From: Phytopythium helicoides
Lineage: Eukaryota > Oomycota > Peronosporomycetes > Pythiales > Pythiaceae
Length of the DNA stretch: 64,000 bases
Direction: 5' to 3'
NCBI GenBank assembly: GCA_024867545.1
Contig: JANFNE010000005.1
Location: 186,001 to 250,000, forward strand
Part shown: piece by piece, positions 1 through 64,000 of the stretch
Layout of the letters: every line of letters starts with the position of its first letter
Numbering within the stretch: the first letter of the stretch is position 1
Position numbers and translations under genes: made by a program
Notes under the pieces: model-generated
What the model saw: only the letters and a program-made list of their open reading frames with translations
Database searches by the model: none
Told to the model about the DNA's origin: nothing

Positions 1-218
1 TCTACTGCATGAATTGCTGCTGCTAAATTCCTTGTGCACTACATAGAAGCCAATGGCATGGTAAATTATCCACTCACGTCACCATGATGCTTTTCATTTC
101 ACCAACCCGTGGCCATTTAGCCCACACAACAATTCATGCTCCACACCAAACCTTTGAAGCGTGAAACTGATTACTTCGAAGCAGTGGACTACAATTGATC
201 AAGCCACTTACGTTGACC
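1..218. other. unique sequence downstream of MGL-1, no gene seen
   Basis: AT-richer sequence with no supported coding region. It shares nothing recognisable with the conserved 3' flank found after MGL-2, MGL-4 and MGL-5. Similarity to the other copies starts abruptly at the MGL-1 stop codon (TGA, 219-221), so a duplication breakpoint lies here. Confidence 0.6.
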
Positions 219-3200
219 TCAATACAACAGCCGTTCCACGGCCTCCTTGTGTGAGTAGTCACCCGTCGTCGACGCCAACACAGGCGGAGACACCTGCACC
301 ACGCTCGCACCAAACTGCGGGTGCGACACCAGCAGCGAGAACGCAGACACCTTCTCGATCAGGTCCCCGTTGATACCCACATAGTCGAACTTGCCCAGCA
401 CATCCGTGTACCCGTCCTTGTAGAACTCGCTCTCCACCTTCGACTTGGACGCACACCCTGATCCCGATCCAGACACCGATCTCGACCCAGACACGCGAGC
501 ATACACCTTGACGTAGCACGAGCGCACGGGACACCCCGCGTGCAGCACCTGCACCAGTCCCAGCTGCGGCATCGGAGTCACGTGCAGTCGCGAGTTGAAG
601 TACGCTCGCATCACCTCCACATGGGGTGCCACCGACTCGATGGTGCGTCCAGCGCTCGATACCTCACGCACGCGCACCATCATCTGCGTGTTGGCGAGGT
701 CGCTCGGGATGGATACAGACCGAGTGACGATGGCCGTCTCGGCAGACACGCTCGAGCTCGAGTCCAGCAGCTCCACAACCATTCGCTGTCGCGGCTCGAT
801 CAGCATCGCACTTGACACGGACGACGAGGATGACGACTTCGACTTCGACTTTGACGATGAATCGGACATGGATCCGGACACCGCTGACAACCCACATCCA
901 TCCGTGCCATCCGCAAATGTGTTGAACGGATCCGTAGAGAACATCCGCTCGACGTCGATCGGGTAGAACAGCACCTCCACAGCACGCAGGCACTGGGACG
1001 TCACGCGGATGCTCGATCCCACCACAGTCGCGTCCAGACGCACCTGTGGTCGAGCCACGGGGTTCCCCATTGCATCGTCGTCGTTGGTGTCATTGCCAGA
1101 TGTGGACGAGTGACCCACCAACACGCCGCCGCTCTCGTCGTCCGTCGCGTCGGACAAACCCATGCGATCGAGACGTTGCAATTTCTGCACCTCGAACAAG
1201 TCATACTCGTCCACCACCTCCTTCAGTTTCTGGAATCGCTCGCTCCATCGTGGATTCGGATGGTGCAGGTGTTTCTCCACGACCTCGCGAGCGACACCAA
1301 ACTTGATGATATTGACACTCGAGGTGGTGACACCGTCACGGACGGTGGTGTCGTCTCGTACGAGGTCGAGGTATCCTCTCAAGTAGTCGAACTGGACGCT
1401 GTCGGTGATGTCAGCACGTTTATCTTGTGACAGTGCCTCGAGACGACCGAACACCTCAAGTGCCTCTCGTGTCCAGTTCAGCAACACCAAATAGTATGTG
1501 AGCACAAACAGATGCTGAGCACTCAGAGTCGAGTACATTCCGAGACGGAGGCATAGGTCGTGAAAGTACTGTCGCGTTGGTTCATTGGGAATACGCTCAT
1601 CGGGAGAAGTGATGGAAGGGCCAGACACTTTCGTGCCGGAGACTCCATTCTCGACAATAGTGCCGGTGACGGGATGAGCTCGCTGGCTCAAGAATGGTCC
1701 GAACTCGGTGTGGTCGAAGCGTTGAGCACGATCGATGTAGCTGTCGCACTTGTAGAGCAGACTTGTATCGACGAATGACGTGAATAATCCCTCACCAATC
1801 GATTGAAGAAAGCTGGGAGAGCTTTGAAGAAACTCCGCGATACCCTGCTCATCCCCGTGTAGGAGCGAGTACTTCCACACACCAGGCTCGAAGCGCACTA
1901 TCTGGCGAAGTGAAGATGTCAACCCATTGTAGAACGCAGCGTCCTCGCACCTCCACAATAGTCGAGTGACATCTTCGTCCCTCTTGATGTCTGAAGCCAA
2001 TATATACTGGCTGATATCATCCAATGACCCGCGAACACAAATATCGGACCATGTGACCAGCTTCGTCTCGGATGGCGTGCGGACAACACGCAGTTTGCGG
2101 GTAGATGTATCGCTCGCACCGATGCTGTTCGCTCCCGCCCACGCAACTACTTGTCCACCGATCGAGACATGCGCCGGATAGTGTTCGAACTCTCCAGCTT
2201 CCGGAAAGTAAAAGCTGTACGTGAAGTCACTCGATCTTTTCGAATTCACCCAGGTCGTCTTCCCCTTTAGATAAAACGCTGACTTGCTCAAAGGAATGGC
2301 ACCTTGTGGAATCTGCATCAACACATTGACGTCGAGTGCATCCTCATCGCCAACATTGTTGATCGTCACCTTGCACGAATAGATCCTGTGAACCACGAAT
2401 TCGTCACTAACAATCTCTGGCTTGTATCGACGTGGACGTCTATCATTTAGGGCTCCTGATAAGTATGTTTGTGTGACAATCAACTGAGAAGCTGAAGTCG
2501 CAGCCATATCCACGTCGGCGGGTGCCAGACTTCGATGATACAATAGCATATCGCTGGCTGCAACCAGCCGCACTCGGTTCTCTGACAGTTGCTCGCGTTC
2601 AGTGCGAGGAGGATCAATCTCAAGGTCGAGCACAGCGAGTGCTAGGAGCCCTTCCGAAAACGAAGTCAGCGCTTCGGGTATAAACGACGATACGAATGAC
2701 TGTTTTGTAGAGTGATGTCCAGCAAGGTACTTTGCATACTCCACCCAAAACTCGTTCGCACCAGCAAACGAGCTACCAGAGCTCCGCCGCTCATTGACTC
2801 GGCGCACCTTCCCGGCTTGGATATATGACTCATCCACCTTGCAGTCAGATCGGGTCCGCTTTTTTGACAAATCAGGTTTCTCTTCTTCATCGTCATCATC
2901 GCTCGGAATACTTCTCACACCGAAATCGTCATCGATGATCTCTGGTTCAGATACCGTTATTGGTGCCTCTTGGCTTGGATTAGCTGCTTCACGCGACAGT
3001 CCGGGCATACAGTGATACAGCTGATTCTCCGGACGATTCCACGGTGCAATTGAAGCACCATGGGAGAGAACCGTCTCAAACATCCGACGAAGGGACTTGT
3101 CATCCCTTGACATCTTAATACTTTTGCGCATCTTGGACATCGTAGCCTCACTCATATAGCTCGTCCAATCGGCTGTTGTCTTGGACACAACTGTTGCAAT

Positions 3201-6200
3201 CGTTAACAGTCTCTCGATCGGTCGCAACTGATGGAACATAGCTGAAGTCAAATAGAACCGCTGGAGTGCCGCCACATCCTCCAAAACACAGTAGTCCAGC
3301 AGCGTCTTCCCAACCTTCGACTGAACCAGAGGTCTCACAATCTTGTCAAAGAACGCGCGATCCTTCTTGAACAGAAAGAAGTTGAACTCGTCACTTGCGT
3401 TTCTATCAGAAAACCCATCTTTTCGAAAGTAGAATTTCACCTTCTCAGCGATCGTCAATTGGAACCATTTCTTCAATGTCTGCACAAAGGAGTCCTTATA
3501 GCAATTCGATATCGGCATCCACAAGTCCAACACATCGCTCAGCGTCTCATACACACCAATTTGACACCCAGGCATGATTTCTAGCACACGCTCGTCACCA
3601 CCCTGTACCCATTCGTGATGGATAGTCTGCTGGAAATGTTGGTCCTGCGGCAATGAATCGACAGATGATAAGCGGAGATCCCGTAGTCTCTCTGGCTTTT
3701 CGACGGTAGGGTTCTGCACCAAAGTCATTGACACGCTGTGTTGACCACTTGCAGAGTCGATCGCAAGCGTCACGACTTCCAAATCACCAAAGCTGCTATC
3801 AAAATCGGACAGCGGCAATTCAATACGGACAACTGCATCCAGATCGACCACACAATGAGTAGATACCATCAAGCCAGCACGAAGGAAGCCAATGCTGGGT
3901 TCAGAGAGCTCCACCGCCTTCTTTTCATCCTTTGCAGTAGCCGAATTCGAGGTCTCAGTCTTCGCCACCTTCGCATCTGACACATCGTCACCATCCGCCA
4001 CAACCACAACCTCCATATCCGATTGAGACACCACCACCGGATTCTGGATCAGCGTGGGCTTCGACGCAGTATAAGGTCCACTCAAAACAGGACCACTTGA
4101 TCCATCTGCACCAGATGACACCATTAACGCACGACGACGTAGAATGTAGGCGTACTCGTCACCGAGCTTCCGAGCCTTCAAATACCGGTTCTCAAACACC
4201 TTCGTCGTGAACTCCGTCGACATCAATACACCACCACCTGACCCGGATACAAACGGCGTCCCATCATCACTCGCGGACTCCAATGCCATCTCCGCACGCG
4301 CATTCCACGGACCCACAAACCGCTTCACAAACACCACGACCCGTGTCGATCCAGCAACGGCATTACGCAGCTCCACTTCCAAATGTGCGGTCGATTGAGA
4401 GGAAAACCCACCATTCGAAGATGAACCATCATTATCGCTGACTTTTGAAGTAGCGACTGTATCCCACACCACGCGCTGAGACGCTATCATCAACGGAGCT
4501 CGTAACGTAGACAGGAACACGGTTGGCGATTGCACCAGCGCATCGACGCCTAACGGCGCCAGCTTCTTCTTGCTTCCAAACGCCTTCACGGTACATTTGA
4601 GTGACAGTGGACGGACCACAACCACAAACGTGCCGGGTCTGTTCACTGTAGCAGAAACACCGATGGCTTCATTCTCACGATTTCGAATCGTGGTCACGCT
4701 AGACCCACCGTCACCGCTTCGGACTGGTTCGAGCACTCCAGATCCCTTCTCACTCAACTCAATCACTCGATATAGACCAATTTTACCGTCTGCGAGCCAC
4801 CGATCCACATCACTTGAGTACGCAACTGGAATAGGAAACTCGACCGTCTCTCCAATCGCACAATGTACTTTCGTCAAGGGGTGCTGAATGTGTGTGTTCG
4901 GGAGCTGCCACTTCCACATCGGGTCTTTCTTCTTTCCACTCGGCAATGTCATGGCGAGCCTAATGATGTCTTTGAGCTCACCAAGATGAATTTCTCCGTT
5001 CAGGTCACTTTGCAGGACTCTCCTGGTTGGTTTTGCAAAGTTTTTGTTTACAAAATAGCACAGCGCCCCAATGTCCGGGATGCGTTCGCCGTTGTGACCG
5101 AGGATCTGTACTGTGTAGACGCATGACCCACTACTACCACCACCATTAACTTCAGCACACTTTCTCACCAGATGCGGAGTCCACACAGTATCATGTCGAC
5201 TGATGTCGTGCACCTTGAAAGTCTTCGTATCTCTCAGGTCACTCATATAAACGACACCTCTTTCATCAACTTCCCTTGACGAAGGCACACGAGCAGTCAG
5301 CTCAACAGAGAGGGACACACAGTCCTTCGGGATGTCGAAGACCACCGGAGATCGAAGAAAATCCTCGACCGACCCGAATCGCTCCTCATGACGCTCATTA
5401 CTCGCAACTGCGCGGCCATCGTTGTCATAGTGCTCGAACTTCACAGTCATCTCGATATCCGTGAGCGGACCCAGCTCAACTTGTTGAGAAAGACGCCCAT
5501 TACAGGAGACATGCAGCTGAGTCACGAGATTCGCACGAGCGCCAGGAAGAAGTTGCTCCGAGTCGATGTGCATTTTTGCATCCAAGCTGAACCAACCGTA
5601 GTGACGCTTGAATGATCGATGCAAAGAGCAAAAGGAGCCATCCGACACCATCAAAACATGATTCCCACTCGCTCTGGAGTTTTTGGACTGAAACGGGATT
5701 ACAATGATGCCTTCATCGTCGGACACATATTCCCGCCCCGCCTGACCTGGACTATCCAAATGAAGCAACGCCGCGCGAGAACCGCGAACGACATCGCCCA
5801 CTTCATCCAACACCACCAACTCGTGACCACGAGTCGTCAGACGCTCCACATAACGAAGAAAACCTCGACGCAAGATCGCGCGACAAGTCACACCCTTCTC
5901 CAAAATCTCCACCACATACACACCGCGCTTGCTCGCAGACCCAGCACCATCATCATCACCATTGCCACCACCCACAAACGCGATCGGCACACGAGCCTCC
6001 TGCCACTTACTCAGGTGACTCAAATCCACCACCACCTCCTCGTTCGGAAGCAACCCGTCCAGACACACGTCGCCGCGCACCTCGTGACGTAGACGAGAGT
6101 AGTATTCTTCCGTCTTGATCTCGTACAGGTGAGCGGTCAGCGACTGCACGTTCTTGATTCGCACGTGGATGACGAGCGGGTCTTGTGGTGCAAAGTAGGT

Positions 6201-7892
6201 GGGGTTGTACTGGCAGAAGGCGATGTCCGGTGTGGTGGACGCCGTGTCGGAGTCTAGCTCCTTGCCTTTTAGCGGCAGTCTCTCGATCCATGTGGCGAGA
6301 TCTCCTTGGCCGCTCTTGATCATTGCCATCGCTTGTTGGGTCGACAGCCACTCTTGACCCACAAACCCAGCAAGTGCGTCAAACACGCGCGACGAATCCA
6401 GACTCGAACCGAACAACGTCGAAACCGCGAGTTTCACAGCATCATCGTTCTGCAACTTGAGTGCGCCAGCTTGGATCGCGAGGTCTCGGTAGCTTGACGC
6501 CGACTCGGACGCAGTGCAACTGACATACCCCACCAACTTGGCGTACTCCACCAGTGCATCCAGCAAAGTGGAAATCGTATCCGGTTGAGCATAATACAGT
6601 GCCTGACGCAGATGCAGCTCTTCCAGACGAACGGACAGGCGCTCCTTGTTCAGCACCGACGAGAAGTGGGCCAGGAAACCAATGGATTGCTCCACGCCTG
6701 CCAGCTTTGTTCGCAACACCGTCGAGCTTCCTCCATTCAACACGCCACCAGATGCCTCCACCTCACCCTCGGTCGAGGAGCGGATGCGTTCCAACCCATG
6801 GCTTGCAAACGGGATATTGTCGCGGAACAAGTCAGGAGCGCGATCCAAACACTCCACGAGCTGTGACAGCGGCATCCGTTTGTGCAGGAGACGAAAGCCA
6901 AAACCACGATTGGTCGGCTGCGTTGATTCTCGCCGGACGTCTTCAATCACAGCCTCCACGAGTCCAGGGATGTCGGTGCATTCTGGAGCGAAATCCTCCA
7001 GGAACAGCTCGAGCACGGCCCAGCGCTTGTGTGCCGGCAGCTCGTCCTCCCCGGCCCTCACTACGCGAGCAAAGATGGTTTCACGAGTCTCGTTTCTGAG
7101 GTCGCTCACGAGAGCCTTGGCTTCCGAGATCGGACCACGCTTCAGTGCTTCCCACTTGACGTCCATGAGCGCACTCGTAGACACCACCGACTCCCTGACA
7201 CGACACCAATCACCAACGAGGCGTGAGTGTGAGAGCAACTACACAACTGCCATCGCGGCCGTGGAAAGACAGCAGCGCACTCTAGAACGGAGGCGTAGGA
7301 TTTGGCCATGCCTGCGACTGCGACCCCCACGTCCGCTGGAACAGGGTCGCTCAGCGTGATCTCCATGGAGCTCGCGATGCGCTGGCCGACCTCCTGTAGC
7401 ACCGCGTCCAAACAAACACAGATACAGCCACAACCACGTGAGCCACGTGAGCGAGCACCCCGTCCTCAGCACCGTCGATAATGCAGCGCGGCGCCTCACC
7501 GCCAGCTCGCCCCGAGGCGCGCGCGCCCTCCGCAGCAACTCCAGCTCCAGCACCAGCCGGCGACGCCGCAGCCGCGCCAGCTTCTTGGCGCACGCGTCCC
7601 GCTCCAGCCACCGCTCGGCGCGCTGCCGCAGTTGCTCGCTCTCACGCAGCGCCGCCCTGGCCTCCGCGTCGGCCCGCTCGTCGCCACGCTCCGCCAGCGC
7701 CTGTACCTCCAGCAGCGCGCACAGCGCCTCATAGTACGCACGCTCGCTCGTGTGAGGGGCCAGCGCCGCCGCCACCACCGCGCGCTTGGCTTGCACGTCG
7801 GCCGCCAGCGCCAGGCGCCGCGCGAACGCCACGCGCTCGTCCGCGCTCATCGCCGAGCCCTCGGCCGCCAGCTCCAGCTCCCAGCTCTCCAT
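219..7892 (-). CDS. MGL-1, giant macroglobulin-like protein, type A (2,493 aa)
   Basis: Model: complement of 219-7194, 7281-7393 and 7500-7892. The exon lengths sum to 2,494 codons including the stop. Intron 1 has a GTGAGG donor and CAG acceptor; intron 2 has a GTGCGC donor and CAG acceptor. The start at MESWEL is conserved in MGL-3 and MGL-4. No signal peptide or membrane segment is visible, so an intracellular location is inferred. Order: helical, charged N-terminus (1-170); two diverged N-terminal regions; an MG2-like core (around residues 448-635) with the YNPTYFAPQDPLVIHV motif; further beta-rich repeats; a helical block with DEFNFFLFKKDRAFF; an acidic hinge followed by KKRTR and KVRRVNERR basic patches; an FWVEYAKYLAG block; a beta domain with VLMQIPQGAIPL; TPR-like helices; and a C-terminal domain with CYVKVYARV and FYKDGYTD. 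No CxEQ thioester was seen. The order recalls bacterial MG2-domain giants, from memory only. The biochemical role is unknown. The reading frame is intact. Confidence 0.75.
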
Positions 7893-8313
7893 GACTGCGT
7901 CGGCGTCGGTGTCGGTGTCAGCGAGCAGATTTAGATATGCTAAAGGACAAGCGAGGCACTCCGCGATCTTGAGGGGACGAGGTGAGCTTGTGACGTCACT
8001 ACGGGGCGTATTGCTGATATATTTGCACGTGGGCGTCTTGGCTCGCTGGGATATCAGCGCTCCACTACGCAAGTTGCGTCGCAAGGCCCCCGTAGGCTAC
8101 ATTGTAGCCGCTGCATTCCGCTGACGCTCATGGCCGAACACCGCAACTCCCGAAGTGCCCATCTTGGACTCGACCTGCTTGCCTCGTTCGCAGCTTCAAC
8201 GTCAACCGCAATCATCTTTCACAGGGTCAACCCACCTCCCATTTCAACCCACAAGGCGATCTTCCGCCTTTCTCTTCGCCATTCCTGAATCTGCCGGTGA
8301 CCTGACAAGCGCC
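7893..8313. promoter_or_regulatory. divergent promoter between MGL-1 (A) and MGL-2 (B)
   Basis: These 421 nt separate two head-to-head start codons. The part nearer MGL-1 carries a perfect TGACGTCA palindrome (7991-7998) and, about 20 nt further from the MGL-1 start, an ATATATC element (around 8016-8022). The same pair, in the same order and similar spacing, precedes MGL-3, MGL-4 and MGL-5, so it is probably the MGL-1 core promoter. No second set was seen for MGL-2. Only the last 30 nt before the MGL-2 ATG match the MGL-5 leader. Confidence 0.55.
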
Positions 8314-8703
8314 ATGGCGGAGCGAGACTTTGAGACGCTGCTGGCCGCCGAGGGCTCGGCGCTGAGCGCGGACGAGCGCGTGACGTTCGCGCAGCAGCTG
8401 GCGCTGGCGGCCGACGCGCAGGCCAAGCGCGCGCTCGTCGACCGCCGCCTGGCGCCAAACTCGCCCGAGTTCGTGTACCACGACGCACTTCTAGCGTTGA
8501 TGGAGATCGAGCAGCTGCTGGAGCGCGGGGCCGTCGAGGATGCGCGCACACTGCTCGAGCGCCGGAAGAGCGAGAGCGACGAGGCTGAGCGCGTGCTGCT
8601 GCTCGCGGGCTGCCACCGCCGGCTCAAGCGCGTGCAGCAGCGCCGTTTACTACTTGAACTGGACATGCAGCACCGACTGGGGGCGACGAGCGAGCAGCTC
8701 AAG

Positions 8704-8760
8704 GTGAGGGTTGACAGTGTTACAGCTCAAGACGAGGAGTGCTCAGCTGATTTATGGCAG
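8704..8760 (+). other. 57-nt in-phase intron 1 of MGL-2
   Basis: The sequence fits a phase-0 intron: AAG/GTGAGG donor, an internal CAGCTGAT branch-like site and a TATGGCAG acceptor. Its length is a multiple of three and it has no stop in frame, so retention would insert 19 residues. Splicing is preferred because it brings together residues that align with type A across its longer intron 1, giving ...LK/NSTERIAS against ...LA/EVGQRIAS. MGL-5 has the same 57-nt intron at 49838-49894. Confidence 0.65.
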
Positions 8761-9760
8761 AACTCTACGGAGAGAATTGCGAGTGCGCTAAATGTGAGCT
8801 TTGACGCGACTGAGCCACCGAACGCAGAAGTGTCGGCGAAAAAGCAGGCATATCCATCAGTGCTGCCGTGAGTTTTGCCAAGTTATCGATGTGCTGTCCT
8901 TTCAATGGATGGAGCACTGATCGTCGTGCTTGTGCAAATACAGGGAGTCGGAGGTGTCCACGGCGGCGATCGTGGAGAGAGAGTACTCCAGTCTGCTGTA
9001 CAAGTCGGTATACAGCGCCAAGACCGTTATATCGTCCATGGGGATTTTGCCGCGGGAGATGCTGTTCGAAAAGGTTGCGTACTCGTCCGACCTACCGGCT
9101 GAAACCCGCTGGGCTGTGATTGAGGCTTTCCTGGACGATGATGCCTTTGACTACACGCACCTCCCAGGCTTCCTGGACGTTGTGCTGGAAGATTTCAGGC
9201 GTGGAGAGAGCAACGCCGGTGGCAACAAGTTTGGCTTTCGCCAAGTACACGCAAAAATGCCACTTTCGCAACTGAAGCAATGCCTTCACCGTGAGCCAAA
9301 GCTGTTCCAGGACGACTTTGCGTTTGCCACACGCGCCATACAACTTATGTCCAGCAAAGCTTCGGACACAGTTGATGGTCTACTCGATATTAAAGGAAGC
9401 GAGCCCTGGCTTCGGAAAGAAATCGAGCGTGCTCAACAGTGCCTGGAGTTTCTTGAAGCGTTTTCGAAAGCACTAAGCAACTTGCGGTTCACCATTTGCA
9501 AGGAAGAGCTGCAATTTCAGGTTCACTTGTATTGGGTTTGCCATGAAACCGGTACGGGACTTCTCGGATCGGCTGTAAAGTATGCGAAAATAGTGGGAGA
9601 GCTCAATTGTTTTTCAACCGAAGAGGCCTCAGGCTATCATGAGCTGGTGATTAGTTCTGGTATGCCAATTCTACACCAAGATCAAGCATTCAAGGACGCC
9701 GTCGCCACGCTCTTTCAATCAACTATTGGTACAAGCGCAATTTTTGAGTCTCTAGGGCAC

Positions 9761-10325
9761 TTTGTGGGTCAAGAGTGGCTATCGACCCAACAAGCGATGG
9801 CAATGATCAAGAGCGGCCAAGGAGATCTCGCCACATGGATCGAGAGACTGCCGCAAAAAGGCAAGGAGCTAGACTCCGACACAGCGTCCACCACACCGGA
9901 CATCGCCTTCTGCCAGTACAACCCCACCTACTTTACACCACAAGACCCGCTCGTCATCCACGTGCGAGTCAAGAACGTGCAGTCGCTGACCGCTCACCTG
10001 TACGAGATCAAGACGGAAGAATACTACTCTCGTCTGCGTCACGAGGTGCGCGGCGACGTGTGTCTGGACGGGTTGCTTCCGAACGAGGAGGTGGTGGTGG
10101 ATTTGAGTCACCTGAGTAAGTGGCAGGAGGCTCGTGTACCGATCGCGTTTGTGGGTGGTGGCAATGGTGATGATGATGGTGCTGGGTCTGCGAGCAAGCG
10201 CGGTGTGTATGTGGTGGAGATTTTGGAGAAGGGTGTGACTTGTCGCGCGATCTTGCGTCGAGGTTTTCTTCGTTATGTGGAGCGTCTGACGACTCGTGGT
10301 CACGAGTTGGTGGTGTTGGATGAAG
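9761..10325 (+). repeat. near-identical MG-core tract shared by all five MGL genes
   Basis: From TTTGTGGGTCAAGAGTGGC to GTTGGATGAAG the nucleotide sequence is nearly identical in MGL-1 (about 5807-6365, reverse), MGL-2, MGL-3 (17970-18535), MGL-4 (about 40075-40640, reverse) and MGL-5 (about 48272-48836, reverse). Immediately outside, types A and B fall back to clearly diverged sequence. It encodes the MG2-like core with the FCQYNPTYF motif. Confidence 0.85.
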
Positions 10326-13019
10326 CGTGGCGAATTGCTTCACGGAACGAGTGCAGTTGTGCTGAGTACAAGCAGTCGTGGGCAACAAGGGCGGGAATAC
10401 ACTGCTAATGAGGACGGACTGATCATCATACCATTTCGACCTGCGGTTGTGCCTAGCCAGAACGAGAAGTTTGCTTTGATGCTATGTGCTGACTCTTTCG
10501 CATTTTTTCACGGTTCGTTCGCGTACGCTCCAGAGAGTTTCAGTTTCTACGCTGGAATGCATATCGATGCAGAACAGTTGATACCTGGTGCAAAGGCGCA
10601 GCTGTCAATCTTCGGGCTTCGTCTCAACATTTATGGAGGGAAAGTCGGTTTGGAAAGATTGGTCTCCATCGAACTGGAGATGAACTTTGCTCTTTCTGGT
10701 GGGGACGGAGGTGGCGAAAACTCAAGCAAGATCGTTCACACGTTTTCGTCGATCGACCAGCTCCTTGAGTCAATGCTTGCATTTGACATCCCATTGGACG
10801 CAGAAGCTGTCACGAGCACTCTTCGAGCTCGAGTGGCTACTTCCAGCTCTACGCTTGTATTGGACATGAACAAGCTCCCATCTGTGACTAGCTCTGCGAC
10901 GTTTGAAGTACAGAAAGTGAGTCGGTACACAACAACGCACACGCCACACCTTATTCGCAAGCCTTCCACATCAGGATCGAGCGACGAGTTTAGTGTTCTT
11001 GTTCTCGGCCATAATGGCGAGGAGATCCCTGGAGCAATGTTGGACTTCACCATCTGGAACCAATTTTTTGACTCGCCAATCAAGGTAAAACTGCAAGCTG
11101 ACGATCATGGAGAAGTGAGGCTTGGGCCATTGAAACATATTACCAAAGTGCGTGTTGATCTTCCGGCGCGATCGAACCAGGCATCATGGTCGTGGCAATT
11201 GCCTAATCTGTTACAGCATGCTTTGCCTAATGTACGCTGCGAAGCTGGCAAAACAGTTGAAGTTCCGATCCCGCCTGCGTACTCCCAAGAGATCGAAACA
11301 TGGCTCACGACGGGTCGGATTCGTGTGTTCGAGGTGGTAAGTGTAAAGGGCAAAAGTGATGAGGTATTCGAACCTGCAGATCACGATGTACAGCTTACTG
11401 TTATCAAGAGTAGCAATGGCGTAGCTGGCGGGATTGGGATAAAGATTGACCGGCCTGGAAACTTCGAGCTACAAGTTCGCCCGCTTCAGATCCAGTGCAA
11501 CTTGACGATTTGCTCCCAAAAGAAGTATATATCGCCAATCTCAACAGCTCTTCTTTTCAGGGGCGAGAAAATGCTGCTTCCGTCATTCGGAGCGCCACTT
11601 ATGATACTGTCGCAACGTGTAACGACACACGGAACGAAGGAGAGCGCTGTCTTGGAAATTGAGCTTCGCAATGCCACCGAGACTACCACTCGCATCGTCA
11701 TATTTTTCAAGCATTTCCTGGACGCAAATGGGCAGGCTCTCAGCTTAACTCCTGATCGATCGTCACTGCCAAGGATGTCATTCTCGACAACACTCTTTGA
11801 CAATGAGTACCTGAAGAAACGGGCGATCAGTGACGAGTACGCGTACATTCTTCAACGACGCGCTTTGATTGCATCCGGGGGTGCGCGTCGAGGTGGAGGA
11901 CCAAGTGGTGTCCCAAAGCCAACGTGGATCCAGAATCCATATGTGCATTCATCATCAGATATGGAGGTGGTGACCGTTGCTGACGGAGATAAGGTGACTG
12001 GCTTCAACGAAAACTTGTCGCGTAGCGCCGACAAAGACGACGTGATGGAGATGAAAAAAAAGAAGCGAAAGGAGCCAGCAAGTTCGCTACGCTCGTCGTC
12101 GTAGCTCACCAAGCAGTGTGTCTACCTTCTCGCCAAGTATTTCTTTCCTTGGTACCACATCGATCAGTGTGCAAGCTAATGTTCCTGCCGATGGTAAGGT
12201 CATTGTTGATTTGAGCTCCATTCTAGGCGTAGAGCTGGAAGGAAAAGAAACATGCTATCAGGTCGTGTCGGTGGCGTGGGATTCAAACACCGGAGAAGCT
12301 GCAATGCTCGAGTCCAGCGCTGTCATTGGACAGGGCAGTAACAAGAGTGCTGTTCCGAAACGAGACATTACCCTGTCCGAGGTCGAGGCTCTGGCACCAC
12401 AAGAACACTTCCATCAGGCTGACCAGCATGAGTGCGTCTACAACGGCGAAGAGAGATCGCTCACGCGGACATTCGGTAGCACGTATGCTCTGTACCAGTC
12501 ACTTGGAGACGTCGCTGATCTATGGACGACACTGTCATCTGAATCGGAAGCCAGAACCCTCGCAGAAGTTGTGAAGACATGGAATAAGCGGAGCGAAGTT
12601 TCGAAGCGAGACTTCTACTACAGCAACGCATGCGATGAGCTCAACTTTTTCCTGCTGAAGAAAGATCCTGGTTTCTTTGAGCAGCACGTGAGACCCATAG
12701 TGGCTGGTAAGATCACCAAGTCGTTTATGGATCACTATGTGCTACGCGATAGTGCACAACTGGAGCTAAACTATCTTCGAATCGGTGTCTTTCATGAGAT
12801 GAGCGTTATTGAGAAGCTTCTTCTGGCCGAATCCCTGAATGATTCTGCTAAAACAATCAGAATTTGCGATGCTGTGATTCGCGCGATTGACTCGAAAAAG
12901 GACTCGGGAAATGGCATTACGCTCACAAAATTGTATAATGCAGTTCTGTCACAAGGTTTGGTGACAATTGAAGTTGTCATCGGCGAAGAAATTGTGGAAG
13001 CTTCTACAGAATGTTGTAT

Positions 13020-13260
13020 GGCGTGTGCTCCGACTTCTCCAGCTTATTCCCCAACATCTCCAGCATACTCTCCCACGTCTCCTGCCTATGGTGGATTTGG
13101 ACAATCAGCTCCTGGACAAGCAAGGTCGAGTGTGGGAGGATTTGGGTTTTCGCCTGCTGCCCCTTTGTCCAGCCTGTCAGCTCAAAGGAGTAATGTTACG
13201 TTCGCAGGAGACCAATCTTCACTCTTTGGGGCGCCACAATCACACCCAAAGTCGGGATAT
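13020..13260 (+). other. hinge cassette of MGL-2: CTD-like heptads and FG motifs
   Basis: Codons 13027-13089 encode APTSPA followed by two full YSPTSPA heptads and a further Tyr, the unit of the RNA polymerase II largest-subunit tail with Ala at position 7. GGFG, GGFGF and SLFGAP follow, resembling nucleoporin FG motifs. An acidic patch (DYDDDDEDDY) and a basic KRRRDAKRD segment come next. The equivalent place in MGL-5 is unrelated. Confidence 0.85.
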
Positions 13261-14738
13261 GTCGACTATGATGACGATGATGAAGACGATTATGGTGTAC
13301 AAAGCATCGACAGCAGTGACGACGACGACGACGAAGAGAATGATGGGAGTTTAAAGCGTCGCCGCGATGCCAAGCGGGACACGGCCTACATCAAGCCAGG
13401 AAAAGTGCGGAGAGTACACGAGAAGCGCTTCTACACCGCACAACGCCAAAGCATCGATGGAACCAACAGCTTTTGGAGGGACTATGCTTGTCATGTGAAA
13501 GTCGTCGCGGCATCTGGGAGTCGAGCGTCTCTTCGGCCATTTTTGTCGTCATACTTTCCCGAAGCTCTCACTTCATTGACAGAAGGGATTCTTGCCATTT
13601 CAGTCCTTGATATGGAGGTGGATGCACCTCGAACCGAGATCAAGCAAGCTGCTGGTGGGTCGATGAACCAGTTGAGCCTAGTTGCAGCGAGCGACCTTGT
13701 GTTGTACCACCGCAGTATTGTTCCAGCTGAACCCATCGCATCTCCCAACGTGGACATTATCATCAAGCAAACTATTGTCAACGCTTCGGATGGAAGTGAG
13801 TGCACCAAGAGTGACGACGGACTCTTTGAACTTGTGGTGCACAAAATTTACTCGGGGATTGTGACAGTCAGCAATATTGGAGAATCGGAAGCCAGGGTGT
13901 CAACGTGTTGATGCAGATTCCTCAGGGAGCGATTCCACTATCAACCACAGGATTTTACACCAAGAGCGAAACCATTAGTATTCCTTCAAACTCATCGAAG
14001 AAACTCACTTACGACTTTTACTTCCCAGCGGTAGGGGACTTTGATCATTACTTGGCTCGTGCCTCGATCGAAGGAAAAGTTGCTGCTTGGGCGGGTGGGT
14101 CCGACCTCGACCATTCCCCACAAAAGCTTCGTGTCGTTCACGAAGCAACAAAGATCAATCTCACCTCGTGGTCAGATGTCTGCGCGCGAGGATCTTTTGC
14201 CGATGTTTGCCGCTACTTGGACAGCAATCCAAAGACAAGGATCGCCGACTTGCAGTGGAGATGTGAAGACGCGGTATTTTTCAAGGGATTAACCTCCTAC
14301 TTGCGCGACAACATGATGTTCAATCGCGCGCTATGGAAATATGCGTTACGCCATGGGGATATCCAAACTTCCAAGGAGTACTTAGAAAGCTCGAAAGAGT
14401 TCCTCTGCTCCATTGGACACGGGATCTCCACGACTATCACTGACACGAACCAACTCTATCACTGGGAGCGCTTCATTGAGGACTCATCCTGCTTTGATCA
14501 TATCGAGTTCGGGCCTTACCTTTGTAGCCGCACCCACTCAATTGCTGGCCGCATTCAGATGCCAGGAACACTTGGCTCGACAACTAGGGTGGGAGACTCT
14601 GGAAATCGTATACTCAATGCCGAAGCACGAGCATACTTCCACGAACTGTGCCTCCGTCTCGGCATGATTGCAAAGATGACGGCAACACATCTTGTGGTCC
14701 TCACGTATTACATGATCATGCTGGACAAAACGGAAGAA

Positions 14739-15968
14739 GCACTTGAGGTGTTCGGTCGTCTCGAGGCACTCTCACAAGATGAACGTGCTGACATCACCGA
14801 CAGCGTCCAGTTCGACTACTTGAGAGGATACCTCGACCTCGTACGAGACGATATCACCGTACGTGACGGTGTCGCCACCTCGAGTATCAACATCATCAAA
14901 TTCGGTGTCGCTCGCGAGGTCGTGGAGAAACACCTGCACCATCCGAACCCACGGTGGAGCGAGCGGTTCCAGAAGCTGAAGGAGGTGGTGGACGAGTATG
15001 ACGCGTTCGAGGTGCAGAAATTGCAACGTCTTGATCGCATGGGTTTGTCCGACGCGACAGACGACGAGAGTGGCGGCGTGTTGGTGGGTCACTCGTCTAC
15101 GTCTGGCAATGACACCAACGACGACGATGCAATGGGGAACCCCGTGGCTCGACCACAGGTGCGTCTGGACGCGACTGTGACGGGGTCGAACATCCGCGTG
15201 ACGTCCCAGTGCTTGCGTGCTGTGGAGTTGCTGTTCTACCCGATCGACGTCGAGCGGATGTTCTCTACGGATCCGTTCAACACATTTGCGGATGGCACGA
15301 ATGGATGTGGGTTGTCAGCAGTGTCTGGATCCATGTCCGAGTCATCGTTAAAGTTGAGGTCGAAGTCGTCGTCAACCTCGTCGTCCGTGTCTAGTGCAAT
15401 GCTGATCGAGCCGCGACAGCGAATGGTGGTGGATATGCTGGACTCGAGCTCGAGTGTGTCTGACGAGACAGCCGTCGTCACTCTGTCCGTATCCATCCCG
15501 AGCGACCTCGCCAACACGCAGATGATGGTGCGCGTGCGTGAAGCATCGAGTGCTGGTCGCACCATCGAGTCGGTGGCACCGCATGTGGAGGTGATGCGAG
15601 CGTACTTCAACTCACGACTGCACGTGACCCCGATGCCGCAGCTGGGACTGGTGCAGGTGCTGCACGCGGGGTGTCCCGTGCGCTCGTGCTACGTCAAGGT
15701 GTATGCTCGCGTGTCTGGATCGATATCGGTGTCTGCGTCCAAGTCGAAGGTGGAGAGCGAGTTCTACAAGGACGGGTACACGGATGTGCTGGGCAAGTTT
15801 GACTATGTGGGTATCAACGGGGACCTGATCGAGAAGGTGTCTGCGTTCTCGCTGCTGGTGTCGCACCCGCAGTTTGGTGCGAGCGTGGTGCAGGTGTCTC
15901 CGCCTGTGTTGGCGTCGACGACGGGCGACTACTCGCACAAGGAGACCGTGGAGCGGCTGTTGTATTAG
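14739..15968 (+). repeat. near-identical 3' tract shared by A and B MGL genes
   Basis: The last 1.23 kb of coding sequence (from GCACTTGAGGTGTTCGG to the stop) is nearly the same in types A and B, although the preceding kilobases are strongly diverged. Matching tracts are MGL-1 219-1455 (-), MGL-3 22873-24120 (+), MGL-4 34485-35730 (-) and MGL-5 42631-43876 (-). MGL-2 and MGL-3 share variants such as VTGSNIRV and SMSESSLKLRSKSS; MGL-4 and MGL-5 share VVGTSIRV and VEVMFYP. Confidence 0.85.
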
Positions 15969-16441
15969 CGTAGGCGAGTCGGGTATTGAGGATCGAGTGT
16001 GTCGGGAGGTGCTTTTCGATCTCGTGATCTCATGTTGGTTGTGAAGGCTTTTGTTGTCTCCCTGACGAGCTAGTTCTCTTCCGTGTGAGAGTGATCGAGA
16101 AGCGTTGGTTGAATATCAAATGGGGTCTGGTAGCTTTGTTTGTGTCTGTTGCTGTGGCAACCATCGAGTCGCGTCGTAGCTCGTCGGCTTCCGTAGCAGC
16201 AGATCCTGCTGCTGGACCTCGTGGAGCAGCGTGGGACCGCCATTTGCCTCCCGACAACTTCAAGGTTCGCCCATCCCTCGCTCACACGTCGCATCCGCCG
16301 CCGCCTGCAAATATATCACCAGGGAGCGAGCCACCGGCGGCCGTAGTGACGTCAGGACCATGGCGAGCTGCGCGGGTCTGCGCTCGCTCGCCTGCAGACC
16401 TGCATCTGCTCGCTGACGCCGACGCCGACGCCAACGCGGCC
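15969..16441 (+). promoter_or_regulatory. MGL-2 to MGL-3 linker with MGL-3 promoter
   Basis: This 473-nt linker is closely similar to the 463-nt linker between MGL-5 and MGL-4 (42168-42630, opposite strand). It holds the 3' flank of the B gene and the promoter of the A gene. The promoter has AAATATATCACC at 16309-16320, TGACGTCA at 16347-16354, and a short upstream reading frame at 16360-16416. Confidence 0.6.
16360..16416 (+). other. conserved upstream reading frame before MGL-3
   Basis: An 18-codon frame starting MASCAGLRSL and ending SAR-stop lies 25 nt before the MGL-3 ATG and just after the TGACGTCA site. MGL-4 has a counterpart of the same length (complement 42193-42249) starting MPSCAGLRSL and also ending SAR-stop. 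If the transcript starts downstream of the TATA-like element, both would sit in the leader and could reduce translation of the main frame. A role is inferred only. Confidence 0.4.
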
Positions 16442-19400
16442 ATGGAGAGCTGGGAGCTGGAGCTGGCGGCCGAGGGATCGGCGCTGAGCGCGGACGAGCG
16501 CGTGGCGTTCGCGCGGCGCCTGGCGCTGGCGGCCGACGCGCAGGCCAAGCGCGCGGTGGTGGCGGCAGCGCTGGCGCCTCACACGAGCGAGCGAGCGTAC
16601 TACGAGGCGCTGTGCGCGCTGCTGGAGGTGCAGGCGCTGGCGGAGCGTGGCGACGAGCGGGCCGACGCGGAGGCCAGGGCGGCGCTGCGTGAGAGCGAGC
16701 AACTGCAGCAGCGCGCCGAGCGGTGGCTGGAGCGGGACGCGTGCGCCAAGAAGCTGGCGCGGCTGCGGCGGCGTCGGCTGGTGCTGGAGCTGGAGCTGCT
16801 GCGGAGGGCGCGTGCGACGCGGGGCGAGCTGGCGGTGAGGCGCCGCGCTGCATTGTCGACGGTGCAGAGGACGGGGTGCTGATGTGGCTCACGTGGTTGT
16901 GGCTGTATCTGTGTTTGTTTGGACGCGGTGCTGTAGGAGGTCGGTCAGCGCATCGCGAGCTCCATGGAGATCACGCTGAGCGACCCGGTTCCGGCGGACG
17001 CGGGGGTCGCAGTCGCAGTCGCAGGCGTGGCCAAAGCCTACGCCTCCGTTGTAGAGTGCGCTGCTGTCTTTCCAGAGCTGCGATGGCAGTTGTGTAGTTG
17101 CTCTCACACTCACGCCTCGTTGATGATCGGTGTCGTGTCAGGGAGTCGGTGGTGTCTACGAGTGCGCTCGTGGACGCCAAGTGGGAAGCACTGAAGCGTG
17201 GTCCGATCTCGGAAGCCAAGACTCTCGTGAGCGACCTCAGAAGCGAGACTCGTGAAACCATCTTTGTCCGAGTAGTGAGAGCTGGGGAGAAGGAGCTACC
17301 GGCACACAAGCGCTGGGCCGTGCTCGAGCTGTTCCTGGAGGATTTCGCTCCAGAGTGCACCGACATCCCTGGACTCGTGGAGATTGTGATCGAAGACGTC
17401 CGGCGAGAATCGACGCAGCCGACCAATCGCGGTTTTGGCTTTCGTCGCCTGCACAAACGGATGCCGCTGTCACAGCTCGTGGAGTGTTTGGGTCGCGCTC
17501 CCGACTTGTTCCGCAACAATATCTCGTTTGCAAGCCATGGGTTGAAACTCATCCGCTCCTTGACCGAGGGTGAGGTGGAGGCATCTGGTGGCGTGTTGAA
17601 TGGAGGAAGCGCGACGGTGTTGCGAACAAAGCTGGCAGGCGTGGAGCAATCCATCGGTTTCCTGGCCCACTTCTCGTCGGTGCTGAACAAGGAGCGCCTG
17701 TCCGCTCGTCTGGAAGAGCTGCATCTGCGTCAGGCACTGTATTATGCGCAACCAGATACGATTTCCACTTTGCTGGATGCACTGGTGGAGTACGCCAAGT
17801 TGGTGGGGTATGTCACTTGCTCTGCGTCCGAGTCGGCGTCAAGCTATCGAGACCTCGCAATCCAAGCTGGCGCACTCAAGTTGCAGAATGATGATGTTGT
17901 GAAGCTCGCGGTTTCGACGTTGTTCGGTTCGAGTCTGGATTCGTCGTGTGTGTTTGACGCGCTTGCTGGGTTTGTGGGTCAAGAGTGGCTATCGACCCAA
18001 CAAGCGATGGCAATGATCAAGAGCGGCCAAGGAGACCTCGCCACATGGATCGAGAGACTGCCGCAAAAAGGCAAGGAGCTAGACTCCGACACAGCGTCCA
18101 CCACACCGGACATCGCCTTCTGCCAGTACAACCCCACCTACTTTACACCACAAGACCCGCTCGTCATCCACGTGCGAGTCAAGAACGTGCAGTCGCTGAC
18201 CGCTCACCTGTACGAGATCAAGACGGAAGAATACTACTCTCGTCTGCGTCACGAGGTGCGCGGCGACGTGTGTCTGGACGGGTTGCTTCCGAACGAGGAG
18301 GTGGTGGTGGATTTGAGTCACCTGAGTAAGTGGGAGGAGGCTCGTGTACCGATCGTGTTTGTGGGTGGTGGGGGTAATGGTGGTGATGGTGTTGAGTCGA
18401 CAAACAAGCGTGGTGTGTATGTGGTGGAGATTTTGGAGAAGGGTGTGACTTGTCGCGCGATCTTGCGTCGAGGTTTTCTTCGTTATGTGGAGCGTCTGAC
18501 GACTCGTGGTCACGAGTTGGTGGTGTTGGATGAAGTGGGCGATGTTGTTCGTGGTTCTCGCGCAGCATTGCTTCATCTGGATAGTCCAGGTCAGGCGGGG
18601 CGGGAATATGTGTCCGACGATGAAGGCATCATTGTGATCCCGTTTCGGTCCAGAAACTCCAGAGCGAGTAGGGATCATGTTTTGATGGTGTCGGACGGCT
18701 CCTTTTGCTCTCTGCATCGATCATTCAAGCGTCATTACGGTTGGTTCAGCTTGAATGCGAAAATGCACATCGACTCGGAGCAACTTCTGCCAGGCGCTCG
18801 TGCGAATCTCGTGACTCAGCTGCATGTCTCCTGTAATGGGCGTCTTCTACGGCGAGTTGAGTTGGGTCCGCTCACAGATATCAAGGTGACTGTGAAGTTT
18901 GAGCACTATGACAATGATGGCCGCTCAGTTGCGAGTAATGAGCGTCATGAGGAGCGATTCGGGTCGGTGGGGGATTTTCTGCGATCTCCAGTGGTCTTCG
19001 ACATCCCGAAAGACTGTGTGTCCCTCTCTGTTGAGCTGACTGCTCGTGTGCCTTCGTCAAGGGAAGTTGATGAAAGTGGTGTCGTTTATATGAGTGATCT
19101 GAGAGATACGAAGACTTTCAAGGTGCACGACATCAGTCGACATGATACCGTGTGGACCCCGCATCTGGTGAGAAAGTGTGCTGAAGCTAATGGTGGTGGT
19201 GGCAGTGGGTCATGCGTCTACACAGTACAGATTCTTGGTCACAACGGCGAACGTATCCCGGACATTGGGGCGATGTGCTATTTTACAAACAAAAACTTTG
19301 CAAAACCAACCAGGACAGTCCTGCAAAGTGACCTGAACGGAGAAATTCTCCTTGGTGAGCTCAAAGACATCATCAGGCTCGACATGACATTGCCAAGTGG

Positions 19401-22400
19401 AAAGAAGAAAGACCCGAAGTGGAAATGGCAGCTCCTGAACACAAACATTCCGCAACCCTTGACGGAAGTGCATTGTGCGGTTGGAGAGACGGTCGAGTTT
19501 CCTATTCCAGCTGCGTACTCAAGTGATGTGGATCGGTGGCTCACAGACGGTAAAATTGGTCTGTATCGAGTGATTGAGTTGGGTGAGAAGGGATCTGGAG
19601 TGCTCGAACCAGTCCGAAGTGGCGACGGTGGGTCCAGTGTGACAACGATCCAAAATCGTGAGAATGCAGCCATCGGCGTTTCTGCTACAATGGACAGACC
19701 CGGCACGTTTGTGGTTGTGGTGCGTCCACTGTCACTCAAATGTACCGTGAAGGTGTTTGGAAGCAAGAAGGAGCTGGCACCGTTAGGCGTCGATGCACTG
19801 GTGCAGTCGTCAACTGTGTTCCTGTCTACGTTACGAGCTCCATTGATGATAGCGTCTCAACGCGTGGTGTGGGATGCTGTCGCTACTTCAAAAGTCAGCG
19901 ATAATGATGGTTCATCTTCGAATGATGGGTCTTCCTCCCAATCGAACGCGCACTTGGAAGTGGAGTTGCGGAACGCCGTTGCTGGATCGACACGAGTCGT
20001 GGTGTTTGTGAAGCGGTTTGTGGATCCGTGGAATGCGCGTGCGGAGATGGCATTGGAGTCCGCGAGTGATGATGGCACGCCGTTTGTATCCGGGTCAGGT
20101 GGTGGTGTATTGATGTCGACGGAGTTCACAACGAAGGTGTTTGAGAACCGGTATTTGAAGGCTCGGAGGCTCGGTGACGAGTACGCCTACATTCTACGTC
20201 GCCGTGCGTTAATGGTGTCATCTGGTGCAGATGGATTGAGTGGTCCTGTTTTGAGTGGACCTTATACTGCGTCAAAACCCACGCTGATTCAGAATCCGGT
20301 GGTGGTATCTCAATCGGATATGGAGTTTGTGGTTGTGGTGGATGGTGACGATGTATCAGATACGAAGGTGGCGAAGACTGAGACCTCGAATTCGGCTACT
20401 GCAAAGGATGAAAAGAAGGCGGTGGAGCTCTCTGAATCCAGCATTGGCTTCCTTCGTGCTGGCTCGATGGTAGCTACTCATTGTGTGGTCGATCTGGATG
20501 CAGTCGTTCGTATTGAGTTGCCGCTGTTCGATTTTGATAGCAGCTTCAGTGATTTGGAAGTCGTGACGCTTGCGATCGACTCTGCAAGTGGTCAACACAG
20601 CGTGTCAACGATACTGTTGAAGAACCCTACCGTCGAAAAGCCAGAGAGACTACGGGACCTCCGTTTATCATCTGTCGATTCATTGCCGCAGGACCAACAT
20701 TTCCAGCAGACTATCCATCACGAATGGGTACAGGGTGGTGATGAGCGTGTGCTAGATATCATGCCTGGGTGTCAAATTGGTGTGTATGAGACGCTAAACG
20801 ATGTGTTGGACTTGTGGATGCCGATATCGAATTGCTATAATGAATCCTTTGTGCAGACGTTGAAGAAATGGTTCCAAATGACGGTCGCTGAGAAGGTGCA
20901 CCTCTACTTTCGAAAAGATGGGTTCTCCGGTGGAAACGCAAGTGACGAGCTCAACTTCTTTCTGTTCAAGAAAGATCGAGCATTCTTTGACAAGATTGTG
21001 AGACCTCTGGTTCAGTCGAAGGTTGGGAAGACGCTGCTGGACTACTGTGTTTTGGAGGATGTGGACGCACTCCAGCGGTTCTATTTGACGCCAGGTATGT
21101 TTCATCAGTTGCGACCGATCGAGAGACTGTTAACGATTGCAACAGTTGTGTCCAAGACAACAGCCGATTGGACGAGCTATATGTGTGAGGCTACGATGTC
21201 CAAGATGCGCAAAAGTATTAAGATGTCAAGGGATGACAAGTCCCTTCGTCGGATGTTTGAGACGGTTCTCTCCCATGGTGCTTCAATTGCACCGTGGAAT
21301 CGTCAGGAGAATCAGCTGTATCGCTGTATGCCCGGACTGTCGCATGAAGCAGATAATCCAAGCCAAGACGCACCAATAAGGGTATCTGAACCAGAGGTTA
21401 TCGATGACGATTTCGGTGTGAGAAGTATTCCGAGCGATGATGATGAAGAAGAAGAGAAACCTGATTTGTCAAAAAAGCGGACTCGATCTGACTGCAAGAT
21501 GGATGAGGCATATATCCAAGCCGGGAAGGTGCGCAAAGTCAATGAGCGGCGGAACTGCGGTCACTCTTTTGCTGGTGCGAACGAGTTTTGGGTGGAGTAT
21601 GCAAAGTACCTTGCTGGACATCACTCTACAAAACAGCCATTCGTATCGTCGTTTATACCCGAAGCGCTGACTTCGTTTTCGGAAGGACTCCTTGCACTCG
21701 CTGTGCTCGACCTTGAGATTGACCCTCCTCGCACTGAACGCGAGCAACTGTCAGAGAACCGAGTGCGGCTGGTTGCGGCCAGCGATATGCTATTGTATCA
21801 TCGAAGTCTGGCACCCGCCGACGTGGATATGGCTGCGACTTCAGCTTCTCAGTTGATTGTCACACAAACATACTTGTCGGGACTCTATCACGTTATACCT
21901 CCATACGGATATAAACCAGAGGTTGTGAGCGACGAATTCGTGGTTCACAGGATCTATTCGTGCAAGGTGACGATTAACAATGTTGGCGATGAGGATGCAC
22001 TCGACGTCAATGTGTTGATGCAGATTCCACAAGGTGCCGTTCCTTTGGGCAAGTCAGCGTTTTATCTTAAGGGGAAGACGACCTGGGTGAATTCAAAAAG
22101 ATCGAGTGACTTCACGTACAGCTTTTACTTTCCGGAAGCTGGAGAGTTCGAACACTATCCGGCGCATGTCTCGATCGGTGGACAAGTAGTTGCATGGGCG
22201 GGAGCGAATAGCATCGGTGCGAGCGATATACCTACCCGCAAACTGCGTGTTGTCTGCACACCATCCGAGATGAAGCTGATTACTTGGTCCGACATTTGCG
22301 TTCGCGGGTCGTTGGATGATATCAGCCAGTATATATTGGCTTCAGACATCAAGAGGGACGAAGATGTCACTCCACTATTGTGGAGGTGCGAGGACGCTGC

Positions 22401-24120
22401 GTTCTACAGTGGGTTGACATCTTCTCTTCGCCAGATAGTGCGCTTCGAGCCAGGTGTGTGGAAGTACTCGCTCCTACACGGGGATGACCAGGGTATCGCG
22501 GAGTTTCTTCAAAGTTCTCCCAGCTTTCTTCAATCGATTGGTGAGGGATTATTCACGTCATTCGTCGATACAAGTCTGCTCTACAAGTGCGACAGCTACA
22601 TCGATCGTGCTCAACGCTTCGACCACACCGAGTTCGGGCCATTCTTGAGCCAGCGAGCTCATCCCATCACCGGCACTATTGTCAAGAATGGAGTCTCCGG
22701 CACGAAAGTGTCTGGCTCTTCCATCACTTCTCCTGATGAGCGTATTCCCAACGAGCCGACGCGACAGTACTTTCACGACCTATGCCTCCGTCTCGGAATG
22801 TACTCGACTCTGAGTGCTCAGCATCTGTTCGTGCTCACATACTATTTGGTGTTGCTGAACTGGACACGAGAGGCACTTGAGGTGTTCGGTCGTCTCGAGG
22901 CACTGTCACAAGATGAACGTGCTGACATCACCGACAGCGTCCAGTTCGACTACTTGAGAGGATACCTCGACCTCGTACGAGACGACACCACCGTCCGTGA
23001 CGGTGTCGCCACCTCGAGTGTCAACATCATCAAGTTCGGTGTCGCTCGCGAGGTCGTGGAGAAACACCTGCACCATCCGAACCCACGGTGGAGCGAGCGG
23101 TTCCAGAAGCTGAAGGAGGTGGTGGACGAGTATGACGCGTTCGAGGTGCAGAAATTGCAACGTCTTGATCGCATGGGTTTGTCCGACGCGACAGACGACG
23201 AGAGTGGCGGCGTGTTGGTGGGTCACTCGTCTACGTCTGGCAATGACACCAACGACGACGATGCAATGGGGAACCCCGTGGCTCGACCACAGGTGCGTCT
23301 GGACGCGACTGTGACGGGGTCGAACATCCGCGTGACGTCCCAGTGCTTGCGTGCTGTGGAGTTGCTGTTCTACCCGATCGACGTCGAGCGGATGTTCTCT
23401 ACGGATCCGTTCAACACATTTGCGGATGGCACGAATGGATGTGGGTTGTCAGCAGTGTCTGGATCCATGTCCGAGTCATCGTTAAAGTTGAGGTCGAAGT
23501 CGTCGTCATCCTCGTCGTCCGTGGCGAGTGCGATGCTGATCGAGCCGCGACAGCGAATGGTTGTGGAGCTGCTGGACTCGAGCTCGAGCGTGTCTGCCGA
23601 GACGGCCATCGTCACTCGGTCTGTATCCATCCCGAGCGACCTCGCCAACACGCAGATGATGGTGCGCGTGCGTGCGGCATCGAGCGCTGGACGCACCATC
23701 GAGTCGGTGGCACCCCATGTGGAAGTGATGCGAGCGTACTTCAACTCGCGACTGCACGTGACTCCGATGCCGCAGCTGGGACTGGTGCAGGTGCTGCACG
23801 CGGGGTGTCCCGTGCGCTCGTGTTACGTCAAGGTGTATGCTCGCGTGTCTGGGTCGAGATCGGTGTCTGGATCGGGATCAGGGTGTGCGTCCAAGTCGAA
23901 GGTGGAGAGCGAGTTCTACAAGGACGGGTACACGGATGTGCTGGGCAAGTTCGACTACGTGGGTATCAACGGGGACCTGATCGAGAAGGTGTCTGCGTTC
24001 TCGCTGCTGGTGTCGCACCCGCAGTTTGGTGCGAGCGTGGTGCAGGTGTCTCCGCCAGTGTTGGCGTCGACGACGGGTGACTACTCACACAAGGAGGCCG
24101 TGGAGCGGTTGCTCTTTTGA
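16442..24120 (+). CDS. MGL-3, giant macroglobulin-like protein, type A (2,496 aa)
   Basis: Exons 16442-16834, 16937-17055 and 17142-24120 join to 2,497 codons with no interruption. Intron 1 is GTGAGG to TAG (102 nt) and intron 2 is GTGCGC to CAG (86 nt). The first 130 residues are Ala/Arg/Glu-rich and probably a helical or coiled-coil module. The MG2-like core is at residues 448-635. The hinge (about 1554-1638) has an acidic DDDEEEE run followed by KKRTR. The C-terminal domain with CYVKVYARV and FYKDGYTD is around 2400-2455. No CxEQ thioester, signal peptide or membrane helix was seen. In both shared tracts this copy carries the same variants as its neighbour MGL-2 (LPQKGKEL, YFTPQDP, VTGSNIRV), although MGL-2 is type B. 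Its 3' end lies 65 nt from the SED5 stop codon and lacks the 3' flank seen after MGL-2, -4 and -5. Function unknown. Confidence 0.78.
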
Positions 24121-24185
24121 TGTGTGAACGATAGACGCAGGCTATAATGATCTAGTTATTGCCTGAAAGCCTTGTTCTAGTAGTG

Positions 24186-25500
24186 CTAGAAGACTACAAC
24201 GAAAAGGAAGATAACTAGAATGAGAACAAGGAAGATCTTGAGGATGAGCGAGCGATTTCCCGACACCATGTTGAAGAGTTTCAGTAGCTCTCCTTGTGCA
24301 GCTTCGACGTTTGATTGTCTGCAGGGGAGTACCAGCGCGCTTGGTAAGCTCATGTTCAAAGTATCCCACAGAAGCAGGCAACAACAGCATCGACAACATC
24401 AAACTTACGCAATGTCCATGTCGTCATCGATACGCGAGATGATCTCTCCTTGCTCCGCCACCATAGTTGCCATTCGTGTGTACATCCCAGTGATCTGTTT
24501 AGAGCAGGGTATCTGTGAGATTTCATGAAATGTAGATCGGTCGATTAGAGCAACGTACCTCAACAATCGTACTTTCGACTTGCATTGCGTTGTTGTATCG
24601 TGTCTGGGCATCCTGGCGCGGGAAATACTGTGTCGCCTGCTGCCCACCACCAGTAACACCACCAACACCTCCGGAAGTCATAGGTCGCTGCTGCTGCATG
24701 AACGGCGTAGAGCCGAGATTAGCGCGCCGCCGAAGGCCTCCTGCGTCACCCGGTGCTTGCTGCGGCTGAGCGTAAGGGTTCGGCGCGGTTTGTCCTGGCG
24801 GAACTGCTTGAGGTCCCCTGGCAGCCCCTGGAGTTTGCTTAGAAGGGACTGGTGCGTCACTTCCTGGACGTGTAGCAAGCCCTGCGGCCCCGTTGGAGAA
24901 CCCGTTCACCTGGCTTGACCCGGTACGGGCGAACAACGGCGCATTGATATGCACCATGGGGCTGCTGCCTCCATGCGAAAACTTGCTCCGACGCGAGCTG
25001 CGCTCCCTAATGGCCGCCGTGTGCTGCTGGAGCGCAAGCTGCAAGTTTACAACAATCGAAAGCGTGAGCAGGAGCCTTCAAGTGTCCCATCTCGTCCAAT
25101 GCCAACCCACGTGGAACTCCTTAGCGCTCTTGGCGCAGCGGGTCTTGAGCGAGGAGCAGACGACGCCAAAGTGCGCCTGGTGCTGCTGCTGCGCGCGGCC
25201 TCGCTGCGCCGCCATGTCCTGCTGGAAGGCCTGGATGTTGCGCTCAATGGCCGCCAGCTCCTTCTTGAGCACGTCCGTGAGCGTCGCGATCTGCGCGCTC
25301 GGGTCGTCCCCGATGATGCTCTTCCTGGCCACGAGCTCCTGCAGCTCGCGCAGACACAGCTCCTGCTGGCGCAGCTGATCTGCCACCTGCTGCGCGCGCC
25401 GCGCGTCGCGGGACAGCGGCCGGTGGCGAGCTATCGAGCGCTTGGCCCCCGAGTCGAACAGCACCGAGATCTTGACGAAGTCGCTCGTGCGGTCCGTCAT
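24186..25500 (-). CDS. SED5: syntaxin-5 / Sed5-type Qa-SNARE (362 aa)
   Basis: Tail-anchored SNARE of the early secretory pathway, acting in ER-Golgi and intra-Golgi fusion in the known family. Model: complement of 24186-24318, 24409-24494, 24559-25038 and 25111-25500, which joins exactly in frame. Donors are GTGGGT, GTACGT and GTAAGT. The start MTDRTSDF matches the DRTSEF-type N-terminus of the family. Residues 1-130 carry the helical N-terminal region. A Pro/Gly/Gln-rich linker (about 160-265) is longer than in animals. The Qa-SNARE helix contains TMVAEQGEII with the zero-layer Gln, then SNVEAAQGELLKLF. The C-terminus is a hydrophobic tail (LILKIFLVLILVIF). Length is close to the usual 330-360. 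It is tail-to-tail with MGL-3 and divergent from the ZC3H3 gene with a 264-nt gap. Confidence 0.9.
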
Positions 25501-25764
25501 CCTGCGCTCTGCTGGTCGACAGGCTGGCGCTGCGGGTCGTTCGGGAGCTGTCGAGGGTGGCGAAGCGGCCGCTGGAGCCCTGCAGAGCGCGTGGCAGGCC
25601 TCGCCGCGGCGGGTAGCGCGGCAGGAGCTGCGGATGCCCTGGTGACGTGTGCTGCCGCTGCGGAGTATAGTGAGTTCAAGTCGCTTCGGTAACAAACCTA
25701 GCGGTTAGCGTTCGTATCGGGGTTTCCTCCTGGAGAAAGGCAGTCAGTCTCACTTGACGACACT

Positions 25765-27379
25765 ATGGCCGCGGCGCAGGACGAGGCGGCCGCGCTGCGC
25801 GCCAAGATCCAGGCCATGAGGAACCTGCTGGCGGCCAAGCGCGGCGTTGGCGCGCGGCCGTCGCCTGGGGGCGCGTGGGGCGCGAGCGCGAGCGCCAACC
25901 GCGTCTGGCGGCGCGCGGACGGCGAGCAGAAGGCGCCGGCAGCCGGAGGCCGGCGGGATGAGACCGCACAAGGCGTGGAGGCGGCCGGTAGGTTGCTGCG
26001 GGTGCGGTGGAGGAGGTAAGAGGGCCTTACGGTGGGTTTGGTGACAGCTCAAGGCGAGCGGGAAGGCGTCGGCTCGAGCCATGCTGGTCAAGTACGTTGA
26101 AGGGGTGGAAGGGGGCGACGACGAGAGGGTTCATGTGGTGCTTGTGCTGGGGAACAGACGCGCACAGAGTCGCATGCAGCTCCAGGTGCTCAAGCTTGAA
26201 GACGGAGAGTACTCGAAGGCTAACGGCGGCTTCAGCCTCGTGCGCTCCGGCGTCAAGAAGACCGCGCCCGCGGTTTCGAACGCTACGGTCACGAGCACGC
26301 ACAAGAACAGCGCGAGTAGGTGCATTTGCGGTTTGATATGGTTGAAGCTGCGTGCAACTAATAGAGCGTTTTTGGCAGAGACGATATCGGTTGGTGGTGT
26401 GCAGTATGTTGTTGCGAGAGGTGGCAAGTCCATCAAGCGCAGCGCGCTCGGAGACAGAGGGGCTCCAGGAGCGATGAGCTCTAGAACCGCCAGGTGCTCT
26501 GCCAAAGACAGGGTCTGCCAGCACCGCGTAAGCTCGTGATCTACCGTAGCATGCTAACTCTCGGTTCTAACTATTGCCGGGTTTGGATGCAAAGCCTACA
26601 ACGCGCACAAGTGTCCATCCAGAAAGCCCGAGCGACCCGACTAGCTTTGAAGAAGCGAGGTATTCAAACGCGCACCGAGTACTGTCGATTCTATAATCGC
26701 TTTGGCAAGTCTCCTGGCCTGGCGGTACGAAATGCTTGAAGCTACTTCAGCTAATCGCGGTCCCGCTTTCTGTTCATTGAATCTACAGGCTACTGCAAAA
26801 ACAAAATCACATGCAAGTTCATCCACGACAGTCGGCGCGTTGCGATGTGCAGGAAGTTCCTCCGGAACGAGTGTACCGACCCCAAGTGTCTCCTCTCGCA
26901 CCTGAACGACGAGGCAAGTACTTCGCCGCAGCCTCACCTTCACGATCTGGTCAACTCTAATGCTGGTGCTTTATTGCTTTCAACAGAACAAGGTGCCAGT
27001 GTGCTCGCTGTTTCTGCGCGGCGCATGCACGCGCGAGGGCTGTAAGTATTTGCACATCAAGGTGAACGCCAACGCGGCTCTCTGCCCGGACTTCTTGAGC
27101 GGCTACTGCTTGAAAGGTGCTTCGTGTCCACTTCGGCACGAACTGGCAAAGCCCAAAAAGCGCTCGTTCACTGGCATTCCGATGCAGCAGACCACAGCTC
27201 CTGCGTCAGCACAAAAGGGCACTCCACCAAGTCCAGGTAAGTCGAAATCCCTTCATGTAGATGCTTCAGCCAGCGCTGCTGTGTCCAATTCTTCCGAGGA
27301 TGAGCTCTCGATCCGCCCGAACATCCACTTCGCGCCGCGCCGTCGCAGTGGCTTCTCATCGCTGTTCGATGACTTCTAG
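25765..27379 (+). CDS. ZC3H3: ZC3H3-like CCCH zinc-finger protein
   Basis: Relatives of ZC3H3 bind RNA and act in nuclear mRNA polyadenylation and export. Supported exons: 25765 to about 25987, about 26048 or 26079 to 26315, 26379-26527, 26623-26704, 26789-26913 and 26987-27379. The exon 1 to 2 junction is unresolved. The [19 protein letters not shown] segment matches the family block before the fingers. Four CCCH fingers follow: [20 protein letters not shown] (exact C-X8-C-X5-C-X3-H after splicing), [36 protein letters not shown] and [19 protein letters not shown]. The last two introns (26705-26788 and 26914-26986) start with GCAAGT rather than GT. Splicing them as GC-AG is the only reading found that gives correct fingers. 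The C-terminus ends [11 protein letters not shown]. Confidence 0.85.
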
Positions 27380-27966
27380 ATGCTAGCGCAGCAGTAATGA
27401 TGATAATGATGAAAACAGAATATATTCCTCGAGCGATTCTGTCCAGCTAACTAAGCGTTCAATGTATGCAATCTGCAAAGGAGGTTACTCTTCGATACAA
27501 TCGTGGCGGAGTCGACATTGGACCTCGGCGAATCTCATTTGAGCTATTAGTTGCGGCGATCTTGTAATTGTTTCATTTGCTTTTGCGTCCATGCCAAGGC
27601 TGGCCAGGTAATTCGCGGCAGAGTTGTGGTCCGTTTGGTATGTTTCCAGCTGATCGAAGCGTAGTTTTGACGTTTGCTCCTGATTGTTTCGAGAAGGTGT
27701 GCGAGTAGTGCTTTCACTTTGTATTTCCCCAGGAATGCTTGAATGAGGAGGTTGCTGTCGACCTGTCTTCAGTTCTGGTGAGGTAGTTGAGCCCCTTCAG
27801 AAGAGCTGTTGCCTCGCTATAGTTGTTGGTTGAGTGCGTGCCATTGTATCGGTGGTCGCTTGCGCAGCAGCAACGTGACCTCCATCGTGTATACTTCTTG
27901 CAGTACACCTCCATTCCCATACTTCACTCAAGTAAATCGAAGACATTCGCTCAAAAGCCAAAAAGC
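27380..27966. other. intergenic, no gene seen
   Basis: These 587 nt lie between the ZC3H3 stop and the next start, both on the plus strand. The sequence is mixed in composition with no supported coding region. It presumably holds the ZC3H3 terminator and the next promoter. No repeat or RNA gene was recognised. Confidence 0.5.
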
Positions 27967-29823
27967 ATGGAGCAGCTTGCGCTCGTGGCGCAGTCCAAAG
28001 GCGCGGCCGGCGTGCGCGCGCTGCTGCGAGGTGCGCGCTCTGCGCTCTGTTCGACTCTGCCGCTGCAGCTGCGGAGTCTGATGACGCGACTCTCGCGGCG
28101 CAGACGGCGTGCAGGACGCCCCGCAGGTGCTGGAGCAGCTCGCGCAGCCAGTTGAGATTGCGAAAAGCCTGTGGACCGAAGGCGAAGAGAATGGAAGGGG
28201 TCGAGAGTGGGGGATTCGGCTGCAACAGTGGCCGCTGAAGGCGCAGCGCGAGTGGTGGAGTGCGGTTGCGAGCTGTGCAAGGCCGAGGGTGTCGTCGGTG
28301 CTGATGGGCAGGCTTGCGCGAGCGTTTTTGGACACAGCAAAGAACCAGTCCCATCCGGATAGTGTGTGTGTCAGGCTGGCAAGGATGGTGGCAAAGATGA
28401 GCACTATGAGTGAGCTTCCTGACCGATGGATGCCGCCAGCGGATCGAAAAGAAGTTGACTCGCCTAAGTGTCATAGAAGATATCAAAAGGCTTTCATTTT
28501 ACCAAGCATCTATCACCTTGCTGCTCTCAGCATCGGATGGAGAGGACAACGATGGTGATGAAGATGGCGATGGAGTTGAAGTTCCATTGAGATGGCTATC
28601 GCAAAGCAAGCGAGCAGAGCCACTAAAAGGTGGCCCCTCAAAGAAACCCCGACTTGGCGTCGAAACTTCCTCAGACTCTGTGTCCAACCAAACATCAACT
28701 GCCGCACCAAACCCGACGATTCCAAAAGAGGTACAGCAAAAGCGGTGCCAAACTTGAACCATGGCAAGTGCCTGACGGAACGTGTTTTGTAATGGGGCTT
28801 AGATGGAAAACCGCGCAGTTATAGTGGGGAAACAACTCATTGCCCTTGGTCGAGCCGATCAGAAGCCTACACGGGAAGCGATCGGCACTGCTTCTCAAAA
28901 AGCGATAGAAATGCTCCACGAAATCGTGAATGATGTCGAAGCAACGCACGTAGTCAGCGAGATAAATTTTCGGACGTTGTGCAAACTCCTCCAGCTTGGA
29001 GCAACCAGTGACGAAGTACTGCTGAACGTCGCAAGGTACGTTTGCGGAGATGCTTGAGTTCCTTGCCGGTGCTAAATGTTTAATGTTCGTGGTAAAGTGC
29101 GCTTGTGGAGAAAAGCCTTAGTTCCCAACATGCAGCAGTGTTTGTGGAGCTGTGTGTACTCCCCAAGATTCAGCGAGCGACATCGGTCATCTCCAGGCTG
29201 CTTCTCCAGACTGCATTGCTATTCGGATCCCGCTACGGCTCTATACTTGTCGACGCATTATTGCTCCCACTCTTATCAGACCACGACAACCATCCTATTG
29301 GAGCGCCGCAAGCTGAAGCAGTAACTCGAATTCTCAGGGGAGACAACGCTGTCCCGGGCAATACAATGGACAACTTTGTTCGCCGGATATTGGAGAAAGC
29401 AAACGCAAGAGCTCGCGGTAGTTCGTCTCCGACTCAAACACCAACTGCAAGTTCTCAACCACATCTATTGACCAACGAGCCATCCCTGCTCATTTTCCAG
29501 AATCTGTTTGCCTCTCGCCCCGTACTAACGAGCTCAACTATAGAGATGTATGTGACTGCATGTGAGTATGCACTTGATGGCCCTGGTAGCGACCAGCTTC
29601 CAGGTTCACTCAAATTTGCAACAACGCTGTTTACGCTCGTTTCCAAGTACCCCGAACAGGTTTGTCCTTGGAGGAATATGGCAAGAATTGTTTTGTGCGA
29701 TATCCTGATAGTTTTCTTCTGTAGTGCTCAACTCAAGCCGAAGCTTTAGAGGCTATTACCAAACGCTTGACGTCTCTTATGGCGCGGACGACTATGCGTT
29801 TCATCCAGAAGCTCAAGCGATAA
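27967..29823 (+). CDS. FANCE-like protein, tentative (502 aa)
   Basis: Six exons, 27967-28030, 28104-28363, 28440-28730, 28803-29035, 29098-29659 and 29725-29823, sum to exactly 503 codons including the stop, which supports the model. Introns are 62-76 nt with GTGCGC, GTGTGT, GTACAG, GTACGT and GTTTGT donors. The protein is largely helical with an acidic and basic linker in exon 3 (DGEDNDGDEDGDG, then SKKPRLG). The C-terminal 80 residues (SLKFATTLFTLVSKYPEQ, then a helix ending FIQKLKR) resemble the C-terminal helical repeat of FANCE, the Fanconi core-complex subunit that binds FANCD2. The length is also near that of FANCE (about 530 in humans). The assignment rests on motif memory, so another helical-repeat protein is possible. 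It ends 24 nt from the convergent RME-8/cytochrome b5 gene. Confidence 0.5.
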
Positions 29824-29847
29824 CTAAATGAAAGATCAAGGTGTTGT

Positions 29848-32800
29848 TTATTGGTGCAATGTTCGTGTTTCGCAATGATAAAATTTACCAAGACGGTAGT
29901 TGGCAAGGACTTGTCGGGCAGCAGGGGGGTGATTGGCGAATATAGACGCGCAGTCCTTGCCACTTTGCGCAGCTCCAAGAAGCACACGTGCACCACCTGG
30001 ATGGACGCCCAGAAGATCGGTAACGTCATAAACCTCTCCATCAACCAAAACCCAGCAGGAACGAAGGGATTGATGCCGACGAAGTTCACAAGATGAGTAC
30101 TGACGTTGCTCCATTGACGTAGATGCAGGCGGCACCCGCTGTGGAGGGTGTCTCATTTCCTTTTCCTGATGGCCACGTACGACTGCAGAGCCACCAAATG
30201 CGAGACGAACCTGGTATTCTTTCTCAGCGCAGAAGATGCACTTCGTGTTGGCGCACACATCATTACATCCAATACAAGCGTCGCATGCGTGTGCCATAGC
30301 ACGACGTGATGCTGTTGGAGGAGTTGGGTCAGCGCTGCCTTGATGCACTAGAACACTTTCTGTGAGAAATACTTCGCCAGGTTCTTGTTCAGACCGAGGC
30401 AAATAACTACCCTGCACTGAGGAATTTTGCGGTAGGGGTGTTAACGTGGAGGACAGATCACTGATTTTGATGGCTGAATGTGTTGATGACACGGAATGTC
30501 GTCTGCGCTTTGACACCGTCATTTTCTTGGCTTGGCTCGACGACTCGACATCTTGGGAGCGTAAACTGAGGCTGCTGCTTTTACCGACTGTACTGTGGAT
30601 TCGTGAACCACATAGCTCGTGCCGATCAATATCATCAAAAGAATTTCTGAATGAGCTCTCGCTGGCGCTTTTCCGGCGCCGACCGCGCTGTCGACTACCT
30701 TTCAAGTGTTCATTTTCAATTTCGTCTCCGATGAGATGCTCGATTGTAAGTGGATCATCTTTTGGGCTACTATTGTGGTGCCGGTACATGTTACTGGTTC
30801 GGTTCTGAAGTTGGCACTCTCGACGATAGCTAAGAAGAATAGCGTTCATATCATCACTTGCAGTTTGCTGACTAAGCGTAGAAAGTGGTGCAAGTATGGT
30901 GTTCTGAGCTCTGAATAGCCGTGAACGTAGTGTCACTGGATGAAGCTTCCTCTCGTAGTCGGAAAGAAATGCTCGGAGGTGACGGAGTGCATCTGCTTGT
31001 GCTTCTAAATTGTTACGCTCACTATCCATATTGGCTTCGTGAGTGTCTTGATTGGATTCCCTCGCTGCAATTGCCGCGATAGAGTTTCTTCGCCTCTCTC
31101 GACGACCATGACGACGTTTGGAATCCCTCGAACCTACAGGATTCGCAGGTACCAAGCTATTTCTGCGACGATAAGGCTGAACTACCCCTCCAAAATGAAC
31201 CACGAGGAACTTGGCAAGTGAGACTGGTGCTTCGGCTGAGCGAGTCAGTCTCACGTCAACCACCGAGTCAATAATAAATCTGTACTTTTGTAGCAGCTTG
31301 TCTGCAAGATGCGACTGCTGCTTTGCAGCTGGAACGTCACTGTTTTTTGCAACATAGCTTCGAGTATGTCGGCGAGCATGGTTAGGTAGCTGATGTTGCA
31401 TGGAAGTACGCTGCTGACGCTCAGCTCGGGCTAGATGCGTGACAATGAGGTGCAACGTCAGCAGTGCCTCGTGATGAACGATATTCATGTTGGCGGCAAC
31501 TCTGGCCTCGCTTGTCTGGAGAGATTTATGTGCATACGAGTTATTGTTTCTGCCATTACTTTGGATATTTTCGCGTTTGCTAAAGTCGTTGTCATCCTCC
31601 GACATCCAATACCCGGAATATGCTGCTGATTCTCCAAAGGAGCGTGGAAGCAAATCTGAAATTGAATGCTGAATCTCCTTTTGCTGCACAAAGTATTGGA
31701 GCACCTTGGTGCGCTGTTCATCTGGCATCCGAATATTCATAGGCGGCGCTCCGTGTTTGGTTCCTGTATTCTTGACAGTGGCCGCAGATACCCGAGAGGT
31801 TCTTTCAGCAGCAAACAGAGCCTGAATCAGCTTCAAACACCAGTAACACGTAAGTGAGTCCTGCTGGATCAAAAGCTCTTCTATCGCACTGAATACTCGG
31901 TGAATCTAGATAAAGGTATGATAGGTTATGCTAGGAAAAGGATTGGCAAGTAATCATAGAGCAGCTTACCATTCCGTCGGACAAGAATGCCCCTGGAAGG
32001 CTAACAAGACGAGTCAAGGATTGCAGAGTGACACTTAAATGCGTGCCTGATACTTCGATCTGCTTCCGAATTCCATTCACCAGAGCAACGAGATGTTCAA
32101 CCACGACCTCGATAGCTTTGAGTAGGGTCTCATGATTGCAGTGGATAATTGGTATATCGCCAAAGTGAAGATTAGCGTTGAGCTCTTCCATGGCAACAAG
32201 AATGTTAACGTTGTCGTTCATAGACATGCCACAATTATCCATAGAATGTCGTGAATTTCGCTTTTGTCGGTTGTCAAGCGCTTATGAACTCGCACTCGCC
32301 TTTGAAACCACCCTGGACTCTTTGCACCAGTAGTTTCTGTGCCTGCCTCGTCATGTAGACTATCTGCTTGGTCAGGACCATCACCGGACGACCGACGAGT
32401 TCGGGCAGAAGAATGGACACCTCCACTCGGCACTCGCCGAATGTCCTTCTTTACCCGCGGGGCTACCAAATCAAGCCGTGCGTCGGTCTGAATGAGCCGG
32501 CGAAGAAGAAATGTCGTTACTGAATAGTCGAATGGGATGCTCATGATTGCTGCAGAGTTACCACCGCGTCCGGCCGTGGTCTCACTAGAGTGGGGGTGAA
32601 AAAAGCGACTTCTTTCGTACTCTCCGCCGCAAACTGGTATAAGCGGAAGCCCAGCCTCGCTTTGTGCAAGAAGCAAAAGCGTGATGAGCTGATCTCTTGA
32701 CTCCATTCGCACTGAGAGAGATTCACCTCGTGAAAATTCAAGCACGATACGCTTGGGGTCCCAGTCTGGTCGAACAATTGCAAGCAATGCAGTATAAGGC

Positions 32801-33681
32801 CAAGAAACAACAGTGCGCATTGATCGGTGAACTTCGACCAAGCCATCACCTTGTAGTATAATCTGAATCTTTTTGAAGCTGGTACTCGCACTGCTGGTTC
32901 CATCTGTTGTAAAGTTCACTGCCTTTTTCACTTCAAACCGAACTAGCGAAGGTCGGTGGAGGATTTCATTGTTGCGTCTTCGGAGTTCATGAATGTTTAT
33001 TGCATTCATCAAGTCTTGGTTTGATCGGGCAGTGGTACATACTTGCACACCAACGCAGTTGGCAGCAGCAACGATCTCTTCGATGCAAATGTTACGCTCG
33101 ATGCACAGAAAAAGTCGCTCTTGGAATGTTGTTGTAAGCATCATACCCTCTGGGTGATTAGGCGTTGCGAACACTCGCTCAAGGTACATAAATTGGATAT
33201 TTTGTACTCGACGGCCACAATCGTCAAGTAACATGATGCCACACACAGTCACTTGCATGAGAAATAGCTTATAGCTCCCATTCGCGAACTGTTCAATGCA
33301 TCGGTAGTAAAGCTGAGGGGTAGATCCTTGGGTTAGAGCTGGTGAAAGTTGAAATCGAAGTGGTTGAAAGCGATATTGCCGCCGCAGGCGCGCGAGCAGT
33401 GTCGTCAAATGCATCCGTGCTCGGCATTCGAACCTAACTCGTGCGGATCGGAAGCGAGCCCTCTCAAGTCTTATAGTAAACTGGTCGGGATTATCTCCAA
33501 TTTCTACGTCTTCAATTTCCGAGAGTTCCCACTGGTTAGTGCACAGGTACGTCTCGGGATTATAAGTTGATAGTGTCGATGCGGTCACAACTAGGACACG
33601 TGGATAGGTAGCCCACCAAGTGACTTTGGTCGCAAAGTACTGCGCGATAACCCGCTCTCCGATTGATTCGTCGACCATCAC
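29848..33681 (-). CDS. RME-8 N-terminus-like protein with C-terminal cytochrome b5 domain (1,239 aa)
   Basis: Model: complement of 29848-31905, 31970-32233 with a 50-nt intron (32183-32232) inside, and onward to 33681. Exon lengths are 1449, 213 and 2058 nt, all in phase. Residues 1-554 resemble the N-terminus of DNAJC13/RME-8, the endosomal J-protein: an early TTKxSW-like start, STYNPETYLCTNQWELSEIE, PH-like repeats, and an ELNANLHFGDIP segment. No DnaJ domain follows. Residues of about 555-1120 are Ser/Arg-rich and probably mostly disordered. Near 1120 lies a Cys cluster, CDACIGCNDVCANTKCIFC, that could bind zinc. The last 72 residues are a cytochrome b5-like haem domain with VDGEVYDVTDLLGVHPGG and a second His in FANHPPAARQVL. 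No transmembrane segment is seen. The combination is unusual and its role is unknown. Confidence 0.7.
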
Positions 33682-34218
33682 GAGCTTCTTCTACTCTGAA
33701 CGTTGCTTTAATGGTTCGGAAGGCGATGTGATCCCTTCAAAAGTGAGGCTCTACTGATGGTATGGAAGCATCTCGAGCGCACGCTGAACCAATAGTAAAG
33801 GCGAAACGGGCATTGGTGGGTTTTGAAGCGGTGGTTTTCGCGGTCGCCCAGCAGGCGTTGCATGCGTCACAGCTGAATCGTGTCTGGTCGCACTTGCGTG
33901 AACCGTGCCACCGCAAGTCGACCAGTACTATACAAAAAATAGATGAAACCCTTCAAGGGAACTCAAAAGTTTCGCGCTCGCGTCGGTTCTGCTGGCGCTT
34001 GATCCTTTGGGTTGGCATGAATCTTAGCTCTAGCCGTCCATTGTGCAATAACCCGCTACGCGATGGGCGGCCTGAACCTTCAAAGATCTGTTGGTTAGTT
34101 GAAAGGTTGGCCACAGGACCTGAGTGAGTTTCTTGGATTCGTGCACACCGTTCTCAATGATGTGTAAGGTTATGTTGAATATTCTATTACGATATACATG
34201 GCAATTACATACATGCCA
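33682..34218. other. intergenic, no firm gene
   Basis: Upstream region of the RME-8-like gene. A 121-codon open frame (33762-34127, plus) has no recognisable motif and lies where a promoter is expected, so it is not called. Nothing else was recognised up to the MGL-4 3' flank. Confidence 0.45.
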
Positions 34219-34484
34219 CCATTGCTCCACGAGGTCAAGCAACAGGATCCGCTGCTACGGAAGCCGAAGAGCTACGACGCGACTCGATAGCTGCCACGGC
34301 AACAGAAAAACAAACAAAGCTACCAGATCTCATTTGATATTCAACCAACGCTTCTCGATCACTCTCACGCCGAAGGGAACTCGCTCGGCAATGAGACACC
34401 AAAAGCCTTCACAGCCAACACGAGATCACGAGATCGAAGAGCACCTCCCGATACACTCGATCCGCAATACTCGACTCGCCTACC
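34219..34484 (-). repeat. truncated MGL linker downstream of MGL-4
   Basis: From GAGGTCAAGCAACAGG to the MGL-4 stop the sequence is nearly identical to the linker between MGL-5 and MGL-4 (42379-42630) and, on the opposite strand, to that between MGL-2 and MGL-3 (15969-16225). In those places the linker leads to an A-type promoter; here it stops before the promoter. It looks like a scar of a lost or unequally recombined copy. Confidence 0.75.
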
Positions 34485-37400
34485 CTAATACAACAGCCGT
34501 TCCACGGCCTCCTTGTGTGAGTAGTCACCCGTCGTCGACGCCAACACAGGCGGAGACACCTGCACCACGCTCGCACCAAATTGCGGGTGCGACACCAGCA
34601 GCGAGAACGCAGACACCTTCTCGATCAGGTCCCCGTTGATACCCACATAGTCGAACTTGCCCAGCACATCCGTGTACCCGTCCTTGTAGAACTCGCTCTC
34701 CACCTTCGACTTGGACGCACACCCTGATCCCGATCCAGACACCGCTCTCGACCCAGACACGCGAGCATACACCTTGACGTAGCACGAGCGCACGGGACAC
34801 CCCGCGTGCAGCACCTGCACCAGTCCCAGCTGCGGCATCGGAGTCACGTGCAGTCGCGAGTTGAAGTACGCTCGCATCACTTCCACATGGGGTGCCACCG
34901 ACTCGATGGTGCGTCCAGCGCTCGATGCTTCACGCACGCGCACCATCATCTGCGTGTTGGCGAGGTCGCTCGGGATGGATACAGACCGAGTGACGATGGC
35001 CGTCTCGGCAGACACGCTCGAGCTCGAGTCCAGCAGCTCCACAACCATTCGCTGTCGCGGCTCGATCAGCATCGCACTTGCCACGGACGACGAGGATGAC
35101 GACTTCGACTTCGACTTTGACGATGAATCGGACATGGATCCGGACACCGCTGACAACCCACATCCACCCGTGCCATCCGCAAATGTGTTGAACGGATCCG
35201 TAGAGAACATCCGCTCGACGTCGATCGGGTAGAACATCACCTCCACAGCACGCAAGCACTGGGATGTCACGCGGATGCTCGTTCCCACCACAGTCGCGTC
35301 CAGACGCACCTGTGGTCGAGCCACGGGGTTCCCCATTGCATCGTCGTCGTTGGTGTCATTGCCAGATGTGGACGAGTGACCCACCAACACGCCGCCGCTC
35401 TCGTCGTCCGTCGCGTCGGACAAATCCATGTGATCGAGACGTTGCAATTTCTGCACCTCGAACAAGTCATACTCGTCCACCACCTCCTTCAGCTTCTGGA
35501 ACCGCTCGCTCCATCGTGGATTCGGATGGTGCAGGTGTTTCTCCACGACCTCGCGAGCGACACCAAACTTGATGATGTTGACACTCGAGGTGGTGACACC
35601 GTCACGGACGGTGGTGTCGTCTCGTACGAGGTCGAGGTATCCTCTCAAGTAGTCGAACTGGACGCTGTCGGTGATGTCAGCACGTTCATCTTGTGACAGT
35701 GCCTCGAGACGACCGAACACCTCAAGTGCCTCTCGTGTCCAGTTCAGCAACACCAAATAGTATGTGAGCACAAACAGATGCTGAGCACTCAGAGTCGAGT
35801 ACATTCCGAGACGGAGGCATAGGTCGTGAAAGTACTGTCGCGTTGGTTCATTGGGAATACGCTCATCGGGAGAAGTGATGGAAGGGCCAGACACTTTCGT
35901 GCCGGAGACTCCATTCTCGACAATAGTGCCGGTGATGGGATGAGCTCGCTGGCTCAAGAATGGCCCGAACTCGGTGTGGTCGAAGCGTTGAGCACGATTA
36001 ATGTAGCTGTCGCACTTGTAGAGCAGACTTGTATCGACGAATGACGTGAATAATCCCTCACCAATCGATTGAAGAAAGTTGGGAGAGCTTTGAAGAAACT
36101 CCGCGATACCCTGCTCATCCCCGTGTAGGAGCGAGTACTTCCACACACCTGGCTCGAAGTGCACTATCTGGCGAAGAGAAGATGTCAACCCATTGTAGAA
36201 CGCAGCGTCCTCGCACCTCCACAATAGTCGAGTGACTTTCTCGACAATCCCAGGCTCCGACGTCAATATAAACTGACGAATATCATCCAATGACCCGCGA
36301 ACACAAATATCGGACCATGTGACCAGCTTCGTCTCGGATGGCGTGCGGACAACACGCAGTTTGCGGGTAGATGTATCGCTCGCACCGATGCTGTTCGCTC
36401 CCGCCCACGCAACTACTTGTCCACCGATCGAGACATGCGCCGGATAGTGTTCGAACTCTCCAGCTTCCGGAAAGTAAAAACTGTACGTGACGTCACGGGA
36501 TCGTTTCGATTTCACCCAGGTCACTTCCCCCTTTAGATAAAACGCGGAGTTGCTCAAAGGAATGGCGCCTTGTGGAATCTGCATCAACACATTGACGTCG
36601 AGTGCATCCTCATCGCCAACATTGTTGATCGTCACCTTGCACGAATAGATCCTGTGAACCACGAATTCGTCACTAACAACCTCTGGTTTATATCCGTATG
36701 GAGGTATAACGTGATAGAGTCCCGACAAGTATGTTTGTGTGACAATCAACTGAGAAGCTGAAGTCGCAGCCATATCCACGTCGGCGGGTGCCAGACTTCG
36801 ATGATACAATAGCATATCGCTGGCTGCAACCAGCCGCACTCGGTTCTCTGACAGTTGCTCGCGTTCAGTGCGAGGAGGATCAATCTCAAGGTCGAGCACA
36901 GCGAGTGCTAGGAGCCCTTCCGAAAACGAAGTCAGCGCTTCGGGTATAAACGACGATACGAATGACTGTTTTGTAGAGTGATGTCCAGCAAGGTACTTTG
37001 CATACTCCACCCAAAACTCGTTCGCACCGGCAAAGGAGCTACCAGAGCTCCGCCGCTCATTGACTCGACGCACCTTCCCGGCTTGGATATATGCCTCATC
37101 CACCTTGCAGTCAGGTCGAGTCCGCTTTTTTGACAAATCAGGTTTCTCTTCTTCTTCTTCTTCTTCTTCTTCTTCTTCATTGCTCGGAGTATTTATCATA
37201 CCCAAGTCGTCGTCGATCACACCTGGCTGATATTCCTGGGATGATTGCTCATGATTTATATCTACTTCGCCCGGTATTACGCAGTCTAGCATCGCACGTC
37301 GTTGTAGACGATTCCACAGCGCAACTGATGCACCATGGGAGAGAACCATCTCAAACATCCGACGAAGGGACTTGTCATCCCTTGACATCTCAATACTTTT

Positions 37401-40400
37401 GCGAATCTTGGAAATCGTAGCCTCACTCGTATAGCTCGTCCAATCGGCTGTTGTCTTGGACACAACTGTTGCAATCGTTAACAGTCTCTCGATCGGTCGC
37501 AACTGATGAAACATACCTGAAGTCAAATAGAACCGCTGGAGTGCTGCCACATCCTCCAAAACACAGTAGTCCAGCAGCGTCTTCCCAACCTTCGACTGAA
37601 CCAGAGGTCTCACAATCTCGTCAAAGAACGCGCGATCCTTCTTGAACAGAAAGAAGTTGAACTCGTCACTTGCGTTTCCACCAGAAAACCTATCTCTCTC
37701 AAAGTAGAATTTCACTTTCTCAGCGATCGTCAATTGGAACCATTTCTTCAATGTCTGCACAAAGGAGTCCTTATAGCAATTCGATATCGGCATCCACAAG
37801 TCCAACACATCGCTCAGCGTCTCATACACACCAATTTGACACCCAGGCATGATTTCTAGCACACGCTCGTCACCACCCTGTATCCATTCGTGATGAATAG
37901 TCTGCTGGAAATGTTGGTCCTGCGGCAAAGAATCGGCAGATGATAAACGGAGGTCCCGTAGTCTCTCTGGTTTTTCGACGGTAGGGTTCTGCACCAAAGT
38001 CATTGACACGCTGTGTTGATCAGTTGCAGAGTCGATCGCAAGCGTCACGACTTCCAAATCACCAAAGCTGCTATCAAAATCGGACAGCGGCAATTCAATA
38101 CGGACAACTGCATCCAGATCGACCACACAATGAGTAGCTACCATCGAGCCAGCACGAAGGAAGCCAATGCTGGATTCAGAGAGCTCCACCGTCTTCTTTA
38201 CATCCTTTGCAGTAGCCGAATTCGAGGTCTCAGTCTTCGCCACCTTTGCATCTGACACACCGTCACCATCCGCCACAACCACAACCTCCATATCCGATTG
38301 AGACACCACCACCGGATTCTGGATCAGCGTGGGCTTCGACGCAGTATAAGGTCCACTCAAAACAGGACCACTTGATCCATCTGCACCAGATGACACCATT
38401 AACGCACGACGACGTAGAATGTAAGCGTACTCGTCACCGAGCTTCCGAGCCTTCAAATACCGGTTCTCAAACACCTTCGTCGTGAACTCCGTCGACATCA
38501 ATACACCACCACCTGACCCGGATACAAACGGCGTCCCATCATCACTCGCGGACTCCAATGCCATCTCCGCACGCGCATTCCACGGACCCACAAACCGCTT
38601 CACAAACACCACGACCCGTGTCGATCCAGCAACGGCATTACGCAGCTCCACTTCCAAGTGTGCGGTCGATTGAGAGGAAAACCCATCATTCGAAGATGAA
38701 CCATCATTATCGCTGACTTTTGAAGTAGCGACTGTATCCCACACCACGCGTTGAGACGCTATCATCAACGGAGCTCGTAACGTAGACAGGAACACGGTTG
38801 ACGATTGCACCAGCGCATCGACGCCTAACGGCGCCAGCTTCTTCTTGCTTCCAAACACCTTCACGGTACATTTGAGTGACAGTGGACGGACCACAACCAC
38901 AAACGTGCCGGGTCTGTTCACTGTAGCAGAAACACCGATGGCTGCATTCTCACGATTTCGGATCGTGGTCACGCTAGACCCACCGTCACCACTTCGGACT
39001 GGTTCGAGCACTCCAGATCCCTTCTCACTCAACTCAATCACTCGATACAGACCAATTTTACCGTCTGCGAGCCACCGATCCACATCACTTGAGTACGCAA
39101 CTGGAATAGGAAACTCGACCGTCTCTCCAATCGCACAATGTACTTTCGTCAAGGGTTGCTGAATGTGTGTGTTCGGGAGCTGCCACTTCCACTTCGGGTC
39201 TTTCTTCTTTCCACTCGGCAGGATCACAGTGAGATTGGTGATGTCTTTGAGCTCACCAAGATGAATTTCTCCGTTTGAATCACTCCTCAAATTCACCTTG
39301 ACCGACTTCGAGAAATAGACATTGCGGAATCGGAGCTGAACCACAATGTCCGGGATGCGTTCGCCGTTGTGACCGAGGATCTGTACTGTGTAGACGCATG
39401 ACCCACTGCCACCACCATCATTAGTTTCAGCACACTTTCTCACCAGATGCGGAGTCCACACAGTATCATGTCGACTGATGTCGTGCACCTTGAAAGTCTT
39501 CGTATCTCTCAGATCACTCATATAAACGACACCTCTTTCATCAACTTCCCTTGACGAAGGCACACGAGCAGTCAGCTCAACAGAGAGGGACACACAGTCC
39601 TTCGGGATGTCGAAGACCACCGGAGATCGAAGAAAATCCTCGACCGACCCGAATCGCTCCTCATGACGCTCATTACTCGCAAATACGTAGCCATCGTTGT
39701 CATAGTGCTCGAACTTCACAGTCATCTCGATATCCGTGAGCGGACCCAGCTCAACTTGTTGAGAAAGACGCCCATTACAGGAGACATGCAGCTGAGTCAC
39801 GAGATTCGCACGAGCGCCAGGAAGAAGTTGCTCCGAGTCGATGTGCATTTTTGCATCCAAGCTGAACCAACCGTAGTGACGCTTGAATGATCGATGCAAA
39901 GAGCAAAAGGAGCCGTCCGACACCATCAAAACATGATCCCTACTCGCTCTGGAGTTTCTGGACCGAAACGGGATCACAATGATGCCTTCATCGTCGGACG
40001 CATATTCCCACCCCGCTTGGCCTGGACTCTCCGGATGAAGCAATGCTGCGCAAGAGCCACGAACGACATCGCCCACTTCATCCAATACCACCAACTCGTG
40101 ACCACGAGTCGTCCGACGCTCCACATAACGAAGAAAACCTCGACGCAAGATCGCGCGACAAGTCACACCCTTCTCCAAAATCTCCACCACATACACACCG
40201 CGCTTGCTCGCAGACCCAGCACCATCATCATCACCATTGCCACCACCCACAAACGCGATCGGCACACGAGCCTCCTGCCACTTACTCAGGTGACTCAAAT
40301 CCACCACCACCTCCTCGTTCGGAAGCAACCCGTCCAGACACACGTCGCCGCGCACCTCGTGACGTAGACGAGAGTAGTATTCTTCCGTCTTGATCTCGTA

Positions 40401-42167
40401 CAGGTGAGCGGTCAGCGACTGCACGTTCTTGACTCGCACGTGGATGACGAGCGGGTCTTGTGGTGCAAAGTAGGTGGGGTTGTACTGGCAGAAGGCGATG
40501 TCCGGTGTGGTGGACGCCGTGTCGGAGTCTAGCTCCTTGCCTTTTAGCGGCAGTCTCTCGATCCATGTGGCGAGATCTCCTTGGCCGCTCTTGATCATTG
40601 CCATCGCTTGTTGGGTCGACAGCCACTCTTGACCCACAAACCCAGCAAGTGCGTCAAACACGCGCGACGAATCCAGACTCGAACCGAACAACGTCGAAAC
40701 CGCGAGCTTCACAGCATCATCGTTCTGCAACTTGAGTGCGCCAGCTTGGATCGCGAGGTCTCGGTAGCTTGACGCCGACTCGGACGCAGTGCAACTGACA
40801 TACCCCACCAACTTGGCGTACTCCACCAGTGCATCCAGCAAAGTGGAAATCGTATCCGGTTGAGCATAATACAGTGCCTGACGCAGATGCAGCTCTTCCA
40901 GACGAACGGACAGGCGCTCCTTGTTCAGCACCGACGAGAAGTGGGCCAAGAAACCAATGGATTGCTCCACGCCTGCCAGCTTTGTTCGGAACACCGTCGA
41001 GCTTCCTCCATTCAACACGCCACCAGATGCCTCCACCTCACCCTCAGTCGAGGAGCGGATGAGTTTCAACCCATGGCTTGCAAACGGGATATTGTCGCGG
41101 AACAAGTCAGGAGCGCGACCCAAACACTCCACGAGCTGTGACAGCGGCATCCGTTTGTGCAGGCGACGAAAACCAAAACCGCGATTGGTCGGCTGCGTTG
41201 ATTCTCGCCGGACGTCTTCAATCACAGCCTCCACGAGTCCAGGGATATCAGTGTATTTTGGAGCGAAATCCTTCAGGAACAGCTTGAGCACGGCCCAGCG
41301 CTTGCGTGCCGGCAGCTCGTCCTCCCCGGCCCTCACTACGCGAGCAAAGATGGTTTCACGAGTCTCGCTTCTGAGGTCGCTCACGAGAGTCTTGGCTTCC
41401 GAGATCGGACCACGCTTCAGTGCTTCCCACTTGACGTCCATGAGCGCACTCGTAGACACCACCGACTCCCTGACACGACACCAATCACCAACGAGGCGTG
41501 AGTGTGAGAGCAACTACACAACTGCCATCGCGGCCGTGGAAAGACAGCAGCGCACTCTAGAACGGAGGCGTAGGATTTGGCCATGCCTGCGACTGCGACC
41601 CCCACGTCCGCTGGAACAGGGTCACTCAGCGTGATCTCCATGGAGCTCGCAATGCGCTGGCCGACCTCCTGTAGCACCGCGTCCAAACAAACACAGATAC
41701 AGCCACAACCACGTGAGCCACGTGAGCGAGCACCCCGTCCTCAGCACCGTCGATAATGCAGCGCGGAGCCTCACCGCCAGCTCGCCCCGAGGCGCGCGCG
41801 CCCTCCGCAGCAACTCCAGCTCCAGCACCAGCCGGCGACGCCGCAGCCGCGCCAGCTTCTTGGTGCACGTGTCCCGCTCCAGCCACCGCTCGGCGCGCTG
41901 CCGCAGTTGCTCACTCTCACGCAGCGCCGCCCTGGCCTCCGCGCCGGCCCGCTCGTCGCCACGCTCCGCCAGCGCCTGTACCTCCAGCAGCGCACACAGC
42001 GCCTCGTAGTACGCGCGCTCGCTCGTGTGAGGCTCCAGCGCCGCCGCCACCACCGCGCGCTTGGCTTGCACGTCGGCCGCCAGCGCCAGGCGCCGCGCGA
42101 ACGCCACGCGCTCGTCCGCGCTCATCGCCGAGCCCTCGGCCGCCAGCTCCAGCTCCCAGCTCTCCAT
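34485..42167 (-). CDS. MGL-4, giant macroglobulin-like protein, type A (2,496 aa)
   Basis: Model: complement of 34485-41469, 41556-41668 and 41775-42167. It joins to 2,497 codons without interruption, with the same introns as MGL-1. Most of the protein is nearly identical to MGL-1, including leader, introns and 3' end. Several short blocks are different and look like replaced cassettes: IPDIVVQLRFRNVYFSKSV instead of the CYF.NKNFAKP version (39220-39355), RQFILTSEPGIVEKV (36225-36285), and a wholly different hinge with CVIPGEVDINHEQSSQEYQ and an 11-residue poly-Glu run made by GAA/GAG codons. In the shared tracts it carries the same variants as its neighbour MGL-5 (VERRTTRG, VVGTSIRV, VEVMFYP). 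Function unknown, no thioester, no signal peptide. Confidence 0.78.
37146..37182 (-). repeat. GAA trinucleotide run in the MGL-4 hinge
   Basis: An uninterrupted run of about 11 CTT/GAA-type triplets on the coding strand encodes poly-Glu. MGL-1 and MGL-3 have only 3-4 Glu after several Asp at the same place, so this is a copy-specific expansion in the hinge. Confidence 0.8.
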
Positions 42168-42630
42168 GACTGCGTCGGCGTCGGCGTCAGCGTCAGCGAG
42201 CAGATTCAGATCTGCGGGTGAGCGAGCGTAGACCCGCGCAGCTCGGCATGGGTCCTGACGTCACTTCGGCTCGCTCGCTGGTGATATATTTGCAGGCGGC
42301 GGTGGATGCGACGTGTGAGCGAGGGATGGGCGAACGTTGAAGTTGTCGGGAGGCAAGTGGCGGTCCCACGCTGCTGCACGAGGTCAAGCAACAGGATCCG
42401 CTGCTACGGAAGCCGACGAGCTACGACGCGACTCGATAGCTGCCACGGCAACAGAAAAACAAACAAAGCTACCAGATGTCATTTGATATTCAATCAACGC
42501 TTCTCGATCACTCTCACGCCAAAAACTCGCTCGGCAATGAGACAACAAAAGCCTTCACAGCCAACACGAGATCACGAGATCGAAGAGCACCTCCCGATAC
42601 ACTCGATCCGCAATACTCGACTCGCCTACC
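42168..42630 (-). promoter_or_regulatory. MGL-5 to MGL-4 linker with MGL-4 promoter
   Basis: The linker mirrors that at 15969-16441. Reading in the minus direction it has an AATATATCACC element (around 42281-42291), TGACGTCA (42256-42263) and a conserved 18-codon upstream frame (42193-42249, MPSCAGLRSL...SAR), followed by the MGL-4 start. Confidence 0.6.
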
Positions 42631-45600
42631 CTAATACAACAGCCGTTCCACGGCCTCCTTGTGTGAGTAGTCACCCGTCGTCGACGCCAACACAGGCGGA
42701 GACACCTGCACCACGCTCGCACCAAACTGCGGGTGCGACACCAGCAGCGAGAACGCAGACACCTTCTCGATCAGGTCCCCGTTGATACCCACATAGTCGA
42801 ACTTGCCCAGCACATCCGTGTACCCGTCCTTGTAGAACTCGCTCTCCACCTTCGACTTGGACGCACACCCTGATCCCGATCCAGACACCGATCTCGACCC
42901 AGACACGCGAGCATACACCTTGACGTAACACGAGCGCACGGGACACCCCGCGTGCAGCACCTGCACCAGTCCCAGCTGCGGCATCGGAGTCACGTGCAGT
43001 CGCGAGTTGAAGTACGCTCGCATCACCTCCACATGGGGTGCCACCGACTCGATGGTGCGTCCAGCGCTCGATACCTCACGCACGCGCACCATCATCTGCG
43101 TGTTGGCGAGGTCGCTCGGGATGGATACAGACCGAGTGACGATGGCCGTCTCGGCAGACACACTCGAGCTCGAGTCCAGCAGCTCCACAACCATTCGCTG
43201 TCGCGGCTCGATCAGCATCGCACTAGACACGGACGACGAGGATGACGACTTCGACTTCGACTTTGACGATGAATCGGACATGGATCCGGACACCACTGAC
43301 AACCCACATTCATTCGTGCCATCCGCAAACGTGTTGAACGGATCCGTAGAGAACATCCGCTCGACGTCGATCGGGTAGAACATCACCTCCACAGCACGCA
43401 AGCACTGGGATGTCACGCGGATGCTCGTTCCCACCACAGTCGCGTCCAGACGCACCTGTGGTCGAGCCACGGGGTTCCCCATTGCATCGTCGTCGTTGGT
43501 GTCATTGCCAGATGTGGACGAGTGACCCACCAACACGCCGCCGCTCTCGTCGTCCGTCGCGTCGGACAAACCCATGCGATCGAGACGTTGCAATTTCTGC
43601 ACCTCGAACAAGTCATACTCGTCCACCACCTCCTTCAGCTTCTGGAACCGCTCGCTCCACCGTGGATTCGGATGGTGCAGGTGTTTCTCCACGACCTCGC
43701 GAGCGACACCAAACTTGATGATGTTGACACTCGAGGTGGTGACACCGTCACGGACGGTGGTGTCGTCTCGTACGAGGTCGAGGTATCCTCTCAAGTAGTC
43801 GAACTGGACGCTGTCGGTGATGTCAGTACGTTCATCTTGTGACAGTGCCTTGAGACGACCGAACACCTCAAGTGCTTCCTCCATTTTGTCCAGCATGATC
43901 ATATAGTACGTGAGGACCACAAGATGTGTTGCTGTCATCTTTGTAATCATGCCTAGTCGGAGGCACAGTTCGTGGAAGTATGCTCGTGCTTCAGCATTGA
44001 GTATCCGATTTCCAGAGTCTCCCACCCTCGTGGTCGAACCAAGTGTCCCTGGTGTCTGAATGCGGCCAGCGATTGAGTGGGTGCGACGACCAAGGTAAGG
44101 CCCGAATTCGACATGATCAAAGCAGGCTGAATCCTCAATGAAGTGCTCCCAGTGATAGAGTTGCTTCGTGCCAGCAATGGCCGTGGAGATCCCGTTTCCA
44201 ATAGAGCAGAGGAACTCATTCGAGCTTCCTAAGTACTCCTTCGAAGTTTGGATATCTCCATGGCGTAACGAATATTTCCACAGCGCGCGGCTGAACATCA
44301 TGTTGTCGCGCAAGTAGGAGGATAATCCCTTGAAAAAATCCGCATCTTCACATCTCCACTGCAAGTCGGCGATCCTTGTCTTTGGGTTGCTGTCCAAGTA
44401 GCGGCAAATATCGGCCAAAGATCCTCGCGCGCAGACATCTGACCACGAGGTAAGATTGATCTTTGTTGCTTCGCGAACAACATGGAGCTTTTGTGGGGAA
44501 TGGCCGAGGTCGGACCCACCCGCCCACGCAGCAACTTTTCCTTCGATCGAGGCACGAGCCAAGTAGTGATCAAAGTCGCCTATCGCTGGGAAGTAAAAGT
44601 CATACGTGAGTTTCTTCGATGAGTTTGAAGGAATACTCATGGTTTCGCTCTTGGTGTAAAATCCTGTGGTTGACAGTGGAATTGCTCCCTGAGGAATCTG
44701 CATCAACACATTGACACTCTGACTTCCTGATTCGCCAATATTGCTGATGGTCACAATCCCCGAGTAAATTTTGTGCACCACAAGTTCAAAGAGACCATCA
44801 TCACCCTTGGTGCACTCACTTCCATCCGAAGCGTTGACAATAGTTTGCTTGATGATAATGTCCACGTTGGGAGATGCGATGGATTCAGCTGGAACAATAC
44901 TGCGGTGGTACAACACAAGGTCGCTTGCTGCAACTAGGCTCAACTGGTTCATCGACCCACCAGCAGCTTGCTTGATCTCGGTTCGAGGTGCATCCACCTT
45001 CATATCAAGGACTGAAACGGCAAGAATCCCTTCTGTCAACGAAGTGAGAGCTTCAGGGAAGTATGACGACAGAAACGGTCGAAGCGGTGCTCGACTCCCA
45101 GATTCCGCGACGACTTTCACATGCCAAGCATAGTCCCTCCAAAAGCTGTTGGTTCCGTCGATGTTTTGGCGTTGTGCTGTGTAGAAGCGCTTTTCGTGTA
45201 CTCTCCGCACTTTTCCTGGCTTGATATAGGCCGTGTCCAGCTTGGCATCGCGGCGACGCTTTAAACTCTCATCACCCTCATCATCCTCATCGTCGTCACT
45301 GCTGTCGATGCTTTGCACACCATAATCGTCTTCGTCATCATCATCATCATAGTCGACGTATCCCGACTTTGGGTGTGATTGTGGCGCCCCAAAGAGTGAA
45401 GATTGGTCTGGGGCCAACGGGGCAGTACTCATTTGAGCTGACAAACGGGGCAGAGCAGCTATATCCCTTAAATATTGACCAGTATGGTAAGATCTTGCTC
45501 CGCGCCCGCGCCCACGTCCGCGCCCTCCCATCAACGTTGGAATAGGTTCGACACAACCTACTCTATTTCTCGGTGAATCTCGAGAAATCTTTGAGTAGTT

Positions 45601-48600
45601 ACAGCCACCAGACGCGTAATCATCCTCAACGGCAAGCGTTACCTTTACTTGTGATAGAACTGCATTATACAATTTTGTGAGCGTAATGCCATTTCCCGAG
45701 TCCTTTTTCGAGTCGATCGCGCGAATCACAGCATTGCAAATTTTGATAGTTTTACCAGAATCATTCAGGGATTCGGCCAGGAGAAGCTTCTCAACAACAC
45801 TCATCTCATGAAAAATGCCGATTTGAAGATAGTTCAGCTCCAGTTGTGTACTATCCCGCAGCACATAGTGATCCATAAACGACTTGGTGATCTTGCCAGC
45901 CACTATGGGTTTCACGTGCTGCTCAAAGAAATCAGGGTCTTTCTTCATCAGGAAAAAGTTGAGCTCGTCGCATGCGTTGCTGTAATAGAAGTCTCGCTTC
46001 GAAACTTCGCTCCGCTTATTCCAGGTCTTCACCACTTCTGCGAGGGTTCTGGTTTCCGATTCAGATGACAGTGTCGTCCATAGATCAGCGACGTCCCTAA
46101 GTGACTGATACAGTGCGTATGTGCTACCAAATGCCCGCGTGAGCGATCGCTCTTCGCCGCTGTAGACACACTCATGCTGGTCAGCCTGATGGAAGTGTTC
46201 TTGTGGTGCCAGAGCCTCGACCTCGGACAGGGTAATGTCTCGTTTTGGAATAGCACTCTTGTTACTACCGTGTCCAACGACAGCGCTGGACTCAAGCATC
46301 GCAGTCCCTCCGGTGTTTGAATCCCACGCCACCGACACGATCTGATAGCATATTTCTTTTCCCTCGAATTCCTCTCCCAAAACGAGGCTCAAATCAACAA
46401 TGACCTTACCGTCGGCAGGAACATTAGCTTGAATGCTGATCGATGTGGTACCAAGGAAAGAGATACTTGGTGAGAAGGTAGACACACTGTTTGGTGAGCA
46501 ACGTCGACGAGCGTAGCGAACTTGCTGGCTCTTTCGCTTCTTTTTCATCTCCACCACGTCGTCTTTGTCGGCGCTACGCGACAAATTTTCGTTGAAGCCA
46601 GTCACCTTATCTCCGTCACCAACGGTCACCACTTCCATATCCGATGATGAATGCACATTTGGATTCTGGATCCACGTTGGCTTTGGAACACCACTTGGAC
46701 CTCCACCTCGACGCCCACCCCCGGATGCAATCAAAGCGCGTCGTTGAAGAATGTACGCGTACTCGTCACTGATCGCCCGTTTCTTTAGGTACTCATTGTC
46801 AAAGAGAGTTGTCGAGAATGACATCCTTGGCAGTGGTGATCGATCAGGAGCTAAGCGGAGAGCCTGCCCATTTGCATCCAGGAAATGTTTGAAAAATATG
46901 ACGACGCGGGTCTCATTATCAGTGGCATTGCGAAGCTCAATTTCCAAGATGGGACTCTTTTTCGTTCCGTGCGTCGTTACACGTTGCGACAGTATCATAA
47001 GTGGTGCTCCGAATGACGGAAGCAGCATTTTCTCGCCTCTGAGAAGAAGAGCTGTTGAGAGGGGGGATATATACTTCTTTTGGGAACAAGTCGTCAGGTT
47101 GCACTGGATCTGAAGCGGGCGAACTTGTAGCTCGAAGTTTCCAGGCCGGTCAATTTTTACTCCAATCCCACCAGCTACGCCATTGCCACTCTTGATAACA
47201 GTAAGCTGTGCATCGTGATCTGCAGGTTCGAATACCTCATCACTTTTGCCCTTCACACTCACCACCTCGGACACACGAATTTGACCCGTCGCGAGCCATG
47301 TTTCAATCTCTTGGGAGTAAGCAGGTGGGATCGGAACTTCAACAATTTTGCCAGCTTCGCAGCGTACATTTGGCAAAGCATGCTGCAACAGATTAGGCAA
47401 TTGCCACGACCATGATGCCTGGTTCGATCGCGCCGGAAGATCAGCACGGACTTTGGTAATATGTTTTAGTGGCCCAAGACTCACTTCTCCATGATCGTCA
47501 GCTTGCAGTTTTACCTTGATTGGCGAGTCAAAAAATTGGTTCCAGATAGTGAAGTCCAATATTGCTCCAGGGATCTCTTCGCCATTATGGCCGAGAACAA
47601 GGACGCTAAACTCGTCGCTCGATCCTGCTGTGGAAGGCTTGCGAATAAGGTGTGGTGTGTACGTTGTTGTGTACCGGCTCACTTTCTGTACTTCGAACGT
47701 CGCAGAGCTAGTCACAGATGGCAGCTTGTTCAAGTCCAACACAGGAGTAGAGTTGGAAGAAGCCACTCGAGCTCGAAGAGTGCTCGTGACAGTTTCTGCG
47801 TCCAACGGGATCTCAAATGCAGGCATTGACTCAAGGAGCTCGTCGATCGACGAAAACGAGTGGACGATCTTGCTTGAGTTTTCGCCACGTCCGTCCCCAC
47901 CAGAAAGAGCAAAGTTCATCTCCAGCTCGATGGCAACCAATCTTTCCAAACCGACCTTGCCTCCATAAATGTTGAGACGAAGCCCGAAGATTGACAGTTG
48001 CGCCTTTGCACCAGGTATCAACTGTTCGGCATCGATGTGCATTCGAGCATAGAAGCTGAAACTCTCTGGAGCATACGCGAATGACCCATGAAAAAATCCG
48101 AAAGAGTCAGCACATAGCATCAAAGCAAACTTCTCGTTCTGGCTAGACACAACAGCAGGTCGAAATGGTATGATGATCAGTCCGTCCTCGTTAGCAGTAT
48201 ATTCTCGCCCTTGTTGCCCACGACTGCTTGTACTCAGTACAACTGCATTCGTTCCGTGAACCAATTCGCCCGCTTCATCCAATACCACCAACTCGTGACC
48301 ACGAGTCGTCCGACGCTCCACATAACGAAGAAAACCTCGACGCAAGATCGCGCGACAAGTCACACCCTTCTCCAAAATCTCCACCACATACACACCGCGC
48401 TTGCTCGCAGACTCAACACCATCATCATCACCATTGCCACCACCCACAAACGCGATCGGCACACGAGCCTCCTGCCACTTACTCAGGTGACTCAAATCCA
48501 CCACCACCTCCTCGTTCGGAAGCAACCCGTCCAGACACACGTCGCCGCGCACCTCGTGACGTAGACGAGAGTAGTATTCTTCCGTCTTGATCTCGTACAG

Positions 48601-50284
48601 GTGAGCGGTCAGCGACTGCACGTTCTTGACTCGCACGTGGATGACGAGCGGGTCTTGTGGTGCAAAGTAGGTGGGGTTGTACTGGCAGAAGGCGATGTCC
48701 GGTGTGGTGGACGCCGTGTCGGAGTCTAGCTCCTTGCCTTTTAGCGGCAGTCTCTCGATCCATGTGGCGAGATCTCCTTGGCCGCTCTTGATCATTGCCA
48801 TCGCTTGTTGGGTCGACAGCCACTCTTGGCCCACAAAGTGCCCTAGAGACTCAAAAATTGCGGTCGCACCAATTGGTGATTGAAAGAGTGTGGCGACGGC
48901 CTCCTTGAATGCTTGATCTTGGTGTAGAATTGGCGTACCAGAACTAATCACCAGCTCATGGTAGCCTGGGGTTTCTTTAGTTGAGAAGCAATGGAGCTCT
49001 CCCACTATTTTCGCATACTTCACAGCCGATCCGAGGAGCTCCGAACCGGTTTCATGGCAAACCCAATACAAGTGAACCTGAAATTGCAGCTCTTCCTTGC
49101 AAACAGTGAACCGCAAGTCATTTAGTGCTTTCGAAAACGCTTCAAGAAACTCCAGGCATTGTTGAGCACGCTCAATCTCCTTCCGAAGCCAGGGCTCGCT
49201 TCCTTTAATCTCGAGTAGACCATCAACTGTGTCCGAAGCTTTGCTGGACATAAGTTGTATGGCGCGTGTGGCAAACGCAAAGTCGTCCTGGAACAGCTTT
49301 GGCTCACGGTGAAGACATTGCTTCAGTTGCGAAAGTGGCATTTTAGCGTGTGCTTGACGGAAGCCAAACTTGCTGCCACTGGCGTTGCTCTCTTCACGCT
49401 TGAAATCTTCCAGCACAACATCCAAGAAGCCTGGGAGGTGCGTGTAGTCAAAGGTATCGTCGTCCAGGAAAGCCTCAATCACAGCCCAGCGGGTTTCAGC
49501 CGGTAGGTCGGACGAGTACGCAACCTTTTCGAACAGCATTTCCCGTGGCAAAATCCCCATGGACGATATAACGGTCTTGGCGCTGTATACCGACTTGTAC
49601 TGTAGACTGGAGTACTCTCTCTCCACGATCGCCGCTGTGGACACCTCTGACTCCCTGTATTTGCACAAGCACGACGATCAGTGCTCCATCCATTGAGGGG
49701 ACAGCACATCGATAACTCTGCAAAACTAACGGTAGCACTGATGGATATGCCTGCTTATTCGCCGACACTTCTGCGTTTGGTGGCTCGGTCGCGTCAAAGT
49801 TCACATTTAGCGAACTCGCAATCCTCTCCGTAGTGTTCTGCCATAAACCAGCTGAGCACTCCTCGTCTTGAGCTGTAACACTGTCAACCCTCACCTTGAG
49901 CTGCTCGCTCGTCGCCCCCAGTCGGTGCTGCACGTCCAGTTCAAGCAGTAAACGGCGCTGCTGCACGCGCTTGAGCCGGCGGTGGCAGCCCGCGAGCAGC
50001 AGCACGCGCTCAGCCTCGTCGCTCTCGCTCTTCCGGCGCTCGAGCAGTGTGCGCGCATCCTCGACGGCCCCGCGCTCCAGCAGCTGCTCGATCTCCACCA
50101 ACGCTAGAAGTGCGTCGTGGTACACGAACTCGGGCGAGTTTGGCGCCAGGCGGCGGCCGACGAGCGCGCGCTTGGCCGGCGCGTCGGCCGCCAGCGCCAG
50201 CTGCTGCGCGAACGCCACGCGCTCGTCCGCGCTCAGCGCCGAGCCCTCGGCGGCCAGCAGCGTCTCAAAGTCTCGCTCCGCCAT
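42631..50284 (-). CDS. MGL-5, giant macroglobulin-like protein, type B (2,506 aa)
   Basis: Model: complement of 42631-49654, 49731-49837 and 49895-50284, a complete frame of 2,507 codons. Intron 1 is 57 nt (GTGAGG to GGCAG) and intron 2 is 76 nt (GTTAGT to ACAG). The start at MAERDFETLL is conserved with MGL-2. The N-terminus is helical and charged like type A (ALSADERVAFAQQLALAAD). The core at 48272-48836 and the last 1.24 kb are almost identical to type A, but the other regions differ at many residues. The hinge has GGRGRGRGRGARS followed by DYDDDDDEDDYG and a KRRRDAK basic patch. The helical block DELNFFLMKKDPDFFEQHV and the VLMQIPQGAIPL domain are both present. This is the only intact type B copy in the window. 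Role unknown; intracellular location is inferred from the lack of a signal sequence. Confidence 0.78.
45440..45600 (-). other. RG-repeat hinge cassette of MGL-5
   Basis: The hinge encodes PTLMGGRGRGRGRGARSYH, an RG/RGG-type run of the kind that binds RNA and is arginine-methylated in other proteins. It occupies the place where MGL-2 has CTD-like heptads and FG motifs. Sequence immediately downstream (SSLFGAPQSHPKSGYVDYD) is shared between both B copies. Confidence 0.8.
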
Positions 50285-50410
50285 GGCGCTTGTCAGGTCA
50301 CCGGCAGATTCAGTAGTGGGTGGCCGAGCGCTGGCGCCGCGCAGCTCGCCATGGTCTTGACGTCACTACAGCCAGAGATGGCTCACTTCCTGGTGATATA
50401 CTAGAAGTTT
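50285..50410 (-). promoter_or_regulatory. MGL-5 promoter with TGACGTCA
   Basis: Reading toward MGL-5: TATATCACCAGG (around 50390-50400), a GTAGTGACGTCA block (palindrome 50358-50365), then ACCATGGCGAGCTGCGCGG, which also occurs before MGL-3. An upstream frame starting MASCAAPAL ends four codons before the main ATG. The homology to the other MGL promoters stops at about 50405. Confidence 0.6.
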
Positions 50411-51446
50411 CTGCATGCAAGCGCATCCTAGTTCCCGTCGTCTCGAACGTCCGTGATTGGCCCCTAAAGGCGCAGCAGTGCGGCGCCAAGTACCTAACTC
50501 CTGAGCACTACCGGCTTCTCCTTTTTTGCTCTGAGAAGAACCGGCGGTCAACGGCGCTCCCGAAGGAGTCGCCTTCTTCCACTCTCAAGGTCGGAGCCAC
50601 CCAAACCAGCAAGCACGCCATGAGGCTGGAAAACTCCAAGCCGACATGCTAGCGGATTGTCTGAGGATTGAAGAAAATTGTTGGAAGAGTGATTAGGAAA
50701 GACGTTGAGCTGCGCGTGCAGTTAATGGCGTCCGCCAGACCGCGTCCTCAGCTTTGCTGAGGTCCAGATCCCTTGATTCGGATGCGCATCACGTGGGTGA
50801 TCTTTTTGGTGGCAACGCCCCCGCAATGTTGGTGCACGCGACCTCGCAGAAGAGGCGAAGCAAAACTCCCACAGCGTACTTGACAGAGTCGTTCCAGGTG
50901 GTCAGGAGCACGCCGTGGACGACCTGCGTCCAGCGATTCCTCGTCCGCTGCCGCATGCGTGCGCCAACGTGGCATCCTCGACGCGACCAACGAGCTCTAG
51001 GCAAGCCAATCAAGGCAAGTTGAAGTGGAGCTGTCTGGCCCGATTGATGGAATGACGGGGTCGCTGCTCTCAAGAAACCGTCATTTTCGTTTGAAGACAG
51101 CATTGTTGTGACCGTGGGCAGCAGGGCAAGTATCTCGACTCGTGAGTTTTTCCTGCGTCTATCGGTCTCTTGCGGAGCTGGTTCAACCAAACTTGGCGTG
51201 CATGTGTCGCGAGAAGCAAGGACTCTGACCTCGAAGCTTCTACGGTCTTGGGGTCGGGTGACTTCTTTGATACCTCGTGCGGCCGGAACGAATTCTAAAG
51301 TGTTTGACGCGGAGTCTCTCGTCAAGGAATGCCGTTGCTTCAAGCTGAAGTGGTGTTGGTCATGGTCGGTAAATATTCAGATTTGGCCTGTCCGATCACA
51401 GAAAGTGCTGGTGCATGCATCTGGCCGAGAGCACTCGGACGCAACC
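50411..51446. other. intergenic, unassigned minus-strand frame
   Basis: About 1 kb between the MGL-5 promoter and JMJD4. A 184-codon minus-strand frame (50789-51343) could encode something with a segment WTQVVHGVLLTTWNDSVKY, but no family was recognised and the plus strand is open too. It may be a small unannotated gene, a remnant or chance. The remainder shows nothing. Confidence 0.35.
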
Positions 51447-53091
51447 ATGGACGTCGTGGACGCCGCTGCACTGCGTTACGAAGAGTTCTGCGAGCGCTAC
51501 ATGGCCCCCAACCGCCCCGTGCTGCTGCGCAACGTGGGCGACCGCTGGTTTTCGCAGGCGAAGCGCTGGACGCGGCGGGCGGAAACGGGTGGACTGGAGC
51601 TCGATTTCGAATTCCTGGCAGACAAATATGGGCACGCCGACGTTCCCGTGAGCGCCAGTTCATTCTGTTCAAATGGGAAAATAAAGAGTCATATAGTGAC
51701 GATTTTCCATGCAGGTAGTGGACGGAGATGTCGTCGAGTATGGGAGCGAGGCACGGACGACGATGAAATTTGGTGCGATTTCCTGGTTGAAAAATGCAGG
51801 AAAGCTGGCGTCTACAGCAGCTAATGTGACGGATTTCCATGATAAACTCTGCAGCAGAGTACTTGGAATTACTCAAAACGAGGCAGACAGGAAAACGATA
51901 CCTGAAGGATTGGCACTTTGTCCACGTCTTCAGCCAGGAGGAGCTCTACACGTGAGGCAGCCCGCGAAGCTGTGTGCGTTCCGAGCATGCTGATAATGAT
52001 GCATACGGTTAATTGTACGATAGGACGCCCACGTTCTTTGAGGATGACTGGCTTAACTGGTAAGTGCATGTTGGACGCGCATTTTGATTGCATTTCCTGC
52101 AATTCATGTGCTGTCTTGATTCCAAGGTGGTGGGATCACAAAGACAGTTCCCAAGATGACTACCGCTTCATCTACCTAGGTAATGTTTCGATCCATGTTG
52201 CAGAGTCTTTGTTATATTGGCGCTGAAAAGTGCTTTGTAGGACCGGCAGGAAGTTGGACGCCAATGCATCACGACGTGTTTCGGTCGTACAGGTTTGTGT
52301 TCCAAAGGCAACCGAGTCTTCATCTTGTTTCACTAATGCTGCTGCTTAAGCTGGTCCGTTAACGTTTGCGGACGGAAGGAGTGGATTTTCTTCCATCCTG
52401 ATGACGTAAGAAGCAGCAACACGAAATCAAAGTGTTGCTTTGCTTTTGTATGTGCACAACCAATTCGCTGACAACAACCACCCAGGAGCCAAAACTCAAG
52501 GATGCCTTTGGACGGTTCGTTATCCCGGACGTCACAGCAAGTGACATTGATCGCAAGAAGTTTCCACGAGTGAATGAAGCAGCACCTATTCGCGTGATTC
52601 AAGAGGCTGGTGACGCGATTTTTGTCCCGAGTGGCTGGTACCACCAAGTGAAAAACCTGGAACATACCTTGTCGATCAACCACAACTGGTTTAACGGCTA
52701 TAACCTCTCTGAGCTGTGGAGCTTTTTTCAGCGAGAATATGCTGCAGTTGAGGCAGAGTTGGAGAACTTGAAGGAGCTGGGGATGAACGGTTCGGAGTTT
52801 CGAGAACAGTGCCAAATAGTCATGAACGCAAACACGGGCATCAACTACCGTGAATTTCAAGCTCTTCTGCTCGCGAAAGACCGCGACTTGGCTGGAAAGG
52901 CCGAAGATCTAGCCAATACGGATACTAACTCGATCCAAAGTCTAGCAGCTACCCAGCAGCTGGACCTGGTACGCTACGCACACTTGTATCTTACTTTGTC
53001 CTAATTGCTGATGAATTTTGTTCGCACGTGCACTCGATGCCAGGTGCGAGAGATCCTGGGCGAACTCCAACAATACTTCGACCAGCAATGA
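51447..53091 (+). CDS. JMJD4: JMJD4-like JmjC 2-oxoglutarate oxygenase
   Basis: Known relatives hydroxylate a lysine of the translation termination factor eRF1. Exons: 51447-51647, 51715 to about 51835, 51891-51951, 52024-52059, 52127-52179, 52241-52292, 52351-52405, 52486-52968 and 53044-53091. From exon 3 on all phases agree. The JmjC core is clear: DDYRFIYLGPAGSWTP, the iron ligands in MHHDVFRSYSWSVNVCGRK, the later His in VPSGWYHQV, and SINHNWFNGYNL. The C-terminal VREILGELQQYF is joined by the last intron. In exon 2 the conserved segment (DFLVEKCRKAGVYSS) is out of frame with the preceding EARTTMKFG by one shift near 51776, and no splice solution was found. Either the assembly has an indel or the gene is damaged. 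It ends 60 nt from the convergent histone-fold gene. Confidence 0.85.
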
Positions 53092-53151
53092 TTTGCATCA
53101 CCCAGAAAATAAAAGGATACGAGATCGAAGCTGAAGTATTCTTTGAGGTCG

Positions 53152-53885
53152 TTATTCGCTGTCACTCTCGTCGTAGTTGTCGTCCTCCTCGATATTTGCC
53201 TTTAGAGCTTGCTTGTCAGCACTGCATTCCGCCATTGAAGCAGTCTTCTTAAATGTGTCTTTGCTAGCACTCATCTGTGGTGCCTTCGCTACTTTAGCCT
53301 CTTTTACTCGCGGCTTTTTCGCCCCGTTCGGTTTTTCCTTCGTGCTTGCTGTCCGCTTCTGGCCTCGCTGCTGCGCCTTGTGATACTTGACGGCGGTCTC
53401 GTCGATCTGACTCACCTTGTCATGCAAGAACCCAAACTCTGGGGTGCCCAGCACTGCCTTCTTCCTTCACGACCGCAAAACGCCTTCAGCTCAAGAGAAC
53501 CCTCCAGGTATCAACAGCAGCACGCACAGTTCGATGGGCGTGAGCGTCGCAACCGCCGCGCCGCCCTCCTGGGCGCTGATCTTCCGCGCCAGATCCCGCA
53601 CGAACACCTCCACCGCCGACACTGGCGCCGCACACTCGCTCAGTCGCGCGCCCCCACGCGGCACTCGCCTGCACTCAGTCGGCGCACCGCAGCTCCGCAG
53701 CGCCGGCTCGCCGACCTGCCCCATGTCCTCCTGCGCCTTCAGCAGCCTCTTGACGCGGCCCTGGCGAGCGCAGAGCGCCCCACGCGCAGCCGCACGTCAG
53801 TACTCCGCCCCGTTTCGTCGCCAGCCAGCAGGAAGCGCCGCGCCTTGAGCAGCTCGCGCTGCTTGCTGCCCGCCATGCTCGCCAT
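53152..53885 (-). CDS. NC2-alpha (DRAP1)-like histone-fold protein
   Basis: Histone-fold proteins of this type pair with NC2-beta to repress TBP-dependent transcription; related folds are CHRAC1/POLE4 and NF-YC. The last exon is 53152-53464 and its donor is at 53527/53528 (GTGCGT, 63-nt intron). Visible blocks: RVKRLLKAQEDMGQVGEPAL, SAVEVFVRDLARKI, TLTPIELKKAVLGTPEFGFL, in the order alpha1, alpha2 and alpha3 of the fold. A basic linker (KKPRVKEAKVAK) and an acidic tail (EEDDNYDESDSE) follow. The first exons from the ATG at 53885 (MASMAGSKQRELL) are GC-rich and their exact splice sites were not settled. The gene is divergent from the class IV aminotransferase gene with a 197-nt gap. Confidence 0.65.
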
Positions 53886-54082
53886 TGTCCACTCCTTCAA
53901 GCAAGAAAACGCCCCAAACTTCCAGTATGGACTACCGGTGTAATACCGGTTATTTTATACAAACTTCCATATAAATCCACTTCAACGCGCCTCGCACCTA
54001 CCGCCCCACCGACGGTACCTTCAACCCGGACGCTGCAAAGACGACCCGGCAGACCCCAAGAAGCCGGCCGAAGCCTCGCGCG

Positions 54083-55056
54083 ATGGCGCAGACGACGGCG
54101 CTGCGTGTGGCGGCGGCGCGCAACGGGCGAGCGGTCGCATGCGCAGAGGACGCGACGGCCTTTCTGCTCTCGCGGCCGCGCGGCGCGTACACCGGCGCGC
54201 GCACGGTGCGGCGCGCGCGCGTGCTGGACTTTGAGGGCCACATGCGGCGGCTGGGTGCGTGGCTGGCGCTCACCTGTGGGGGGCGGAGCGGGGCTGACGG
54301 GCGGCAGTGGAGTCCACGGTGGCCATGCAGGCGGCGCAAGCGGAGGCGGGCGAGGTGGAGCGCGTGCTGAGGCCGCGCGCGGAGCAGACCATGCGCGCGG
54401 CCATGAAGGACTTCAAGGACAGGTTCGGCTCGACCGAGGGGGAGGAGTACAAGATCAACCTGCTCGTGTGCGCGCCAGAGGGGGCGCAGGGAGGAGCGCG
54501 AATTGAGGACACGGACGTGTACTGCCACATTGGGCTGCTCCCGCCGCTGCGGTCCGGGCTCGTCAAGCTCAAGGTCGCGGGACTACCGCGGCACAACGCG
54601 GCCGCCAAGGACTCAGCGTGGGTGCGGGAGCGCAAGGTCATCTATGACAGCCTGCCCAAGGATGTGGAGGAGATCGTCCTCATGGACCCGGCCACGCACG
54701 AGCTGCTGGAGGGCTCGCAGACCAACTTCTATTCCATCCAGGACGGAGCCGTGCACACGGCCAACGACGGCATTCTCAACGGGACGATCCGAGCGCTGGT
54801 ACTTGACGTCTGCGCCAAGAATGACATTCCGGTAGTGTTTTCGCCGCCGAATCTGGAGCAAGTGAACTCGTGGGAGAGCTGCTTCATCTCGAGCACGTCG
54901 CGGCTGGTCTTGGGAGCAAGCGAGCTGCAATTTGACGACCTCGCTTCTAAGCAGCCAGTCACGAAATTGTTCCCACCCAGCAAGCTTCTGGAGCGGATCT
55001 CCTCGCTTGTGCGCGCAGCGATTCTTGACAAGAGTCCAGTCGTGTTTGAAGAGTAA
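54083..55056 (+). CDS. class IV aminotransferase-fold PLP protein (306 aa)
   Basis: Two exons, 54083-54254 and 54308-55056, joined in phase 1 (GTGCGT donor, GGCAG acceptor) with 307 codons in all. The fold is that of branched-chain/D-amino-acid aminotransferases and aminodeoxychorismate lyase. The candidate PLP lysine lies in HNAAAKDSAWVRERK, and the cofactor-binding block is LLEGSQTNFYSI followed by NDGILNGTIRALVLD. The protein resembles the plant and protist subgroup of uncharacterised class IV enzymes with a WVRxRK motif, whose substrate is unknown to me. No targeting peptide is obvious, though the N-terminus is Ala/Arg-rich (MAQTTALRVAAARNGRA) and a mitochondrial location cannot be excluded. 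Confidence 0.8.
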
Positions 55057-55135
55057 GTCAGGTGCCATTGAAACTGCCTCTAGACCAAAATGCTGAAATC
55101 ACAATTCAGAACCATCAACTCTACACCGATCACCA

Positions 55136-58100
55136 TCAATTATTTTTGTTTTGATCTGTCCACGCTTCCTTGTGTCTCCTTGCATATCTGTTTGATACCC
55201 AATTGTCTTGAGAAGCGTGTTGAAATCTCCACTCTAATGCCTTTTCTGGCGCTGTGATACCAGTCAGCAGCTTCCACCTCGCTAGCGGCCAGCAATAGTA
55301 GCGTTCACAAACTCGCTGTCTGTAGCCTTTAATCTCTAGCCATTTCGATAGTGCTCCACGAGTTTTGTCGCGATTTTGTACCACAGCGTACGCCTTAGCC
55401 ATGCGAAGCCAGTCATCGTTGCCTATTTGATTGTCAGCATCTTCGATGCTAGGCAGAATTTTTTGCTTCGGTTGTCGAGATGCGCCATTGCGAGTAATGT
55501 GCTCGTGCAGAAGAACTGCGTCCACTACTGCGCGTCGCTTCCGAACCAATTCGGAAGGTCCTTCAGCCTGCCTTTGCTTTCTCTTGACCATAACGCTATA
55601 AGCGTCCTTTGCTAGTGTGAACTCCTTTTTCTCAAAGTAACTGTCACCTGCGCGTCTCCAAGTGTCGACTGATTTCACAAACTCCTGCCACGTTGAATAC
55701 TCGCAGTTTAAAATCGCTGGACCATGCATTCCTTTCCGTGCATAGTTGGTTGTAAGTTCGCCTGCGTCTCTCTTTTTTCGGAAAGCTTCCTCAAATGCGA
55801 GTGCACTAAGTCTTCGTGCTGCAGGATCTCCTTCGCGCTGAAGGACTCGGGCAACCATGAACAACATATCGCCAGTACGCCAACCGAACGGCTCATCCTC
55901 GAGAACGTGTAAAAGGTACTCACGACTTTGACGAAATTCGTGGAGGGAACTCAACACTATACCTGCACGGAACACGACGTCTGTGATCTGAGAGTAGCGG
56001 GGAAACCCTCGAATGATTGCAGCTAATGTTTCAGCTGCCTCGCGTGCTTTACCAGCGAGTTCGAGGGCACGAGCAATTTCTTGGAGAAACTTGGGATTTC
56101 CAATGAGCCAAACATGTGATGCAGCCTGGTGAAATCGAAGAAGTGCGCCATTGACAAACACTGACCTTCCATTTAACTCAAAGAGAGCCACATCACAGCG
56201 AGCAAGTTGTCGACAGAGTGATGGGAGTGGCTCTTGCGGGGTAACAGCTGCGATAGCGGAAGACAACGCTGAGTGAGCATTCTGGTATTGCTTGTCAGAC
56301 ATCAGAGCGAGACCTCGTCGAGCAAGAACCAAATGTTCTTCGCTGCTGCGGGTCTGTGGCAAATACTTTTCGGACAACTTCCTCCACCTTTCGCGAGCTT
56401 TTGCCTTAGCAGCGTTATTTTGTTCCTCTGACTCTCGCTTCTGACAATCTATTTGCTTGTTCTCTCTCTCGAGCAGCGGTCCAAGGATGGGATCTTCTTC
56501 GAAAAATTCATGGTAGAAGAATTTCCGTGGTCCTCGTTTCTTTACAGGAACATCAGCCTCTGTCATTAGGTGTTCCCGTTCAGCGTGAGCTCGAACATTG
56601 TCAAAGTCTAATGCAAGTGGTGGTATCAAACCGGAAGCACCATCGGTTAGCTCGATAAACACGCGCACATTTTCGTATAAGAATTCTAGGTGTAACTCGG
56701 CACACAGGGTAAAAGCTGCAGTTTCGAAAGGAGTCCATAACAGTGACTCTAGCCGAAGTCCTTCTCTCTCCCAATCTTCTCGGTTCATACTTTGTACATC
56801 TTCACGCATCATTTGCAGCGTTTGTCGCTCTCGGCGTCTTCTCTTTTCGTATTTTATCAAGCTCACTTGATACTCACCGCTGAATGTATCTTCAAGCTGC
56901 ATGGCTATCCGCTCACGTGACTCACGAGAAGATGCAGCCGCACTCTCCGCGTATGCTATTCGCTGTTGTCTCAACTCTTCATCACGCATCTCTCTTCGGG
57001 CCCGAGCTTCAGACAGCTGCGCTTGTTGAATTTTAGTTAACCTCTCTGATTTTTCTTTCATGTCGTGCAAGAGGCACCGGTAATCTTCTGCTCGTTTTTG
57101 CGCTAAAATGTGTGCAATTTCCCGCTGCTCTTCAATGGCCATCTGCTCGCGCTCATATCTTTCGCGCTTTTGCTCGAACAGCCGAGTACGTGCTTGCCGT
57201 CGGGCACACTCTGCAGCTAGCGCTTTCTTCTCTTGAACATGAACCGCTCGTGAACGCTCGTCTTCAATTTTCATAGCGTAGTTTTCACGACGACGAACTT
57301 CTTCTTGCTCAAGTTGAGTTTGCGCACGTTCATAGTGTAATGGGTCCACTGCAAAACGCAATCTCTCACGCTCACGCTTTGCTAGCCAATATTCCGCGTG
57401 TGCTTGCTTCTTCTTCAAATAATGCCACTGACGGCTTTGAACGTCATTTGTGGACATTAGCGACCTCTCAGATCGCTCCTTTTCTAGTTCAGCTAGCTTG
57501 ACTCTGCGCAACTGATCTCGTTGAAGTTTCTTGGCCGCTTCAGTGTCTACCACAACATCATCAGTTTTCTGTGTAAATTCGATGAGCGCTGCTTGCTGAC
57601 GCCGGGACACTTCTTGCTTCAGCTCTAACGACAATTCATTCCACTGTGCACGGTCACGATCTTGCGCCTCTTTGCGTCTTTGTGCTAGCTCTAATTCTTT
57701 CCGCCTGCTTTCTTCCCGAACTGCACGTCTGAGTTCTTCTTCCCGAATGATCTGCTTCTGTATCAGCTGTGCTCGCCTTGCGATCTCTCGCTCTTTTTCG
57801 ATATCTTCTGTTTCTCGGCGCGCACATTCAGCGACAATGTACCTAGTCTGGATTTCTTCCTCGCGCATGCATAAACACTCCTTCTGCTCTCTGCGGTGAG
57901 CCCTAAGCAGAGCACGCCTTTGGGCATCCGCATCGACAGATCTCAGAGCCCGAACATATTCCTGAGTCTCACGTTCTGCCACTGACATGGCATGACGCTC
58001 TCTTGTTAACCGAATTCGCTCGTTAGTCGCATCAAGTTCTCGAGATTTTGCCGCGCGCTCATCTGCCTCTTTTTTCTCTCGAATAACTAATCGTGCCTCA

Positions 58101-59440
58101 ATAAATTCAAGTTTTGCTAGCTCTATTGCATGCTGGCGTTTCACAATAAGCTCTTGAAGTACGACGACTCCGTGAACAAGCTGTTGGCGACTTGCTTCAA
58201 GCTTTCGAGGTAGGGGCTGATGCCGTTTATGCCTCTTCCAATCTACAATTGAGTGATCTGACCATGGTCCCCGATCCACAGAAACCGGAGTTTCTGTTAT
58301 CAATGTCAGCATTGTGTTTATTGTTTTCGAAATACTAGGGTCAGCAGTAGCGAGATCGTGAAGGCGATAGATGCTTCCAGCTGGCGCCAACTGCATTAGG
58401 AGTTCACGAATCATCACTTTGAGTGCTTTGTAAAATTTTAACCGCTCTTGTCTTCCTTTCCAAATCGCTTGCAGCCTTGACGTGGAGCGTTCTAGTATTT
58501 GGCGATTTCGTTCTCGCCTTCGAAGCCATCGACGTGAAGCATGTTGTATAGTTTGTGCTGCAATCCATTGCTGATGAAAAATTGTAAGACGAGATCGACG
58601 AAGGACATCGAGACTTGTAGTTTTGCTGAGTCTTTTGATGCGGTAAATACGCTGGATACGAAGAATAAAGGGTGTGAGCTGTATAAGCCTAGCACACTCC
58701 TGCCGATGCCATACAACATATGCAAGCCATGCGGTCCACCGAGAGCGTATTTTGTGCCGTCTGTAAACATGAAGGAGAGGTGGTGCCATCCGTGCTAATT
58801 GCGCTCGCCGAAAACCAACAAGTAACGACAGTACCTGTTGATTCGCCCGAGTGGCATTTTCTCGTTCTTTTATTTGCTGCTCACGGAGGCGATCTACCTC
58901 TTTTTCCAGCTTGTGTTTGATTGAATCACAAACTCTTACTTTCTTTGGTGAAGGTTTGGGTGAATGCGCAGCAGGAAGCAGCGCACTCAAGTCCTCCGAA
59001 GTCTCGATGATGCCTATCTCAAGCACCCCTCCCTTCCCATTGATCGGTGCACAGTCCGAGTTGTTGCTCAATTGAGATTCTGGTTTGCGTGTTGGAGACA
59101 AAGTTGGCGCTACAATTTCTTTTGCTGCAACAGCAACAGAAGCTAAGGCATCACGATTCCGCCGAAGAGCAACTTTGCTCTGTTCTGTTCGGCGGAGGCG
59201 AAGGTAATTGAGCGGCTCTGGAGCAAGCGAGTAGCTGTCAACGCGGCACTTTTTCTCTCTCTTAATCTTGGAAGCTTTTCCTTGAATCGGATCTCCAACT
59301 CCGTCTTGGTCGGGTCTTGTTTGAACCGCACGAAGACGGCCCGGGACAAGCGTATCTGATTCATCATTGAAAATTGACCTACCTATGCCTTCAGTGCTTT
59401 TAGAAGGTACAAGAGTAGCGCCAAGCTGGAAGAACCGCAT
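55136..59440 (-). CDS. IQ-motif / coiled-coil / TPR protein (1,434 aa)
   Basis: Single long exon. Residues 1-190 are polar and probably disordered. Around 200-340 there are IQ-like calmodulin-binding helices (AAQTIQHASRRWLRRRERNR; LQAIWKGRQERLKF). Residues of about 400-950 form a long Glu/Arg/Gln-rich coiled coil. Residues of about 1050-1330 have TPR-like helical repeats (ALELAGKAREAAETLAAII; FEKKEFTLAKDAYSVM). The layout is typical of ciliary, centrosomal or axonemal proteins, which would fit an organism with zoospores, but I do not recognise the family. It lies tail-to-tail with the aminotransferase gene (79-nt gap) and head-to-head with the ankyrin gene (142-nt gap). No frame breaks. Confidence 0.75.
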   Translation of the reverse strand: MRFFQLGATLVPSKSTEGIGRSIFNDESDTLVPGRLRAVQTRPDQDGVGDPIQGKASKIKREKKCRVDSYSLAPEPLNYLRLRRTEQSKVALRRNRDALASVAVAAKEIVAPTLSPTRKPESQLSNNSDCAPINGKGGVLEIGIIETSEDLSALLPAAHSPKPSPKKVRVCDSIKHKLEKEVDRLREQQIKERENATRANQQVLSLLVGFRRAQLARMAPPLLHVYRRHKIRSRWTAWLAYVVWHRQECARLIQLTPFILRIQRIYRIKRLSKTTSLDVLRRSRLTIFHQQWIAAQTIQHASRRWLRRRERNRQILERSTSRLQAIWKGRQERLKFYKALKVMIRELLMQLAPAGSIYRLHDLATADPSISKTINTMLTLITETPVSVDRGPWSDHSIVDWKRHKRHQPLPRKLEASRQQLVHGVVVLQELIVKRQHAIELAKLEFIEARLVIREKKEADERAAKSRELDATNERIRLTRERHAMSVAERETQEYVRALRSVDADAQRRALLRAHRREQKECLCMREEEIQTRYIVAECARRETEDIEKEREIARRAQLIQKQIIREEELRRAVREESRRKELELAQRRKEAQDRDRAQWNELSLELKQEVSRRQQAALIEFTQKTDDVVVDTEAAKKLQRDQLRRVKLAELEKERSERSLMSTNDVQSRQWHYLKKKQAHAEYWLAKRERERLRFAVDPLHYERAQTQLEQEEVRRRENYAMKIEDERSRAVHVQEKKALAAECARRQARTRLFEQKRERYEREQMAIEEQREIAHILAQKRAEDYRCLLHDMKEKSERLTKIQQAQLSEARARREMRDEELRQQRIAYAESAAASSRESRERIAMQLEDTFSGEYQVSLIKYEKRRRRERQTLQMMREDVQSMNREDWEREGLRLESLLWTPFETAAFTLCAELHLEFLYENVRVFIELTDGASGLIPPLALDFDNVRAHAEREHLMTEADVPVKKRGPRKFFYHEFFEEDPILGPLLERENKQIDCQKRESEEQNNAAKAKARERWRKLSEKYLPQTRSSEEHLVLARRGLALMSDKQYQNAHSALSSAIAAVTPQEPLPSLCRQLARCDVALFELNGRSVFVNGALLRFHQAASHVWLIGNPKFLQEIARALELAGKAREAAETLAAIIRGFPRYSQITDVVFRAGIVLSSLHEFRQSREYLLHVLEDEPFGWRTGDMLFMVARVLQREGDPAARRLSALAFEEAFRKKRDAGELTTNYARKGMHGPAILNCEYSTWQEFVKSVDTWRRAGDSYFEKKEFTLAKDAYSVMVKRKQRQAEGPSELVRKRRAVVDAVLLHEHITRNGASRQPKQKILPSIEDADNQIGNDDWLRMAKAYAVVQNRDKTRGALSKWLEIKGYRQRVCERYYCWPLARWKLLTGITAPEKALEWRFQHASQDNWVSNRYARRHKEAWTDQNKNN

Positions 59441-59582
59441 GCATGCCGCTCAATGGCAAAAAAGAATAGCGGGAATCGACAGGAGCTCTCAACTGCATGA
59501 AACGTTAACTTCGCTATTTATGTTGGGGCCAAATCTCACGCTGGGGTTCTATGGAGGTTGTTTGGGGTGAGAAGCCAGCAAT

Positions 59583-60893
59583 ATGGGCCAGGAAGATCGA
59601 GGTGACGCTAATGTCGAGGCTGGAGATGAAGATGAGGAAGAAGAAGAGGATGAGGAAAACGAAGAGGAGGAAGATGAAGAGGAGGAGGATGACGAAGGTG
59701 ATGATGAGAATGAAGACGGTGAAGATGACATTGAATCGGAGAACGAAACCCGCGGTGCTGTAGACAAGGCCGTAACCAGGCCGAAACCAGGGTCGTCAGC
59801 GAAAGTAGCAGTTGGTAATGTGGTAGCACATCCCCGTCCACGAAAGCCTGACGATTTATTTGAGCACTCTTCAACCACTTCGGGTCTACGCATCACCCAG
59901 CAAAAGCGCCTTGGGCGGGCGTGGGGAAACGAAGACGTCGCGAATGGGAACGTAGGTGGACCTCAAATCGACTTGGCTCATTTAGCATACGTACAAGAGG
60001 ATTTCTCCAGGAGAACGGATGCCGTGGCACAATTACGAGCTCGAATGACAGCCAAGTCCCGTCCAGGTTATGAACTGAGAGTACAACGTCGCTGGGACTG
60101 TGCAAGTATCGCACGAATGGTGCTGCGACGGCATTTTGCGTGGATGCCCTGTGTTGTCGCTACAATGATCGACGCGGTTTGGGACGGTGACATTCTTCAA
60201 GTGCACTCTCTTCTGTTGCAGAAGCGTGAATACGTGAACTATCGAGATCCTCACTCGGGACAACGCGCTCTCAACTTAGCCATCCAGCAGCAGCACGAGC
60301 CAATTGTGCGCCTCCTGATGGATCGCGGGGCCGACGTCAACGAGTCAGACGAAGATCCTGGTGGCGCTAGACTGGCTCCACTGCATAATGCACTCATCAT
60401 GGGCAACAAAGCACTGTTTCGGAGGCTACTTAAAGTCGGTGCTGATCCTGAGCAGCAGGACGGTGAAGGTTTCACTCCACTGATGTGGGCTGCAATGCGT
60501 GGCTACCTTGAAATTGCCGCACAGCTAATTGAGTCGTTCGGTGCCGATGTGAACCATCAGGATGCTCTCGGGTGGACACCACTTCATGTTGCGTGTTTTA
60601 AAGGCTATTCAGATGTTGTTGACTATTTGTTGGTGGAGCGGCACGCACGAACAGATATCGAAGATGCAAACGGGTTTACCCCCTTCATGTTCGCTCGTAT
60701 CGCTGAACATCGTGACATCCTACAACGGCTTGACGACTACGCTGCTACGCTGGAGAGGAAAAAGCTGCAGCGCCAAAAGGAGAACAAGCTCAAAGCTGCA
60801 AGATCTGGGAAGAAGAAGAAAAGAAAGAGAACCAAAGTCGTAAGCCTCGCGCAGACGTCCCCCAAGCGTTTATTCGTTACTAGCAAGAATTGA
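59583..60893 (+). CDS. ankyrin-repeat protein with acidic N-terminus (436 aa)
   Basis: Single exon. Residues 10-60 are almost pure Glu/Asp, giving a simple GAA/GAG/GAT-rich DNA stretch at 59620-59740. Four to five ankyrin repeats follow from about residue 200: ALNLAIQQQHEPIVRLLMDR, APLHNALIMGNKALFRRLLK, TPLMWAAMRGYLEIAAQLIE, TPLHVACFKGYSDVVDYLLV and TPFMFARIAEHRDILQRL. The tail is basic (KKKKRKRTK), a likely nuclear signal. Ankyrin repeats bind proteins and nothing here fixes the partner. It converges with the next ankyrin gene, 24 nt apart. Confidence 0.8.
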   Translation: MGQEDRGDANVEAGDEDEEEEEDEENEEEEDEEEEDDEGDDENEDGEDDIESENETRGAVDKAVTRPKPGSSAKVAVGNVVAHPRPRKPDDLFEHSSTTSGLRITQQKRLGRAWGNEDVANGNVGGPQIDLAHLAYVQEDFSRRTDAVAQLRARMTAKSRPGYELRVQRRWDCASIARMVLRRHFAWMPCVVATMIDAVWDGDILQVHSLLLQKREYVNYRDPHSGQRALNLAIQQQHEPIVRLLMDRGADVNESDEDPGGARLAPLHNALIMGNKALFRRLLKVGADPEQQDGEGFTPLMWAAMRGYLEIAAQLIESFGADVNHQDALGWTPLHVACFKGYSDVVDYLLVERHARTDIEDANGFTPFMFARIAEHRDILQRLDDYAATLERKKLQRQKENKLKAARSGKKKKRKRTKVVSLAQTSPKRLFVTSKN

Positions 60894-60917
60894 TTGCACG
60901 GCTAATGTTTCAGCTGC

Positions 60918-62291
60918 TTAGACGTTTAAATGGCGCGGAAAAGCAGCTCGTGGACGTCTTGAATCTTCCGACGATAGCCGAACATCGCGCCGAAACGCTT
61001 CTCGATCCCATCTCAAGACGCGCTCAACTGCTACGACGCGAGCAGTGCGCGCTCCAAACTTTGCAAGAGTTTCACGAACGTCCTCCATCTCTGCGACATC
61101 ATAGGCCGTTAGACCCATAGAATTTTTATGGTTAATCTCAAGCCCTGGGTGGCCTGCGAGCACTTCGTCATCGTCGCCAGCTGTGTATGTGGAGAGAACT
61201 CGGAGAACTCGGCGTAACAACTCTAAATTATTGCCTAGCAGCAAAGCTGCTACCCCAAACGCGTTGTTTCCATCCTCATCGCTGCAGTCAAATTCAATTG
61301 CTGAGCGTAATAAAAAGGATACGATATGCGCGTGGCCATTTGCAATCGCCATGACTAGAAGGCTCCCTTCGCGATATCTTAATGACCGTAACAGCGCGGA
61401 CTCGGAGCCTTTTCTTCTTGATCGGCCGCTTTCGCGGGCATATTCATGGAAGCGCAGCAGGAGCTTGAGAATATCTAGATTCCCGACCGTGCACGCTTGA
61501 ATCATGAGCATCATGTTAGTGTTAAGCTCTTCCGAATCAAGAATATATTGCTGGAGTGGACGAACCATAGTGAAGAGCAGTGGCCTCGCCAGCGTGCAAT
61601 AAGCGACTAGCACGAAAGTTTTCTGACCGAGGTGCCACGCTGGCAGGCGCGGCAGCATACTTCCCAGGCGCTACAGCAGCATTTGCCAGCACCGATGCTG
61701 TTGGCAACGGAACATGAGGTGATGCACCCAATTCTAGCAGCATCTTGATGATTTCGAGCTGCTGATGCAACACAGCAACGTGAAGTAGCGTCTCTCCGTC
61801 TGAATTCCGCAAGTGATCGATCCCCACTGGCTTCTTTTGGTTGTGACTCTTGCTGGTGGAGAGGAGGGAGTTGAGCTCGGACTTGATGAGCGAGCAGTCT
61901 CCGAACGGCGACTGCGCGATGAAGCATGAGTGCCCCCGCCCGCGTTTGCGCCTCTAGCAATCGCCACAGTATCAGCACTCAACAACAAGAGAGGTGGCAA
62001 GCAGTCGCTACCGTCATACCAGGGAGTCGACTGCCAAGTTGCTGGCTCGAGCGGCTGAGGAACGCGCGATCCCCAGCTCCCAGGAAGCTCTGGTCTCATG
62101 TAAAAGGTGAGAGCCGCATCCAGCAATGCGCTCACATCGGCTGGGAAGCTCACATCATCGCAAGCCTGGTGCTGTCGGGTCACAAACGCGCGAAGCGAGA
62201 CGGGAGCACCATTGGCTCGGACGAGGCGCCGCCACTCGCTCGCAGCAGCCCGCGCCCGCTCCTCAGGCGTCGCTTCCTCGAGGTCCTCCAT
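60918..62291 (-). CDS. second ankyrin-repeat protein, multi-exon
   Basis: Start MEDLEEATPEERARAAASEW at 62291. Exon 1 covers roughly 62291-62000. A middle exon includes HSCFIAQSPFGDCSLIKSEL and the ankyrin repeat GETLLHVAVLHQQLEIIKML. The last exon (about 61622-60918) holds NMMLMIQACTVGNLDILKLL, GSLLVMAIANGHAHIVSFLL and AFGVAALLLGNNLELLRRVL repeats and ends at 60918. A candidate intron is 61623-61674 (GTAGCG to TCAG). The first junction was not resolved. The protein is not closely similar to its convergent ankyrin neighbour, so this is not an obvious tandem duplicate. Function is not predictable. Confidence 0.65.
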
Positions 62292-62469
62292 CGCCAGAGT
62301 GCCTGGCGCCTATTTTGGTCTCGGAGGGCACAAATGATACAACGCGGTCAGGTCGGCTCGGGACTCATGATCGTGCGTGTTTGGCTCGTTATCGGAGCGT
62401 CCGCCGTCGGAGCGCGTGGCCGGGCGGGCGGTTTATATATCTACGGGGCTAGCGGCCTGGCCGGGTGGC

Positions 62470-62759
62470 TTAGGCGCTGCCGCCGACCAGGATGTTGTTG
62501 ATCGGGATGTGCACGAGCTTGACGAAGAAGCCGATGAAGCCCATCATGAGGAAGCCGACCGACGTGGCGCCGGCGATGCGCGCGAACTCTGTGGCAGTCA
62601 AAGCAAGGCACGCGCGTCAGTCAGGAGCTCCCGCAGGCCGCCGCTGAGGCGGGCGGCGCACCCTTGCGGTCCGGGCTTGGTGCACTTCTTGACGAGGTGC
62701 ACGCTGTTCTTGAAGAACTGCTGCAGCGGCTGGAAGACGAGCGTGTTGGCGTCCGACAT
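62470..62759 (-). CDS. SEC61G: SEC61 gamma subunit, one-base frameshift in exon 1
   Basis: Small tail-anchored subunit of the ER protein-conducting channel. Exons: complement of 62470-62588 and 62662-62759, with a 73-nt GTGCGC to CAG intron. [19 protein letters not shown] and [10 protein letters not shown] match the family N-terminal helices. Exon 2 encodes [20 protein letters not shown] and [14 protein letters not shown], the single membrane span and conserved end. The genome reads AAG CCC GGA CCG CAA where the family needs K-P-D-R-K, so one extra C sits in the CCC run (about 62678-62680). With it, exon 1 cannot be joined in frame to exon 2. As the protein is essential, an assembly error is likelier than a real lesion. 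Confidence 0.85.
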
Positions 62760-63248
62760 GGCGGGGCAGGCGGGCTGGCAGGCGAGACAGGCGGCGGCGG
62801 GGGGCGAAATGCGGAAATGAGCGCGTCGGGGCGACCGCGCGGCGGGGTGAAAGGGAGCGCGCATAGTTTGTGCCAATCAGAATGGAGTAATTTGTTTTTA
62901 TAGCCAATCAGAGAGAGGAGGCAAGCGGCCGCGTGGCACATCCGGACGACGTGGCGACGCAAACGCGAGGGGCTACCATCGCCATTTTTTGCCATATCTT
63001 TTCGAGTGTCTTTCGGTATTAATGTTTGAATATATGTTTATATCTGTTATAAAGTATAGTGTAATGGCTATATATTTGGGGAAAGATATAGATAGGAGGC
63101 TTGTATTGTGTATTCGCGACTCTTCGGCGGAAAGGCATTTCAAACGAGAAGTTGCCGTTGGGCAGGCAGGGGGACCGCGAGATGAAGCGGCGGCTGGACG
63201 GCGAAGCGCTCGAGCTCAAGCGCGAGCCCACGGCAGGACGGCGCAGCC
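62760..63248. promoter_or_regulatory. divergent intergenic region, SEC61G and RAD52
   Basis: 489 nt between two head-to-head genes. The half near SEC61G is GC-rich; the centre (62980-63110) is AT-rich. No defined element was recognised. Small open frames here have no family features. Confidence 0.5.
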
Positions 63249-64000
63249 ATGGGCGACGAGATGAAGCAGCTGGTGGCGGCGCTGGTGGCCAAGGAGCTGC
63301 TCGCGGGGCTCTCGGCGGGCCGCGCGCGCTTCGGCGCCGTGGCGTTCGGCGACGAGCAGGAGGCGGCGGTCAACGCGTTCCTGCACCAGAAGCTGGGCAA
63401 GGAGAACCTCACGCGGAGACCGGGCCCGGGCGGCAAGCGCCTCACGTACATTGAGAGCTGCAAAGCCATCGAGCTGGCCAACCGCGCGTTTGGCTTCAAC
63501 GGCTGGTCCTGTCACATCATCGAGTGCAAGGAGGAATACGTGCGTGCCAGGAGCGCATGCCGCGTCAGAGAGGATGGGGAGCTCACTGCTGCTGTTTGCT
63601 GAGTACAGAAGGAGAAGCGTGGAGATAGGTGGACCATCGGCTTCAGCTCCGTGGTGCGAATCGAGCTCAAGGACGGCACGAGCCACGAGGATGTGGGGTT
63701 TGGCACCTCGGACGGCCAGCGCGACCTTGGCGCCGCTATCGAGCAAGCCAAGAAAGCCAGTATATCAGACGCACGGAAGCGAGCGCTACGTCTTTTTGGC
63801 GAGTACCTCGGGAACTCCTGCTATGACAGAGAGGTGAGGGGTTTGAAGGCATCGAGATACAAGATTGTGACGCTGATGCCTGATTTTTTTTTCTCCTCCA
63901 GCACATTAAAGAAGTGACATCAGCGCGAGCACCTCCTGGTCCTGCTCCACTGCCTGCTCCTTCGGGGGTCGCTTTGGCTTCCCCTGCAAATATGGTCGGC
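63249..64000 (+). CDS. RAD52: RAD52 recombination mediator, 5' part, runs off the window
   Basis: RAD52 forms rings that anneal single-stranded DNA and help load RAD51. Exons seen: 63249-63539, 63609-63833 and 63902 to the window end, with introns GTGCGT to ACAG and GTGAGG to CCAG, both phase 0. The annealing domain is clear: KLGKENLTRRPGPGGKRLTY, IELANRAFGFNGWSCHI, FSSVVRIELKDGTSHEDVGF, and DARKRALRLFGEYLGN. After the domain comes a Pro/Ala-rich stretch. The start at MGDEMKQL is the first in-frame ATG before the domain. The C-terminal part is outside the window. Confidence 0.9.

Follow-up and report, generated by a model that had tools for sequence, protein, structure and literature searches.

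CAGE forms hollow tetramers of identical subunits, about 1 MDa in size and with D2 symmetry, described from Tetrahymena and from Dictyostelium, where it is AbpF (McCafferty et al. 2025, bioRxiv preprint, PMC12485934). According to the preprint, homologues exist in PVC bacteria as well as in Thermodesulfobacteria and Oomycota; Pfam domains are absent, and signal peptides are found in most bacterial but not in eukaryotic members. Two domains have their best Foldseek hits to alpha-2-macroglobulin, the fold as such was called novel, and the function is given as unknown. Roles as a chaperone or as a container were proposed, and varied interactors were reported. The Tetrahymena paralogues were cross-linked only to themselves, and the preprint reports neither heteromers nor substrate density.

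The second group of related systems comprises the bacterial alpha-2-macroglobulins, such as SaA2M of Salmonella and ECAM of Escherichia coli, also called YfaS. Complement C3/C5 and the animal alpha-2-macroglobulins are secreted proteins.

The window, meaning the whole stretch of 64,000 bp from Phytopythium helicoides analyzed here, originates from a 49-Mb assembly of 100 contigs and contains between positions 219 and 50284 five homologous giant gene copies, one of them broken (Table 1). An initial annotation of the same DNA had described five paralogues of about 2,500 residues. This holds for the homology of all five and for the size of the four intact copies, but the frame of g2 is disrupted. 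The spliced models of g1, g3, g4, and g5 have one terminal stop each, and both introns have the same positions and phases (0, then 2) in the A and B subtypes, as had been claimed. The coding sequence, previously given as about 38 kb, amounts to about 37.5 kb once the broken g2 is included. With the gene order g1(−) g2(+) g3(+) ... g4(−) g5(−), the two tandem pairs g2-g3 and g5-g4 face each other with about 10 kb of other genes between them. The “strict” pairing of B then A proposed before is thus correct for these four genes but not for g1, a lone A copy positioned head-to-head with g2. No extra copy was found up to 10 kb outside the window on either side.

Table 1. Features of the gene cluster; positions are those of the window, domains and loops are predicted
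Feature	Position	Strand	Remarks
g1, subtype A, intact	219..7892	−	exons 7892-7500, 7393-7281, 7194-219; 2,493 aa
g2, subtype B, frame-disrupted	8314..15968	+	pseudogene or assembly error
g3, subtype A, intact	16442..24120	+	exons 16442-16834, 16937-17055, 17142-24120; 2,496 aa
g4, subtype A, intact	34485..42167	−	exons 42167-41775, 41668-41556, 41469-34485; 2,496 aa
g5, subtype B, intact	42631..50284	−	exons 50284-49895, 49837-49731, 49654-42631; 2,506 aa
GTGACGTCA element of g1	7990-7999		upstream of ATG
GTGACGTCA element of g3	16346-16354	+	upstream of ATG
GTGACGTCA element of g4	42256-42264		upstream of ATG
GTGACGTCA element of g5	50358-50366		upstream of ATG
Conversion tract 1	17965..18552	+	g3 aa 446-641; high-identity run
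Tract 1 counterparts	5801-6365 (g1), 9761-10325 (g2), 40076-40640 (g4), 48258-48837 (g5)		
Conversion tract 2	22867..24117	+	g3 aa 2080-2496; corresponding tracts of the other copies are 3'-terminal
MG-type beta-sandwich core	18097..20637	+	g3 aa 490-1336; matches bacterial alpha-2-macroglobulin residues 155-1020
Longest low-confidence loop, first model	20221..20421	+	g3 aa 1198-1264; inside MG8-like domain, bait-region position
Divergent segment	20350..21549	+	g3 aa 1241-1640; P. insidiosum paralogues diverge, as do A and B
Beta domain	21736..22251	+	g3 aa 1703-1874
Helical domains	22312..23184	+	g3 aa 1895-2185
C-terminal module	23278..24051	+	g3 aa 2217-2474; matches NIE-MG1 of E. coli alpha-2-macroglobulin

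A sequence element, GTGACGTCA, was located 74 to 98 bp 5' of the ATG in all four intact genes. Seven matches were counted with 1.14 expected, and these represent five sites, two being read on both strands; one site (36487) is inside the coding sequence of g4. The promoters, which had been described as conserved, indeed share this element at the four intact genes, but the site nearest to g2 is about 315 bp upstream, in the divergent region between g1 and g2.

The statement that no described eukaryotic system has this layout did not stand, and an interpretation as an undescribed family was dropped, since the CAGE preprint names Oomycota and presents the same domain order (PMC12485934). By eye and from secondary structure, the 15 domains of CAGE1 are colinear with the window proteins in the order alpha, alpha, beta sandwiches (with the split domain 8), alpha (split), beta, alpha, alpha, and beta. 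In the window models as in CAGE, the halves of domain 8 flank a loop and those of the helical domain 11 flank an acidic linker; domain 1 corresponds to exon 1, which is outside the two models compared with the CAGE boundaries. The lengths of the window proteins are slightly above the range of Tetrahymena CAGE but in the same class, with about 1,900 to 2,400 aa published for the family, and the absence of Pfam domains is shared. Moreover, one relative of the window proteins, P0033, carries the name “Actin-binding protein F,” which is that of the Dictyostelium CAGE. Because the domain order fits part by part and because of the name of P0033, the window genes are filed with high confidence as members of the CAGE family, an assignment made from the published description and this name. 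Unlike CAGE as described in the preprint, the window genes form a tight five-copy cluster with two subtypes, conversion tracts, and one broken copy. In the literature searched, as far as it was at hand, no prior description of the oomycete cluster, the conversion tracts, or the divergent segment was found.

Structure prediction agrees with the macroglobulin-like nature assumed in the initial annotation. MG-type sandwich domains were predicted, and chains of the alpha-2-macroglobulin superfamily top the structural lists (Foldseek, VIA) for both halves of the protein. Prediction of the core and the C-terminal domains, which had been proposed as a check, yielded the MG core and the NIE-MG1-like module, but the model of the second half is only moderate (pLDDT 66.5, pTM 0.55). 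The whole-chain TM-scores of Foldseek were low (0.08 to 0.18, first half, best 25 rows) and the best VIA superpositions had an rmsd of 7.4 to 14.9 Å, which indicates a correspondence of domains in order and not of one rigid body. Residues 1739 to 1876 of g3 match residues 804 to 911 of complement C3 (2a73_B), with unrelated sandwiches matching nearly as well. The loop in the MG8-like domain has a pLDDT under 50 (model residues 1027 to 1093) and is positioned as is the bait region of the E. coli protein, which is in MG8; low-confidence loops of the models may nevertheless be linkers and not bait. At the sequence level, no MG2 (Pfam) match was obtained in an exon-by-exon search of the own genome, no Pfam family over cut-off in three exon-3 proteins and no NCBIfam family in two, and no PDB match with one protein and two profiles. 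Among the Foldseek rows listed, the deposited CAGE structure did not occur.

What the window proteins share with the bacterial alpha-2-macroglobulins is the fold and arrangement of the MG core, a predicted loop in MG8, and the NIE-MG1-type module. In contrast to them, the window proteins have no thioester motif and no hydrophobic N-terminus, possess in addition an N-terminal solenoid, carry the NIE-MG1-like module C-terminally, and differ in the helical domains. Complement C3/C5 and the animal alpha-2-macroglobulins share MG-type domains and appear as Foldseek hits, at 8 to 14% identity in the aligned parts. On the basis of these models, derivation of the fold from alpha-2-macroglobulin is very likely. 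This suggests that much of the CAGE fold is the alpha-2-macroglobulin frame in its usual order, contrary to the novel fold of the preprint. An internal duplication, with the first MG module equal to the C-terminal module, was rejected at the sequence level (hhalign E 0.0012, probability 19%, with one of 14 control comparisons scoring better) and is kept as a structural likeness only.

The characterization of the products as giant, intracellular, and thioester-free is in agreement with the N-termini and the missing CxEQ. This motif is absent from the intact window models (0/4) and occurs at unrelated places in five of 123 family sequences, with CxEN in two more. No hydrophobic N-terminal stretch was found in g1, g3, and g5, with best 12-residue mean hydropathies of 1.24, 1.24, and 1.09, respectively, and the start of g4 differs from that of g1 in few residues. 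This argues against a signal peptide, as claimed before, and a cytosolic location may be inferred.

Protein searches yielded 44 relatives. The closest among those with a name are oomycete proteins, including Phytophthora and Pythium homologues. A genome scan confirmed at least 574 of at least 583 matched stretches, and 80 loci were kept. Among the matches listed, the bacterial relatives belong to Planctomycetota, Verrucomicrobiota, Lentisphaerota, Riflebacteria/Ozemobacter, Thermodesulfobacteriota, Myxococcota, and a few others. Proteins on short transcript-like contigs (such as P0028, P0032, P0036, and P0042), one EukProt entry (P0043), and a ZZ-zinc-finger protein (P0044) are, as we read them, relatives from other protists. 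The ZZ zinc finger at residues 338 to 380 of P0044 was the only Pfam match over cut-off among 11 family proteins scanned.

N-termini were scored by hydropathy with a threshold of 1.8 set by the authors, which is not a signal-peptide predictor. Of 75 open loci among the matches listed, six were truncated at the start. A hydrophobic N-terminus was present in 64 of the 69 bacterial loci assessed, a low count because L072, with a start resembling a signal peptide, was scored as lacking it owing to an anchor that truncated the sequence, and in none of 11 proteins taken as eukaryotic. The homologues from Gram-negative bacteria thus mostly possess a hydrophobic N-terminus and the eukaryotic ones do not, as published for CAGE. 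The bacterial members without it are L024, L025, L043, L045, P0005, P0006, P0007, and P0014. Seven of these eight are in the tree and form, together with L038 (start cut off), one clade of eight rows with a support of 100, and these sequences suggest a loss of export in this clade. As to the origin of the eukaryotic copies, the branch that separates the 14 rows taken as eukaryotic from the others has a support of 0. When 818 ORFs flanking the 80 loci were clustered, with loci without a recognised core ORF skipped, there was no shared neighbor that would indicate a bacterial operon; the largest cluster was kinase-like, from 11 loci and at mixed positions. Candidatus Uabimicrobium amorphum (L019, L028) harbors two gene copies at distant sites of one chromosome.

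The A genes are 90.9 to 93.8% identical among themselves and 54.4 to 55.2% identical to g5. The two retained subtypes proposed before are therefore distinct overall, but not within two blocks, where A and g5 share 86 to 100% of the residues in 60-codon bins. The dS of A versus g5 was 0 to 0.063 in tract 1 (measured at aa 476-590) and 0.028 to 0.072 in tract 2 (aa 2105-2496), compared to 1.35 to 1.42 at aa 1-460 and saturation at aa 640-2080 outside the tracts. Likeness at synonymous sites cannot result from selection at the protein level and is naturally explained by gene conversion. The blocks comprise the end of the solenoid with the first MG module and the last helices with the C-terminal module. 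In a tree of 1,110 columns outside the tracts, A and B form one clade (support 100) located beside Phytophthora (support 92). Since A and B group, the split between them arose, for the species sampled, after divergence from the Phytophthora and Pythium lineages.

The divergent segment contains the end of the bait-like loop, the rest of MG8, a helical domain, and the acidic linker. In 40-aa bins, the Pythium insidiosum proteins P0027 and P0031 are 91 to 100% identical at g3 aa 321-1200, 86% at 1201-1240, 25 to 60% at 1241-1640, and again 93 to 100% at 1641-2280. In the trees, the two are separated by a distance of about 2.17 for the divergent segment versus 0.026 for the columns outside the tracts. 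Differences between them also occur at aa 81-320 and at the C-terminal end, for which an error of gene prediction may be responsible. The A and B proteins of the window are 22 to 53% identical in the bins of the segment, being diverged elsewhere too over most of the length, and do not group in a tree of the segment alone. Another oomycete pair, P0024/P0025, showed no such mosaic, which was thus present in one of two pairs examined besides the window.

With g5 as reference, the frame of g2 breaks near 10328, 12063, and 13886. The identity of both DNAs is 93.0% (7,175 of 7,712 aligned bases). Four of five g2 pieces, each in its own frame, have a dN/dS of 0.19 to 0.32 versus g5, which means that g2 was constrained until recently or that the breaks are assembly errors; the fifth piece, the short exon 1 with very few changes, gave 1.78. 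The first break is at the edge of conversion tract 1, as if left by conversion or by an assembly junction. At about 13044-13110, in the linker region, g2 has an extra stretch compared to g5, near repeats reading SPTSPAY, which presumably resemble the heptads of the RNA polymerase II tail.

The explanation considered rather probable as a whole is that these are CAGE-family genes of an oomycete, forming a set specific to its lineage. Their products would each be cytosolic and thioester-free, constructed on the beta-sandwich frame of the bacterial alpha-2-macroglobulins. The helical N-terminal solenoid would be followed by the MG core, into which the bait-like loop is inserted, then by a helical domain whose acidic linker is disordered, the beta domain, further helices, and, C-terminally, the NIE-MG1-like module. 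Judging from CAGE of Tetrahymena and Dictyostelium, assembly into a hollow tetramer of about 1 MDa is likely also in P. helicoides. A protease or another client might meet the exposed bait-like loop or the linker and be held or screened non-covalently by physical enclosure, a way of working that is for itself rather doubtful. Parts of the shell would be common to the paralogues by gene conversion and the bait-like segment strongly different, which would give A cages another trigger or client than B cages. A role in triggering or client recognition would suit the bait-position loop and the divergence that surrounds it. Only tentatively, CAGE may be an ancient thioester-free branch of the alpha-2-macroglobulin superfamily that is cytosolic in eukaryotes and that became a small family of cages in oomycetes, where conversion holds parts of the shell while a segment of about 400 residues diversifies toward trigger or client specificity, maybe in co-assembling products. 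CAGE has a structure without a function, and the link to the alpha-2-macroglobulin domain order together with paralogues differing mainly in one segment provides places to look for it, namely, the bait-position loop and the helical/linker segment. A fold best known from extracellular proteins is thereby extended to a giant intracellular one.

Alternatively, CAGE may act as a chaperone that folds or holds other proteins, or as a container of general use, with the loops as mere tethers and the divergence of the paralogues due to relaxed constraint, and the chance of this is close to even. The preprint itself proposes such roles and reports varied interactors (PMC12485934). Fast evolution is frequent in disordered segments, and even g1 and g4, which are similar elsewhere, differ in the linker (one bin with 27% identity). 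On the other hand, chaperones do not typically have a core of the alpha-2-macroglobulin type with a loop at the bait position, and the divergent segment includes a folded helical domain and not loops alone. The present evidence suits a chaperone or container no less than a trap. If A and B formed mixed cages instead, conversion would keep the contact surfaces the same. Its confinement to two blocks in the window species agrees with that, but a match of these blocks to contact surfaces is a guess, the near-identity in P. insidiosum spans far more than two blocks, and the Tetrahymena paralogues were self cross-linked only (PMC12485934), all of which makes mixed cages unlikely. The cross-links of Tetrahymena also bear on the suggestion of the initial annotation that the products may act jointly.

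The breaks in g2 and the mosaic in P. insidiosum would both be artefacts if assembly or annotation had failed. Inverted near-identical copies are indeed difficult to assemble, and P0031 seems to be mis-annotated at its C-terminus (16% in bin 2281-2320). Nevertheless, P0027 and P0031 are located on different contigs (39,556 and 219,598 bases) and in each of them the divergent stretch remains alignable as homologous protein, so that an artefact is improbable. That the products are secreted or surface alpha-2-macroglobulins acting as ordinary protease inhibitors agrees with the structural match to the E. coli and Salmonella proteins. Of the traits of thioester inhibitors, MG-type sandwiches are present in the models, and a disordered loop is predicted at the position equivalent to that of the bait region in MG8. 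The missing CxEQ in the four intact genes, the N-termini, which are not hydrophobic, and the lack of Pfam families over cut-off or of MG2 in the exon-by-exon genome search make this possibility extremely improbable.

The genes surrounding the copies were also inspected. Between the two gene pairs, ORFs at 29848-33681 encode a cytochrome b5 domain and the N-terminal region of RME-8. Beside the cluster, 55136-60893 contains an ORF of 1,434 aa with TPR matches under cut-off and an ankyrin-repeat ORF, and two divergently oriented ORFs immediately outside the window (L081 7125-9419) look related to one another by eye.
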